This document shows positions 1 through 64,000 of a stretch of 64,000 nucleotides of DNA, one piece after another. The notes beneath the pieces are model-generated. The model was not told the origin of the DNA. It saw only the letters and a program-made list of their open reading frames with translations, and ran no database searches. Each line of letters opens with the position of its first letter. Positions within the stretch are counted from its first letter, which is position 1. This DNA comes from Polytrichum commune (Eukaryota; Streptophyta; Polytrichopsida; Polytrichales; Polytrichaceae). The DNA lies in the NCBI GenBank assembly GCA_950295325.1, contig OX485805.1, forward strand, positions 40,785,501 to 40,849,500, in the 5' to 3' direction. The translations under genes and the position numbers were made by a program.

Positions 1-700
1 ACACTCCGGATGGAAATTCTTCCAAGGCCTCGCATCCCCACATGTCGAGTTTCTTCAAACTTGTCAAACCCCCTAATCCTTCCGCCGGAATCTTCTTCAA
101 CGATTTGCATCGAGCAAAATTCAATTCTTCCAACGCCACGAGCGTGCACACTCCGGATGGAAATTCTTCCAAGGCCTCGCATTCCCTCATGTGGAGTTTC
201 TTCAAACTTGTCAAACCCCCTAATCCTCTCGGAATCTTCTTCAACGATGTGCATAGAGCGAAATTCAATTCTTCCAACGCCACGAGCGTGCACACTCCGG
301 ATGGAAATTCTTCCAAGGCCTCGCATTCCCACATGTCGAGTTTCTTCAAACTTTTCAAACCCCCTAATCCTTCCGGAATCTTCTTCAATGATTTGCATCG
401 AGAGAAATTCAATTCCTCCAATGCCACGAGCTTGCACACTCCGGATGGAAATTCTTCCAAGGCCTTGCATTCCCACATGTGGAGTTTCTTCAAACTTGTC
501 AAACCCCCTAATCCTCCCGGAATCTTCTTCAACGATTTGCATCGAGCGAAATTCAATTCCTCCAACGCCACGAGCTTGCACACTCCGGATGGAAATTCTT
601 CCAAGGCCTCGCATTCCCACATGATAAGTTTCTTCAAATTTGTCAAACCTCCTAATGCTCCCGGAATCTTCTTTAAGGATTTGCATTTACTAATGCATAA
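1..700 (-). repeat. 144-bp tandem repeat encoding paired LRRs (copy 1)
   Basis: Near-identical units recur every 144 bp, as seen from CACACTCCGGATGG recurring near 1, 145, 289, 433 and 577. Each unit encodes two 24-residue LRRs. One unit has a 3-bp in-frame insertion near 80. The array continues past the left edge. Confidence 0.9.
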
Positions 701-1080
701 TTCCTCCAAGGAGATTATGCTTTGAAGTTCATTTGGAAACTCATCCAATGTTTCACACCCTACAAAGTGTAATGCTTTCAAAGTTGTGAAATGGAGAACA
801 TCGAATGGAAAAGAGTTTGTGATTTGACATTTGTATATTTCAAGTACACTTAATTTCTTCAAATTTTGTTTCGCAATCTCTTTGAAATCATTGTTGAATG
901 TTTTGAAGTGGATCTTCAACCTTTTGAGTTTGGTGGCTCCATTGAGGATAGCAAAAAGAAGGTGCACATCCTCGCAATTGTGAACACTTAACAATCGTAG
1001 ATCATGCGCTTGTACAATTGGTGCGAATGTCACTCCTTTCTCAAAACTTGTAAACGACATGCCTTCAATTGATTTTGTGT
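1..1080 (-). CDS. LRR exon of PK-NBS-LRR receptor copy 1 (partial, runs off left edge)
   Basis: This is the third exon of the copy 1 receptor. It opens with a linker (about 1080-720) and continues into leucine-rich repeats with alternating 24-residue patterns, one ending CEALEEFPSGVC and the next CKSLKKIPGGLGG. Five 144-bp double repeats are visible before the window edge, so the C-terminus is missing. LRRs of NLR receptors sense ligands and hold the NB-ARC inactive. The reading frame is open here, but the acceptor differs from copy 2. Copy 2 has CAG followed by GACACA. Copy 1 has CAAG, which moves the usable AG one base downstream and, after the in-phase NB-ARC donor, leads quickly to TGA. 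Unless another acceptor is used, the LRR would not be made. Compared with copy 2, an in-frame deletion of about 13 codons lies near 900. Confidence 0.75.
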
Positions 1081-1225
1081 CTTGCGTGGAAAACAAACGT
1101 TAGACTACGGAAATTTTATTTTAAATCTTAATTTATTATTGCTCATGGTTACAATTCTCAATGTCAAGACATAACTTCATGTATGATATTAGAAAGAAAA
1201 AAATGCCTACGTTTGTGTGACATAC

Positions 1226-2290
1226 CTTTTGATTACAATAATCAATGAATGCTGATGAAGAAAAATCCCATATTCGAGAGCCTTGGTATTCTTTTTCCAC
1301 AATCATACGACCCATATTTTGCAATTGATCATGCATATCCAAAACACCATTTTCATCAACTTTCAACAACGATTTGTCTTGCAGCTTCTCAAAAACGCGT
1401 TCTCTAATGTCTTCATCATCATCATCATCATCAAAGCATCTAAGTATTCTCTCCTTTGTAAATGGCAAGCCACCAATACTTGAGTCTTTGCAAAAGAAAC
1501 AACATAAATCCATGAACATCTTTTTTTCCCTTTCATCGAGCTCATCAAAACTGATTCTCAATGTGTTCCAAATTCTTTCATCTTCACTTCCATCATGCCT
1601 TGCCCTCAACAATCTTTGCATTCTTCGCTCCCATATTCTTAAACGTCTCTCCCCATTTAAAGAACTACCCATCACCTCTAAACTCAACGGGAGTCCATCA
1701 CAAGCCTTCACAATTTCTTGAACAACATATTTCAAGTAAGGCAAGCATGGTTGGTTGGTTGTACAAAATGCATGCATCGAAAATAATTCCAAAGATTGTT
1801 GCCCATCAAGGGTTTGCACCTCTACTTTGCCAACCACGGGTATGTATGCTTCCAAGGAATTCCATTCACGAGAAGTGGCAATGAATTTACTTCCATCACC
1901 ATGTTGAAATTCACGATTGCCCAATAGTTCCTCGAGTTGGCTTGCTTTACCAACATTGTCTACAACAATAAGAATTTTTTGCGTGCATTGCAATTGGGTC
2001 AAAATCTCTCGTCCTTCTATTAATGGTATGGTTTTGGGTAACGCTTTCCCATCTTGTAACTTGTATCGCACTACCAAACTACAACTTTCATCTTTGAAGT
2101 CATTCACAAAGACCATCGCTTCAAATTGGTTGGAGATTTGATCACTTAAAGCAACCGCAAACGTTGACTTGCCAATTCCGCCCATGCCCACAAACCCCAA
2201 ACTACCAACATCTTGAAGGAGTTTTTCCAATTTTGGTATCTTTTCTTTCAAGCCAATCAATTTGGATTCCCCATTTGTGTTGTTTTCCAC
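1226..2290 (-). CDS. NB-ARC exon of PK-NBS-LRR receptor copy 1
   Basis: The second exon, 355 codons, encodes the nucleotide-binding switch of an NLR. Motifs in order, by exon residue: P-loop GMGGIGKST (35-43), Walker B/kinase-2 LIVVDNV (107-113), RNBS-B GSKFIATSR (133-141), GLPL as CDGLPLSLEV (197-206), an acidic run near 287, and MHD as DMHDQL (318-323). All are intact. It begins after a TAG acceptor at 2291 and ends at a GTATGT donor at 1225. Both junctions are phase 0 and join in frame to the kinase exon. No TIR or coiled-coil domain is present, because the kinase takes the N-terminal place. Copy 2 (22174-23231) is nearly identical but broken. Confidence 0.88.
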
Positions 2291-2453
2291 CTACAAGAAT
2301 GTCAATATACCAAGTTAATTCAATGTTATTCAACAAAACTCATAAATCACATGAGGTCTTATATTGTTTTGCACTATCAAGTTTTTATTATTACCATTGA
2401 TTAAGATACATCCAACTTGCTTTGCAAATAAATATTGACAAAGTAAAATTCAC

Positions 2454-4211
2454 CTCATGTAGCGTTTGATTCGACAATATGGATTTTGTTTCCTCTTCGA
2501 TTCTTGATAATGAGGTGTTACTACCAAGCTTCAAAGCTTTGGAAGCAAATTGTGATAAGCATTGGCTGAAGGTGATATACATATTACACCACAAGAATAA
2601 AATGACCCACCAAACACGATCAAATTTGAGCCTTCTCCACCATTCCCTTGGAATAGTCATGAAGATTGCATCATTCTTTAATTTTCTCAAAGTCTTGAGA
2701 ATATCAAGAAATACCGGCCTTTTTGAAGGTTCTGTGGACCAACATTGTTGTATCAATGATTTCAATCCTTCTGAACAAGCTTGAGGAAGTTTGGGTCTCT
2801 CACCGTTCAAGATGGAGTTCTTATAGTTACGAAAAAGAACATGATCAAAATTTTTTTTTCCTAAAATGATCTTGGAGCACATCATGCCGAAACTAAACAC
2901 ATCGGTTTTGAATACATCTACCTTTGAATTTGTTTCAAGAACCTCAGGTGCCATATACCCAGGTGTTCCATATTTCCCACCAATAAGCACCTCTGAAGAG
3001 CTTGGCACTTCAATTTTGGAAATACCAAAATCAACCAGCTTCACATGCATATGTTTCTCACTCGCTAAATCATTTGAAGCTAAAACAACATTATCAGGCT
3101 TCAAGTCACAATGGGCGACTTTCATATCGTGAAGGTAGCACATTCCACTTGCAATTTGCAACATAATCTCAATTGCATTTTCTTCATTGAACGAATTTTG
3201 TTGATGTAAGAACTGTGACAAGTCCATAGTTCCTCGTTCAGTGACGATTTCAAACTCTTCATTTTCTTTGCCTTGATTGTTGTCCCTCATAAGGCCACAA
3301 CAAAACAATTTGATGATATTCGGATGATTCAGTCCTCCCAATATACCCGCCTCTTTCCAAATGATTTTTTTATGCTCTTGGCCATTGACTTTGATCACCT
3401 TTGTGACAGTCTCCATTCCTAACCATTGTGTGGAATATACCTTTCCCGATGCACCTTTACCCAAGCGAACACGTGGCTTATCATATTCGGGGCGAGGATA
3501 GTCATGAGGAAAGATAATGCTATCCAATTCACCACCTTCGGCCCTTGCAAGACCCTTTACTCGTCCCATTAGATACCGTACAAGCATGCAATCTCTGCAA
3601 CTTGCACTTTTGCACATTTCCAAGTGCTTTGAAAACCTTTCATACATTGAATTATGGTCCTCTGCAACTTCATCGATGCATGTTGGAAAAAATGTCGTAG
3701 AGCTTTCAATCTTCAAAATTTCAGCTTCTCGACTAGGAAAAACATGGCGAAGTATGTTGCACATTGTGTGGAAAGAACATTCAAAGTCCTCCAGAAGCTC
3801 TCTGAAGGTCTCTTTGTTATTCATTTGCTTCACCACAACCTGACACCAATCATCCTTGCAACATTCTTCTATCACACATTTTGCCTTCTTCACAACGAGG
3901 AGCATGTCTTCCTCCACTCGACCAAAGACTTTCCCATGTGAATTATTGGTGATCGTTTCAATTCCTTGCACACCCTTGCGTAAATTGTCCAATAAATTTT
4001 CACATTGCCGTCTATTCAAGACTTCCTTTAACAATGATAAGTTGGGAAAATTTGCGATCTCCATTGGTACCTGTAGAAAGTTTGTCATTTTCAACACCGG
4101 TGTTTTTTGTTCCGTTGTCGTTTCCGTTAAATCATTGTTGTCAAAAATACTCTTTGTGAAGAACGAGTAGTATACACATGCAAGCACACTCATAATGAGA
4201 TGCAAAATCAA
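2454..4211 (-). CDS. Protein kinase exon (N-terminus) of PK-NBS-LRR receptor copy 1
   Basis: The first exon, 586 codons, starts at the ATG at 4211. Residues 1-18 are hydrophobic and could be a signal anchor. Residues 40-240 are an unassigned helical, Cys-rich region. The kinase domain covers about 247-512: glycine loop GKGASGKV (251-258), candidate ATP lysine near 271, catalytic loop HCDLKPDN (367-374), DFG (394-396) and APE (421-423). The Arg before the catalytic Asp is Cys, so this is a non-RD kinase, as in many plant immune kinases. A Trp-rich hydrophobic segment at 533-548 may span a membrane. The exon ends at a phase-0 donor (2453) and joins the NB-ARC exon. This order matches the PK-NBS-LRR (PNL) class described in mosses. 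Gene identity is strong; the ligand and outputs are unknown. Confidence 0.87.
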
Positions 4212-7200
4212 GGGTTATGATCAGTTTTTAAAGATGATTTTCCAATATATAAAGCTTCTCAATATACTTTTTAGAAAAATGTGCTAGCAACCTCAATCAA
4301 ATATGGTGACATTGAGGTGCTCACATGGCAATGATATAAAAAAGATGTTTCCATTGCCTAATAGAAAGAAAGATTGACATGATTATAGGAACCCCTAAGG
4401 GATTAAGAGGCCATAATCCAGTCTCAAGGTGCTTTTGATATTATTTTTGGTGTGGAGAATTTTTATTTTTATTGGATTTCTTCCTCCCATAGCTTGTATA
4501 CAAGTATTCTATATAAATACCCAAGTTATGAAAATACATATTTTGAATATTATTATTCTTAAATCTCATTTCATAATTATAACTAGTTAACATTTATATA
4601 GATGCAAGCTCAATGAACATTTTTAAATGTTTGCCATGAACTCAATCATCTAGCATATGTTGTACATGAGATAGCAAGAATTTGTTGACTACACTCGCAG
4701 AGAATTAGAATCAATCAATTGAGAGATGTGGCAAGATTTAAACCTGATAAAATGAAAAATCTTGGAGAATTGTTTGAAGTGAATAGCCTCCCTTGGTGCT
4801 CTCAGACTTTGAAGTCTTATGTTCACCATGGAAAATGCTCAACGCTTGTTATGAAGTGAGCATAATGCATGTTCAAGCTTAGCAATAGTTGCAAAGTTTT
4901 GTAGCTTAAATCCCTAACACCTAAACAAGTTGGCTGCAAGACATTGTTGATTTGCCTCCTATGAATTCATTCGCATATGACTTTTGATTTTTGATATTTA
5001 CAAACACCTGCACATGGTCATCATTGAATTTAAGGTAAAAACCATCTAGAAGTGCAATGTTGTAACTGCTACTCTGTCTCATGCAACTAAGCTCAACAAA
5101 GCAAACCTCTCTTCACAAATCCATCGCGACAACTATTTCATTACCTTATGAGGACAAATTAAACATCACGCATACTACTTTAGGTCAACCACTATGCATC
5201 AAGAAGGAATGCTCCCTATATCCCATATTCTACAGATGTATTACACAGACAAAAAGTGAATCTTATACAAGCCATATGGAGACCACCTTCAAAACATCAA
5301 ATCAAGAATTTCATGTTGGTCTCGTAATGACTCTTCATAACATTTAATAACCTAGAGAAACAAATAGTAGCAAGTCCTCATACACCCATACAATGAAAGC
5401 AATACATGCACAGAAAGTCTTTCTATGTCGAATACAACACAAAACAATTCTATGCCTTTGACTAGGACAAAGTAGTGCAAAAAATGCATAGAATGAGACT
5501 CTAGGCACTAGGTAGCAAAACTCATTACAACATAGTTGAACACACATGGTAATCTAATGAAGGGGCTACACCAAAGTGAACATTGTGCTACGTCCAAAAG
5601 GGAAACCCCCCAAGTATGGCTTACGATGAGTGGTAGCCATGTTAAGGGGTCCATTAAGTAATTTGCTAAGCCATGTATAAATTTATAGTTGACTCATCCC
5701 ACGAGACTATTTCGGGATCTCTAATATTGACTCCGAGTGTAATTTGTTCCCCCAAAAAAATGTGGTATATGGGGTTCTAAAGATTCAACTTCAACTTACA
5801 AGGCTACCACAAATTCTTGGCTCTATACATGCCACGGTCTCAAAACTTGAACCAACTAATACACTACACAATAAGACCACTCTCAAAACAACACATCAAT
5901 AAACTCAAATCTTAATATAGACTTGATCATACCCACAAGAACCACTTTTCTAGGAAGGTTTGAACAATTTTCCACTTGAAGCATTCACAGTTATCTATCT
6001 TGATGTAGTGTATTGATGCACTCATTGGAGAAAGTTTGATACCTCCCCGACGTCTACAACACCACTAAAACATGTCCACTACTGGATTAACCTCATAATC
6101 CAAACTCCGTGTGCCCAACAAAGATGAAGCCAATCATTGAATAAAACAAAACATTTAACTCAATATTATTCTACCTCCCAATACTCCAATGACACAAGTC
6201 CATATTTTTAACAATTTTGCAACATGTTAAGGATTTTTCAAGTGTCTCCCAAGCGGCCATTTCCCTTTGATAGGCTCCAATGAAGAACAATTCCATAGCA
6301 AACATGGCCATGGTCTATTCTTCTAGAAACACAAGTAATCCTTCCTTGAATCCTAGTAATAGGCATTAAAAGAAAAATGATGACAACATACCATGGTGTT
6401 AAGATGAGATGTTAAGTACCAAATGCACACAGAATAGTACAGAGATGCATGGCTCATACTACAAATCACTAGCGCACCACGACATAGTGTTGAGTTGGTA
6501 CAAACAACCCAACACAACTCTAGCACCCACGCACTCTATATTAGGTAGTAAACAAGATTCATTCACTGTAAGTTGGAAGGACGGCCAACCTCTTGCACAA
6601 CGAGAATGGGAGGGAGCCTCTTACCACAAGAAAGGAAAGAGTCGAAAGAAAGGGAATAAGTTAGTCTACGGATGAGGCTCAACCTAAGAGTTATCATCAT
6701 CTAAGTGAGTGTGCTTAACAATTACGAGACTAGGCACTAAAGGGTAATAGTGTTGTCATTGGACTCCCATCTTGAGGGATTTTGGCGAACTAACCCATAC
6801 ACTCGTTCCTTGTTGGATGCCTGAACCCTTACCTCCTAGGAACCAATGTATGGATTGTTTTGCCCCAGCCCACCTTGAGGTGGGTGGGTCATACTGATCT
6901 CCCTCTTCTTTTTATGTTTACTGGTGTGCCTTTGTCAAATTGGTGAGTCACTTAAATTGGGGAACCACTGATGAGTAAGTAAATTAATGAAGGGGGGGAA
7001 AATCTCCTAACTTAGTGATCATTAGTTCAGAATGCAAACAAAGAAAGTTTCCGGAGCATCTTAGCACTCCCAGAGCCAAAGTTGGGGGGGGGGGGGGTGT
7101 TAGCCTTGTGGACCCCAACAGTGTGTCCAGAAGCGCTAGGTTGGCAACCCAACGCCCCAGTGTCCGGGGAGGATTTTGAACATAATCGGTCAAAATCCTA

Positions 7201-8815
7201 TTGTTTCTAAGTTCAATTGGTTATATGTTGTGATTTTTCGGTTTTTCTTTATTAATTTGAGGTATATTCAATAGATTCCTCTAAAATGATTGGTAATTTT
7301 CCTGAAGTGTTGAGCTTCAACTGGTTATTCCTCAAACTCAATCAGTTCATCTGTAAGTAGTTGTTGGTTCTCCCCGTTCGTTGCAACGCCCAATCCAACG
7401 GGGACGCAATACAAACGAGCATGACGAGCATGAACATGATGACAAAGTCCAGGCAAACATGATGGAATCAGGAAAATTGTCACTAGATTTACCTTCTATA
7501 ACTTATGCATTCAACTCTGACTCTGAAACTTGAAACGACTATCTGCGTTCTAACGTCACCTAATCCCCACCATTCTAAGAAATAACATGGCATCCAAGAA
7601 ATGACATTACATTCACAAAATAGCACCATATTGCTAAGAAATATGTTCTCATATTTTCTACTAAAGGCAATTGTATGCAGTGTCACAATACACTATGCAA
7701 TTCAATTTGCAAAGTCAATTCTTCATAGTTACATGGTGGAGGACAACTTGTGTTCGGATCACTTAACCCATCTAATCTATGACTCTTTGGACCACAACAA
7801 TCTTACTACCGTTCTTCCTTCGATATTTCACTTTGAGCGTTGTCACTTTAGATTTGCTCTTACCAGGTCAATTATGAATAGTTTGAGCTTTGGCCGAAAT
7901 TTTGTCAAATCGGAAGTATCAAACTCCCAAGATTTGCAAGTTCAAGCTGTCAACTCAAGCTACAGTACAAAGAATGCTTAGTTACCATTCCCGCTTTGAA
8001 ATCTCAGTTTGAACATGGCAACTTTGCACTTGCTCAACCCTTGGAGAGCTTGAGGAATAGTCAAGCTCTCTTTACTTTGAGCTTGGGATGGAAGCTGCGA
8101 GTATCAAAACCTTAGAAACGTGCAAGATCTCAACTCAAGCTCTAGTGTAAAGGTGGACTAAGATAACCAACCAATTCATATTCTATTCGATTGATGCAAT
8201 TCAAAGCCCAAGTGTACCGTGCAATCATTACTTGGAGTTCGTAACTCCTCAAAATTCTTCAAGGCTCTTTGCAAAATTGCCTACTTGGGAAAGCCCACTA
8301 CTTGCACTAAACAACACTTTATTTTGAGCAATTAACTGCGGACAGATATATAGAAACCGATATCACATACCGAAGGCTTGGGATTGTCTAAATGTGGTGC
8401 AGTTGTATACAGCTCTAAATGTTGAAGATGAAACACTCGATCTTCAGCCGGATAGTAATTGTGGTGGGTAGCCCCACTGCTGCACGTCCGCACCCGCAAA
8501 ATCTCAAAATTTCTTGCAATAAGACGATTGCTCGGGTAACCTAGGGATAGTCACAAGAACCAAAACACACTTCTTCATTCTCTCTACACTCAAAAAGTGA
8601 AAAACCAATTGTGGAAGTTTGGGATTTCAGTGTGGAGGGATGATGAGTGCAGGCACAGTCCATATCACGCTCGGAAGTTCCTCTTGAGTGCAGGCTCCAA
8701 CAGCCGATGTGAACCAAAAGAAAAGCTTCCGAAAACAACCCACGAGAGTGCAGAACAGAAGAAAAGGTGCAGATCATAACACCACACCATCGGCACCTCT
8801 CAGCTGCGGCTCTGC
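4212..8815. other. Upstream flank of receptor copy 1; no recognisable gene
   Basis: About 4.6 kb of AT-rich sequence, nearly identical to 52845-57436. Short ORFs exist in both copies (for example 5081-5347 and 6409-6675, and 7601-7981), but their conservation is explained by recent duplication. None shows a known domain or a convincing gene structure. A poly-G run near 7085 differs slightly in length from its counterpart near 55719. Confidence 0.7.
4241..4256 (-). promoter_or_regulatory. Candidate TATA box of receptor copy 1
   Basis: On the minus strand a TATATATTGG stretch lies about 35 bp upstream of the kinase ATG and is preserved in copy 2 near 52877. The short distance would give a very short 5' UTR, so the assignment is tentative. 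Confidence 0.3.
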
Positions 8816-8949
8816 GAGGTGCGTGGGGGAATCATTGACTCCCGGAAAAGGTGATCGGAGACTGGGGAACTACAGCAACTTACATTCGGTTCGTGCTTAT
8901 CTTGTGATGAGTCAGAATGTACTATGTTTGGGACGGATCATCATGCAAC
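8816..8949. repeat. Direct repeat R1 (copy 1 flank)
   Basis: About 134 bp running from GAGGTGCGTGGGGG to GGATCATCATGCAAC. It recurs at 10291-10739 (split by a MITE), at 57437-57570 and at 59053-59181. The pair predates the locus duplication. It could be the remains of short terminal repeats or a simple tandem duplication. Confidence 0.7.
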
Positions 8950-9984
8950 CAATGGTTGGGGAAAAGCGACGGCTAGTTCATTATCAGCCGATGGATTTCC
9001 CCTCATGGCTGGTCCAAATTTCCAACCATCGGATGGCAATCCCACTGTAATTTCAAACCTCCGGCAATTAGCCGATGGACCAGAAAATGTCCCGGAAATG
9101 TAGCCAATTCTTCTTGTGAGTTACTGGATTTTAGCCCGAAGAAGTATTCAAATACTGGCCGATACCCGGGAAATGGTATCAAGTGAAATTAGAGGTTCTA
9201 AGTTTCATTCTATAGACTTGATTCGGGATGCTTTGGGTCGTGACTTGGAGAGTGCTTTGGACATTCAAAAATCTTATTCTGAAGCGGTTTGTAGTGCTTT
9301 AGAGGCAAGATTTGTTGATAATGACATTATAGATTGTTTTAAAATTCTTAATCGTTTACACATGCCTCGTAGACAAGTAGGTTTGGCTTCTTGGGGTGTT
9401 GTGGAGTTGGATAGGTTGTTGCAGCAATACGGTGTACAAAAAATGCAAGGAGTTCAAGTCCATATGTTAATATGGTAAGTCCATATATTAATATGTTAAG
9501 TTCCGCTATTTGTATAGCAATCCAGAGCAGTATTTGTCTGGGGCATCTGATGATGCACTTGAGGAAGTACCCTAAACCTTAAACTTTCTGAATTATGCAA
9601 CCTTTCCATGACCAAATCCAATTGTTTCTATGAAGAATTGGGGGACCCTTGGCCTTCAAGCGGTGAAGGCATTGCTAGGTTCAAGTCCTGCCAGGGATTT
9701 TAACTCTTCAAATTTAAAGTTTGGACAATGCCTTTCTTTTCACTTATTCAAGATTTTTTTTTCTTTCTAAGAAATGATTTCTAATAACTTTTCATACATT
9801 TTTTAAACAATTAGTGCCGACAATAACTCCATTTAATCGGATATTGGCCAATGAAAATATAGGCAATTGGCTGATTGATATTACAAAAGACCGGCTGTTG
9901 CCGATGTAAATTGGGAAAAATCCGACCCTTCGTAGCAACTACTGGCAATTAGCCACTAAGGCTTCAAAAACTTCCCGAACTCTG
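8950..9984 (+). mobile_element. Non-autonomous hAT-like element (1,035 bp) in copy 1 flank
   Basis: Flanked by an 8-bp duplication CATGCAAC (8942-8949 and 9985-9992). The duplicated flank of copy 2 near 57570 has the uninterrupted sequence, which acts as an empty site. The ends are weakly inverted (CAATGGTTGGGGAA against CAGAGTTCGGGAAG). An 8-bp target duplication and a transposase-like fragment inside (9116-9478) fit the hAT superfamily. Confidence 0.72.
9116..9478 (+). pseudogene. hAT transposase internal fragment (ZnF862-like)
   Basis: This 120-residue ORF resembles the mid-region of zinc-finger-862-like hAT transposases: a stretch around DLESALDIQKSYSEAVCSAL, then RFVDNDIIDCFKILN, then MPRRQVGLASWGV. 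It lacks the BED finger, the catalytic residues upstream and the C-terminal dimerisation domain, so it cannot encode a working transposase. It lies inside the 1,035-bp insertion. The assignment rests on pattern recall of the family and is moderate. Confidence 0.55.
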
Positions 9985-10290
9985 CATGCAACATACAGTA
10001 TGACAGTTTAATGTGCCTTGGTCTAAATTATGCAGTCTGCAACAGTGTCCGGGGGGGGGGAACCGACGAACCGACTGCGATGCTACTCACAGAAGAACCG
10101 GTCGAGTTTGAGAAATTACCGGTTGAAGTTCAAGACTACAGGAAGAGTACCCACCATTTTAGTGGAATCTCCGACATGTGCCTCAAAGAAATGAAGAAAC
10201 CCCAAAGATATATATCAACATGTGACCAGTTGGACTTGGACAGACTAGAATCTTACCGATTATGCCCAAATCTGGTTGACTCCCAAATAT

Positions 10291-10739
10291 GAGGTGCGTG
10301 GGGGAATCATTGACTCCGGGAAAAGGTGATCAGAGACTGGGGAACTTCAGCAACTTAGGTGGATGCCACACGAGAGCCAGAGGAAGTCTGAAACTTTCTC
10401 CAACTTGGCACTTTGCTTTTGAAAAGTCTCCTTTTCCTTGTTTTTCTTCTTAAACTGTGGACTTCCAGGCACTAGTGCCGGGTAGTATTGGACTACATTT
10501 ATTGTGCCATGTCACTCTACTTTATTGCCAAGTAGATCCCAACCCTAAATCCAAAGCAAAATCCAAAAGCTAAAAAGTCATTGTTGCCACTCCCCATACT
10601 TCCTCTCATGTGGCAACCACTTGCTCATTTGAACCAATGCTATTCATCCGCCGTTCCTCCCGTGTGGTTTGGGCCTTAGAATCGGTTCGTGCTTATCTTG
10701 CTGAGTCAGAATGTACTATGTTTTGGACGGATCATCATG
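10291..10739. repeat. Direct repeat R2 (copy 1 flank), interrupted by a MITE
   Basis: Second copy of the R1 repeat. The 318-bp element at 10358-10675 splits it; the matching repeat at 59053-59181 is uninterrupted. Similarity between the two locus copies ends at about 10739 and 59181, which marks the distal edge of the duplication. Confidence 0.7.
10358..10675. mobile_element. Tourist/Harbinger-like MITE (318 bp)
   Basis: Flanked by TTA on both sides (10355-10357 and 10676-10678). The ends are imperfect inverted repeats, GGTGGATGCCACACGAGAG against GGCCCAAACCACACGGGAG. The sequence near 59118 is an exact empty site. A TTA duplication suggests the PIF/Harbinger group. No coding capacity is seen. 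Confidence 0.65.
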
Positions 10740-12537
10740 GCCGGGGATTCGTGGTACTCAAGTAAAGTCATCTGGTGATGAAAATTGGATGAGTTTATCA
10801 AGAAGCTCGGATGGAGCTTACTTTAGCGAAACACCTCCGCGTTGGCATGTAATAAGACCTATTTTCTCCCTCATCGTTGTTTTATGAATATTAATTAGTT
10901 GGCAAGGGCCTTGGATGCTCTAAGCCTATTTTCTAACCTCCCATGAGTTGTTTCCAAGGCCATGATGTGGCTCTGAATTCCACATGGTTATATTTTGATA
11001 AATATCTCAAGATATCAATGTGTGTAATATATAATTATGAAGTGTTGTCATAGACATTTTTTGTTTATAGTTCATTTATTTTGCACGGGTGTGATTGCTG
11101 AAACATTTGTAATATGTCAAAATAATATACATCACCTTATGATAAATTGATGAAGTAAAAAAATCAATTCAATATTATTATTATTATTATTATTTTAAAA
11201 TAACATATATATACCATGTGATTTTAAAGATAATACAATATGTGATGAGGATAATTATTACAATAATTCAGATAGGCTATAGTCAGGAACTTATGATTTT
11301 CTAAGTATACCCCATCCATAACGTTGTCCCACAAGTCTAATTCCAAACAACATATCATTTATTTATACCCTATATTAAATCACCTAAAAAATAAAATTGA
11401 TATTTATATAATCTTTTGTTATATGTTTTATATTCTATATTCATTGTTTCATTTTGGTCATCTTATGAACACTTGCACTAATCTATCATTAGAATGACAA
11501 AGATAATATTAAATGGTAAGTCACAAAATTATAACCTCAATGTTAATGAGGATTTTGTAATGTTTTTGACCTCCAAGTTAATTACGTGCTTCATTGATGG
11601 TTTCACTTCTGGAATGAAATCCCAATCAATTGCTTATTTACCAATTGAAAGTGCACATATATATTGGATTTTAGATCTTGAAGGTGCACTCAATATGGGA
11701 TTTGTAGTCAAGCAGCCTTCAAGAATGCAAGGGCAATGTTTTTTTCGAAGTTGGGCAAGGCGGACAACAGTTTTTGGTCGGGTTTAGAAATTTCTCAAGA
11801 AGGTTGCCCCAACTTGGATTTGATACCTCCGAAAGTTCGTGAGGGGGTATTTAACGTCTGCCCATGTTAATTTTTCTTTAAAATAACCGGATTAGTAATG
11901 ATAAGTTGGCAACATGTGAGGCCAAATCCACCACCCTTAAGCGTCCTAGTCCGGGTGATGACTTTGAGAATCACATTTATCTATTACAACATTGAACCAT
12001 GTGCAAGGTAATTTTCATGTTCAATTGAACGTGTATTGTCTCGCTCATTGTGCTTTATTAATGTTGGCCTCTTGACTTGTGCTAGAGTTGACTTTCTCAA
12101 GAGTCCAACCCGCGGCTTTAGCCGCGCATGCCCTTACGGACATTCCCTTCACTCTTTTGAGTTTCACCCCCTCTATCTTGCCATTGCAAGAGTCCTTCAC
12201 ATTCTCCATTAATAATGCAAGTAAGTTATTTTGAACGATAGGTACAAGTGTTGAAAAACACTTTACTCTATAGTCAATGTTACATTTAATCATATGAGAC
12301 TTCCACACTCCTTGCCTATCCTATTGAGCCTAACACTTGCCTAATAACTATTTTAGTCTAAGATTGGTCTAACATCCTATTGGGTAGCTTAGTGGCACCC
12401 TCCACACAATCTTAGCCTTAGCTTACTAATTCTACCAACTATCTAATTAGCCATGGTACGACTCCCGCCTAGTTACCGGCATCCCCTTGATAGCCTCGGA
12501 TTCCACCACTTAGTACTCCTTATGCCCGCAAAGCCAT
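10740..12537. other. AT-rich intergenic sequence
   Basis: No recognisable gene. An ATT microsatellite lies at about 11172-11195. A 97-residue ORF at 11494-11787 has no identifiable domain. A short GC hairpin (CGCGGCTTTAGCCGCG) lies near 12110. Confidence 0.6.
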
Positions 12538-12662
12538 AGTCTCGGCTCCTCAACTTATACCAGCAAGCCAGTCTCGGCTGCCCAGCTAATACCAGCAAGC
12601 CAGTCTCGGCTCCTCCACTTATACCAGCAAGCCAGTCTCGGCTGCCCAGCTCTACCAGCAAG
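12538..12662. repeat. About 33-bp tandem repeat, roughly 4 copies
   Basis: The unit is built on AGTCTCGGCT followed by CCAGCAAGCC and repeats near 12538, 12570, 12603 and 12636 with small variations. Confidence 0.85.
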
Positions 12663-15600
12663 GTCCTATTGACTATATATCAATTCTATTTGGCTAGCTA
12701 CCCTTAATGCAACCCTTCTAATTCACTAATCAAAGATTTTTTCTTTTTAGTTTTTCTTCCCCTTGCTCCTAAGTCATGAACTAATCTAACACACCACTTT
12801 TGCTAACCACCACCTAATCACTACATGTAAACTTAAGCTCTAGAGCTCCCTCACTTGGGAGGCCTTGAGAGAGAGAGCTTAACTACTTAACTTCACTAAA
12901 ACTAATGTCACACACAAGTGGCTCAAGCTCTTAAGAGCTTGCTCTCTTGAGAGCGCTTGATGGAGAGAGAGGGAAAATGAGAGAAAAACACCTTAAGTAG
13001 CAAAGAGGGAGAGAGGGGGAGAGGGAGAGAGAGGTGAGGATAGGGTGAGAGGATTAGCACCTCCAATCACAATCCTTTAACCCTCTCCTCCAAAGTAGGG
13101 ACTAATCCCCATCCACCAAGCTTCCTTCTTCCTAAACTAACAAAGTGGATCCAAAAGTGGGCATTTAACCCGCGGAGCTCACCTTGCTTCACCTTACCCC
13201 CCACTCACATAATCAAGGCATGCTCTTATTGAAATCAACCTTGAAATAACTACACAACACATTCTAATGCCTAAACTTAAATCCACACCACACTTCACTC
13301 TTTTTATGTTTTGTGAATAATCATAACACATCAAAGTCAAACTAAAATTGGTCTCGAAGAGTTAATCACCACATGTGGGCACCATTTTGGGCTCACACAA
13401 CACAAGATGCCCTCAATTGCTTCTATATGAGGCATAACTATTTTTTATATATATCTATACCCCTTTATATTGGTGCCTTAAGTATTAGGTGAGACTTTCA
13501 CTTAAACCTATGCAGGTAATGGAGTTGTGTACTGGATCCTGCTTGTGCCCACCTAGCTCATCTACCTTAAACTTTTGTATGATTTCCCTCTCTAACTTTG
13601 CAAACCCCGATGCCCTCTTGTGACACTCTGGCTCCTAATTTCATTTGGAGCAACTTTGAACTTGTTTTCCTTGAGTTTCTTTCAATCTTGTTTGTTATTT
13701 TTTTGCTTAAGGTTTCAATGTGCGTTCTTGAGCACGTGTCCAAGTTGTTACGCTTGATCTCGTTGGTGAAGAGGAAGGTGGCTACATTCCAACAAGAGTT
13801 GAGGCGGATTCATGGGTTGCATTGATGCCGATAAAGAGAATGCAAGAGAATCGCGGAAGCATGGAGGGAGCACTATCGAGGAGCCGTACAAAGCACGCGC
13901 CTTACAATTTTGTTTGAATATTGGTTCTATGGGATGTTGAGGAGATTCAAATGCCACATGCCTACATGCATTAACAACTTCTGGATTTGAGGCGAGAAAC
14001 TCCATAAATTTTTGGCACAACTAATTGTGAGTTTTTCCTTGATTTGTGCCGCGGCGAGAGGCGGTGCTCGTGTCATCTATCGATACATAACCCTCCTACA
14101 TGGACATTGAAACTAGTGGTGATGTTTTAGTCCCGGTTTCAACCTTGAAAGTGCAACTTTGAGAGGTTAGATATGGCACCATAATTAACATTCGGAACTT
14201 GTTGCACAAATATGTATGTGTCAAAACATGAGGATTGAGCCGATGCCAAGAGTGTGATTGGAATTATTATCGTATTTTATGCAAAGATTGGAGAGTTGTA
14301 TAGAGAGGGACACTCTCATAGGGACCTTGTTCAAGCTAGTTTGTTCTATAACGCGTGTGATTACCCACAACGGTTAGGTCAAGAGCAATATGGACGTCTT
14401 GAAGAGATCAAACTGCCAAGTTTTGGAGATCCCGCCTGGCCACTTCTAGATAGGCTTACAATTGAATCCTCGCAAGCATAAATGTGCTTGGATTTTCTAG
14501 TGGCAATGAGAAAATCCAACAATAATCCATGGAATTATCTTATATTCCATATCGTTGTTATGACTTTTAAAAGTCAATTTGTTGGTTAAATATAGGTGCC
14601 CAATTAAGACAAGTATTTGAAACATGCACATAGATACCTTATGGCAATGGCCTCCCCTCGAAGTGGGCACGTCTCCCTTGGTTCTTAATGCATTTGGTGT
14701 TAACCTTTTGGCCTTCTATCTCAGAAAATAAACATAAAAGAATGCTATACCATACATAAATGATTCATGATTTCATATCATCCGAGGCCTCAAGATCAAA
14801 ATAATGCAATCGATGCAAGATGATTAGCAAATCTAAGTTGCATATGTGCATTTCTCCTTGGGGCGATCACACCCCCTTAAGTTTTGTAACCGCGTGCGAT
14901 AATAAGATATTTAATGGGGGATATTTATGCACCTCTCAATATTTTTTGCCGCCCTATTTGTAGATATAAAGCTACTTTGACGTATTTTTTAGCACATTAT
15001 ATTTTTTTGTAATTATTTAGAGAGGCTAATTTTTGGCATCATATATTTCTGTTATAAATTGTATTAGTACCAAATAGTGGACGGAATACTATAGCATTGC
15101 AAAATGGACTATGTGAGCAACAAACATTCCATACCATCCATCTTGTCATTCAATTGTTTTCATTTAGTTATGCCAATCCTAAACCATTCAAAGTACCATT
15201 CAAAATACAACCAATAGCATTTGGGTATTAGTTAAAGGGTTACCAATAAACACGGAGATAACAAAATATACAAGCTAACATAAACAAGTTGTAAACACGG
15301 GTAGAACAAAACAAGAATTATAATCAGTTGTGACAATACATAGAATTTTGCACCAAAAAAGAATTGCATTCAAATACAAGAAAGCTAAATACAAAAACCA
15401 TAATTATTGTATTGATCCTACTACACACTTTTAGGAGGATCCAATATCTATAACCCTATTTTTTCCTACTGATTACTAAAATGAAGGAATTATTCACCAC
15501 CTTATTTTACATATAATCATGTAGGGGACATATTTCCAATGCTATGGTAGATCTAACAAATTTATGATTTTTACCCTCAACAAATTAAATTGATCTTTTA

Positions 15601-18600
15601 TTTTTATTTTTTATGTCACGAGATTTCTAAATTTCGGATAGTCACCTCCCTGAGCATTTCTCTCATAAAATTTGGAGTTCATTTGAATATCTTATGCATT
15701 CTGAATGTGAAGATTCTCGATCAGAATGAATAGTCATTTGGACTCCCCCAATTCAAGAAAACTATAGAGCTGTGGCTAGAAAATACAATTCAATTTCACC
15801 AAGCAGTCACATTATATTCAGATCGGAATTTATTTCATTATAAATTAAACACCATCGTCAATTTAACTTGTGCTTTTGTGCTTCATGGTGCAGGGCTTTC
15901 CCTTCCAGATTCAGAACTAATTCTCTCTCTTGGTTTTTGGTTATGTTGCATTGCACAGGGTATAAAGAAAAAGAATAAGGTGCTATTTTTTTTAATTCCT
16001 TTGTAAATAATTAGGGGAGTTTCTTGTTTTTCTTTTCTTTTCTGTACAGTGAAGATGTCTTCCTCTGTACGGCTATCCTTGAGTCAAGTGCAAAGGCTGA
16101 ACTAATTGGCTCCAGTAATTTTGAGTTAGGCCCCGGGGTGGCAACTAGTGCAAAATAATTTGTAACAGATAATCCATCCATTTTATCCTCGTACATTCGT
16201 ACCAAACAACAATCTTACAGAACTTAGAATGGGGTGATGTAATGCACATTGAGACCGTCCATAACAAGTAATAATTTATTAGTTTGAACATGTCTATGTG
16301 TTATAATACATGAATAATTTGAAAATAATGTGGACTTCCTCTTGGACGGGGGGCTCGTTCATAATCTGGTCTCCATCAAACCTAATTAAGAATTTATATA
16401 ATCTACAAAAAAATGAAGATAATATACATTATATTGACTTGTAAGCCCTAACCCTAACTCTCATTCCGACTTCTCTCGGTCGTTTCTCTCCCGCTTCTCT
16501 TCCGAAACTCTTGAATCTAAATAATCAGAAACATAATCTAGATGATATGTACGATTATGCGTACATAATCTGTGCCTTTGTAAAAAAATTGTACGAGTCC
16601 CCCTGTAATTATTTGTTTGAGGTGCAACCCCGGGAGTAAGGCAAGATGTTGTCTACATTTAGGCACATGCTTGTAGAAATGAGTCTTGTGGAGTGACTGT
16701 TTGTGGTTTAAGATGCTATCATTAACTGCAAGATAAACCCAAAACTTGAAGGAGTGGATAACGTGTGTGCATGTTTCTTCACTATCATATCCCTGCTTCT
16801 GATGTCGCTCTTCACCCAGCTAAGCGTCAAGTGCTTTATAGCACAGCGTTCGTATCCACTTTGCCTGAGCCAGCTTTAAACTCGAATGATGTTGAAAATA
16901 ATGGAGCTTGTGGATTCTGATGATATTGGCCTCCCACTTTCAACAAGTGGGCCATCAAGTGTTAGTGGGTCTGATGAATCTGGATTGGAGTCCTAGTTGA
17001 AATCGATTCTTACTCCCCTTGAAGCTTTGAAAAGATACATGTCTACAGAGGGGAGGTTGACGTTAGAAGTAAAATATATATCATTGTATGGGGCAACCGG
17101 TGAGTTTGAGAAATAACCGGTCGACATTCAAGGCTTCAGGAAAATTATGGATCGTATAAGAGGACTCCATAACATTATTCAAATCCATAACAGTGTTTTG
17201 TGGGACTGATAGTATTATGCTGAATATTCCTCACAAGGGAAGCTAAGATGTGAGGGTTGAGCGATGAATGGTATTTTGTGAGCGATGCCAATAACATGTG
17301 AGCATTCAGCGTGAACGAATGAAATTCTTAAGGGTATAGGGTTTATAGTGTAAATTTGACAATTTCTTTTAATCAAATATCGATTTAATAAAATCAAATT
17401 GCACACATGAAAAAGTGCCTTTTACCATGCATTATAATTTGCGTGGTCAAAAGATAAAGTGCTTTATCAAAGTCCCAAATTGATTATGGCTTGTAACCTA
17501 TTTAAATACAAACATGAAATGTCATTTACTGACAATAAAAACATATGGATAAACCTTACAAATCAATTCTTGCAAGTGTTCCACAACTCCGGCAAGTTCA
17601 AGATGTTGCATGATCTCGGTGTAGGTGTAGTTGGGTTAAGAATGAGTTTGTTGATCTTGAAGTCCACCTTGCATAGAAATTTGAACACATAATAAAGGTT
17701 CTTGCAATAAACCCATTTTCCTCTCTTGTCCAAAGCTATAGAACACATATTGGCCCCTTCTTGGTGAATTGGAGCCTTGTGCATTGCGGGATATCGGCGA
17801 TGACTAACTGGTTGGACTTGTCCTTCTATGAAACAATGGTGATGATTGTGACTTCGATGAATATAAGTGTTGGTCCATGAGTCATGTGCTTTGGTGTTTT
17901 TTGTAATGTTTCCACAATGTTACTTGATGTCATCTTAAGACGTTGCTCTAGTGTCAAGTCGTGTGCAAGGTGGGTGTATTAGTCTTCTTCATTCATATTA
18001 AACATGGCTATTGTGTTTCGTGTGTGTTAAAATACAAATTTTGGACGTCACCTCCTAGCTTGTTGGTTTTCCCATATATGTTCCAAGGGTTGCAAAGGTT
18101 ATGGATGCCACCTCATCATTGGTTCCTCACCATAAGCCTAAATCTTACGATTGCCACATAAACATGTTCCTCAATTCATTTGTCCAACTCCCATGATTTA
18201 AACTTTAAAAGGAATAAAAAATTACATGGTTAATCATTGGAATGTTTGGCTTTTGTTCAACCATTCCTTATTCAAATGTCTAAATATGATTGTTAGACAT
18301 AATTGGAATGTTAGAAATTTGTTTAAAGATATTGATTATTGTTTTGATTTATTACAATAATTGTTGTTGTTGTTGAAGTGGTTCATAGTTTGAATTCAAT
18401 AAGGTTGTCATGGTAGATTTAAATATAACAACCATATTTAAATTTAACAATAAACCATCATTCCATGCTTACAATTGTTAAATTTTGAAGTAGATTCAAG
18501 CATATCATTAGTCAATTGCGCTTTGTTTCAACTCCACATTCATATTATAGTATAGAAAATTGATCGATTTATGCTTAATTACCATGATTATAGGATACTA

Positions 18601-19419
18601 ATACATATGTTTCCAAATAACTGTCCTCCTTGACCACTCACATAATTCGTTCCCTTTATTTAATCGGTGTGTGGTTTAGTGAGGATCAATGAACAAACAC
18701 CATAAAGACACATATTTTCAAAATTTTGGACCACGTCTTGAGAAATTATCAACTACTCCACACTTGATAATGAACACAATTGGAAGGACCTATGTATTCA
18801 GCTAAGAAATCAACAAACATGCACTTTTGATCCGGTTTCCAATTCAATTTTTGATATTGCTACAGTATAGATGTGCTAATGCAACACAATTTGCAAATGT
18901 TCAACCAAAGGTAACACAATTTGGAAATGACAATCATCGAATTGCATGATCATTATGTGAATCCCTTTTTCAAAGTAGAATTGTAGTTTCAGGTTATTCA
19001 ATAGTGAGGGGTGCACTAAGGATGACAACCTAGGTTTGTTGTGAATTCATAAGCTTGATATAAAACATGAACTTGTTATGTCTCATAGTTCAAGTTTGAA
19101 TTTATGGTTGAGATGGATGCCAAGAAGAAAAATTTGATGAGGAAATTTAATAAGGTGGGCCACTATCCATTTGCAATACGACACCAATCAAATGGATATC
19201 TTCCATTCCATGTTTGTCTTTGGTAAAGAAAATTCTCCTCTCATTGTTCAAAGTTCCTGCTTAGACAAAATATGTGCTTCTACTTCTATAATTTCAATTA
19301 TACCATATTCCAAATTCAACCAAAGCCACCTTACTTTCTTACCAAACTTCATATCATTTCCATGCAATAATAAATGGCATCTTTATCTACATTCCTCTAA
19401 CCCTTTGACGATGTTCAAA
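12663..19419. other. AT-rich intergenic sequence without recognisable genes
   Basis: Purine-rich GA tracts lie at about 12960-13040, and an 18-bp perfect palindrome (CAAGCTCTTAAGAGCTTG) at 12924-12941. Short ORFs (13598-13825, 14254-14481, 17459-17692) have no domain I recognise. Near 17091-17150 a stretch of about 50 bp resembles the segment around 10097 and 57676, so an old relative of that flank sequence may lie here. Nothing else can be supported. Confidence 0.55.
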
Positions 19420-19946
19420 ACCACCTAATCCTCTCCGAATCTTCTTCAAGGATTTGCATCCACCAAAATGCAATTTCTTCAAGCCACACATGTGGATAAT
19501 CCCGCTCAAAATTCATCCAAGGCCTCGCAATTTTTCATGTAGAGTTTCTTCAAACATGTCAAACCCCCTAATCCTTCCATAATCTTCTTCAAGGATTTGC
19601 ATCCACCAAAATGAAATTCCATCAATGCCACAAGCGTGGACACTCTGGTGGCAAATATCAACAAGCCCTCACACTCCGACATGTTAGGATCCTTCAAACA
19701 TGTCAAACCTCCTAATCCTTACGGAATCTACGTCAAGGATTTTCATCCATTAAATGCCAAATCCTCCATCGCCACAGGTAAGCACTCAATACAAGATTTC
19801 TTTAAGGCGTTGCATTTCTTCAAGCATGCCAAACCCATTAAACCTAACCAAATCTTTAACAAGGATTTGCATCCACTAAAATACAAATTCTTCAACACCA
19901 TGAGCGTGGACACTCCGTATTGCAAGGCTCCAAAGGCCTCATATTT
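19420..19946 (-). pseudogene. Degenerate LRR repeats downstream of receptor copy 2
   Basis: Beyond the stop codon at 19947, minus-strand LRR-like segments continue in broken frames (for example CKSLKKIMEGLGGLTCLKK and CEALDEF). Stops and small indels interrupt them. They are an older, decayed part of the same LRR array that has not been homogenised with the rest. Confidence 0.75.
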
Positions 19947-22031
19947 CTACATATCAAGGTTATTCAAACATGATGGCAAATAACCAAATCCTTCCGGAAT
20001 CTCCTTCAAGGATTTGCACCCAAGGAAATTCAATTCCTCCAACGCCACAAGCATGCACACTCCGCATGGAAATTCTTCCAAGGCCTCGCATCCATCCATC
20101 TGGAGTTTCTTCAAACTTGTCAAACCCCCTAATCCTCCCGGAATCTTCTTCAAGGATTTGCATCCATTGAAATTCAATTCCTCCAACGCCACGAGCTTGC
20201 ACACTCCGGATGGAAATTCTTCCAAGGCCTCGCATTCCCACGTGTAGAGTTTTTTCAAACTCTTCAAACCCCCTAATCCTCCCGGAATCGTTTTCAACGA
20301 TTTGCATCTACCGAAATCCAATTCCTCCAACGCCACGAGCGTGCACACTCCGGATGGAAATTCTTCCAAGGCCTCGCATTCCCACATGGAGAGTTTTTTC
20401 AAACTTGTCAAACCCCCTAATCCTCCCGGAATCGTTTTCAAGGATTTGCATCTACCGAAATTCAATTCCTCCAACGCCACGAGCGTGCACACCCCGGATG
20501 GAAATTCTTCCAAGGCCTCACATTCCCACATGTGAAGTTCCTTCAAACTTGTGAAACCCCCTAATCCTCCCGGAATCTTCTTCAATGATTTGCATCCACT
20601 GAAATTCAATGTCTCCAACGCCACGAGCGTGCACACTCCGGATGGAAACTCTTCCAAGGCCTCGCACTCCCTCATCCTAAGTTCCTTCAAACTTGTCAAA
20701 CCCCCTAATCCTCCCGGAATTGTCTTCAAGGATTTGCATCCACCGAAATTCAATTCTTCCAACGCCACGAGTGTGCACACTCCGGATGGAAATTCTTCCA
20801 AGGCCTCGCATTCCCACATGGAGAGTTTTTTCAAACTTGTCAAACCCCCTAATCCTCCCGGAATCGTTTTCAAGGATTTGCATCTACCGAAATTCAATTC
20901 TTCCAACGCCACGAGCGTGCACACTCCGGATGGAAATTCTTCCAAGGCCTCGCATCCATGCATGTAGAGATTCTTCAAACTTGTCAAACCCCCTAATCCT
21001 CCCGGAATCGTTTTCAAGGATTTGCATCCATTGAAATTCAATTCCTCCAATGTCTCGAGCATGCACACTCCGGATGGAAACTCTTCCAAGGCCTCGCATT
21101 TCCACATGTGAAGTTCCTTCAAACTTGTCAAACCCCCTAATCCTCTCGGAATCGTTTTCAAGGATTTGCATCTACCGAAATTCAATTCCTCCAACGCCAC
21201 GAGCGTGCACACTCCGGATGGAAATTCTTCCAAGGCCTCGCATTCCCACATGTAGAGTTCTTTCAAACTTGTCAAACCCCTTAATCCTCCCGGAATCTTT
21301 TTCAACGATTTGCATCCAGAGAAATACAATTCCTCCAACGCCACGAGCGTGCACACTCCGGATGGAAATTCTTCCAAGGCCTCGCATTCCGACATGTGAA
21401 GTTCCTTCAAACTTGTCAAACCCCCTAATCCTCCCGGAATCTTCTTCAAGGATTTGCATCCACCGAAATTCAAGTCCTCCAACGCCATGAGCGTGCACAC
21501 TCCGGATGGAAATTCTTCCAAGGCCTCGCACTCCCTCATCCTAAGTTCCTTCAAACTTGTCAAACCCCCTAATCCTCCCGGAATCGTCTTCAAGGATTTG
21601 CATTGTATAATGCATAATTCCTCCAAGGAGATTATGCTTTGAAGTTCATTTGGAAACTCATCCAATGTTTCACACCCTACAAAGTGTAATGCTTCCAAAG
21701 TTGTGAAATGGAAAACATCAAATGGAAAAGAGATTGTGATTTGACATTTGTATATTTCAAGTACACTTAATTTCTTCAAATTTTGTTTCGCAATCTCTTT
21801 GAAATCATTGTTGAATTTTTGTTGCGTTGCTAAATAATCATCACATTCGGTTTTGAAATGGATCCTCAACCTTTTGAGTTTGGCGGTTCCATTGAGGATA
21901 GCAAAAAGAAGGTGCACGTCCTCGCAATTGTGAACACTTAACAATCGTAGATCATGCACTTGTACAATTGGTGCAAATGTCACTCCTTTCTCAAAATTTG
22001 TAAACGACATGCCTTCAATTGATTTTGTGTC
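19947..22031 (-). pseudogene. LRR exon of PK-NBS-LRR receptor copy 2
   Basis: This exon is open for about 694 codons, from a CAG acceptor (GACACAAAATC at 22031) to a TAG at 19947. It has a roughly 110-residue linker and then eleven double LRRs of 48 residues each (CEALEEFPSGVC paired with CKSLKTIPGGLGG). The exon itself is intact. It belongs to a receptor gene whose NB-ARC exon has a stop and a frameshift and whose kinase exon is split by a transposon. The linker holds a 13-residue block (around KTECDDYLATQQK) that copy 1 lacks. Confidence 0.85.
19990..21600 (-). repeat. 144-bp tandem repeat encoding eleven LRR pairs (copy 2)
   Basis: Eleven units of 144 bp are nearly identical at DNA level, including synonymous positions. 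This suggests recent expansion or gene conversion within the array. The opposite strand is also open in several frames, a by-product of the repeat. Confidence 0.9.
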
Positions 22032-22173
22032 CTGCATGAAAAACAAACATTAGACTACGGAACATTTCTTTTAAATGTTAATTTATTATTGCTCATGCAT
22101 ACAATTCTCACTTTCAAGACATAACTTCATATATGATATTAGTAAAAAAAATGCCTACATTTGTGCGACATAC

Positions 22174-23231
22174 CTTTTGCTTACAATAATCAATGAATGT
22201 TGATGAAGAAAAATCCCATATTCGAGAGCCTGGGTATTCTCTTTCCACAATCATACGACCCATATTTCGCAATTGATCATGCATATCCAAAACACCACCT
22301 TCATCAATTTCAACAATGATTTATCTCGCAGCTGCTCAAAAGTTCCAGCTATAATGTCTTCATCATCATCATCAAAGCATCTAAGTATTCTGTGCTTTTT
22401 AAATTCGAAGCCATCAATTCTCGAGTCTTTGCAAATGAATCAAGATATATCCATGAACATCTTTTTCTCCCTTTCATCTAGCTCCTCAAAACTGATTCTC
22501 AATGTGTTCCAAATTCTTTCATCTCCACTTCCATCATGCCTTGCCCTCAACAATCTTTGCATTCTTCTCTCCCATATTCTTAAACGTCTCTCCCCATTTA
22601 AGGAACTACCCATCACCTCCAAACTCAACGGGAGTCCATCACAAGCCTTCACGATTTCTTGAACTACATATTTCAAGTAAGGCAAGCATGGTTGGTTGGT
22701 TGTACAAAATGCATGCATCGAAAATAATTCCAAAGATTGTTGCCCATCAAGGGTTTGCACCTCTACTTTGCCAACCATGGGTACGAATTCTCCCAAGGAC
22801 CTCGATTCACGAGAAGTGGCAATGAATTTACTTCCATCGCCATGTTGAAATTTATGATTGCCCAATAGTTCCTTGAGTTGGCTTGCTTTACCAACATTGT
22901 CTACAACAATAAGAATTTTTTGTGCGTGTTGCAATTGGGTCAAAATCTCTCGTCCTTCTATTAATGGTATGGTTTTGGGTAACATTTTCACATCTTGTAA
23001 TTTGTATCGCACTGCCAAACTACAACTTTCATCTTTGAAGTCATTTACAAAGACCATCGCATCAAATTGGTTGGAGATTTGATCACTTAAAGCAACCGCA
23101 AACGTTGACTTGCCAATTCCGCCCATGCCCACAAACCCCAAACTACCAACATCTTGAAGGAGTTTTTCCAATTTTGGTATCTTTTCTTTCAAACCAATCA
23201 ACTTGGATTCCCAATTTGTGTTGTTTTGCAC
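22174..23231 (-). pseudogene. NB-ARC exon of receptor copy 2 (nonsense and frameshift)
   Basis: Aligned by eye to the copy 1 exon (1226-2290). The P-loop GMGGIGKST, LIVVDNV and CDGLPLSLEV motifs remain. At about 22440 a TGA replaces the codon following MFMDIS (copy 1 reads on through CCFFCKDS). A second lesion is a one-base deletion near 22313, where copy 1 has AAAGTTGATG and copy 2 AAATTGATG; it shifts the frame before the MHD motif. The acidic run is also shorter than in copy 1. The splice sites match copy 1. The product would be cut off in the ARC region. Confidence 0.87.
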
Positions 23232-23393
23232 CTACAAGAATGTCAATATACCAAGTTAATTCAATGATACTAAACAAAACTCATAAATCACATGAGGTCT
23301 TATATTGTTTTGCACTATCAAATTTTTAATATTACCATTGATTAAGATACATCCAACTGCTTTGCAAATAAATATTGACAAAGTAAAATTCAC

Positions 23394-24509
23394 CTCATGT
23401 AGCGTTTGATTCGACAATATGGATTTTGTTTCCTCTTCAATTCTTGATAATGAGGTGTTACTACCAAGCTTCAAAGCTTTGGAAGCAAATTGTGATAAGC
23501 ATTGGCTGAAGGTGATATACATACGCCACAAGAATGAAATGAACCACAAAACACGTTCAAAAAAATATTTGAGCCTTCTCCACCATTCCCTTGGATTTGG
23601 GATAAAACTCAAAAGAAACATGGGCTCATTGGGTTGCTTGGGGGCTGCAACATCATGGATAGTCTTGAAGATTGCATCATTCTTTAATTTTCTCAAAGTC
23701 TTAAGAATATCAAGAAATACCGGCCTTTTCGAAGGTTCCGTGGACCAACATTGTTGTATCAATGATTTCAATCCTTCTGAACAAGCTTGAGGAAGTTTGG
23801 GTCTCTCACCTTTCAAGATGGAGTTCCTATAGTTACGAACAAGAACACCATCAAAGAATTTTTTTCTTGAAATGATCTCCGAACACATCATGCCGAAACT
23901 AAACACATCGGTTTTGAATGCATCTACCTTTGAACTTCTTTCATAAACCTCAGGTGCCATATACCCAGAAGTTCCATATATATTCCCATCACCACGCTCA
24001 TGTGAAGAGCTTGTCCCTTCAATTTTGGAAATACCAAAGTCAACTAGCTTCACATGCACATATTCCATACTAGTTGAATCATTTGAAGTTAGGACAACAT
24101 TATCGGGCTTCAAGTCACGATGGGCGACTTTCATATCGTGAAGGTAGCACATTCCGCTTGCAATTTGCAACATGATATCAATGGCATTTTCTTCATTGAA
24201 CATAGGTTGTTGATGTAAGAAATGTGACAAGTCCATAGTTCCTCGTTCAATGACGATTTCAAACTCTTTATTTTCTTTGCCTTGATTGTTGTCCCTCATA
24301 AAGCCACAACAAAACAATTTGATGATATTCGGATGATTCAATCCTCCCAATATACCCGCCTCTTTCCAAATGATTTTTTCATGCTCTAGGCCTTTGACTT
24401 TGATCACTTTTGTGACAGTATCAAGTTCTAACCATTGTGTGGAATATACGCTTCCGAAGTTACCTCCACCCAAGGGAACACGTGGCTTATCATATTCAGG
24501 GCGAGGATA
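23394..24509 (-). pseudogene. 3' part of the kinase exon, receptor copy 2 (split by MULE)
   Basis: Encodes the kinase domain from YPRPEYDKPR through the C-terminal hydrophobic region. It includes a glycine loop GGGNFGSV, HRDLKPDN (an RD kinase, whereas copy 1 has HCD), DFG and APE. A segment of about 20 residues after the kinase domain (around DVAAPKQPNEP) is missing from copy 1. The 5' end of the exon is not here: it resumes at 52125-52844, on the far side of the 27.6-kb insertion. The first nine bases (24501-24509, GCGAGGATA) are the target duplication. Confidence 0.9.
24501..24509. repeat. Target site duplication of the giant MULE (left)
   Basis: GCGAGGATA, repeated at 52125-52133. Copy 1 has this sequence once, near 3491-3499, in an uninterrupted kinase exon. 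Nine bases is the usual Mutator duplication length. Confidence 0.93.
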
Positions 24510-24695
24510 GGGACGACACTTGTATGTGAGCTTAGAGCGGAGAGCGGAGATTTGGAGAGCGGAGAGCGTAGAGGAAATAAAAATAGTAAACTTGTCAGAC
24601 TAAAATTAGGATATTTCAAAATAGCCAAGAATATACCAAGAATATACCAAGAATCTGACAATAATAGTAAAAAATGGACCTATTTCCGTGGAATG
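24510..24695 (+). repeat. Left terminal inverted repeat of the MULE
   Basis: Outer block at 24510-24550 and inner block CCTATTTCCGTGGAAT at about 24679-24694. Between them lie extra AGCGGAGAGCG repeats and about 90 bp that the right end lacks. The match is imperfect but clear. Confidence 0.85.
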
Positions 24696-25026
24696 TATAG
24701 GTCACAAAATAAAATAAAAACCCTGAATTTGAAATGGTCTCATTAAGTTTGGAAACCGTGAGGTGGTTGAATTATTAAAACCAAGGATGACTACAAGAAA
24801 AAATCAATGAAAATGGATTTTTTGAGATTGGTATAATTGAAGAATGAGTCAATCAAAATACAAAGGAATCAAAATAATAAACTTGCTTGGTTTTTATTCA
24901 TCACTTTTCTCTTTGTCTTATATGTGAGTCTATTCTATAGCTTGGACTTTAGCAATTATCGTTTGTGGCCGAATAGATTATAAATTGGACTCATACCCAA
25001 CATAATTGTATATACAGTTGCACACA
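24696..25026. promoter_or_regulatory. Subterminal region and likely promoter of the small MULE ORF
   Basis: AT-rich, non-coding, between the left inverted repeat and the ATG at 25027. It would contain the promoter for 25027-25491, but no clear TATA box can be singled out. Confidence 0.35.
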
Positions 25027-25491
25027 ATGGGAGATGAGAGAGACATGTTTGCTGGATTAGGATGGGAGAAGGAAATTAGAAGTCTAGGAGATCCTCATAT
25101 TCCCTTTAATCCATCGCCGGAATTTGAGTTTGCTGCTGGAAATCAAAGTAGTGATGACTACGAGCTGACTCCATTTTCGCAGTCTACACAAGCATGGAGG
25201 TGGAGGGTGCAGGAGGAGCAAAAACAATATGAGAAAAAAAAAAGGCATGAAGATGTGCCAGAGAAGGATGTTGATTTGGATGAAGACAAATCGAACGAAA
25301 CGGAGGAGGAGATGAAGGTGGAAGGGGAATCTTCGAAGTCTCTTTCATTTCGCGAACGGATGAGAGGAATGACGCCGCATCATCTTCCGCTGAAGGATCG
25401 AAAGAGAGATAAGACAGTTTCTTATATGGATTTGCTTCGACCGGGTCCACCTCCCTCGCAATCATCTAAGAAGTATACAAAACGGAAATAG
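25027..25491 (+). CDS. Small MULE-encoded charged protein, unknown function
   Basis: ORF of 154 codons if started at the ATG at 25027 (an upstream in-frame ATG at 25006 would add 7 residues). It begins MGDERDMFAGLGWEKE. A central acidic and Lys-rich region (around KDVDLDEDKSNETEEE) could form a coiled coil. It ends in a basic tail SKKYTKRK after RERMRGMTPHH. AATAAA follows at about 25534. It lies just inside the left end and converges on the transposase gene. Some MULE families carry small accessory proteins, such as the anti-silencing VANC of VANDAL elements, but I see no sequence match. Function unknown. Confidence 0.6.
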   Translation: MGDERDMFAGLGWEKEIRSLGDPHIPFNPSPEFEFAAGNQSSDDYELTPFSQSTQAWRWRVQEEQKQYEKKKRHEDVPEKDVDLDEDKSNETEEEMKVEGESSKSLSFRERMRGMTPHHLPLKDRKRDKTVSYMDLLRPGPPPSQSSKKYTKRK

Positions 25492-25652
25492 AGTTGATAG
25501 ACATAGGAAGCATTGTAATACACAATTTTGAAGCAAATAAAAATAATCATTGAGATTATACCTTTATTATATCAATCAATTATTGCTTCACAAGATGTCC
25601 AGAAATGGACACATATATCATAGCCCAAAGTACTGCTAGGCTGAGATAAATC
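25492..25652. terminator. Convergent polyadenylation region
   Basis: Plus-strand AATAAA at about 25534 for the small ORF and minus-strand AATAAAG at about 25561-25567 for the transposase lie between the two convergent genes. Confidence 0.5.
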
Positions 25653-28600
25653 CTAAGAAGTAGACTTTGTCAAAATACCCCCTTCGAGGATGAGTTTGAC
25701 TTCGTTGAAGCTAAATGTCGGGGCGTGAATGAACAAATTCACTTCCGCATCTAAATTAGAAACCTTGATGAAAATGTAATACAAATGCTTACAATTCATA
25801 TAAGAATTTCGTTTGCGGCTGAACTTGGAAATCATATCCAAGAAGTATGCGCAGTTGCACTCTGGAAGAGAACTGACTGTCACTTGGTAGATCGGTGGTT
25901 GGGGTTCTGATTTGGACTGCAGTGTGATAATGCAACCAAATCCCGGTTGAGGGATCATAGTTAACTTCATAACGGTACCATGCATAGCTTCAGCAGAGGC
26001 CACCATCTGCCTCTGCTTTGCCGAAGGTGCGTTGCTGGATCGCCGAACAAGCTTGGACAATCTTGTCGGAGGGATCATGTCGGGATTTTCTGGAACACGG
26101 ATTCCAGACATATCCAGCGGGGGAGCAAAGGTGGTGAAGAGTTGAGTCGGTGTGATGCGCTCCTTTGGTGGGAGTTGAAAACCTGCGTTCTCAAGGGCGA
26201 AGATCTCCGAGCGGGTGAGGTTGGTACCAATCTTCACGGGCCAGATTGGGGGAATAGGAGGCTTCTGGTCATCAGCAGAGAACGGCATGACCCATTTCCG
26301 ACGAGGGCCCTTCACGCAACGCTCAATGTCGTCTGGGCAAAAGACAAAGTCCGTGCGCTTCATAGATTGGAGTTTGTAATGATGCCACATACCGGTGTAG
26401 GTCGGCGCAGGGACGCTCTTATTATTAGTGACGATTCTTGCGGTGCACTTCTTCTTCGTGCCCGCATGATTAGCCCAATAAGACTTCCCAGACGTATAGG
26501 GTATGTGGGCAATATGCCAAAGAGAGACATCTACTTTGGTTTCTTGCACGGCAGTGGCACGCTGGAAACCAAGTCCTGCAGGTGAAGGCACTTGAACCTC
26601 TTGTACAGAGGGGGAAGACTCCTCAATGATAGTGGGTAGTGTTTCTGGTTGAGATCGAGTGACACGCTTACCGGGGGGAGGGCGAGAGAAGTTCACGGTA
26701 TCGGGGCGGTGGGTCTCGCCATCATCACCAATTGGAGTGTCTGGTCTTCGCTTCTGCGATCCAAACACCTCGGCGCCCTCAAGGTGTGGATCGCGAGTGC
26801 AAAATTCTTCCCCACCGGACATGTCAAGCAAGACCTTCTGCAACACTGTGGGGTCGCCAGTACGCTGAGCTCGACGTTGAACACCCCTGAGCTTTAGTTC
26901 TTCTTTGCTTGGACCATCTCCGCCAATTCCACCTTTAAGGAACTGGTAGTATGCAACAACTTGTAAGAAGGCGCGAATGTAGTTGTCAACCGTAGCCACG
27001 TATAGATCTCCACCCTTGTTGCCGGAGGCTTGAAGCCACTTGTTGTGGACGGACTCCGCAAGATTGCACGACGGCATCTCGGCCAATTGGTCTTGGGTTA
27101 AAACCTTTTCATGATTGGAGAAATCAAGTATTAATATAAATGTACAGAGAGAGGAAATCGAATCCAAGAAAAACCAATAATGAATTATGAAGGAGATGTA
27201 CCAGTTCCATGAAACCACCCCATTGAAGGTAGCGGAAGTGCCAAAAAGCAAGCCAGAGCTGAAGATGCTTGAGACCGTCCTCACTTGTACAATTCGATGA
27301 CGCCCACCAAGCCTTGATAGCTAGGTACCTAGTCTCAGCCTCTTCCATAGATGACGCATTTTGATATTGAAGGCAAAGATGTCTATGTTGGTCTTGTAAC
27401 TCATGCTTTATATACGATTTCGTATGTTTTTCGAGCGATTGTTTCCAATGGAAAAAACAAGTGCGCTCACGACCCTCCATTGGAACTTTGGGATCCCCCG
27501 AACCATACACAATGCGAACAGCGTTCCAATTGGCTTGGGCACTGTCCGCCATGAAGCCTATAGAGTTTGGATGTGGGATACCGTGTCGGGCCATGACGTG
27601 GTTGAGGTTCTGCCAGAAGAGAACTTGGGCATCCTTATCCTCCGATTGGAAATCACAACATGAAATGGTCATGACCCGTTGATAAGTCCCATCGTACACA
27701 TGAGCGGCCATGGTGGTCCACCCTTTGACCCGCTTCACGTGATCGGACATCATCCACGCGTTCTCCAGGTCCCCACCCGGTTGCATCCGACGAACCAAAT
27801 CCACTCCACTTCCAGGACCAACCTCCGACATCTTGAAGACGAACACCTTGTCTGTATCGTCACCTTGTCCTGGGAATTGGTTCTGTTGGACGTAGGCCCA
27901 ATTGCTAACGCCTCGGAGCTTTGCGATGCCATCCATAACACCAAACCTCCGCAAATATTTGAAAGAGGTAACCTTAGAGCGAAGGTTTGGGGAATTCAAC
28001 TCTCTACAGCTCTCAAAAACATGTTCAAGCTCTTTTAAAGAGAAGAGACGGTGTGTGTCATTATCGCCAGAAAGGAGAAACTCACCAACAATGTCCTTTC
28101 TAGCTTCAAGGACGATCTTGCTGTGGGTGGCTTGAGGCGTACGTTCAACGTGCTCCTCAAGAAGTGCATTGATACGCTTCCGACTGTCTCTGCAGTCTCC
28201 AACCTTCACTGGATGTTGATGAGAACCGAGATGAATGCAGGCTCTTTGGGATGACTCCTTCCCATGGACGTAGAAGATTTTGGCCTCGCATAGTGCAATG
28301 CATTTGGGAGGCTCTTTACAGATCCTGCAGACAAGAGTAGATCCGAATGGCACAATGCCAGAGAGAGGGAAAGGATCTTTAGTGAAACCTTCAAATTCTG
28401 TGTCATTGACCTTAGAGGTACGATGGGCGCGTTGAAGGTAATCACAACTCGGGTTTTGGCATTGGAGATGGTCAACACAGGTAGAGGAACGAAATGCAAG
28501 GCCAACGTCGTTTGTAATGTTGGTGGTTTGAGTCTTAGTCCAAACATGGCCATCATATTGTTTGTCCATGCCGTCCAACGACTTGGCCCTGGTTTGAGAT

Positions 28601-29325
28601 GAAGAGACTTCTGCTGCAGGGAGGACAAATAACTGGGTGCCATCGAAACGAGGGGGAAGGTGATTAACTTCTTGGATTTTGATTTTATCGTAATCTATTT
28701 TCTTGAGGACGTTCTTACTACCGGGCATAGAGCCAAGACGACGAAGACATTGAACAATAGTTTGAGGAGGTTTAGACGTAGGGACCGAAGGAGTTGAAGG
28801 GACAGAGCTAGATGGAGAAGGCGTTATGTAGGATGCAAAGGGAAACAAATGAGGGGAATCATGGACAGCAGCCTTATGCACTGGTACATCTTCACTCGAA
28901 GAATCAGACAAGTCTATAACGTTGTCTACACCAGGCTCGGTCTTGACGCTTATTACCGGGGGTGTGCTAAAGACAACAGTGGATGATCGAAGAGGAGGAA
29001 GGATTTCTGTTGACACTCCCATCTGAGAATCTAGCCAGCCACAAACCCTATACTTTCCCGCGCCAAGCTCCCACACTACATTGCCATTGTCAGTTACCTT
29101 GGAGGTCTCATGGAAGGTATGAACGAGCAATCCAGTATCAGGATGGTAGATCTCACACTCTACCCATATTGTACTAGCTTTCAAAGAGAACCTAATGCTA
29201 AGATGAAGCTCCGAGACAACAACAATACCTTGTGCACCAATGGGGAATATAATAGGGACCCCGATGCCATGTGAACGAAGTTCGGCCATCTCAGAGACGG
29301 GAGGAAGAATTGAGGTGGAAGCCAT
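25653..29325 (-). CDS. MULE transposase with SIM-like motif, GCM/WRKY-like zinc cluster and SWIM finger
   Basis: Two exons, 29325-27202 and 27104-25653, joined in phase 0 across a 97-bp GT-AG intron, give 1,191 residues. In order: VIDLSDSSSED (136-146), a SUMO-interaction-like motif; a Cys/His cluster at 289-371 (CQNPSC, CRIC, C342, C346, then C363 and HLGSHQH), like GCM/WRKY zinc domains fused to MULE transposases; a catalytic core with candidate Asp528 (MSDHV) and Asp594 (FMADS), followed by C623-x2-H626; then NLAESVHNKW; and a C-terminal SWIM finger with C1124, C1126, C1146 and H1148. The third acidic residue cannot be fixed by eye. I chose ATG 29325 (MASTS) over an upstream in-frame ATG at 29364. 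No stop or frameshift is seen, so the element may be autonomous. Product: DDE transposase acting on the MULE ends. Confidence 0.85.
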
Positions 29326-29644
29326 GAAGGCAGAGAAAGCAAACGTGAAGGAACAAAGATGCAAAGATGCATAGAGAAGGAGAATGGTGATGACGATGAA
29401 GTTATAAACAAATACGCATGAATATCAGGAAGGAGACAAAACTATCAGGCATCCTAAAAAAAGATACCCCTAATTACAAAGATGGTTGTCAGATAGTAAA
29501 GCGCGCCTCCCATCGGGAGGTATTGCAATTATATACTGAGAAGAATGCGATTGCTCACTTTCTTTCCAATGTGTGAGTTTGATGTGGTGAGGTTGTGGAA
29601 AGGAAATAGAGCGAATAGGTCTGAATTGCGGGAGGGTTGAACAC
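29326..29644. promoter_or_regulatory. Divergent promoter region of the MULE
   Basis: About 320 bp separate the transposase ATG (29325, minus) from the ATG at 29645 (plus). Both promoters must lie here, so the two genes may be co-regulated. A CGGGAGGTATTGCAATTATATAC stretch near 29513 includes a TATA-like ATTATATA. Confidence 0.5.
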
Positions 29645-30584
29645 ATGAAGGAAATAGGCAATTCACAACCTCCGACAACGGAACCATCTAAGAAAAAGAA
29701 GAGGAGGCGATCGTCTACACATTACACTGATAAGAAGAGAAAGACAGTGAGGACACAAAAGTCACAGGCAAGGAAAGCGCCAATCGAGGGCCGTGGGATG
29801 CCCGAGGATTTGAGCCAAAGCATAAAGGACCTGCGGAAACCTTCGTGGAGGCTAGACTGTGGGATTCGGCCTTTTCATTTATCACCGATTGTAGAAGAGG
29901 CGGACGGAAGTAAAGCGCAACCAATGGCAGAAGTGGAGGAGTTGGGAAACGACAGCATCCAAGAGGACTCACGCGAAGAGACAAACTCTACAAGTGTTGT
30001 ACGTATTCTCCATATATTCAGTTGTTTGAGCACATAATGAAAATGGTAGAACATATTCAACTGTGAAACAACTTTTCTTTTAGATATTATGGTTTGTCAT
30101 CATTGTTATAAACATTGTTTTATCTTAAATATAGGAAGAGGGGGGGAGTGGAGATAGTGGAAATATCTACGAAGAAGACAACAAGGAGGTAGCACAACAA
30201 ATTGAGAAGGCGTTAGAAGAGCGAGAACCGATGTCGGGACAACCAACGATTCAAGCAAGAGAAAAAATGAAGGCGTCCAAGAGGAAAGCGGCAAAGGAAG
30301 ATCTGAAATCAATTTTTTTGGGAGGCCGCGAAAGAGCTGAAGGAGGAGATCCATGCGCAGAAACCCTAAGTGTGGATGTTGTGATCCCTGCTTCAAGATT
30401 TCTGCGAAGAAAGGCGGGCGGAACACAACAAACATCAAGGCGAGGGCGTGGCCGCGGGAGAGGAATGGCGCAAGTAAACCTCGGAGATTCGAGAAGCACT
30501 CCAATATCGCCAACAGAGGACGGGACCTCGGAAGATAGTGGCGCCAATATAGGGGCTTCAGTGGAGGGCATACTCCAAATTCTG
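29645..30584 (+). CDS. 5' exons of the MULE cargo gene (basic/acidic N-terminal region)
   Basis: Exon 1 (29645-29998, 118 codons) and exon 2 (30135-30584, 150 codons) join in phase 0. The protein begins with a nuclear-localisation-like KKKKRRRSS. It continues with mixed acidic segments, a Lys/Arg helix (MKASKRKAAKEDLKS), an RGRGRGRG patch and a Ser-rich tail. No enzymatic domain is visible. A GTAAGG donor at 30585 is in phase 0 with the acceptor at 46966, so these exons may be the N-terminus of the ParB/methyltransferase-like protein (1,356 residues in total). If unspliced, translation stops at 30656 and this is a separate gene. Transcript data would decide. Confidence 0.6.
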
Positions 30585-30821
30585 GTAAGGTGTCGGGCTC
30601 TCGGCCAAGCTATGTTCGCCAACGTTTTTGCTTTCTATCACCTTGATTTCTCATAGTATTTGGAATATCAGCTTGACTTGCTTTCGGCCTTGTCTTGATT
30701 TGGGTTTAGGAACATGTCAGGAAAGGTATGTTTGTGCTTGAAAAATCAAAATGTTATGTGCACATCAATTGCTCTCGGCCTGGGCTCGTTTTGTGTAGTG
30801 CACAAGAACGAGCTAGGGCAA

Positions 30822-32421
30822 GAGGCCTCGGATCCGAGGCCTCATATTTGTGTAAGTTTGAGTATGTGAGAGGTAGGGTTTTGAGAGAGGTGAGGTTCTT
30901 GATTTCTCAAACTAATAGAATGTCAACTTTCTTGCTTTCTTGATTCCTTGCTCTCGGCCGTTTCTTCTATTGTGTAGTGCATAAGTGGGAGCCATAGGAA
31001 GAGGCCTCGGATCCGAGGCCTCTTATTTGTGGGTAGGTTTGTGCTTGAAAAATCAAAATGTTATGTGCACATCAATTGCTCTCGGCCTTGTCTTGTTTTG
31101 TGTAGTGCATAAGAAGGAGCTATGGGAAGAGGCCTCGGATCCGAGGCCTCTTATTTGTGTAAGTTTGAGTATGTGAGAGGTAGGGTTTTGAGAGAGGTGA
31201 GGTTCTTGATTTCTCAAACTAATGGAATGTCAACTTTCTTGCTTTCTTGATTCCTTGCTCTCGGCCATTTCTTCTATTGTGTAGTGCATAACTGGGAGCC
31301 ATAGGAAGAGGCCTCGGATCCGAGGCCTCTTATTTGTGGGTAGGTTTGTGCTTGAAAAATCAAAATGTTTTGTCCACATCGATTGCTCTCGGCCTTGTCT
31401 CGTTTTGTGTAGTGCATAAGAAGGAGCTATGGGAAGAGGCCTCGGATCCGAGGCCTCATATTTGTGTAAGTTTGAGTATGTGAGAGGTAGGGTTTTGAGA
31501 GAGGCGAGGTTCTTGATTTCTCAACCTAATGGAATGTCAACTTTCTTGCTTTCTTGATTCCTTGCTCTCGGCCGTTTCTTCTATTGTGTAGTGCATAAGT
31601 GGGAGCCATAGGAAGAGGCCTCGGATCCGAGGCCTTTTATTGTGGGTAGGTTTGTGCTTGAAAAATCAAAATGTTATGTGCACATCAATTGCTCTCGGCC
31701 TTGTTTTGTTTTGTGTAGTGCATAAGAAGGAGCTAGGGGAAGAGGCCTCGGATCCGAGGCCTCATATTTGTGTAAGTTTGAGTATGTGAGAGGTAGGGTT
31801 TTGAGAGAGGTGAGGTTCTTGATTTCTCAAACTAATGGAATGTCAACTTTCTTCCATTTTTGATTCCTTGCTCTCTGCCTTGTGCCCCACGGGCGAACGC
31901 CCGTGGGCCATGTAACAAGTAACTTGGTTAGGCATGTCTTTATGAGGCACTTTGGTTGGTTCTGAGTATGTAAACTAGTTTGTGTGTGAGGCCTCGGATC
32001 CGAGGCCACTTGAGGTTTTTTGATTCAAAGTATAACTTGTATGAATGAGGCACTTTGCTTGTTTTTGAGGATGTAAACTAGTTTGTGAATGAGGCCTCGG
32101 ATCCGAGGCCTCTTTTATGTGTTCCAAAACAAGTGTACGGATGAGGCACTTTGGTTTGTTTTGAGTATGTAAACTAGTTTGTGAATGAGGCCTCGGATCC
32201 GAGGCCTCTTTTATGTGTTCCAAAACAAGTGTAGAGAAGAGGCACTTTGGTTGGTTTTGAGTATGTAAACTAGTTTGTGTGTAAGGCCTCGGATCCGAGG
32301 CCTCTCGGCCGAGGCCACTTGAGGTTTTTTGATTCAAAGTATAACTTGTATGAATGAGGCACTTTGCTTGTTTTTGAGGATGTAAACTAGTTTGTGAATG
32401 AGGCCTCGGATCCGAGGCCTC
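30822..32421. repeat. Palindrome array, left part (12 copies)
   Basis: A 22-bp perfect palindrome (half-site GAGGCCTCGGA plus its complement; contains StuI and BamHI sites) starts at 30822, 31001, 31129, 31308, 31436, 31615, 31742, 31988, 32091, 32187, 32283 and 32400. Three copies have an end mismatch. Spacing alternates 179 and 128 bp up to 31742 (a 307-bp higher-order unit), then falls to about 96-117 bp. The sequence between palindromes is also repeated (GTTTGAGTATGTGAGAGG and GTAAACTAGTTTGTG families). Confidence 0.95.
31884..31911. repeat. GC-rich hairpin within the array
   Basis: CCCACGGGCG, a 2-nt spacer AA, then CGCCCGTGGG form a near-perfect hairpin. Related versions occur near 45727, 45794 and 46176, each followed by CCATGTAACAAGTAA. 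A third hairpin type (CAGTCCCCCGGGAG to CTCCCGGGACTG) lies at about 44358-44386. Confidence 0.85.
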
Positions 32422-32459
32422 TTTTATGTGTTCCAAAACAAGTGTACGGATGAGGCACT

Positions 32460-32462
32460 TTG
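32460..32462. repeat. CACTA target duplication TTG (left)
   Basis: TTG, repeated at 43565-43567. Removing the element and one copy restores GAGGCACTTTGGTTTG, which is exactly the repeat unit seen at about 32147. Confidence 0.92.
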
Positions 32463-33246
32463 CACTACTAGAATACAGGGTCCGCGCCACTGCAACATTT
32501 TGTCCATGTCCCACTAACGATGTGCAGCAGTGGATGAAGACACTAACCTCATGGTGGAGCATACATGTTTGTCCTGAATATATGTATATATTCACATGTG
32601 TATATGCATGTGTATGTGTGTGTGTATGTGAAGTTACGACCACATGGACAGTCGCTATTAGGGTGCATGCATATGGATTGCGGCATGAAATGTCATGTAT
32701 TGTGTGATAATTGGAGCGGCCATTTTTGGTGACAACATCAAATTCAATGCAATTCTGTGTTTTCCGCATGCAGCATGAACATCGTGTTATGTGTTCTGCT
32801 CGTACATGTGTTCAGCATTGCACAAGTGACTGCGAGTGCCATATATATGTAATGTTCAGAACATTTTGCACGTACTGCACTGAAAGATTTTTTGTTCTGC
32901 ATACAAAACCGCATGTCTTTGCAGTATAAATATATATTACTTGAGGCAAACCCACCTCTTGACGTGCATATATACAATTGTGACAGAGGTTCACTGTTTC
33001 TAAGACCTCCAAAAGCACTTAGATTTATATAAGCTGGAGGTGGGGTGTCCATGCGTGCATGTCACTGAACACTATACCTAGACGCGGCCACTAACCCAAG
33101 AAGTACTAGCTCCTTCGTTCTCTGCCACAACACCAAAATTCCCTACTTCACATGAATATGACCACAACACATCGTCCCTCAACTGATGTCCACTACATAT
33201 ATATATGCTACAGCTGCCACATACTTTGTCAACATAGAGCCCCACA
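32463..33246. repeat. CACTA left inverted repeat and subterminal region
   Basis: The inverted repeat covers 32463-32490. The rest is non-coding, with TATATGCATGTG and TGTATGTGTG motifs of the kind transposon-encoded proteins bind in other CACTA ends. It lies downstream of the TNP2 stop (33247). Confidence 0.7.
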
Positions 33247-36200
33247 CTAATTCATCATGCGCTCCTCGAGTGCACGTGCTCGTGCACGTTCACCTCTGCT
33301 GAAGCGGATTTGTGCTCGTTCCACATCGGCTGCATCTACGATGTCCCCACCTACTTCACCTCCACCTTCCACATCGCCAACATTGTCGTTAATGCACTTT
33401 GCTTCCAATGCGTTGTAAACACCAACCCCATTCAGTATTGCCTCATCCCCTGCCTCTACCACACGGCGTGACCGAGCCTCTTTCTGAACGACAACTTTCC
33501 ATGTCCGGTCATGGCTGTCTGGTATAAAAAATACCTGCACATACAATACACAAAGTTGGAACCTTGTCAGTATATTGAAAACTACGAAGATGGCCACCTT
33601 TGTGCTCCAGTTCACCAAATGAAAATATGACCAACTTAAGGGTGTACACGCAGCATGCGCAACCCATAGATACCCACTGTGCCACATGCACATTTACCTC
33701 ACATCCCAACACAATGCATCACCTGGGACACCTGCGAGGGGAAAACATATGGTCCCTCCATGGCAGGGAGCCTCCTGTCGTGCTTCACCAAAAAAAAGCC
33801 ATATTGGTCACGTATTCTGCTGGGAGTATCACTGTTATTGTGCATGGGTATCCATGAAGCTCTCATGAGAGTGACCTTCAACGCCCCAAATGACACCATC
33901 AAAATATCTTTCAATATCCCCACATACTGTAGGGTGGCCTCCGCCAACCTTGAGTCCCCGTCAACCCCCTCGACCGTCTCCGTGAAAATGGTGCATATCG
34001 CAGAGTCGTATGTTGAGTGACGTTTAGAATGTTGCTCGTTGTCGGTCCGGTAATGGTTGCCATAGGCCCACATACGGGAGCATCTTAATGCGAGGCGTGA
34101 TGGGGGTTGTGCGATCCGCACCAAATCTTCGTCGATGTCCACTGCTGCGTCTATAGCAGTCCTCACGTACCCCTGAATCCATGCCGAAAATTGAGGCACC
34201 TCCGTTGCCAGTTCTGGGGGGTAGTCAAAAGCAGGGATGCGTCCTCATCTCCCACCACGAATTTGTTCTGCATAGCAACGTCTTCTGTGCTCTATATCTT
34301 CCCGCATGGCTCTATGCTCCCTGCCATCAGCGACACCAAATGACGGCCGCCATGTATTCATTGTCCATGCACCAATCCTCAACCAAATATACAACAGAAC
34401 TACCCACGTTTCCTACCAACACCTGCACAAACATATGTAACAAAACAACAAGCTATTGGCATTATGGAGCATGTATCCCTTTACGGGTTACCTCAGAAGG
34501 TCTTCAGTCGCCTGTGAATTGTGCAGGACATACTCGTGTATTGCAATCCGCTCTTCATTGGTCAACGTCTTCGTCCTTGCTGCGCCTTGAAGAACCTCCC
34601 CTGCCACCATCTCTTCCTCGTTTGGATCCCACATTCGCCTCCGAGTGTGAGGGTATAGGTCCAGATACTCAGTGATAAACCCAAGAGAAGCATCCCATGT
34701 GTACCCCATTGCCATGGAGCCCTCCGGCTTTGAACGATTCCTGACGTAGCCTTTGAGCACTGTCAGAAAACGCTCAATAGGGTAGCACCACCGGGTTGCC
34801 ACAGGCCCTAAGACCTCTACCTCGTCAACTAGGTGCACAAGCAAATGCACGGAAATGTCAAAAAAGGATGGAGGGAACCACCTCTCCAGCATGCACATGG
34901 TTTCAGCCACATACAACCTCAAGCTCTCCACCTCATTCTGGTCTATCACCTTTGCGCAAATTGTCGAAAAACAACGTCCTAGTCGTATTATGGCAGTCCG
35001 CGGCCCCACTGCCATGAGGTTGCGCACAATTACTGGTAGGATCTGCTCCAAAATCACATGAAAATCGTGGGATTTCAGACCCGCTAAGCGTTTTGGGCCT
35101 ACGTGCTTTGCAAAGCACGCTGCATACGCTGTTGGCGCTACCACATTCCCGAGAGTTTGCATGAATATCCTCCTCTCGTTTGGATTGAAGGTGTATGGGG
35201 CAGGTGGCTTCACATAGTTAGGACCGACACTGTTGCGCCGCAACCACAGATGTTGTCGGATTCCCTCTTCCTCGAGGTCTTTACGCACCTCTGCCGTGTC
35301 CTTCATTCCAAGCAGCAAGTTCAACAAGCTGGAGCAGACGTTGCGCTCTACATGCATTACATCTATACTGCCCCTGACTGGTAAATCCTGTGTGGAGGGT
35401 CAATAAAAAAACATGGATGTCAATATGCAGTACTGATACATATTAACTGAATTTTTTTACAAAACCATGTGTACCTTCCAATAGGGCAGACGAAACAAGA
35501 TTGGCAATCGTTTCACCCCTGTCCGAAGAGCTGGGTCGTCTCTTGCTGGAGCCCCTCCACCTCGGAGCCACCTGTTGCGCTCCTCTGCCCATCTCAATGT
35601 GTCCGCGGCTGTCACATTTCTTGGTGCTTCCCGTTCTTCCACACTCCCATCGAATGCGTGTGTGTTTTGTCTGTACGGGTGTCGGGAAGGAAGCCATCGT
35701 CTGTATTGTGCATTGTACACATTTTTCCCCAGAGTGAAAGAGTACCGCGACAGGCAATTTGGACCACATCTCGGGCAAGCGTGTTTCCCCTTCACCATGC
35801 AACCATTAATCATGGAATATGCCTCCAAATCATGGATTGTCATGATGAGCATGGCTTTCATGTTGAAAACCCTTGATCCGCCATGTGCAGCTGCGTCCAC
35901 AGTCTGAGTTCCATATTGCCAGAGCTCCATGAGCTCGTCGACTAGAGGCTCCAGAAAAGTGTCTATATTCTCTGCAGTAACGCATTCCGGCCCGGGTATT
36001 ATCAGAGCCAGAATCACAAAGTGTTTTTTCGTTGCAAGCCAGGGTGGCAGGTTGAAGTTAATCAAGGAAATGGGCCACGTGGACCAATTGGATCTTTTCT
36101 CTGCAAATGGGTTCACCCCATCAGCTGCAAGCCCCAACCGGATGTTCCTAGGATCAGCCGCAAAATCAGGCCAATTTGAGTCCACGAATCTCCATTGTGG

Positions 36201-37469
36201 GCTGTCAGGTACCATCCTCATTTTCCCGTCTGTGCTTCTATTTCTTGAATGCCAGGTCATCAACTTTGCTTGGGCCTCGGTGCCGAACATTCGTTGTAAA
36301 CGTGGTATTATAGGGAAGTGACGAAGGATTTTTCTCCCCACACGACATTCTCCCACCTGTTTGTAACGAGGTTGATGGCACTTTGGGCACTCCTCAGCGT
36401 CCTTGTGTGTTTTCCAGAACAATGTGCAGCCGCGCACACACGCGTCAATAGTATTGTACCCAAATCCTAGTCTTTTCATCTCCTTGCTTGCTTCATACTC
36501 TGTTTTAGGTAAGTGGTTGGCCTCGGGAAGCACACTGTTGGAGAGTAGACTTAGGAGTTCATCTATGAAGCTATTCGAGCATCTATGCACTCGACATGTG
36601 TTCATTAACAACACAGTGGCTGCTAACCTGGAGAACTTGGCCCCTTCAAACAGGGGGGTGCAGGCAGCTTCATTTTGGAGTATATCCTCATAAATTCCTT
36701 GTGGCCGCATTCCTGGGAGTTCCTCTTCCTCCACTTCCGTATCCGAGGCCATTGCTCCTATGTCGTCATCTTCTGAATCCTCACTGTGGTCACTGTGGTC
36801 ACTCACGGAGCTCTGGTCTGTTTGGGCACCCTCAACATCCCCATTGTCAGTATCATAGTCATCCACATCATCTTCATTGGGGTCGTCTCCCACTAACCTG
36901 TCCTCAATGGAATCAGACGGTCCCATGTCACCAGCACCCCCTTGCACGGACCCTTCATCAACATGCATGAATTCCTCATTTCCATCAGGAGCGAACCCTC
37001 TTCCCACCAAGTTCACCATGTCCACACCTGCATCCAGAGTATGGCCATCAAATACATGGGGATGATGGGTGCATCTCACCATTTCAAGGTCCCACTCCTC
37101 ATCGGAGGAGTCATATGGATCACCCTGTTGCAAGCCAGATTTGCTGGGTTTTAGTAAAGAGGATGTTGAAGTTTCATAAGAAAATGAATACAGAACACAC
37201 ATCATGGAAAAATGAAGATGCAGAAAGACGTAGGGGATATTCAAGATTACCACAGTCCACCCTCTTTGCAGATGATGGCGGCCGAGCATCCTTACGTGAC
37301 CCAGAATTGTGTCTCTCAGCAATGGTCGTGCTCCTGGACATGTCGGACAAGGACAAGAGTATCGCGTTGCGCCCACCGCATTCGCCCGTGCTTCGTCCCG
37401 TCTCCATAGTTTAATGTCCCGTGCAGATATCCTCAATGGATGGTTCAGTGGCAGCCGAGGTGCAGCCAT
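33247..37469 (-). CDS. TNP2-type CACTA transposase
   Basis: Exons: 37469-37251, 37124-35475, 35387-34492, one around 34225-33723 and 33534-33247. Family marks in order: a zinc-like CPCPTCPGAR near the N-terminus; NLPPWLATKKHFVILALIIPG; the FNMKAMLIMTIHDLEAYSMI to KGKHACPRC segment; SIDVMHVERNVCSSLL; then GLKSHDFHVILEQILPV; and the C-terminal FPSQVSQVFFIPDS, all typical of the En/Spm TNP2 family. The acidic insert after GDPYDSSDEEW is long. The splice between 34491 and about 34225 is not settled: the obvious acceptor near 34428 gives an immediate stop, so this part may be degenerate or differently spliced. Start chosen at 37469 (MAAPRLPL); an upstream in-frame ATG lies at 37523. Confidence 0.87.
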
Positions 37470-37523
37470 GAATACCAGCAACGTGGCCAAACCTGTCTTT
37501 TGGCCACAACACATAATCAACAA

Positions 37524-37817
37524 GTATCAAAATTGGTGCCTTCAGTGCTGAGCATGAACCCTCTCATGTAGTAGGTAGACTTCAATGTATTTCACAAGCA
37601 TTTCACAAGCGGCGAAGACAAATATATACAAGAAAATGACATACTTTATTTTGGATTTCCACATACTGTGGAGGTATGAACTATGGAAACCCATACACAA
37701 CATGCATGATTTCACAGCTTTGTGAGGTGAATTCCACTTCAGTTTTGGAGACTACAACCAATGACATGGCAATCCACCCCACAAAACCTCCAGATTCTAT
37801 GTAAGCACATAACAGGT
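37524..37817. other. Non-coding spacer inside the CACTA element
   Basis: About 290 bp between the TNP2 gene and the 208-residue ORF. It should hold the TNP2 promoter on the minus strand; no clear motif stands out. Confidence 0.5.
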
Positions 37818-38444
37818 TCATCTGTCCAAATGCCAATTGCTCAAACGCTTGCCCACTGCAACCCTGTCGGAAGACATGACTGCGCCCACTTCAGGTGGTA
37901 AGTACATGTATGCATCGCTGAGATTAGGAGTTCTCACTATGCCATCCCTGGCGTTTTCTAGAGCTGACTTAAGCACGATCAACCAGCGGTCAGAGATGTC
38001 TGGAAAAGGTGCAATGAGGGGTGAATGGCACATAGCGACCGTCAGATTTCTCGGCTCCGTGAGCAGGGATAAAGCATTTTTGTACTCCCGAAGCGCATGC
38101 CGACGTGCAAAATCAGCTGATGTCCCCCGCATTGTGAGACCTTTGCTATCAAATCGAGCTATTCGAAAGGCGGCCCACTCGGTCGATGTTTCAACCAGCC
38201 ATTTCCACTGACTGTTCACACATCTCAAATGGAAGAGAACATCCAGGCACTCCATATTGTGGAGGTTGCTTGCACTCATTTCGCGAATGGGTGCTACCAG
38301 AAGTGGCCATATGTTTCGAATGAACACAGAATTCGGCAATTGCAAACAGTACAGATGAGGCGGCATGAAATTCTCCGATCCACCAGCAGGCGATGCTGAG
38401 GAGACATCCATCACATTCAAGGATTTCCTGCAGCAATGGCACAA
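37818..38444 (-). CDS. CACTA accessory ORF, F-box-like
   Basis: A 208-residue ORF with a TGCAG acceptor just inside its 5' end, so it is probably a terminal exon that begins at KSLNVMDVSS. The middle part (IRNIWPLL, then LDVLFHLRCVNSQWKWLVE) has the spacing of an F-box-like helix set, with an LR-V--W-W core. The C-terminal half (SDRWLIVLKSALENARDG) is unassigned. A candidate upstream exon lies at 38674-38500 (RGSGSASHP), but the phases do not match cleanly. It lies between the TNP2 and TNP1-like genes. F-box similarity is a weak visual impression; an unknown accessory protein is equally possible. Confidence 0.45.
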   Translation of the reverse strand: MCHCCRKSLNVMDVSSASPAGGSENFMPPHLYCLQLPNSVFIRNIWPLLVAPIREMSASNLHNMECLDVLFHLRCVNSQWKWLVETSTEWAAFRIARFDSKGLTMRGTSADFARRHALREYKNALSLLTEPRNLTVAMCHSPLIAPFPDISDRWLIVLKSALENARDGIVRTPNLSDAYMYLPPEVGAVMSSDRVAVGKRLSNWHLDR

Positions 38445-39870
38445 AGTAAAAGTGAGAGAGAACTCACAACACTGTGTATTACAGGGTGCGAAGCAGAACC
38501 TGAACCTCGAGTCGTCTGTGTAGCTCGCCTACTGCCAGTTGTCCTCCAGAATCCTCTGTGGTTGCTGGAACGTCTTCCATGCACTATGTTGTGAACACTA
38601 GAAGTGCAACACTCCGATACACAAGAAAACTCACATTTAGTTGGGAAATCCAGGATGAAACGTCTGAAGGACACTTGCCAGTATTAATGTGAGGCGGCGT
38701 GGGCAGGGAATGTCAGACAGAGTATGGCAAGATGTCACTGCGACATACCTATCAATTGAGAATGTATGTGCTGATCACCTGCAAAGCTACTCGTGTTTTC
38801 CCATAGTAGGCCACAATGAAATAATCCCCCAGAGCACCGCATGAAGCACTGTTCGCCCATTACATTTCTCCCATGATGTGCAATGGGCATGTACAGGCGG
38901 CAATGGCATAACAGGACAACAAGCATGCGAGCATATGTATAGCAAGGGTGACATGAATTTCAGATCAGCAAGAGCAAGATGTTGGTGGTTTGTAAGCATG
39001 GACTGTGAGAAAGTGCAATTGATGGAGAGAAGGGTGAGGTGAGCGCAATTGGGCGAAAATACTCAGCAGGAATGGCGCAGCAAGTAGCGGGAGCGAGCCA
39101 GCGACAGAAGATGTCATCCGGAGTTGGAGCAGCGAGGAAGCTGATGGCAAGCCAAGCAACTGAAACTGTAAGTGCAGCGATCCCTTGCCGTAGGAGTTAG
39201 CTTCATGCATTCCCGCTGAAACTGAGAGTTAGGCACCATCTGCAATCATGTCCGATTAGCGACCGTCTGCAATCAGAGCAAATAGGTGGCAATTATGAAA
39301 GTTGTTGGTGACACCCATGAGCTCGCGTCGATTGCTATGAGAGGCCATCATGCACCCTGATTTCCTATGAGTAGTATACCTTCTCATCGCCATAATTGTT
39401 GGACGCCACGCTGTTTATCGCCGTCATTGCGAGCACTGAGGCTTCGCCTATGGCGGCCGTCGTCCACCCATGAGTGTTGAGAGGGGTACATGCATGTACA
39501 TGACCGGGTAGAGGGTATCAGGGTATGAGTAAACGCATATTAGGTGGGCAAGGTCCGCGTCACCTGTACGGGTATGCGGGTATGAACAGAGCCACCCATG
39601 GTGGGCATCCTTACGTGGCAGTCCCCCATCCCGGGGGAGGTTTGCGTTCTCGGAGGAGCGGTGCTGTTCGGAGGTTTGCAGCTTCGGAGGAACGTTGGTG
39701 TTCGGAACTGTGGCGAAATTGGAGGAGCGTTGCTGTTCTTCGGCGTTGCTATTGCGCTTGCTGTTCGTAGCACGTAGAGTCGGAAGTGCCACCCTCGAGA
39801 ATTACAGTAGGGTTGAAGATAAGCATACACTATCCATCTCGCAACGTCATAGAAATTCAAGTTCAGTCCG
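38445..39870. other. CACTA internal region without a confident gene
   Basis: Contains a possible upstream exon of the F-box-like ORF (38674-38500) and overlapping short ORFs on both strands (39448-39860) with no recognisable domain. It probably holds the promoter of the TNP1-like gene. Confidence 0.45.
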
Positions 39871-42539
39871 ATGTATAGTAATGAACTTTACGTGTTGGCT
39901 CCGCAGCAGGGGGGACACCAAGTGGCACACGTTGTTTTCCACCCCATGCAGTGGGGAGGCCAACCAACGGTGCCGTGTGGGAGGGTGCAGTTAAACATGC
40001 CTGGACAGAATGAATGCCGCATGACAATCACTGATTATCCACTAAATCCCTCAACGTTGTCGAAACTGCCAGTATTTGTGGAGGGGAGAGGTCAATATAC
40101 CATTCATCCATCTTTGAACTCCGCAGCTCCAGGAAGTTCTAGGGGCGACGAAGGGAGCAACATTGGTCCCCTGCTAACATCAAACACATCGCCAGATAGC
40201 GCTAGAAGATTGAGACTAAGTGCACGGAAAAAAGAAAGTAGGCGTCGTCTGTACAACTATAGGAAAGAAGTGCGGAAGTGTTTGGAAGAGGCACGGCCTA
40301 TTAGGGTTAGATGCGATACAAACGAAATAGGAGAAATTTGTGGGCTGAAAGCCAAATTCGAAGATGCAGTGAAAAGTGTAGCTTACTCTATTCTGGATCT
40401 GAACGCCAGATCGTTCGCATGCCATTCACGGAAGAACATCAAGTTTGTAGATGAAGAGGCTCGCAAGCAGTTTGAATTCTATCCTTACCCGCTCAGAGAA
40501 GGGTACACCGAGAAATACCTGAGGGAACACTTGAAGCAACTTAGGAATAAATGGAAGAGCTGGTGGTTGGCATATGGAGATTCAAGTACACCCCATGATT
40601 GCCCAGATGATGTTTGGCGAAATTGGATACGATATTGGAAGACACCTGCTGCACAGGAAGAGAGCATGAAGGGGAAGGAACGCAGAAGCAAGGCGAGAAC
40701 TCCAAGCAAAACAGGGAGAAGACGAAGCAGTGACGCATACGATGAAGAGGTGATCAGCTTAATTGGAGTAGGCTATGCGGTGCTCAAAACATACGTAAAG
40801 GACGCAAGGATTAACATGTGCAGCTGTGGATGTAGGGAAAGGATGCACTTATTTCCCAAGCGTGGACGAATGCAGAGGGCGGCCCAAGAAGTGCCAGCAA
40901 CACAAAGGTATGACAATTCCCACCCACCAACACCCTTTGCTGATTCTTCATGTAAGTATGTGTGGAATTGTTGACATGTCTTTGTGAAAACTCTGGTGCA
41001 CAGAATTTATGTCGTCAGAGGTAATTCTTGCGTCACACACAACTGACATTGTGAGGGGGATTTTCATTGCAGGGGAGAAAGAAACACGAAGCAGAGCAAG
41101 CCATGGGGACTTCAAGAAGTTTGGAGAATGATTGGCAAGTGCAGATTACTGAGAAAGTGAATTTTCTGGAGACAAAGATGATATCCATGGACAATGGCCT
41201 TGCCGGAGCAGGTGAGAACATAAAAAAAATATTGGAGCACCTACTGAAGAATTCGTCAGGGGGGACAACAACTCCCCGCAAAAAACAGTGTCGAGGCCCC
41301 CAACTATCCCCTGTGAATGACAACCAGCGCAGTGCGATTTCGGAGATTGCACGTGCGCAACATCCCAGAATCGAGCACATGTCTCCGAGGGGTCATTCGC
41401 AAATGCGCAATCATGGAGACGGTGCGGGAAGGGATGGGGAGGATGATGAAACTCAGGGTTATGATAATGAAGTAGTGGACTTGGGTGATGATGCACCATA
41501 TGTAATCCCGTGCACACAAATGAAAAAGGGAAATGCCAACTTTGGGAAAGGGAAAGGCATTGTAGTAATTGACTCCCAATCTGGCGGTGAAGATAACGAC
41601 GGCAGGTCCAGGGGAGCCCGCATGGAGGAGTATCAGAAGCGTCGACCACAACAGTTACAAGGAGAAGAGGATAGGGGGAAGAGGAGCAAAGGCACAACAG
41701 AAGCTGGAAGGAGGAGGCCGCAAAACTCATATGTTCGGGAGGATGCTGTACATAAAACAAGTACCCACATGTATAACTTCTCTGAAGAGGAGGAGAATGA
41801 TTCTGAAACGGAAACGTTGTCACCTCCAAGGAGGAGCGAGAAGAGAAGTGTTGCTATAGATTTTGGGGAGGGAGAAGAAACGACAGCGGCTGCAGGAAGG
41901 CCACGTAGCAGTAGTGACCGAAAGACAACACAGGCATGTCGATCGCTTGCCACCCCTGCGTGCGAGCGTGTTCCCCCAACCACCCAGACATACCGCCGAC
42001 AGAAAAATTCTGATGAGGCACATGGTGTGCAACCCAGTAGAGGCTCAGGAGTGGCTGCAACAGAGGTGCCACAGACCCTGAATCCCAGGAAGAACGGGGT
42101 GAGTTACAAAGCATACTTGTTGGTGCAGTGTTTGTCTGTCTTTACCACAACATTCATGGAAGTTGACATAAAATTGTGTTTGTACAACCTGGGTGTATTT
42201 GAATTGGGTTGATGTTTGGGTTTGCAGGTCCCTTTACGTTTCAATACGCAATGTTGGCTCCTACACCCAGAATTTCCCGGGAAGGTTGTTGCAGCAGGAA
42301 GGGCAGGAGTGTTTGGAAAGTCCAGAGCAAGAAAGCACAAGGACCTAAGTGACCAGTGTGAACCAGGGAACCAAATGGTGCAAGTGACAGAGGTATTGTT
42401 GCCATTGGTGCCCGTTATGTTTGATGAAGAAAGGCATGGCATTCAAAACCTGGACGAAGCTGCAGTGCCTCATGCACCGCGCGACACGTGGTTGAAGTGG
42501 GAGTCAAACTATATGATCGAGAAACCCCGATCGTACTGA
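39871..42539 (+). CDS. TNP1-like CACTA protein
   Basis: Parts: 39871-40907 (346 codons; helical Lys/Arg-rich region with KYLREHLKQLRNKWKSWW and DDVWRNWIRYWKT, resembling the plant En/Spm Ptta domain), 41073-42098 (charged, low complexity, coiled-coil start) and 42228-42539. The last exon (VAAGRAGVFGK to WLKWESNYMIE) looks like the C-terminal domain of TNP1-type proteins. Exons 2 and 3 join in phase 0. The apparent donor at 40908 and acceptor at 41072 do not join in frame, so either a small exon was missed or the gene is damaged. TNP1/TNPA proteins bind subterminal repeats and aid transposition. A SIM-like IVVIDSQSGGEDND lies in the middle part. Confidence 0.65.
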
Positions 42540-43564
42540 ATCTTGAAGAATAACACGCCATGACAGAGCATACCGTATTTTGTGACAGCCACAACTTGGG
42601 ATAGTATGACCAGAGTAGTATCATAGTGATAGCAATTGGGTTGACAAGAAAGGAGATTATGTTCTGTAGGGTGAGCTTTGGTTGTGGTTCGCACTCCACA
42701 TTGCAGAATTGCAGGGTGTGGAAGCCTGCAGGGAATTCCTCACATGTGGACGGCATTTTGTACATTTATTTTGGTGATTGGAATGGCTGATCATGAATAT
42801 GTACAAAAATATTGCGCACAATGTGTTGTATGAATAAATCTGAATGCAACAATAGTGGTTGCAATTAATGTTGGTTCACCGCATAGTTGCAGAATACGAT
42901 GGGTCATTTCAAACTGTGAGGGGGAATCAGAACACCGAACCGCACTTTGGGCATGTCATTTCATGTGTGAAGGCCTTGACAGAGAAGACTAAATTGTGTG
43001 CAGAACATGTGTCATGTATATACACATATGGATCCATATGTGTTTGCAATATTGAATGCGCGCATTTGTCCTCCCAGTGCAAGTCCCATGGAAGTGTATT
43101 TGCAGTGTTTGCTCTTTTTATTTGTTGCCCCGATGGACTTGTACTGTAGGCGCATTTGCTGTGTATGTGCATTCCATATGTGCGCACGTTGGGCATGCAC
43201 ATGCATGCATGTGCACAGTGGCGTTGTTGATGTTTTAATTTCATGTCCAACATGCATGTATGAACAACCTGGTGAAACGGAAGCCCTGTATTGGTTTCTG
43301 TGACATTGTCATGTATGACCCTATGTACAATTTCTATGAACGAGCCACACGCTGTTTGCAGCTACGTACAGAGCCAATTTATTTTGTCCCCCCCACTGAC
43401 GTGCACAAACGCATGTGCGTGACATCACGCGTTATGTTTATGGTTCTTTACAACTGGTCACCACCAACCTAGACATATTTGTGTTCCACCGTGGTGCAGT
43501 GGGTCCAAAATGCGCAAAAATTGGCACATTTCCTTGGTGGCACGGACCCTGTATTCTAGTAGTG
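42540..43564. repeat. CACTA right subterminal region and inverted repeat
   Basis: About 1 kb of non-coding sequence rich in CATATG and TGCATG motifs (for example the ATATGGATCCATAT palindrome near 43026). It ends in the inverted repeat (43537-43564). Short ORFs here show no domain. Confidence 0.7.
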
Positions 43565-43600
43565 TTGGTTTGTTTTGAGTATGTAAACTAGTTTGTGAAT

Positions 43601-46600
43601 GAGGCCTCGGATCCGAGGCCTCTTTTATGTGTTCCAAAACAAGTGTAGAGAAGAGGCACTTTGGTTGGTTTTGAGTATGTAAACTAGTTTGTGTGTAAGG
43701 CCTCGGATCCGAGGCCTCTCGGCCGAGGCCACTTGAGGTTTTTTGATTCAAAGTATAACTTGTATGAATGAGGCACTTTGCTTGTTTTTGAGGATGTAAA
43801 CTAGTTTGTGAATGAGGCCTCGGATCCGAGGCCTCTTTTATGTGTTCCAAAACAAGTGTACGGAAGAGGCACTTTGGTTGGTTTTGAGGATGTAAACTAG
43901 TTTGTGAATGAGGCCTCGGATCCGAGGCCTCTTTTATGTGTTCCAAAACAAGTGTACGGATGAGGCACTTTGGTTTGTTTTGAGTATGTAAACTAGTTTG
44001 TGAATGAGGCCTCGGATCCGAGGCCTCTTTTATGTGTTCCAAAACAAGTGTAGAGAAGAGGCACTTTGGTTGGTTTTGAGTATGTAAACTAGTTTGTGAA
44101 TGAGGCCTCGGATCCGAGGCCTCTTTTATGTGTTCCAAAACTAGTGTACGGATGAGGTACTATGGTTGGTTTGGAGTACGTAAATTACTTTGTGTGTGAG
44201 CCCTCGGATCCGAGGCCTCTCAGCCGAGGCCACTTGAGGTTTTTTGATTCAACGTATAGCTTGTATGAATGAGGCACTTTGCTTGTTTTTGAGTATGTAC
44301 ACTAGTTTGAAAATGAGGCCTCGGATCCGAGGCCTCCTTTTAGTGCCCTCGATCAGCAGTCCCCCGGGAGTGGCTCCCGGGACTGCGAATGTTTAAACAG
44401 GCATAACTTCCTTGATTTTTGCCCAAATGGGGCAAGTGAGGTGTCCATCGGCATCTACATTTCACGTAGATGACGATAGAGTGGTTGATTGTTAGATTCG
44501 GAGACCACACATGGAAGATATGGAGGTCTGAAGCTGCGGGGGGGGGGGAATGTGTTTTGTTAAGTGCATAAGTAGGAGCTTTGGGAAGAGGCCTCGGATC
44601 CGAGGCCTCTTTTTTGTGTCAAGGTTTGTGCTTGAAAAATCAAAATGTTAGGTTCATTTTTGAATTCTCTTGGCCATTTTCTGTAGTATGTATTTCATAA
44701 GGAGGGGCATTCGGAAGAGGCCTCGGATCCGAGGCCTCATTTTTGTGTCAAGGTATGTGCATGAAAAATTAAAAATTTATGTTCATTTTTGAATGCTCTT
44801 GGCCCTCTTGTTTTGGGTAGTGCATAAGTAGGTACTTTGTGAAGAGGCCTTGGATCCGAGGCCTCATTTTTGTGTCAAGGTAAGTGCTTGAAAAATGAAA
44901 ATCTTATGTTCATTTTTGAATGCTCTTGGCCTTCCTGTTTTGGGAAGAGGCCTCGGATCCGAGGCCTCATGTTTGAGTCAATTTTATTTAAGAAAAATCA
45001 AAATGTTATGTTCGTGTAAGATTGCTCTCGGCCTTCTTGTTTTGGGGACTACATGAGTAGGAGGTTTGTGAAGAGGCCTCGGATCCGAGGCCTCTTGTTT
45101 GTGTAAGTTTGAGTATGTGAGAGGTAGGGTTTTGAGAGAGGCGAGGTTCTTGATTTCTCAAACTAATGGAATGTCAACTTTCTTGCTTTCTTGATTCCTT
45201 GCTCTCGGCCATTTCTTCTATTGGGTAGTGCATAAGTGGGAGCCATAGGAAGAGGCCTCGGATCCGAGGCCTCTTATTTGTGGGTAGGTTTGTTCTTGAA
45301 AAATCAAAATGTTATGTGCACATCAATTGTTGTCGGCCTTGTCTTGTTTTGTGTAGTGCATAAGAAGCAGCTAGGGGAAGAGGCCTCGGATCCGAGGCCT
45401 CATATTTGTGTAAGTTTGAGTATGTGAAAGGTAGGGTTTTGAGAGAGGCGAGGTTCTTGATTTCTCAAACTAATGGAATGTCAACTTTCTTGCTTTCTTG
45501 ATTCCTTGCTTTCGGCCATTTCTTCTATTGGGTAGTGCATAAGTGGGAGCCATAGGAAGAGGCCTCGGATCCGAGGCCTCTTATTTGTGGGTAGGTTTGT
45601 GCTTGAAAAATCAAAATGTTTTGTCCACATCGATTGCTCTCGGCCTTGTCTCGTTTTGTGTAGTGCATAAGAAGGAGCTAGGGGAAGAGGCCTCGGATCC
45701 GAGGCCTCTTATTTGTGTAAGTTTGAGTATGTGAAACGCCCGTGGGCCATGTAACAAGTAATTTGGTTAGGTTTTAACATCATCAAATGTGTGCCCCACG
45801 GGTGAACACCGGTGGGCCATGTAACAGGTAACTTGGGTAGGATTTAGCATCATCATGGGGAGATGTCTCCATGTCAAATATTTTTAAAAATTATGATTTT
45901 TTTTCTCTATATTCATAACCATTGATTATATCTTTTGTATATTTTTTTGAAATTTTTTGTCATCTTCATTTTTTCTAGTAATTGTTTTAGTTGAATTCTG
46001 CGTCATTCTAGGTAGAAATGGTATGTTTTCTAGAAAAATATGGTCATCAAATTTGGTCATGATATTTTACTCCGTAATAGATATCATGTATATCTACCTC
46101 CCAAAAACATTTGAGAAAATTTTGACCCATTTTGGTGATGCAACTTGGCAATGGAGTGACCTCCCCTGGAACGTCATCAAATGTGAACCTCACGGGTGAA
46201 CACCCGTGAGCCATGTAACAAGTAAATTGGTTAGGTTTTAAAATCATCAAGGAGGGGCATTTGGAAGAGGCCTCGGATCCGAGGCCTCATTTTTGAGTCA
46301 GGTTGTGTGCTTGAAAAATAAAAATGTTAGGTTCATTTTTGAATTCTCTCGGCCATTTTATGTAGTATGTATTTCATAAGGAGGGGCATTCGGAAGAGGC
46401 CTCGGATCAGAGGCCTCATTTTTGTGTCAAGGTATGTGCTTGAAAAATGAAAATCTTATGTTCATTTTCGAATCCTCTCGGCCTTCTTGTTTTGGGTAGT
46501 GAATAAGTATGTGTTTTGGGAAGAGGCCTCGGATCCGAGGCCTCATGTTTGTGTCAATTTTATGCTAGAAAAATCAGAATGTTATGTTCGTGTAAGATTG

Positions 46601-46797
46601 CTCTCGGCCTTCTTGTTTTGGGTACTACATGAGTAGGAGGTTTGTGAAGAGGCCTCGGATCCGAGGCCTCATTTTGGAGACAATGTATGTGCTTGAAAAA
46701 TCAAACTGCTATGTTCACATAAGATTTCTCTCGGCCTTTTTCTTTTGGATAGTGCATAAGGAGGAGGTAGGAAAAGAGGCCTCGGATCCGAGGCCTC
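43601..46797. repeat. Palindrome array, right part (22 copies)
   Basis: The array continues after the CACTA. Palindromes start at 43601, 43697, 43814, 43910, 44006, 44102, 44198, 44315, 44588, 44717, 44844, 44947, 45073, 45252, 45380, 45559, 45687, 46267, 46396, 46523, 46649 and 46776. A few carry one mismatch. The 179/128-bp alternation returns at 45073-45687. A non-palindromic stretch at about 45730-46260 holds the CCCGTGGG hairpin family and AT-rich sequence. Confidence 0.95.
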
Positions 46798-46966
46798 TCA
46801 TTCGTAGGTAGGTTAGTGCTAGAGTTGACCACTTGACTTAGCATTCGGCCATTTCCATTTGTAGTTTGCTCTCGGCCTTGTATTGTTTTTGTGAGGATTT
46901 GTTTCTTTATAGTTACGAAGTTATTGATTTTTCTTTGTGAAATTCTCATTTTCTCCATGTTCTTAG

Positions 46967-49900
46967 GATATGGACTCTTCACAGGTTGCGCAATCGCAAC
47001 CCCAATTTGGAGAGGATATTGTTCTTGCGGCCCCCGCGGTTGAAGTTGAAGTTGTGCAGGTTGAGAGTTTCAATTCGCAGGGCCCATTACAAGTAGAGGT
47101 GAGTTGGATAGTTGTTGAGTAATTTGTTGAGCAAGTTTTTTGAGTTCTAGCTTTCTAAGCATGGTTTTATTGTTTGTGTTTTTGTTAGGCTCTCGCAATG
47201 AGCGAAGATGCCGTTCAAGCAGTTGCCAACACGGATCCCGTGGTGTGTGAGCTTGAGCTTCGGAAATCACAAAAAGAGGACTCCATTGGTGTTATCCAAC
47301 GCCTCCGGATTAAGCCAACCTGTAAGTCCCGCTTATCCATTCCTTTGTGCCGCTTGAGAGCCCTCCCTCTCGTCCGTCCTATCAGTGAGGTTGAGGTGCA
47401 GCGCTTGGAATGTGAATTTGTAATGGGATACCGAGAGGGTGATCGGGTTCTTTACGTGTCTTCTTTCAACGACGTTCCCGTGGACCTCCCCATTCCCCCT
47501 GGCATTATGGCCTCTTGGAGCCCTCTCTGGCAAGAGGCCTCCGCAGAATTTGACGCCAAGCTCAAGGAGGATCCGGATCTTGCACATTTCGCCGGGAAGA
47601 TGTTCTTCGTCTGGGAAGGCAATCATCGTCTCACCGCTTGGTGGAGACACATCAATAACCACCACGCCGATGACAAGAGTTGGCATATCTCGGTGGATTG
47701 CATTGTTGTTGACCCTAGAGGATACACCGGTGTATTCTTCAATGCCATGAGCGACATTAATTGGTAAGCTCATTCATTTTTTTCATTCATTTTTTCATTT
47801 TTGTTTCAATTCTTTTCCATTCTTTTCACCTCACGTTCCTCACATATTTTCTCTCAGGTCAACCGAGCATGATTATGTCAAGGCAAACATTCCGGCCAAG
47901 CTCCTTCGAATCCGCACTTTTGGGAGGTTAGAGTTGTCCACCTTCAAGGATCTTATATCGCCATCTGACTACAAAGCATGCGAGAAGATAAAGGAGAGTC
48001 GCCCAACTTGGTACACCTTGACCGCGGATGTGTTCGTTAAGTTTCTTTACAAGGTATGATTTTATGCATTCAATTATTTAGAGCTTCCAACATAGATAAT
48101 TTCCATGCCGATTATATGAACTCACAAGGTCATTTCTTGCAGAGAGACATTTCGGCTCAAGCAGACCTTGCAGTGAGACATTACCGTGAGACCACACCCG
48201 TTGCGGAGAGGTCGGCCACTGAGATTTGGAATGTTATGACCAAGGCCCAGGAAAGGACAATCAAAAGTATTCGGGCCCGTTCTTTTGAGAAATACATATC
48301 CGTTGCACACCCTGACAATGGAGAGGATTTCTTTCATGAGGTACTCTTTTGAACTCAAATCACTCTTGAACGCAATTCATCCAAATCACTCTTCAACTCT
48401 ATTACTCTTTTGAACTCAAATCATTTTTATTTTGTGCACAGATTGACCGCCATTTTAATGAGTTCTCTTCGACGGACATGACAATTGAAAAATTGCAAAA
48501 AATTATCACATGCCCGGTCGAAGCTTCGTTCAAAGCTAAATGGCTTCACTGGTGGAACGCCCCCCTTCGTGAAAGGTTAGATAACAAGTTCCCCGTCGAC
48601 AAGCCTATGAGGGAGAGGGTTTTGGACGACTGGCTGCACAAGGCGTCCTTCTGGGCTCAGGTAAATCCATTCCTCGGCCTTCTTCATTTTCATTTTCCTC
48701 TATTCCATTTATCTCATATCTAATCATCTCCCTCTCTGCAGTTGGAGAAGGAAGTCGCGGTTGAAATTGAGACCTTAGAGGAGAGCCTCTCCGTCGACAT
48801 TGATTGGGACGCATCAGAAACTATCTTGCGCCCTCGTGAGTACGTTGATCATTGGCGGATTGTCCTTTGGGACAAGGCCTTCAAGCCTTATTTCGGCGAT
48901 AAGCCTGACATCGCCTTTGCCAAAGGTGATAATCTCTTGGAGTTCGAGGAGGGGGCTCTCGCTATCAAGCGTGTGGCCTATCGGTAATACATCTATCCTC
49001 CACTTTGCACCTCTCCTTAATGTCATTTCTTGCTCGTTTTCTTGGTTTTCTTACATTCTTGTTTTGTCATGTAGGTATATCATGAGAGAATTGGTTGTGA
49101 AGAATGCATTGGCCTCATCTTCCTTGCCGGACTACCTCTCGGACTGGGTGAATATTTTTTCTAGCCTCTGCGTGTACACGACCGCGCAAACAAACAAGTT
49201 TTCCGAATTGCACTTGCAGGGTGGTGGATGGTACTTGGATTGTGCTGCAGGATTTGTCCCCGGGGAAGAGAAGGCTTTGTTTGCTAGCCTTGTGGGTAGT
49301 GCTCTGGATAATAACATTGTTACCTTGGAGGAGCCTAACATCGTTGAGCTTCCCCCTCCTCCTCCTAAGGCACCAAGGAGAAAGGGCAAAGCAAAGAAGA
49401 CCGCCACTCAAGCATCTTCCCAAGTTCTCACTTGGTCTGCTTCTAAGACCCCGGTTGAGCCAGCCACCCTTCCACACAGTCCATCTATCGCTCCCTCCGT
49501 TGCTCCCTCTTTTGCCCCTTCTGTTACTCCATCTGCATTTCATCCACAATCTCTTGCCACTCCATCTCACAATGGCACTTCTCTCCTCTCTTTGCCTCGC
49601 AAGAGGAAGGCCGCTCTCTTGGATACCAGTGCCACCTCTTCGGATGCCCCTAACACGCTTACCCTCATCGAAAATGTGGACATGGTTCAACTAATGCTGG
49701 ATTCCGAGGTTGCCGGAGGTCCCCTCCCCGCATATACCCGCATCCAAGAGTTCATTGCCAAGGTTTGTATACTTGCCTTCGTCAATTCTCAATTTTTTTT
49801 CCTTTGCTTTGCTTATTTTTTTCCTTCTTGTTTTCTCATGAAGTTTCAATTGCAGGTTGGGACAGGTCGTTCCCGTGTGAACACCTCGACTACAACTCAC

Positions 49901-51144
49901 AAGGGCCTCGATTTGCTCTTCGCCGACATTCCCGAGAATTTGCCGGTGCCGAACATCTCCACCGATGTTCCTGCTTGGAACAAGCTCCATGAATCATACT
50001 ATGAGTGTCTTTTTGCATTTGCGAAATCTAACATCTATGATCATGGTGTCATTGTTCTTGCCCATTGTGCGAGTGCCAGTGTTTCTAGGAGTATTTTCGA
50101 TTGGGCACACACTTATGACTTCTACATCGCGGAAGATTGGTTTGGAATGAATGATTTGGACCTCCAATCTCCCGTTGTTCCCTCTGGAGTGGTAAGCAAG
50201 TCTCCTTCTCTTCCCCTTTCGTATTGCTTATCAATTCAATTTCAATTCAATTTCATTTTCATTGTTGCAGACTCGGAAGTTCAGCATCAAAGTTCTTGTT
50301 CGTGTTAACTCCGTTCTTAGAGTGCGGGAGGAGGCCATACAAGAGTATGGTTACAACCTCCAACGAGATGGATGGTTGAATACCTTCACCGATGAGAAGA
50401 GCCAGACGATGCGCAGTGATGGGGTACCTTGGCGAGGTGCCCGTGAGAAGCATCATGTTTTTTTTTCCATCATTCTCGCTACTCTCACCGACAAGAATGA
50501 TGTTATTATGGACTGGCAGTGTGGTGTAGGTACGCCTTCTTTTTCAACTTCATCCTTACTTTGAATTTTCCATTACTTTTCCTTGACTAGTTTCCATACT
50601 AACATTTTACCTCTCTTTGCTTTAGGTGGTTCGATTACAGCATGTCGCTCCCTTGAGCGGCATATTGTGGCCCTTGAGAGTGACCCCGTCATTTTCAATT
50701 CACTCCTACTCTCCATGCGCGATCCCCAGCCTGCGCGTATATCTCGCTCAGTTGCTGCACCGTCTACATCTATCTTTGATCCTCCTCAAAAGATGACCAA
50801 GAGGGCATTCGGATTCCTTTGTGCGTAAGTTTGCTTTCTATATTTTGCCATGTTTGCCTTGATTTCAAATTCTCATTTTCTAGTGTCATCATGTTTCTAA
50901 TCCTTTTGTTTGGGTGTTTAGAGAGCCAGCGGAGGTCGCAGTCATTCGTCGAGACATGTTTTCAAGTCCTCTGAAGCCGTTTGAGCTTCCCCCGTATGTT
51001 AGTGCAATGGCGGATTGTTTTGCGAAGGCGGAGTCCCCATCTCCTCCTCGCGTTCGTCATTTCTCGCGTGGAACACGAAATCTTTTCTTGTTAGAAGCAA
51101 ATGAGGGTGAGGAAAGTGATAGGGAATGTTCTCCAAGCCCTTAG
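46967..51144 (+). CDS. ParB-like / beta-class DNA methyltransferase-like MULE cargo protein
   Basis: Exons 46967-47098, 47189-47763, 47858-48053, 48143-48340, 48442-48660, 48742-48983, 49075-49762, 49856-50191, 50271-50529, 50626-50824 and 50922-51144; every junction is GT-AG and keeps the frame. With the 5' exons the CDS is 4,071 nt (1,356 residues); alone it could start at ATG 46970. Numbering from 29645: a ParB/sulfiredoxin-like motif FFVWEGNHRLTAWW at about 451-464, then WHISVDCIVVD; a Pro-rich basic linker (PPPPPKAPRRKGKAKK) around 880; LDLLFADIPEN at 1036-1046, in the place of motif IV (D/N-PP-Y/W); HHVFFSIILATLT then VIMDWQCGVGGS (1208-1219), in the place of motifs X and I; and IVALESDP. 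Motif IV before motif I is the beta-class order. DIPE for DPPY and DWQCGVGGS for DPFCGSGTT suggest lost or altered catalysis. AATAAA at about 51199. Confidence 0.78.
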
Positions 51145-52031
51145 TTTATCATTTTGGTTTTGGAGATTATAACTCCGTTTGTTGTTGTTATCCGGCTTTA
51201 ATAAAAGTTGTGTGTTGGTTTTATTTTTGATATCCGGCGCAAGTTTCATTTTTTCTCTCCATTATTTCATATTCATATGTCAACCCGCATTGCATTCTTT
51301 ATTTTTTCTTCATCGTTCGGATCTCTTAACTTCTAGTCACAAAACAATCTAGCTCTCGGCTCTTAGTGTGAGATCTTAGTTATAGGGGGACCATACTTTC
51401 TATTAGTGTGGATGGTTTATTTTATGGTTGTGCACACTAATCACATTGGCCGTCTTCCAATCCCAATTGCTATATAGCAATTGGAAGTTTTGTTTGGCAC
51501 GCGAACATAACCTCGTCAAACTTTTTAAATTGAACTTCATGTTGTTCTCAAAGAGCCGGCACGTCACCTCAAAAATTTCCAAGAGGATTCTAAGGTTGGA
51601 CTTGGGGGATTTGTCTTTGAGGTCTTTGGCTAAGCTAAGGACTGAATTGGAAGGCTGTTATGGTGCGACGGAGTTTTATGGCATGTTCTTTGGATCATTT
51701 TACCCATATTAGACATGCCCGGCAAATAGGGTGTAGATGGCCCTAAACTAGAGTATATAGCTATTTTAACTAACTACCCATTTTTGTAAGTCTTGAGGTT
51801 GGCTACATTTAGTTGACCAATAAAATATTATGTGTATGGTATTTTGATTTCAATTTGGTGACGTCAGCCCTAATTTAATATGATACATTTGAAAATATAT
51901 ACTATAAGAAGTTTGATAACAAATGCAATCTTCCACGCCTATAGGATCCGTTGGTTTCTCAAACAATTCTGGGTTATTATGTCCACAGGAATGGGGGTAC
52001 CTTTCCAAATATAGAATTCAAACTATCTCTA
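51145..52031. other. MULE right internal non-coding region
   Basis: Contains the AATAAA of the cargo gene (about 51199) and about 800 bp of AT-rich sequence. A 94-residue ORF at 51428-51712 has no domain. Confidence 0.55.
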
Positions 52032-52124
52032 ATTCCACGGAAATAGGCACTGCTTCTCCTAAAATTACCCAACAAAATCTAAATTTTCCGCTCTCCGCTC
52101 TACGCTCACATACTTGAGTTTCCC
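52032..52124 (-). repeat. Right terminal inverted repeat of the MULE
   Basis: Read inward on the minus strand: GGGAAACTCAAGTATGTG, then the AGAGCGGAGAGCGGA block, then CCTATTTCCGTGGAAT. It matches the left end. Confidence 0.87.
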
Positions 52125-52133
52125 GCGAGGATA
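52125..52133. repeat. Target site duplication of the MULE (right)
   Basis: GCGAGGATA, identical to 24501-24509. Confidence 0.93.
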
Positions 52134-52844
52134 GTCATGAGGAAAGATAATGCTATCCAATTCACCACCTTCGGCCTTTGCAAGACCCTTTACTCGCCCC
52201 ATTAGATACTGTACAAGCATGCAATTCTTGCAACTTGCACTTTTGCACATTTCCAAGTGCTTTGAAAACCTTTCATACATTGAATCATGGTCCTCTGCAA
52301 CTTCATCGATGCATGTTGGAAAAATTGTTGTAGACCTTTCAATCTTCAAAATTTCAGCTTCTCGACTAGGACAACGTTGACGATGTATGTTGCACATTGT
52401 GTGGAAAGAACATTCAAAGTCCTCGAGAAGCTCTCTGAAGGTCTCTTTGTTATTCATTTGCTTCACCACAACCCGACACCAATCCCCCTTGCAGCATTCT
52501 TCTATCACACATTTTGCCTTCTTCACAATGAGGAGCATGTCTTCCTCCACTCGACGAAAGACTTTCCCATGTGAACTATTGGTGATCGTTTCAATTGCTT
52601 GCACACCCTTGCGTAAATTGTCCAATAAATTTTCACATTGCCGTCTATTCAAAACTTCCTTTGACAATGATAATTTGGGAAAATTTGCGATCTCCATTGG
52701 TACCCGTAGAAAGTTTGTCATTTTCAACACCGGTGTTTTTTGTTCCGTTGTCGTTTCCGTTAAATCATTGTTGTCAAAAATACTCTTTGTGAAGAACGAG
52801 TAGTATACACATGCAAGCACACTCATAATGAGATGCAAAATCAA
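52125..52844 (-). pseudogene. 5' part of the kinase exon, receptor copy 2
   Basis: Encodes 240 residues from MILHLIMSVL to FPHDYPR, nearly identical to the start of copy 1 (4211-3492). Reading then runs into the MULE right end. The remaining kinase exon lies at 23394-24509, over 27 kb away. As it stands the locus could make only this N-terminal fragment plus transposon-derived residues. Confidence 0.9.
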
Positions 52845-55800
52845 GGGTTATGATCAATTTTTAAAGATGATTTTCCAATATATAAAGCTTCTCAATATAC
52901 TTTTTAGAAAAATGTGCTAGCAACCTCAAATCAAATATGGTGACATTGAAGTGCTCACATGGCAATGATATAAAAAGATGTTTGCATTGCCTAATAGAAA
53001 GAAAGATTGACATGATTATAGGAACCCCTAAGGGATTAAGAGGCCATACTCTAGTCTCAAGGTTCTTTTGATATTATTTTAGGTGTGGAGAATTTTTATT
53101 TTTATTGGATTTCTTCCTCCCATAGTTTGTATACAAGTACAGTAGTCTATAGAAATACCCAAGTTATGAAAATACATATTTTGAATATTATTATTCTTAA
53201 ATCTCATTTCATAATTATAACTAGGTAACATTTATATAGATGCAAGCTCAATGAACATTTTTAAATGTTTGTCATGAACTCAATCATCTGGCATATGTTG
53301 TACATGAGATAGCAAGAATTTGTTGACTACACTTGCAAAGCAATAGAATCGAACAATTGAGAGATGTGGCAAAATTTTAACCTGATAAAATGAAAAATCT
53401 TGGAGAATTGTTTGAAGTGAATAGCCTCCCTTGGTGCTCTCGGACTTTGAAGTCTTATGTTCACCATGGAAAATGCTCAACGTTTGTTATGAAGTGAGCA
53501 TAATGCATGTTCAAGCTTAGCAATAGTTGCAAAGTTTTGTAGCTTAAATCCCTTACACCTAAACAAGTTGGTTGCAAGACATTGTTGATTTGCCTCCTAT
53601 GAATTCATTCGCATATGACTTTTGAGTTTTGATATTTACAAACACCTGCACATGGTCATCATTGAATCTAAGGTAAAACCATCTAGAAGTGCAATGTTGT
53701 AACTGCTACTCTGTCTCATGCAACTAAGCTCAACAAAGCAAACCTCTCTTCACAAATCCATCGCGACAACTATTTCATTATCTAATGAGGACAAATTAAA
53801 CATCACACATACTACTTTAGGTCAACCACTATGCATCAAGAAGGAATGCTCCCTATATCCCATATTCTACAGATGTATTACACAGACAAAAAGTGAATCT
53901 TATACAAGCCATATGGAGACCACCTTCAGAACATCAAATCAAGAATTTCATGTTGGTCTCGTAATGACTCTTCATAACATTTAATAACCTAGAGAAATAA
54001 ATAGTAGCAAGTCCTCATACACCCATACAATGAAAGCAATACATGCACAGAAGGTCACTCTAGGTCGAATACAACACAAAACAATTCTATGCCTTTGACT
54101 AGGACAAAGTAGTGCAAAAAATGCATAGAATGAGACTCTAGGCACTAGGTAGCAAAACTCATTACAACATAGTTGAACACACATGGTAATCTAATGAAGG
54201 GGCTACACCAAAGTGAACATTGTGCTACGTCCAAAAGGGAAACCCCCCAAGTATGGCTTACGATGAGTGGTAGCCATGTTAAGGGGTCCATTAAGTAATT
54301 TGCTAAGCCATGTATAAATTTATAGTTGACTCATCCCACGAGACTATTTCGGGATCTCTAATATTGACTCCGAGTGTAATTTGTTCCCCCAAAAAAATGT
54401 GGTATATGGGGTTCTAAAGATTCAACTTCAACTTACAAGGCTACCACAAATTCTTGGCTCTATACATGCCACGGTCTCAAAAACTTGAACCAACTAATAC
54501 ACTACACAATAAGACCACCCTCAAAACAACACATCAATAAACTCAAATCTTAATATAGACTTGATCATACCCACAAGAACCACTTTTCTAGGAAGGTTTG
54601 AACAATTTTCCACTTGAAGTATTCACAGTTATCTATCTTGATGTAGTGTATTGATGCACTCATTGGAGAAAGTTTGATACCTCCCCGACGTCTACAACAC
54701 TACTAAAACATGTCCACTACTGGATTGACCTCATAATCCAAACTCCGTGTGCCCAACAAAGATGAAGCCAATCATTGAATAAAACAAAACATTTAACTCA
54801 ATACTATTGTACCTCCCAATACTCCAATGACACAAGTCCATATTTTGAACAATTTTGCAACATGTTAAGGATTTTTCAAGCGTCTCCCAAGCGGCCATTT
54901 CCCTTTGATAGGTTCCAATGAACAATTCCATTGCAAACATGGCCATGGTCTATTCTTCTAGAAACACAAGTAATCCTTCCTTGAATCCTAGTAATAGGCA
55001 TTAAAAGAAAAATATGACAACATACCATGGTGTTAAGATGAGATGTTAAATACCAAATGCACACACAAGTCTACAGAGATGCATGGCTCATACTACAAAT
55101 CACTAGCTCACCACAACATAGTGTTGAGTTGGTACAAACAACCCAACACAACTCTAGGACCCACGCACTCTATATTAGGCTATAAACAAGATTCATTCAC
55201 TGTAAGTTGGAAGGGTGGCCAACCTCTTGCACAACGAGAATGGGAGGGAGCCTCTTACCACGAGAAAGGAAAGAGACGAAAGAAAGGGAATAAGTTAGTC
55301 TACGGATGAGGCTCAACCTAAGAGTTATCATCATCTAAGTGAGTGTGCTTAACAATTACGAGACTAGGCACTAAAGGGTAATAGTGTTGTCATTGGACTC
55401 CCATCTTGAGGGATTTTGGCGAACTAACCCATACACTCGTTCCTTGTTGGATGCCTGAACCCTTACCTCCTAGGAACCAATGTATGGATTGTTTCGCCCC
55501 AGCCCACCTTGAGGTGGGTGGGTCATACTGATCTCCCTCTTCTTTTTATGTTTACTGGTGTGCCTTTGTCAAATTGGTGAGTCACTTAAATTGGGGAACC
55601 ACTGATGAGTAAGTAAATTAATGAAGGGGGGGAAAATCTCCTAACTTAGTGATCATTAGTTCAGAATGCAAACAAAGAAAGTTTCCGGAGCATCTTAGCA
55701 CTCCCAGAGCCAAAGTTGGGGGGGGGGGGGTGTTAGCCTTGTGGACCCCAACAGTGTGTCCAGAAGCGCTAGGTTGGCAACCCAACGCCCCAGTGTCCGG

Positions 55801-57436
55801 GGAGGATTTTGAACATAATCGGTCAAAATCCTATTGTTTCTAAGTTCAATTGGTTATATGTTGTGATTTTTCGGTTTTTCTTTATTAATTTGAGGTATAT
55901 TCAATAGATTCCTCTAAAATGATTGGTAATTTTCCTGAAGTGTTGAGCTTCAACTGGTTATTCCTCAAACTCAATCAGTTCATCTGTAAGTAGTTGTTGG
56001 TTCTCCCCGTTCGTTGCAACGCCCAATCCAACGGGGACGCAATACAAACGAGCATGACGAGCATGAACATGATGACAAAGTCCAGGCAAACATGATGGAA
56101 TCAGGAAAATTGTCACTAGATTTACCTTCTATAACTTATGCATTCAACTCTGACTCTGAAACTTGAAACGACTATCTGCGTTCTAACGTCACCTAATCCC
56201 CACCATTCTAAGAAATAACATGGCATCCAAGAAATGACATTACATTCACAAAATAGCACCATATTGCTAAGAAATATGTTCTCATATTTTCTACTAAAGG
56301 CAATTGTATGCAGTGTCACAATACACTATGCAATTCAATTTGCAAAGTCAATTCTTCATAGTTACATGGTGGAGGACAACTTGTGTTCGGATCACTTAAC
56401 CCATCTAATCTATGACTCTTTGGACCACAACAATCTTACTACCGTTCTTCCTTCGATATTTCACTTTGAGCGTTGTCACTTTAGATTTGCTCTTACCAGG
56501 TCAATTATGAATAGTTTGAGCTTTGGCCGAAATTTTGTCAAATCGGAAGTATCAAACTCCCAAGATTTGCAAGTTCAAGCTGTCAACTCAAGCTACAGTA
56601 CAAAGAATGCTTAGTTACCATTCCCGCTTTGAAATCTCAGTTTGAACATGGCAACTTTGCACTTGCTCAACCCTTGGAGAGCTTGAGGAATAGTCAAGCT
56701 CTCTTTACTTTGAGCTTGGGAGGGAACTTACTTTAGAAACGCACAAGATCTCAACTCAAGCTCTAGTGTAAAGGTGGACTCAGATAACCAACCAATTCTA
56801 ATTCTATTCGATTGATGCAATTCAAAGCCCAAGTGTACCGTGCAATGATTACTTGGAGTTCGTAACTCCTCAAAATTCTTCAAGGCTCTTGGTAGAATTG
56901 CCTACTTGGGAAAGCCCACTACTTGCACTAAACAACACTTTATTTTGAGCAATTAACTGCGGACACATATATAGAAATCAATATCACATACCGAAGGCTT
57001 GGGATTGTCTAAATGTGGTGCAGTTGTATACAGCTCTAAATGTTGAAGATGAAACACTCGATCTTCTGCCGGATAGTAATTGTGGTGGGTAGCCCCATTG
57101 CTGCACGTCCGCACCCGCAAAATCTCAAAATTTCTTGCAATAAGACGATTGCTCGGGTAACCTAGGGATAGTCACAAGAACCAAAACACACTTCTTCATT
57201 CTCTCTACACTCAAAAAGTGAAAAACCAATTGTGGAAGTTTGGGATTTCAGTGTGGAGGGATGATGAGTGCAGGCACAGTCCATATCACGCTCGGAAGTT
57301 CCTCTTGAGTGCAGGCTCCAACAGCCGATGTGAACCCAAAAAAAAGCTTCCGAAAACAACCCACAAGAGTGCAGAACAGAAGAAAGGGTGCAGATCATAA
57401 CACCACACCATCGGCACCTCTCAGCTGCGGCTCTGC
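52845..57436. other. Upstream flank of receptor copy 2; no recognisable gene
   Basis: Nearly identical to 4212-8815, differing by small indels and substitutions (for example near 56720, and in the poly-G run near 55719). No coding gene is supported. Confidence 0.7.
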
Positions 57437-57570
57437 GAGGTGCGTGGGGGAATCATTGACTCCCGGGAAAGGTGATCGGAGACTGCGAAACTACAGCAAC
57501 TTAGATTCGGTTCGTGCTTATCTTGTGATGAATCAGAATGTACTATGTTTGGAACGGATCATCATGCAAC
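57437..57570. repeat. Direct repeat R1 (copy 2 flank)
   Basis: Counterpart of 8816-8949. CATGCAAC at its end is uninterrupted here, giving the empty site for the hAT-like element at 8950-9984. Confidence 0.7.
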
Positions 57571-57783
57571 ATATGATAGTTTAATGTGCCTTGGTCTAAA
57601 TTATGCAGTCTGCAACAGTGTCCGCCGTCCGGGGAGAACCGACGAACCGACTGCGATGCTAGTCACAGAAGAACCGGTCGAGTTTGAGAAATTACCGGTT
57701 GAAGTTCCAGACTACAGGAAGATTACCCATCATTTTAGTGGAATCTCCGACATGTGCCTCAAAGAAATGAAGAAACCCCAAAG

Positions 57784-58953
57784 CAGTGTTCAAGATTGAA
57801 GCCCTCATATGAGTTTCATTTTGAAGGGCTCTAAAATTTGAGCCCTTCGGTTGAAGGGCTAGTTCAAATTCAAGACGTCAATTCAGTAATATAGAAATAA
57901 AATATAAAAAACTCATATTAAACTTATGCATGATTTATATGGTGCATGCTTCCAATACAATGTGAAGAATTAAGAATCAACCATCTAACTCCACCTCTTC
58001 TAGTGATAATGCCCTACGCTTGTTGGTTCTTGTGCCAATTTTCCAAGATTCAAAAATACTATCCCAATCCATGAATTCAACTCCTAACCCATCTAGACTA
58101 ACCCTCATTAAAGCATCTAGTGTGTCAAGGTTGAGTCTAGTTCTCCTTTCACTCTTAACCCAATTTTGCTTTGAAAAACCACGCTCACAAACAACAGTGC
58201 TAGTTGGGATCACAAGTATGGCTTGCCATAGTGACATCATAGTTGGCCAATTAATCATGAACTCCCGGTCATTGCCACAAAAAACCCAAGCTTCTTGCAT
58301 ACTTCGGCGTTCACAAATGGAACATAACATCTCCACGAATTCTAGCAATTCCGCATTGCATTGATTAACAAGGTCATCGCTCCAACGGAAATGTGTCACC
58401 AACCGGTTCAACCATTGTTCCGTTAATGTCCCTCTGTCCAATTCATCTACGGGATAGTGCTTCGGGCTAAAAAGCCGGGCCGCATTGAAAATGGACCACC
58501 ACCATCATGCTCCACCACTACCAGTGTGCTGGCCTTCACCCCACAAAAAACATTCATTCGTGATTAGCCTGTGAATTACATCACAAACCTTTAAATTTGT
58601 AGACCCAAATCAGCATTGATTTCACATTGATTGAATCACATCACACTACAACACTGACTCAATGCTTACCAAAGAAAGGGTTGGATTCCAATCTTTTGCA
58701 AGACCTAAAAAGTTGAATTCCAAGTCAGATCGATGTTGAATGAATCATTTGCTAGGTGTTGAGGTTGTCACTGTAGCGACCTCCTCGTCACTGTAGCGCT
58801 ACAGTGTTGACGGGTGTAAAAATTTTGAGGACGTCAAGTGAAGTTTTCATTTTGAGTTTGGGGTTGCATTTTGAAGGGCTGTTTTGAGAGAGGTATATTT
58901 TGAAGGGCCAAATCGCGTTTGAAGGGCATTGAAGACTTCAATCTTGAACACTG
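57784..58953 (-). mobile_element. hAT element, 1,170 bp, non-autonomous
   Basis: Perfect 18-bp inverted ends (CAGTGTTCAAGATTGAAG) and an 8-bp duplication CCCCAAAG (57776-57783 and 58954-58961). The copy 1 flank near 10200 has the single, uninterrupted CCCCAAAG. Inside is a minus-strand fragment encoding the hAT dimerisation domain (58441-57977). Confidence 0.93.
57977..58441 (-). pseudogene. hAT transposase C-terminal fragment (dimerisation domain)
   Basis: A 154-residue ORF. The core WPTMMSLWQAILVIPTST, followed by VVCERGFSKQNWVK and RTRLNLDTLDALMRV, is the conserved hAT C-terminal dimerisation domain. The N-terminal BED finger and catalytic region are absent. The element is too short to hold them, so it depends on a transposase supplied elsewhere. 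Confidence 0.85.
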
Positions 58954-59052
58954 CCCCAAAGATACATATGAACATGTGACCAGTTGGACTTGGACAGACT
59001 AGAAGTCTAGAATCTTACCAATTATGTCCAAATCTGGTTGACTCCTAAATAT

Positions 59053-59181
59053 GAGGTGCGTGGGGGAATCATTGACTCCCGGAAAAGGTGATCAGAGGCT
59101 GGGGAACTACAGCAACTTAGAATCGGTTCGTGCTTATCTTGCTGAGTCAGAATGTACTATGTTTTGGACGGATCATCATGC
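59053..59181. repeat. Direct repeat R2 (copy 2 flank)
   Basis: Uninterrupted counterpart of 10291-10739. It gives the empty site of the 318-bp MITE. Confidence 0.7.
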
Positions 59182-59516
59182 AACATATAATACATTCATA
59201 CAAAGAACCTTTAGAAACTTCCTTGAAATTCTTATGGATTGAAGTGCTCAAGATGCACAAGGTTATGTTCCCCTAAGAGCATCCCCACCAGCGGAGGTAT
59301 AAGTCAGTTGAACGGCACTCCTGGAAATCCGGTGCCCGGGACGCCAAGTTCTAACGTCCACCAGTCGACGCTAACGCCATAAAGGGTGCCAGGCCGGGCA
59401 TTTAGGAGGAGCTCTTCGGGTACCGTGTTCTGCCCGCCAACGCCATCCGCCAGTTAGCCCAACTTTGGACTTATTCCACCTAAAATGTTATGCAACGTCA
59501 CTGTCAACTGAAAGAC

Positions 59517-59595
59517 ACCAAACCAAACCAAACCAAACCAAACCAAACCAAACCAAACCAAACCAAACCAAACCAAACCAAACCAAACCAAACCA
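59517..59595. repeat. AAACC pentanucleotide microsatellite
   Basis: About 15 perfect copies of a 5-bp unit inside the Harbinger-like element. Confidence 0.95.
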
Positions 59596-59725
59596 CGCCG
59601 CGCCGCTCCCGCTCCAGCTCCTTCTTCTTCTTCGTAATTTTTTTCCTTCATATCCGCCACTTGGGGTTTGGACAACAGTTATGGGACCATGAGCTTTTGA
59701 CCACCCTGATCTGCAGTCACTAAAA

Positions 59726-59889
59726 GACTACAGATTTGTTTTGTGGGTTTTACAGCTGAAATTTTAAGAATTTGGGGGCATGTTATATACCGTTGGAAAG
59801 GTATTGAAAATATCTTTCCAGCGGTATATAACATGCCCCCAAAGTCTTGAAATTGCAGCTGGAAAACCAAGAAAACAAATCTGCAGTCT
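59726..59889. ncRNA. Long imperfect hairpin, possible small-RNA source
   Basis: Inner arms of 30 bp (59771-59800 and 59814-59843) pair with one G-U and a 13-nt loop. Looser pairing extends to about 59726 and 59889. It may be a nested foldback MITE or a small-RNA precursor; the sequence alone cannot tell. Confidence 0.4.
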
Positions 59890-60359
59890 TTAAGAACCCA
59901 TTTCAAGATGGTTTAGGTAGGACGACTCAAACATTAGACCATGTTGTTGTGGTCCATATATTAATGGGTGACAATAGAAAGTCTCAAATTAACTCATATA
60001 GTGATATTAGTGTAATGTTTTATTTCGTGATTGATGAAAATCTAGTATGATTAGTGAATTAGTTAATTAGTGAATTAGTTAACGAGGGATTTTAGTATAT
60101 TTCCGGGCGGAGAACCGAAAGGGATCGGGTAGGGAATCGGGCAACACATCGGGCACGGAATCGGTATCCGGGCAAGGCATCGGGCAAGGCTATTGGAATC
60201 GGGCAAGGGGGTAATACCGGGCGGGGGCCGGCCTCGAAGAGGGGCATGTACCCGAACTAGTGGGCTCCAACAATATGTCGGGTAAACCCACACTATGCCC
60301 GGGGTGCCACCGGTGCAATTATGCCCGGGGTGGTGCCCGGTCTAGTGGGGATGCTCTAA

Positions 60360-62645
60360 CATCCTAATGTCAAGATTAAGTGTGTTCAAAGTAAAAGAGG
60401 TTCATATTTCTCCAGACCTCAAAATCTTACACAATATTCAAGGATGAGTGTTACACAGATTTCACAAGTTGCATGAATTAGTTCAAGGGTCGAACTACTT
60501 TTAATTTTAATCCCATATTCTTTTAGTCACAACTTTGCTAAATTCTCTTCAAAAGCTTACCGTTTCATGGTTGAGGGCATGTTTTTTTTTATTCTTCGAT
60601 AGCTAATTCCACTTGATTGGGATGTTGTCATTCATGAGGCGATTGCGATGAGAAATTCATGAGGCAATTCCTCAAGTAAATCATGAATTACCTCAAGTAA
60701 TTCCAATCGATTTTGGACATCTAAGCTTTAGATCACGAATTATGAGTTATTTATTTGGCTCAAGACTCTTCTTTTAGTTTAGTTGCCCCGGTTGACCAAC
60801 TCTTCATGGAGTTTTTTTTTAATTGATCAATTCCTCGTGGGATTTTCCTTCACGACTTCCTTTCCTAGTTGGGGGCCATTCACGATTGGGGTGCCAAGAA
60901 TGAGTGTCTAACAAAAACGGACTAAAGTAGATAACTTTACATAGTTGGTGTGCTTAGATTTGTATTTGTGGAGCATATTTTGGATCATACCTACATTTAA
61001 TATTCCATAACCAATACAACGACAAAGTTAATTTACAAGGAATAGGATTATCTGAGATATCATTTTGATTCCTTAATTATTATTTATGGTTGTTATCATA
61101 ACTATTGACCTTAGGATTAAGGAATGAAAAGGCCAACAAAATTAAAATGATCCCAATTTTCTTCCTCACACTTATCATTCAATTGTGCACCAATAGAACT
61201 ATAGATGTATTGCATACCAATTATATAGCTTTGCGTATGAAACCAAACATGGGCCACATTACACATTATCATGGCTACATGAAAAAAAAACATTTAGAAA
61301 TAGAATTGGACATAATCAAATATATCTATGGACACATGTCACTTACACAAGGTATTAGGATGGAAAACATGAAATAATTCACCTCCAACGCACACTTCAA
61401 TAATGGAATTGTTATTGATGTGGCCCAAACAAGTCCTATGACCTATCTACTCATTTCATAAAGGATTTGTCAATTATTGGTTATTATTTAATAATAAAGA
61501 ATATATTTTTTGATAAATCCAATGACCTATCTACTTATTTATTTTAAAATTTATTGATTAAATAATAGTAAATCATAATAAACATCGGGATCCAATGCGA
61601 CATAGTTTTTGGTTCCTTTGTCCCAAAAATAGTACCCCAATTGTGAATGGACCCATTGATCCGGTTGAACAATTCCTTGTTGGAATCATTTTTAATTGAT
61701 CCGATTGATCAATTTTCTTTTAATGTTTCAAATGCCTTTCCCGAATGATTTCTCCTCTCAAGTACACCACCGAGGTAATAATTCATATTCTCTTTTTGCT
61801 TTATTTCTCAAGTTCTCAAGTTACCTCAAGTTTCACATTTTGCTTTGAATCTTCATTTTTCTTAAGTTTCAAAGTGTCTTATGACTCAAAGAGTCTTAAA
61901 TTCCAACATGCTTCTCAATTGCCTTGAGTCTCTCATTGCCTCAAGTCTAAAAGATTTCCGCTTTAAAGAGATCTTGTTTTGACACTTCAGATAGAATGAT
62001 TCGGAGCCAAATGTAATGCAATAAGGCCTCTAAGCCCCCCCTTTATATAGTATGCGAAATATGAATATGAATATAATTATTCCTTGATTCCTTTTGAATT
62101 TAATATATATATAGGATAATATGATCATTCTGTTATTTTAAGCATGAATGTATTTATTATTTGGATATTGAAATCTAAATATTTATTAATATTTATTTTC
62201 CATGAACATGTGTCGATTTAAGTAGTTTCTACTAACTACTTTGTAAAGTCTAGGGGTCTTCAAATAGTGCTTAAGACCGGGGTCTTTGTAGAATATTTGA
62301 AGTCAGGGTCTTGCCTTGTAGTTGTTCGTGCCCCAAGCATTTCCCCATGATCATGAGTTTATTGGGGTCTTCTAGGCGTTCCCCAATGTTCCCTTCAACA
62401 TTCCCTTGGCTCTTTATGATCAACATTCCCTCTAGGGGAACTTTGTCTCCTTCACGGCCGCTCCTTCATTGTCTTCCTTTGGTGCTTGTCGTGGTCCTCA
62501 GTAGCTCTTGTTTTTTCATCCTCATGATCCTCTTCATGTTGGTCTTGTTCATGCTCGTTTCTAAGTTGCATTGTTTGGTAGATACAATATGAGGCATTAA
62601 GTAAAAACTAACATCTGCTTTTGCCAAATCACAGTGGATGTCTAA
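60360..62645. other. AT-rich intergenic sequence
   Basis: No recognisable gene. Short ORFs (61105-61377, 62311-62592) have no domain. A low-complexity TCAAGTTTC-rich stretch lies at about 61800-61950. Confidence 0.6.
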
Positions 62646-64000
62646 GAGCATCCCCACTAGCTCGGGCACCGCCCCGGGCATAATGGCGTCGGTGGCAGCC
62701 CCGGCACAGTGAGGGTTTGCTGTAAATATTCACCTTGCCCACCAGCCCCGGTACCGGACCCTCTTCGAGGCCGGCCCCCGCCCTCAATTACCCCCTTGCC
62801 CGGGTTCGCGAGCCCTGCCCGATGCCCTGCCCAATACCCTGCCCGATTCCCTACCCGATATCCCGCCCGCTTCTCCGCCCGTGAATAAAATAAAATACCT
62901 CGTTAATTTGAGCATTTCTCTTGTATCTAATTAATATATGGACCACAACAACATGGTCTAATGTTTGGGGTTGTCCCACCTAAACCATCTTGATACGGGT
63001 TCCTAATTAAATGGGTGTGTGTAAGAATTTAATTTAGGGTTCATCTTAGATCAATTTCGCTTATCTTAAAGATAGAGATATCATGATTGTAGACATCCAA
63101 TATTAAAAAAAAACTCCACCCCCTATAGGTTTTGTGTTAAATCATCTTTGATGAAATGGTCTACATTAATTCGGAAGCAAGTAAAGGAAAATTAGTAACA
63201 TCCGGAGTAATGTTTGGGTCATCATATTAATCACTATATTCGTTAATTTGGGATTTTTTTGGCATTTTGAGACAATTACAAACATAGGAACGTGGATAAA
63301 ATGACACACATATTGGAGAATGTTTTAAGATGCTAATACTTTGAAGCGGTGTTCATATCGAGAACCCAATTAAGAACTCATATCAAGATGGTTTAGTTAG
63401 GACGACCCAAACATTAGACCATGTTGTTGTGGTCCATATATCAATTTGAGACAAGATAAAGTCTCAAATTAACGAATGTAATGATATTAGTCACTACATT
63501 CGTTAATTTGGGATTTTTTTGGCATTTTGAGACAATTGCAAACATAAGAACGTGGATAAAATGACACACATATTGGAGAATGTTTTAAGATGCTAATACT
63601 TTGAAGCGGTGTTCATATCGAGAACCCAATTAAGAACTCACATCAAGATGGTTTAGGTACGACGACCCAAACAATGGACCATTTTGTTTGTGGTCCACAT
63701 ATTAAATTGATACAAGAGGAATGCTCAAATTAACGAATATAGCGATTGTTTTGAGACTTTTTATTGTTGATAAATTAATATATGGACCACAACAACATTG
63801 TCTAATGTTTAAATCGTCCTACCTAACGTATTTTGATATGGGTTCTTAATTGGGTTCTTGATATTAACAACATTTTCGAATATCCGTGTGATTTTATGGT
63901 TGTTATTATATTTGTAAATGCCAAAAAATGCCAAAAAAATCCAAACTTAACGAATATAGTGATTAAATCGAGGTCATTGGCAAATCCAAATCCTGTTGGG
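62646..64000. mobile_element. Second Harbinger-like element, inverted, right end outside the window
   Basis: Starts GAGCATCCCCACTAG after TAA, and its first kilobase resembles the reverse complement of the right part of 59277-60356 (CGGGCACC, GCCCGAT-type repeats, then a TGGACCACAACAACATGG segment). No closing end is seen before 64000. Confidence 0.6.
63229..63745. repeat. 260-bp direct tandem repeat, two copies
   Basis: CGTTAATTTGGGATTTTTTT recurs at 63241 and 63501, and the similarity extends over about 250 bp. A partial inverted version follows at about 63775-63850. Confidence 0.85.

Follow-up and report, generated by a model that had tools for sequence, protein, structure and literature searches.

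A Mutator-type transposon with a palindrome array and a methyltransferase-related gene in a receptor kinase exon of Polytrichum commune

An interrupted receptor gene

The window, the 64,000-nucleotide stretch of the Polytrichum commune genome analysed here, contains two copies of a gene whose kinase identity comes from a Pfam match (Pkinase, E 1.3e-43). The gene was labelled an NLR from open frames read by eye, and it looks like a plant immune receptor. The kinase exon of copy 1 is one open frame of 607 aa. In copy 2 this exon, on the minus strand, is split into a 3' part at 23256..24510, which carries the Pkinase match, and a 5' part at 52125..52847. When the flanks of copy 2 are joined in silico, the excerpt reads through for 541 aa; the corresponding part of copy 1 has 538 aa. 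The initial annotation treated copy 1 as the uninterrupted allele; it is indeed uninterrupted, but it is a tandem paralogue of copy 2 rather than an allele, with 90.3% identity on one side of the insertion site and 97.4% on the other.

The insert is flanked by a 10-bp target-site duplication, GCGAGGATAG, found by direct match on the plus strand at 24501-24510 and 52125-52134. The uninterrupted paralogue contains a single GCGAGGATAG at 3492..3501 (plus strand), and the flank alignments that define this empty site (2653-3501 with 23659-24510, and 3492-8949 with 52125-57570) share a 10-bp overlap that is exactly this sequence. A search with GCGAGGATA found it at 3492, 24501 and 52125; three matches occurred in none of 100 shuffles. 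Because the duplication is 10 bp long, the whole insert occupies 24511-52124, a length of 27,614 bp. The duplication had been recognized in the initial annotation but was given there as 9 bp.

The ends of the insert are terminal inverted repeats at 24511..24550 (plus strand; 40 scored genome matches) and 52086..52124 (minus strand; 41 among the genome matches listed). They match as originally described, but they are short and imperfect: a 27-base stretch, GTATGTGAGC(T/G)TAGAGCGGAGAGCGGA, is common to both ends with one mismatch, while the outermost 12 or so bases are partly different (GGACGACACTTG and GGGAAACTCAAG). The genome search that had been suggested for other copies with the same ends and duplications found 20 end-paired copies elsewhere, so the refuting condition that no other such copies exist does not hold. 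The duplication is 10 bp long in 17 of these and 9 bp in one; the two that lack it, C1:28.0 and C4:4.8, are included in the count, and the right-end match of C1:28.0 lacks the outer 17 bases. Misassembly of separate loci is thus extremely improbable, given the exact duplication, the paralogous empty site and the 18 other end-paired copies with duplications of 9-10 bp. All features of the precise insertion that had been proposed are present in the sequence: the exon is split, the sister copy is empty, the ends match and the target site is duplicated. A Mutator-type insertion at receptor copy 2 is confirmed.

Two nested transposons

The initial annotation interpreted the insert as one giant MULE with unusual cargo, acquired in a single insertion event, and the intact ends and duplication are what such an element should have. 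However, an 11,102-bp CACTA transposon lies inside it at 32463..43564. The CACTA...TAGTG inverted ends of this element (CACTACTAGAATACAGGGTCCG(C/T)GCCAC) have one mismatch in the first 28 bases, and they are flanked by a 3-bp duplication, TTG, at 32460-32462 and 43565-43567. Much of the supposed cargo consists of the CACTA element's own genes, namely a tnp2-type transposase (35457..37526, minus strand; PF02992, E 3.1e-64), a DUF4218 part of the transposase (34488..35399, minus strand; PF13960, E 1.6e-32) and a Transposase_24-like frame (39853..40974, plus strand), which at 26.6 bits falls just under the cut-off of 28.7. Another copy of the outer element, C4_47.5, has a CACTA-free site at which 50 of 50 bases match. 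The CACTA element was inserted later, into the internal repeat array of the outer element, so that there were at least two insertion events, and a single 27.6-kb MULE with captured cargo, already contradicted by the CACTA-free site, is highly improbable. The insert looks giant because of this second transposon. In its termini, 3-bp duplication and tnp2 and DUF4218 proteins the nested element is like other CACTA (En/Spm) transposons, and nothing unusual was observed in it.

Subtracting the CACTA insertion leaves 16,509 bp for the outer element. Ten sister copies were retrieved in full; they are about 96-98% identical to the window element over the main colinear stretches, and eight of them are 16.2-18.1 kb in size. 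The element in the copy 2 kinase exon, 16.5 kb in length, belongs to a Mutator-type family with multiple copies. MULE target-site duplications are 8-11 bp long, and both the 10-bp duplication in the window and the terminal inverted repeats common to the copies, short and imperfect as they are, agree with this class. The transposase has no match to a MULE profile (see below), and for this reason the element is not filed as a MULE; "Mutator-type" refers to its duplication and ends.

The transposase gene

The predicted transposase gene is on the minus strand, with exon 1 at 27202..29325 (from gene prediction and homologue alignment) and exon 2 at 25653..27104 (from prediction), the latter with a SWIM-like Cys/His end recognized by eye. 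The two exons together would encode a protein of 1191 aa. The invariant columns among 24 aligned sequences include D561, D591, D627, E653, C656 and H659 (numbered according to the open frame 27124-29424), candidate residues for the DDE/RNase H fold with a C(2)H motif that characterizes MULE transposases. The earlier label "MULE transposase" finds no support from Pfam, since hmmscan with the MULE profiles gave no match in the window protein or in the 6 that were scanned of its 23 homologues. No transposase relative was returned from the viral contigs scanned. The genome contigs scanned yielded one (L064), on a 4.1-kb contig in a cyanobacterial bin, which is probably contamination.

The pattern of variation in 11 copies indicates that the transposase and the second gene of the element are both under purifying selection. 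The N/S ratio of derived codon variants is 0.54 of neutral for the transposase (p 0.0003) and 0.62 for the second gene (p 0.0015). Against this, pairwise dN/dS of the transposase relative to the window copy is close to 1 in some comparisons. Selection was not significant for the small open frames at 25006-25491, 29591-30037 and 30135-30656 (p 0.47, 0.09 and 0.11, respectively).

A methyltransferase-related second gene

The second gene is divergent from the transposase gene and is predicted to have at least nine exons on the plus strand. Neither this gene nor the palindrome array figured in the initial annotation. Exon 1 (47198..47763) encodes a conserved N-terminal domain with a WEGNHR motif, exons 2-6 span 47858..49762, and exons 7-9 (49856..50825) encode a domain related to N4/N6 methyltransferases by profile similarity. 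Exon 9 has an approximate end, and one more exon, the last, probably extends to about 51142. The N-terminal exon accompanies the transposase far more often than by random placement: it is found within 20 kb of 19 of the 64 scored transposase matches, whereas 500 random placements gave a mean of 0.26 and a maximum of 3. The other 45 have no partner N-terminal exon among the matches listed.

No known family, whether DNA-binding or otherwise, gave a meaningful score with the N-terminal domain. The WEGNHR motif had suggested a ParB identity, which was rejected: no ParB match was obtained in Pfam, PHROGs or PDB, and hhalign gave a probability of 0.2% against four phage-type proteins. Three of those four proteins, judged by eye, begin with a ParB-like segment that is joined to a methyltransferase. 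A search with the whole spliced second protein as query scored 7999 candidates and found no homologue at E <= 0.001.

The relationship of the C-terminal domain to methyltransferases is clearest in its relatives. Homologue P0024 matches PF01555 at E 9e-7 and 29.5 bits, above the curated cut-off of 26.7, as do the genomic relatives C1:9662150 (32.2 bits) and C4:44111740 (30.6 bits). The window domain itself remains below that cut-off (12.8 bits, E 0.11); it resembles CcrM in NCBIfam at E 0.0012 and 17.8 bits, far below the model's cut-off, and DpnA in PDB at E 0.008. The position of motif I reads DWQCGVGG. The catalytic motif IV of N4/N6 DNA methyltransferases is (D/N/S)PP(Y/F/W), and CcrM has DPPY, whereas this position reads ADIPE in all nine aligned copies (of 11 copies) and DIPY or DIPD in the relatives. 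Because motif IV is altered, the protein is termed methyltransferase-related rather than a methyltransferase.

These data bear on whether the second protein actively methylates DNA and so marks the element, by 4mC or 6mA, at the palindromes described below. The relatives that reach the PF01555 cut-off favor such an activity, as do the potential target sites, since each of the five palindrome motifs contains two CG dinucleotides and the main motif also contains GATC. The altered motif IV argues against it, and active marking is quite unlikely. Judged from this motif (DIPE, not DPPY), the protein is somewhat more likely to act by binding, without catalysis, than by methylating DNA.

The palindrome array

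The region between the two divergent genes (30725..46797, interrupted by the CACTA element) is occupied by tandem arrays, as revealed by repeat analysis. The window array contains 31 perfect palindromes around CCTCGGATCCGAGG, with 27 exact copies of the 22-mer GAGGCCTCGGATCCGAGGCCTC. Some 1.4 kb separates it from the transposase start, and it covers about 5 kb of the outer element. Nine of the ten other retrieved elements have 24-38 palindrome copies, and the tenth, which is deleted, has 8.

Palindromes can seed replication slippage, and those in the array are located in tandem units, so one might take them for a mere consequence of such duplication, without any function in binding. However, the palindromic 16-mer occurs 24-38 times in the 10 undeleted elements, as against 7-13 times for the commonest other 16-mer (8-38 versus 3-13 when all 11 elements are counted). 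Because it outnumbers any other 16-mer, units of different sequence must share the palindrome. The palindrome is also more conserved than its own flanks (1.86 versus 0.78 bits per base), and a by-product origin is decidedly improbable.

The divergent layout recurs in a distant second family of this genome, whose palindrome is a different one (7 sites); this family is 38-47% identical to the window family in the transposase and 22-32% in the second protein. Iterated non-coding motifs specific to the family stand out in the window family, in L062 and in L066, while L065 has a shared motif and L067 a weak one; L065-L067 are compared here by their motifs. All five motifs, from five families, have CG at -4/-3 and +3/+4. 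Two of the five are weak and only suggestive: in L067 the motif GCCGGtgCCGGC has 5-bp arms and four repeats, and in L065 the second motif, GTTTCGGGCCCGAAAC, has a single perfect site, which lies within a repeat of 2.3 copies.

The palindromes might instead be binding sites for the transposase or parts of a bidirectional promoter, with the second protein acting as a transposition helper rather than a self-recognition factor. In CACTA-type elements the element's own proteins bind at iterated sites, MURB is a presumed transposition helper in maize, and a position between divergent genes, such as that of the array, is where a promoter would be expected. However, the distance of the array from the transposase start and its span are large for a promoter, and the palindrome varies by family while the two CG positions are kept, features of size and variation that are compatible with transposase binding too. 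A helper or promoter function is possible but rather unlikely.

A proposed self-recognition system

On balance, the element is probably a Mutator-type transposon that encodes a self-recognition factor together with an array of its own binding sites, analogous to VANDAL/VANC. In this model, the second protein, probably as a dimer, would bind the palindrome array that its own family carries. Once bound, it would keep the family's copies active, either because it counteracts host silencing or because it marks the element DNA. Its mode of action would be much like that of VANC proteins on the VANDAL elements of Arabidopsis.

VANDAL elements, as described in published accounts, encode a second protein whose target motifs are tandemly repeated in non-coding parts; the motifs differ between related families, and the transposase is more conserved than the second protein (PMC5735166, PMC10398659). 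They are also described as non-TIR elements with short degenerate repeats (PMC6446971). By these descriptions the moss element is similar in having a second protein, tandem non-coding motifs that vary by family and a better-conserved transposase. It differs in its methyltransferase-related domain, its long palindromic motif, the location of the array between divergent genes and its terminal inverted repeats. With Mutator/MuDR and other MULEs it has in common the 9-10-bp duplications and inverted ends, and the two-gene autonomous layout is also that of MuDR; unlike them, it is 16.5 kb long, lacks a Pfam MULE match and contains long internal palindrome arrays. Bacterial-type N4/N6 domains are found in other eukaryotes, in the Marchantia 4mC methyltransferase and the bdelloid rotifer N4CMT, which are described as host genes (PMC8885841). 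Compared to those descriptions, the second gene here belongs to a transposon family and has an altered motif IV.

A search of the open-licence literature found no paper on an element with this combination of features, and nothing on the element was found in such literature on Polytrichum. To our knowledge, VANDAL/VANC is the one plant transposon system known to have sequence-specific anti-silencing with co-evolving target repeats; others may be published. More tentatively, and with less than even confidence, the moss families may represent a large diversified transposon group in which a methyltransferase-derived self-recognition protein co-evolves with family-specific palindrome arrays (core CGSNNSCG). 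Transposons would then have invented sequence-specific anti-silencing or self-marking a second time, independently, with a bacterial DNA-modification enzyme as the starting material.

With its anatomy corrected, the insert no longer serves as a false example of a giant MULE. If the proposed function is true, the N4/N6 DNA methyltransferases would gain a relative that is carried by a transposon, and a second such system with a different-looking protein would point to convergent evolution. It would also provide a clear test of how selfish DNA distinguishes its own copies from host DNA.

Structure of the insertion

The kinase exon of receptor copy 2 is split by an insert (24511-52124) that has GCGAGGATAG, 10 bp in length, immediately outside it on both sides (24501-24510 and 52125-52134). 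Receptor copy 1, its paralogue, contains a single instance of this sequence (3492-3501), and its kinase exon is one 607-aa frame (2394-4214). Self-alignment of the window pairs 2653-3501 with 23659-24510 (90.3% identity) and 3492-8949 with 52125-57570 (97.4% identity), the two alignments overlapping by precisely the 10 bases of GCGAGGATAG, and an excerpt of the copy 2 flanks, once joined, forms one open frame. The initial annotation was correct in recognizing a duplication and an uninterrupted copy 1 (a paralogous copy); the length it gave for the duplication, 9 bp, is one base short. Tandem repeats of 144 bp, leucine-rich repeats by eye, occur in the frames of both receptor copies in unequal number, 4.7 at 1-686 (cut by the window edge) and 15.3 at 19418-21603. 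A minus-strand frame at 57980-58504 resembles, by eye, the C-terminus of a hAT transposase.

The insert had been viewed as a single giant element, but it contains a nested 11.1-kb CACTA transposon (32463-43564), with CACTACTAGAATACAGGGTCCG(C/T)GCCAC at both ends and TTG flanking each side. The CACTA codes for tnp2 (E 3.1e-64) and DUF4218 (E 1.6e-32), along with a Transposase_24-like frame that falls under its cut-off. When its flanks are joined minus one TTG, the resulting 50 bases are found exactly in copy C4_47.5; because the site lies within a tandem array, this match identifies the empty sequence and not necessarily the same repeat unit. Eight of the other nine full copies match with 1-2 mismatches, and the best match in the deleted copy C7_12.7 has 25. 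Without the CACTA, the outer element is 16,509 bp long.

Copies in the genome

The window lies on contig C3 of a 408-Mb genome, which contains at least 40 matches to the left end (40 of 339 candidates scored) and at least 41 listed matches to the right end (40 of 254 scored). The proposal that other copies be sought with the same ends and duplications proved productive: 20 further copies, 12.8-34.5 kb long, were paired by hand among the matches listed, ten taken in full and ten as ends, and some of the remaining ends had no partner among those matches. A script with the ends fixed as GGACG...CCC found an exact 10-bp duplication in 16 of the 20. C7:12.7 has a 10-bp duplication in a separate reading of its ends (the script seemingly used another end there), the duplication of C2:54.2 is 9 bp, and C1:28.0 and C4:4.8 have none at their ends. 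Over their main colinear stretches, the ten full copies share about 96-98% identity with the window element; eight are 16.2-18.1 kb long, and two (12.8 and 15.0 kb) have deletions.

The transposase and methyltransferase-related genes

The transposase gene has two predicted exons on the minus strand (1191 aa) and 23 homologues with 43-88% identity across the first exon. It had been labelled a MULE transposase, but it matches no Pfam MULE profile, and a PDB profile search gave nothing useful. Because no such profile recognises the transposase, the outer element is not classed as a MULE; its ends and duplications function like those of a MULE. Transposase matches at C3:58494857, C3:12062835 and C3:13620559 lie within open frames whose length, 2390-2527 residues, is unusual. 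Another transposase relative occupies a 4.1-kb contig (CADCWO010000080.1) in a bin labelled cyanobacterium; this contig is probably plant DNA.

The second gene is divergent to the first, with nine plus-strand exons from 47198 (968 aa), predicted by reading frame and GT-AG borders rather than from transcripts. The C-terminal domain of the protein is similar to N4/N6 methyltransferases (E 0.0012 with the CcrM model, 0.008 with DpnA), and the match to Pfam PF01555 is weak (E 0.11). Searching the genome with PF01555 yielded five matches in total. Two, at C1:9662150 and C4:44111740, are relatives above the cut-off; they share 24% identity with the window protein, including PWRGA-EK, DIP and ERHI, and their homologue P0024 matches PF01555 at E 9e-7. 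The other three, on the small contigs C10 and C12, have a bacterial or phage-like appearance. Loci L057, L058 and L059 on C10 and C12 hold methyltransferase genes of bacterial or phage type, one of which seems by eye to be joined to a ParB-like domain, and these contigs are likely contaminants. Since motif IV reads DIPE, DIPY or DIPD in place of DPPY, catalysis by the second protein is doubtful. Small plus-strand frames at 25006-25491, 29591-30037 and 30135-30656 are open in most copies, and the first two differ among copies mainly by indels of 3 and 9 bases; the three may be additional genes, or else 5' exons belonging to the second gene.

Querying the genome with the transposase gave 2290 candidates (64 scored), and with the conserved N-terminal exon of the second gene 1278 (150 scored, 118 without a stop by count from the table). 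The exon is divergent within 20 kb of the transposase in 19 of 64 scored matches, and any other arrangement occurs in 2 of 64; with 64 of 2290 and 150 of 1278 candidates scored, a missing partner means little. Five hundred random placements gave a mean of 0.26 divergent pairs and a maximum of 3. Where the frame has the length typical of the window family (766 aa), 13 of 14 matches are divergently paired, versus 6 of 50 others. Contig C4 holds 46 of the 150 exon matches versus 21.7 expected by length (p 3.5e-7), 40 of them at 42-59 Mb, which might mark a sex chromosome or an arm that is heterochromatic.

Selection was assessed from derived single-base codon variants among 11 copies, with transitions given double weight. 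The second gene has 68 synonymous and 120 nonsynonymous variants and 5 stops (0.62 times the neutral ratio, p 0.0015); for the transposase the counts are 59, 91 and 2 (0.54 times, p 0.0003). Pooled pairwise omega, from non-independent pairs, is 0.42 for each gene, but individual values for the window transposase against certain other copies are near 1.

Palindrome arrays and related families

The window element contains 31 perfect palindromes around CCTCGGATCCGAGG, every one between the two genes; the number is 24-38 in nine of the ten other copies and 8 in the deleted one. At up to 6 mismatches the window has 37 sites for the 22-mer (27 are exact, 7 differ at one base and 3 at 4-5), with mean information of 1.86 bits within the 22 bases versus 0.78 in the flanks.

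A second family, around C1:9662150 (L062, L063), has a degenerate transposase (38-47% identity) and, on the opposite strand, a methyltransferase-related gene (22-32% identity) with a stop in exon 1. The DNA between them contains seven sites resembling TTTGTGCGCTAGCGCACAAA, spaced by about 100 bp and including one perfect palindrome; the window motif is absent from this region at up to 6 mismatches. Three further upstream regions were picked for differing frame length among the 64 scored transposase matches. L065 has the window motif (two perfect, two with one mismatch) and one GTTTCGGGCCCGAAAC, L066 has four TGTCTCGGtgCCGAGACA in a 295-bp repeat, one with a single changed base, and L067 has only GCCGGtgCCGGC, which is weak. 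Aligned on their centres, the five motifs, two of them weak, each carry CG at -4/-3 and +3/+4; the CG frequency in the window outside the insert is 0.022. Because the motifs may have common ancestry, these shared positions would represent conservation rather than five independent events.

A candidate self-recognition factor

The portions of PMC5735166 and PMC10398659 that deal with VANDAL/VANC describe an element-encoded second protein, target motifs that are tandemly repeated in non-coding DNA and vary among related families, and a transposase better conserved than the second protein. The moss elements resemble the system described there in each respect: a second protein, non-coding tandem motif repeats that differ by family, and a more conserved transposase. 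Motif binding, anti-silencing and methylation are activities that we infer for the second protein, and the match in layout with VANDAL/VANC favours the view that, by analogy, it would be a self-recognition factor.

Follow-up and report, generated by a model that had tools for sequence, protein, structure and literature searches.

Our analysis covered a 64,000-nt stretch of the Polytrichum commune genome, called the window below. As read from the sequence, an accessory gene in the window belongs to a complete transposon (24511-52124) as its second gene, divergent from the transposase gene, and 34 copies of a 22-bp palindrome lie between the two genes (0 in 100 shuffles). The accessory protein is probably a pseudo-methyltransferase. 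We lean, with modest confidence, towards a reading by analogy in which it would be an element-specific, self-recognising DNA-binding regulator that works like the VANC anti-silencing proteins and is built from other parts.

The accessory gene is intact and has been under selection

The accessory gene has 11 exons and canonical GT-AG boundaries in 10/10 introns. In the sequence reading it splices to 3264 nt and encodes 1087 aa with no internal stop (Table 1). The eleven-exon model of the first-pass annotation was borne out by this stop-free reading, by canonical splice sites in most copies and by low dN/dS values. The motifs that it had quoted are present in the protein (GNHR at aa 187-190, LLFADIPEN, DWQCGVGGS and ALESDP). 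The protein consists of a GNHR domain, a middle region with GGGWYLD, a basic/proline linker and a permuted methyltransferase-like domain.

Canonical donors were found at 117/120 and acceptors at 116/120 positions in 12 near copies, and at 44/45 (exons 2-10) and 46/50 positions, respectively, in five diverged copies. Compared with these five diverged copies, the window gene shows dN/dS of 0.17-0.22 at a dS of about 0.6 (0.07-0.10 in the GNHR domain), and 35-38% of intron sites differ. Recent pairs show dN/dS above 1 in parts (C-terminal part up to 2.1, linker 4.1), where the changes are few. Alignments A1 and A2 hold five rows each out of 18 copies. Of 17 further copies in the alignment, L024 alone has neither a stop nor a non-canonical splice site; the others are marred by stops, frameshifts, defective splicing or truncated ends. 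Selection and the intron/exon comparison with copies rule out a chance reading frame. Copy comparison confirmed the accessory gene as genuine and intact in the window, and the substitution pattern indicates that strong purifying selection has acted on it.

Table 1. Features of the transposon and its accessory gene (window coordinates).
Feature	Position	Strand	Remarks
Target-site duplication, left	24501..24510		GCGAGGATAG; identical 10-mer at right end
Left terminal inverted repeat	24511..24556 (inner limit approximate)	+	
Transposase exon 2	25653..27104	-	C-terminal part; spliced reading
Transposase exon 1	27202..29325	-	Open frame
Palindrome array, part 1	30822..32421		12 sites of GAGGCCTCGGATCCGAGGCCTC, at most 1 mismatch
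Nested CACTA element	32463..43564		TIR CACTAC.., TSD TTG; splits palindrome array; outside the system
Palindrome array, part 2	43601..46797		22 sites; ends about 170 bp before start codon
Accessory gene	46970..51144	+	11 exons; spliced reading, copy comparison
Accessory gene exons 1-4	46970-47098, 47189-47763, 47858-48053, 48143-48340	+	
Accessory gene exons 5-8	48442-48660, 48742-48983, 49075-49762, 49856-50191	+	
Accessory gene exons 9-11	50271-50529, 50626-50824, 50922-51144	+	
Exon 2: N-terminal GNHR (ParB-like) domain	47189..47763	+	
G187-N-H-R190 box	47618-47629	+	Within exon 2
Motif IV	49925..49936	+	D-I-P-E in place of D-P-P-Y
Motif I and acidic strand (DWQCGVGGS...ALESD)	50511..50685	+	Intron 9 (50530-50625) splits them
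Right terminal inverted repeat	52079..52124 (inner limit approximate)	-	
Target-site duplication, right	52125..52134		Identical 10-mer at left end

The transposon and its relatives in the genome

In the terminal repeats, 24522-24548 pairs with 52113-52087 (27 bp, 96%). Among the left-end matches listed, 38 of 41 (self included) begin at query base 1, and 34 of the 40 non-self right-end matches listed end at query base 125-126, equivalent to window 52124-52125. Seventeen other end pairs were inspected. Fourteen have a perfect 10-bp target-site duplication (TSD) at the exact ends; the remaining three comprise one TSD offset by 1 nt at its boundary, one containing a mismatch and one pair without a TSD. 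The nested CACTA element has a 28-bp terminal inverted repeat (TIR) and matches Transposase_21 (E 3.1e-64) and DUF4218 (E 1.4e-32).

The element is a probable Mutator-like element (MULE) because of its 10-bp TSD and TIRs; the available text of one paper gives 8-11 bp as the MULE TSD range (PMC6446971). The MULE label of the first-pass annotation thus stands on the element's ends but not on its transposase: the spliced protein has no match to Pfam MULE or SWIM models, PF10551 included. Transposase exon 2 carries CxC...CxH, which looks SWIM-like by eye. Among the PF10551 places listed (150 of 271 candidates scored), none overlaps the 60 listed transposase copies. Exon 1 of the transposase has at least 60 scored genome copies (self included) at 84-100% identity.

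Copy lists were collated by hand, and the counts are lower bounds; comparison loci (L numbers) were chosen as relatives, not at random. The accessory gene's own family (family A) comprises at least 41 collated loci, and at least 150 further relatives were scored. At least 27 of the 60 transposase copies have a divergent accessory gene no more than 30 kb upstream (random mean 0.49, maximum 3); among the matches listed, 33 of the 60 have none beside them. The complete element with TSD, TIRs and transposase bears out the earlier statement that the gene is transposon-borne in a plant. The term transposon cargo does not fit, as the gene belongs to the core of a large element superfamily. Capture of a host gene (Pack-MULE cargo) is ruled out because of the many copies, the divergent partner gene and the purifying selection.

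Searches of phages (best E 2) and plasmids (best E 0.6) gave no relative at a meaningful E-value. Scans of viral contigs and prokaryote genomes, seeded with one or two short peptides, returned no relatives. Among the papers listed in the literature searches, none reported such a gene.

A permuted methyltransferase fold with an altered catalytic motif

The C-terminal domain shows motifs in the order IV, X, I. By profile comparison, it has the permuted (beta-class) DNA-methyltransferase fold; for the window domain this follows from the matches of sister families to methyltransferase profiles. Family B matches PF01555 with 32.5 bits over model positions 1-216 of 221, above the Pfam cut-off, and the window gene is linked to family B at E 3e-23. 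The full window protein does not match PF01555, and the domain alone scores 13 bits vs a cut-off of 26.7. Against the PDB, a joint profile hit 5hfj (E 5.7e-9) and CcrM (6pbd, E 9.1e-4). We take 5hfj to be M1.HpyAVI (the PDB record itself says DpnA). The beta-class order proposed earlier was upheld by these profiles, through the sister families; at the level of sequence instead of structure, they also answer the refuting condition set with that proposal, a lack of any match to a methyltransferase fold.

Motif IV was inspected in 14 sequences from different families (the window, L030-L032, two in L033, L034 and L067-L073). Its tyrosine is replaced by E or D in 13 of them, which is why we read the protein as a pseudo-methyltransferase; the exception is DIPY in the family-B copy L030. 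In L068 and L069 the first residue of the motif is E and Q, respectively, instead of D. Within family A, the window sequence and 16 further copies have DIPE, and the seventeenth, L016, has DIPK.

The GNHR domain gives weak evidence for ParB

GNHRxxA, an upstream arginine (R28) and a downstream asparagine (N156) are invariant in the 14 rows of alignment A3, which holds 11 of the 20 relatives fetched. Departures occur outside A3, namely DDNHR in L043, EGDHR in L052 and, among family-A copies, RNHR in L015, GNHRLTT in L016 and GNHH in L022. The first-pass annotation had called this domain ParB-like. Profile PF02195 gave no match at the gene at E 0.001, Pfam and NCBIfam searches with 14 family members found nothing ParB-like, a PDB profile search gave no ParB match and hhalign against 10 bacterial or phage ParB domains returned a probability of 0.3%. 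Two observations favour ParB, namely the GNHR..A motif and, for 4 of the 14 members, a PHROG 'ParB-like' match below threshold (best E 0.046) that lines up with the GNHR box. The single-sequence AlphaFold model of window 47276-47761 has a pLDDT of 40, too low to be of use. The GNHR motif alone is weak sequence evidence, and with the profile tests failed we rejected ParB as an established label.

Palindrome arrays differ between families

Exact sites of the window palindrome number 1903 genome-wide (reversed control, 0). Without preselection of sites, the commonest 12-mer comes from the palindrome in six of seven family-A upstream stretches. The exception is L017, which keeps 9 sites, has non-palindromic commonest 12-mers and has 137 distinct 12-mers in common with the window. 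The window and L014 have only 18 distinct 12-mers in common, the commonest of them in the palindrome or at its edges. Core identity between subfamilies is 0.93-0.99, a value that is partly due to construction because sites were chosen by the 12-bp core. The four unselected flanking bases on each side of the core agree at 0.87-0.97 between subfamilies, and bases further out agree at 0.20-0.37 (window vs L014, L015 and L016). By these comparisons, subfamilies that have diverged still carry the palindrome, although most of the spacer between its copies has turned over.

The array units form tandem duplications whose periods include 96, 127 and 307 bp. Concerted turnover of tandem repeats could account for part of the array likeness within a family. 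The arrays have a CpG observed/expected ratio of 0.48-0.62, an unremarkable value with no sign of hypomethylation.

Upstream of four other families lie recurrent dyads of other sequence, weakly so in one family. No dyad cross-hits were found in 12 of the 13 array-bearing loci tabulated. The table leaves out L033, which was counted apart, and the almost wholly N locus L075 was left out of the dyad counts. At L033, where family-C copies adjoin the left end of an A element, there are seven A-type sites with at most one mismatch and no C-type sites. L034 has 12 C-type and two A-type sites, L077 has one A-type core in a looser count, and L076 has three dyads only. The family-B loci fetched (L030-L032) showed no array. 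A dyad recurring three times was found in 0 of 23 control stretches. There were originally 27; L033_a and L034_b passed, and all four L033/L034 stretches were dropped after the fact because these two adjoin family-C copies.

The transposase of family D is 84% identical to that of the window; its dyad is unrelated and its accessory protein matches at 27-38% by exon. In L014 and L018 the transposases are 87% identical, the accessory exons match at about 73-85% and the palindrome core is that of the window. Judged from this one contrast only, the dyad goes with the accessory protein and not with the transposase.

Comparison with known systems

One of the closest known systems is VANC of the Arabidopsis VANDAL elements, for which the available sections of two papers describe motif arrays in non-coding DNA, tandem-repeat turnover and co-evolution (PMC5735166, PMC10398659). 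As far as those sections go, both VANC and the present gene are accessory genes of Mutator-type elements, and both have an element-specific motif in non-coding tandem repeats, with array and protein diverging together between families. Element-specific arrays of this kind were found here with the exceptions of L033 and L034. The VANC motifs described there are 8-9 bp in one orientation, whereas the dyads here are 18-36 bp. Anti-silencing is demonstrated for VANC in those sections and is predicted for the accessory protein from arrangement, not sequence.

M1.HpyAVI, CcrM and PF01555 proteins have the same permuted IV-X-I order. Unlike them, the accessory protein has D-I-P-E for DPPY, and its methyltransferase-like domain is fused to the GNHR domain and a long middle region in an intron-rich eukaryotic gene. 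Phage and bacterial ParB-methyltransferase fusions (OP947158, 'ParB-like partition protein'; L055) have the same domain order, a GxxR domain followed by a permuted methyltransferase. The methyltransferase parts align with the accessory family (hhalign 93%, E 3.5e-7, 53 columns), but the N-terminal domains do not align by profile. The motif reads DFPY in OP947158 and DPPY in the other three of the four fusions that were aligned; the tyrosine missing from the accessory protein is thus kept in all. Rotifer N4CMT, according to the available text (PMC8885841), is likewise a eukaryotic protein of the bacterial N6_N4 methyltransferase type with a link to transposons. It is described there as host-encoded, with an active SPPY motif and a chromodomain, whereas the accessory gene is transposon-encoded and its catalytic motif is altered.

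Proposed role and alternatives

The element-specific regulator that we favour would bind the palindrome array in the promoter region common to both genes, probably as a dimer because the sites are palindromes. Its old methyltransferase domain would serve as a reader, not a writer. It may keep its own element expressed by anti-silencing or transcriptional self-activation, as VANC does for VANDAL. If protein and array change quickly and in step, each family could target itself alone.

Many DNA transposons contain repeated binding sites for their transposase in internal or subterminal positions, and the array lies between both genes. It might therefore be a transposase binding platform, with the accessory protein a transposition helper like MURB that does not itself bind the palindrome. 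The central, not subterminal, position of the array and the single contrast of family D with L014 and L018 argue against this, and we regard it as unlikely. GATC, GTTAAC and GAATTC occur in the palindromes of families A, E and F, respectively, and we take them to resemble adenine-methylation sites. Together with the retained fold and motif I region and DIPY in L030, they would suit an active methyltransferase with an unusual catalytic motif that marks or protects the element through adenine or N4-cytosine in the palindromes. Given E or D for the DPPY tyrosine in 13 of 14 sequences and K in L016, we find such an enzyme rather improbable; in the available text on rotifer N4CMT, changing SPPY to APPA abolished activity (PMC8885841).

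Loading on palindromes followed by spreading, as in ParB-parS, could provide clustering, partition or copy control. Palindromic sites, the box and its two conserved residues in all 14 A3 members and the in-register PHROG match point that way, but the ParB profile searches (Pfam, NCBIfam, PDB, hhalign) failed and nuclear chromosomes need no partition system; we think this very improbable. We give equally little credence to dyads that are passive or small-RNA-producing tandem repeats without a protein partner. Their recurrence would then be a by-product of the tandem duplication seen in the arrays, but the palindrome is kept across units of different period and across subfamilies with differing spacers, and no retained control stretch had a dyad recurring three times.

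A wider history is possible, and we offer it tentatively. A bacterial or phage fusion of the ParB-methyltransferase type may have been taken over by plant transposons, lost catalysis and radiated into well over a hundred element-borne readers, each with its own palindrome array. The result would be a eukaryotic self-recognition code, part VANC and part parS, assembled from pseudo-methyltransferases, in which protein and array would move as a unit from one transposase lineage to another.

What is new here is the palindrome array between transposase and accessory gene, with other families beside other dyads. If the favoured regulator reading is true, this would be a second, independently built case of transposon self-recognition by an arrayed motif and a co-evolving protein, and VANC would therefore cease to look like a peculiarity of Arabidopsis. 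A DNA-modifying enzyme fold would, moreover, have become a reader within a transposon. With its many protein families and dyads, this single genome would then offer a natural data set on how DNA-binding specificity and its target change together.

The transposon and its insertion site

The window (C3:40785501-40849500 of a 408-Mb assembly in 64 contigs) contains a complete transposon that carries the accessory gene. Among the matches listed, 34 of 40 non-self right-end matches end exactly at the terminus or overrun it by one base, and 38 of 41 left-end matches (self included) start at base 1. Seventeen other element end pairs were assembled from the left-end and right-end match lists. Fourteen show a perfect 10-bp target-site duplication (TSD) at the exact ends; the other three comprise one TSD with a 1-nt shift, one with a single mismatch and one pair without a TSD. 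The flanks, joined across the empty site, give a continuous frame into the kinase part of a receptor-like gene, which is broken by the element. Because the joined frame is continuous, the insertion is probably recent. Protein-kinase-NBS-LRR genes are known as a moss-specific type, which points to a moss as the probable host.

Features of the element and its host gene, in window coordinates
Feature	Position	Strand	Remark
Complete transposon holding the accessory gene	24511-52124		10-bp target-site duplication
Transposase, two exons	29325-27202 and 27104-25653	-	
Accessory gene, 11 exons	46970-51144	+	
Protein-kinase-NBS-LRR gene hosting the element	19947-24500 and 52135-52844	-	flanks read through in one frame
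Nested CACTA element, 11.1 kb	32463-43564		TSD TTG; mid palindrome array
161-codon open frame near the element's left end	25006-25491	+	no confident Pfam match

The first-pass annotation called the element a MULE. The 10-bp TSD and TIRs agree with this label, but the transposase gave no confident Pfam match, to MULE or SWIM models or to any other, and its copies overlapped none of the 150 listed PF10551 places. The name Mutator-like is therefore based only on the TSD and TIRs. Sixty transposase copies were scored in the genome, at 84 to 100% identity. At least 27 of them have a divergent accessory gene within 30 kb upstream (25 of family A, the window's own, and two of family D, a relative in the same superfamily), compared to a mean of 0.49 and a maximum of 3 under random placement. 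No accessory gene was found upstream of the remaining 33 among the matches listed.

The accessory gene and its copies

The 11-exon gene with GT-AG junctions proposed in the first-pass annotation was confirmed: the spliced exons give an open frame of 1087 codons and the splice sites are retained across the aligned copies. No Pfam family matched the full protein up to E 10. Exon-by-exon matching located the gene at at least 41 loci including the window's (collated by hand from the matches listed), and 17 other family-A copies were fetched and aligned. Among these 17 and the window copy, only the latter and L024 are stop-free with all splice sites canonical. Comparison with five diverged copies gives a dN near 0.12 and a dS near 0.6 (ratio 0.17-0.22); dN/dS is 0.07-0.10 in the GNHR domain, 0.32-0.40 in the linker and 0.17-0.25 in the C-terminal domain. 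Parts of aa 601-1010 show dN/dS above 1 between recent copies: the C-terminal domain gives about 2 for the window vs L024 and L021, and the linker 4.1 for the window vs L013. These values reflect either noise or a specificity change.

A methyltransferase-like C-terminal domain

A PF01555 search of the genome, with matches accepted up to E 10, gave none at the window's accessory gene; the large contigs have 115 matching places. Five of these places were fetched and uncovered two sister families. Family B shows 33% identity to the N-terminal part of the window protein (E 7e-22) and 23% across 535 residues of the C-terminal part (E 3e-23), and it passed PF01555 with 32.5 bits, covering 216 of the model's 221 positions. 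A profile built jointly from families A, B and C matched 5hfj at E 5.7e-9 and CcrM (6pbd) at 9.1e-4 (profile positions 25-233 of 243). With the cut-off at E 10, PF01555 matched four of the five members; the best value was 1.6e-8, against only 0.097 for the window domain, and the window family by itself gave marginal matches only. The hhalign comparison with phage and bacterial ParB-methyltransferase fusions gave 93% (E 3.5e-7, 53 columns). The sister-family and joint-profile matches indicate that the window's C-terminal domain is a beta-class methyltransferase fold.

Motif IV reads ADIPEN in the window and ADLPEG, AEYPDG, LQFPDG, ADYPDG, ADIPEG, ADIPDG, VDQPEG or VDIPDG in relatives; the family-B copy L030 has VDIPYG. 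In 13 of 14 sequences (the window, L030-L032, two copies in L033, L034 and L067-L073), E or D stands in place of the DPPY/SPPY tyrosine. DIPE is retained in 16 of 17 other window-family copies (DIPK in L016), and motif I is kept in part. We infer that the accessory protein is a putative pseudo-methyltransferase.

At 27 of the 115 PF01555 places, a same-strand GNHR exon lies 1.5-12 kb upstream (random 0.3, maximum 3). At seven of ten further loci (L067-L073) the methyltransferase-like domain follows 3' of the GNHR exon; at L065, L066 and L074 it was not found within the 5 kb fetched. A protein-kinase-like open frame precedes the family-B accessory genes in L030-L032 (in L032, Pkinase E 5.6e-7, slightly below the cut-off) and is possibly one gene with them.

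The ParB question

The GNHR domain of family B, searched against the genome, gave 1007 candidates; the 150 of them that were scored all reached E 3.2e-22 or lower. In an alignment of 14 chosen members the motif GNHRxxAW is invariant, as are an arginine upstream of it and a closing asparagine; outside this alignment, single-position departures occur in L043, L052, L015, L016 and L022. A PHROGs ParB family matched four of the 14 members, with a best E of 0.046; the two matches shown line up with the GNHR box. However, hhalign to ten ParB domains gave 0.3%, and nothing ParB-like was matched in Pfam, NCBIfam or PDB. The first-pass reading of a ParB-like domain joined to a methyltransferase was thus partly right: the beta-class fold is borne out through the sister families, while the ParB-like half is a candidate, with the GNHR box and the weak PHROGs match but no ParB profile match. 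A true ParB-methyltransferase fusion (L055, G000:C12:28500-30600; 443 aa, DPPY) is found on a small contig of the assembly. Small contigs G000:C10, C12 and C23 carry bacterial-type genes and are probably bacterial contamination.

Palindrome arrays

Between the transposase and the accessory gene we found 34 sites of the palindrome GAGGCCTCGGATCCGAGGCCTC with up to one mismatch, compared to none in 100 shuffles of the window. Exact sites number 1903 genome-wide (reversed control 0). At up to two mismatches, 5-28 sites were counted in each of seven further family-A loci whose upstream DNA was fetched. Sites were picked by the 12-bp core for comparison between loci, so that core identity (0.93-0.99) is partly by construction. 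The next four bases on either side agree at 0.87-0.97, and bases 10-60 from the core at 0.20-0.37, near chance (window vs L014, L015 and L016); the flank is retained more in closer pairs and in L017. Tandem duplication by itself would have brought the spacers along. Without site choice, the commonest 12-mer is one from the palindrome in six of seven upstream stretches (exception L017). The window and L014 have only 18 distinct 12-mers in common, the commonest lying within or at the edge of the palindrome.

Other families carry other dyads. Family D (L068), with up to three errors allowed, has eight copies of a 36-bp dyad in the stretch separating transposase from accessory gene, plus one copy lying between exons of that gene; genome-wide there are eight exact copies, four in each of the two family-D elements. 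The family-C dyad TGTCTCGGNNCCGAGACA was counted, at up to two mismatches, 14 times in L077 and 12 times in L034, and its exact sites in the genome number 1310; these two loci are judged to be one family because their GGGWYLD exons are near-identical. The family-E dyad TGTGCGTTAACGCACA has eight exact sites at L078 and 694 in the genome. A second family-E palindrome, TTGGGTCGGCCGACCCAA, occurs five times at 32-64 bp spacing just 5' of the gene (L078 3832-4010). Family F (L076) has a 26-bp dyad in three copies only, and no array was seen in the family-B loci fetched (L030-L032). Reversed controls of the family C, D and E patterns gave 0. The same detector found no dyad occurring three times in 23 control stretches; two further control stretches passed it, both beside family-C copies. 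Among the clusters listed on contig C1, 3 of 4 A-type (random 0.04), 4 of 5 C-type (0.10) and 4 of 7 E-type (0.13) have a feature of the superfamily or the element no more than 15 kb away. There are exceptions: L033, which adjoins an A element on the left side of that element, has A-type sites and no C-type sites, and L034 has two A-type sites.

The family-D transposase is 84% identical to the window's, yet its dyad is different; elements L014 and L018, with transposases at 87%, retain the window's palindrome core. In the available comparison, which is one contrast and not a tree, dyad identity appears to track the accessory protein and not the transposase. This pairing of protein families with palindrome families is the strongest finding and is new relative to the first-pass annotation.

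Proposed function

We found no published description of the accessory gene family in the open-access literature. MULEs on record as carrying extra genes include those with mudrB, vanB and vanC (PMC6446971). Rotifer N4CMT, a beta-type enzyme, is stated to be without eukaryotic homologs (PMC8885841), and a term search of the main text of a eukaryotic adenine-methylation survey gave no moss, bryophyte or ParB (PMC12695648). VANC, described as binding element-specific motifs in tandem-repeat arrays and lifting silencing (PMC5735166, PMC10398659), is the closest working model. The long palindromes, the selected DNA-modifying fold without the catalytic residue and the shared-promoter position suggest that the accessory protein is a dimeric DNA reader. 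As a dimer it would read the palindromes in the shared promoter region and would thereby regulate its own element.
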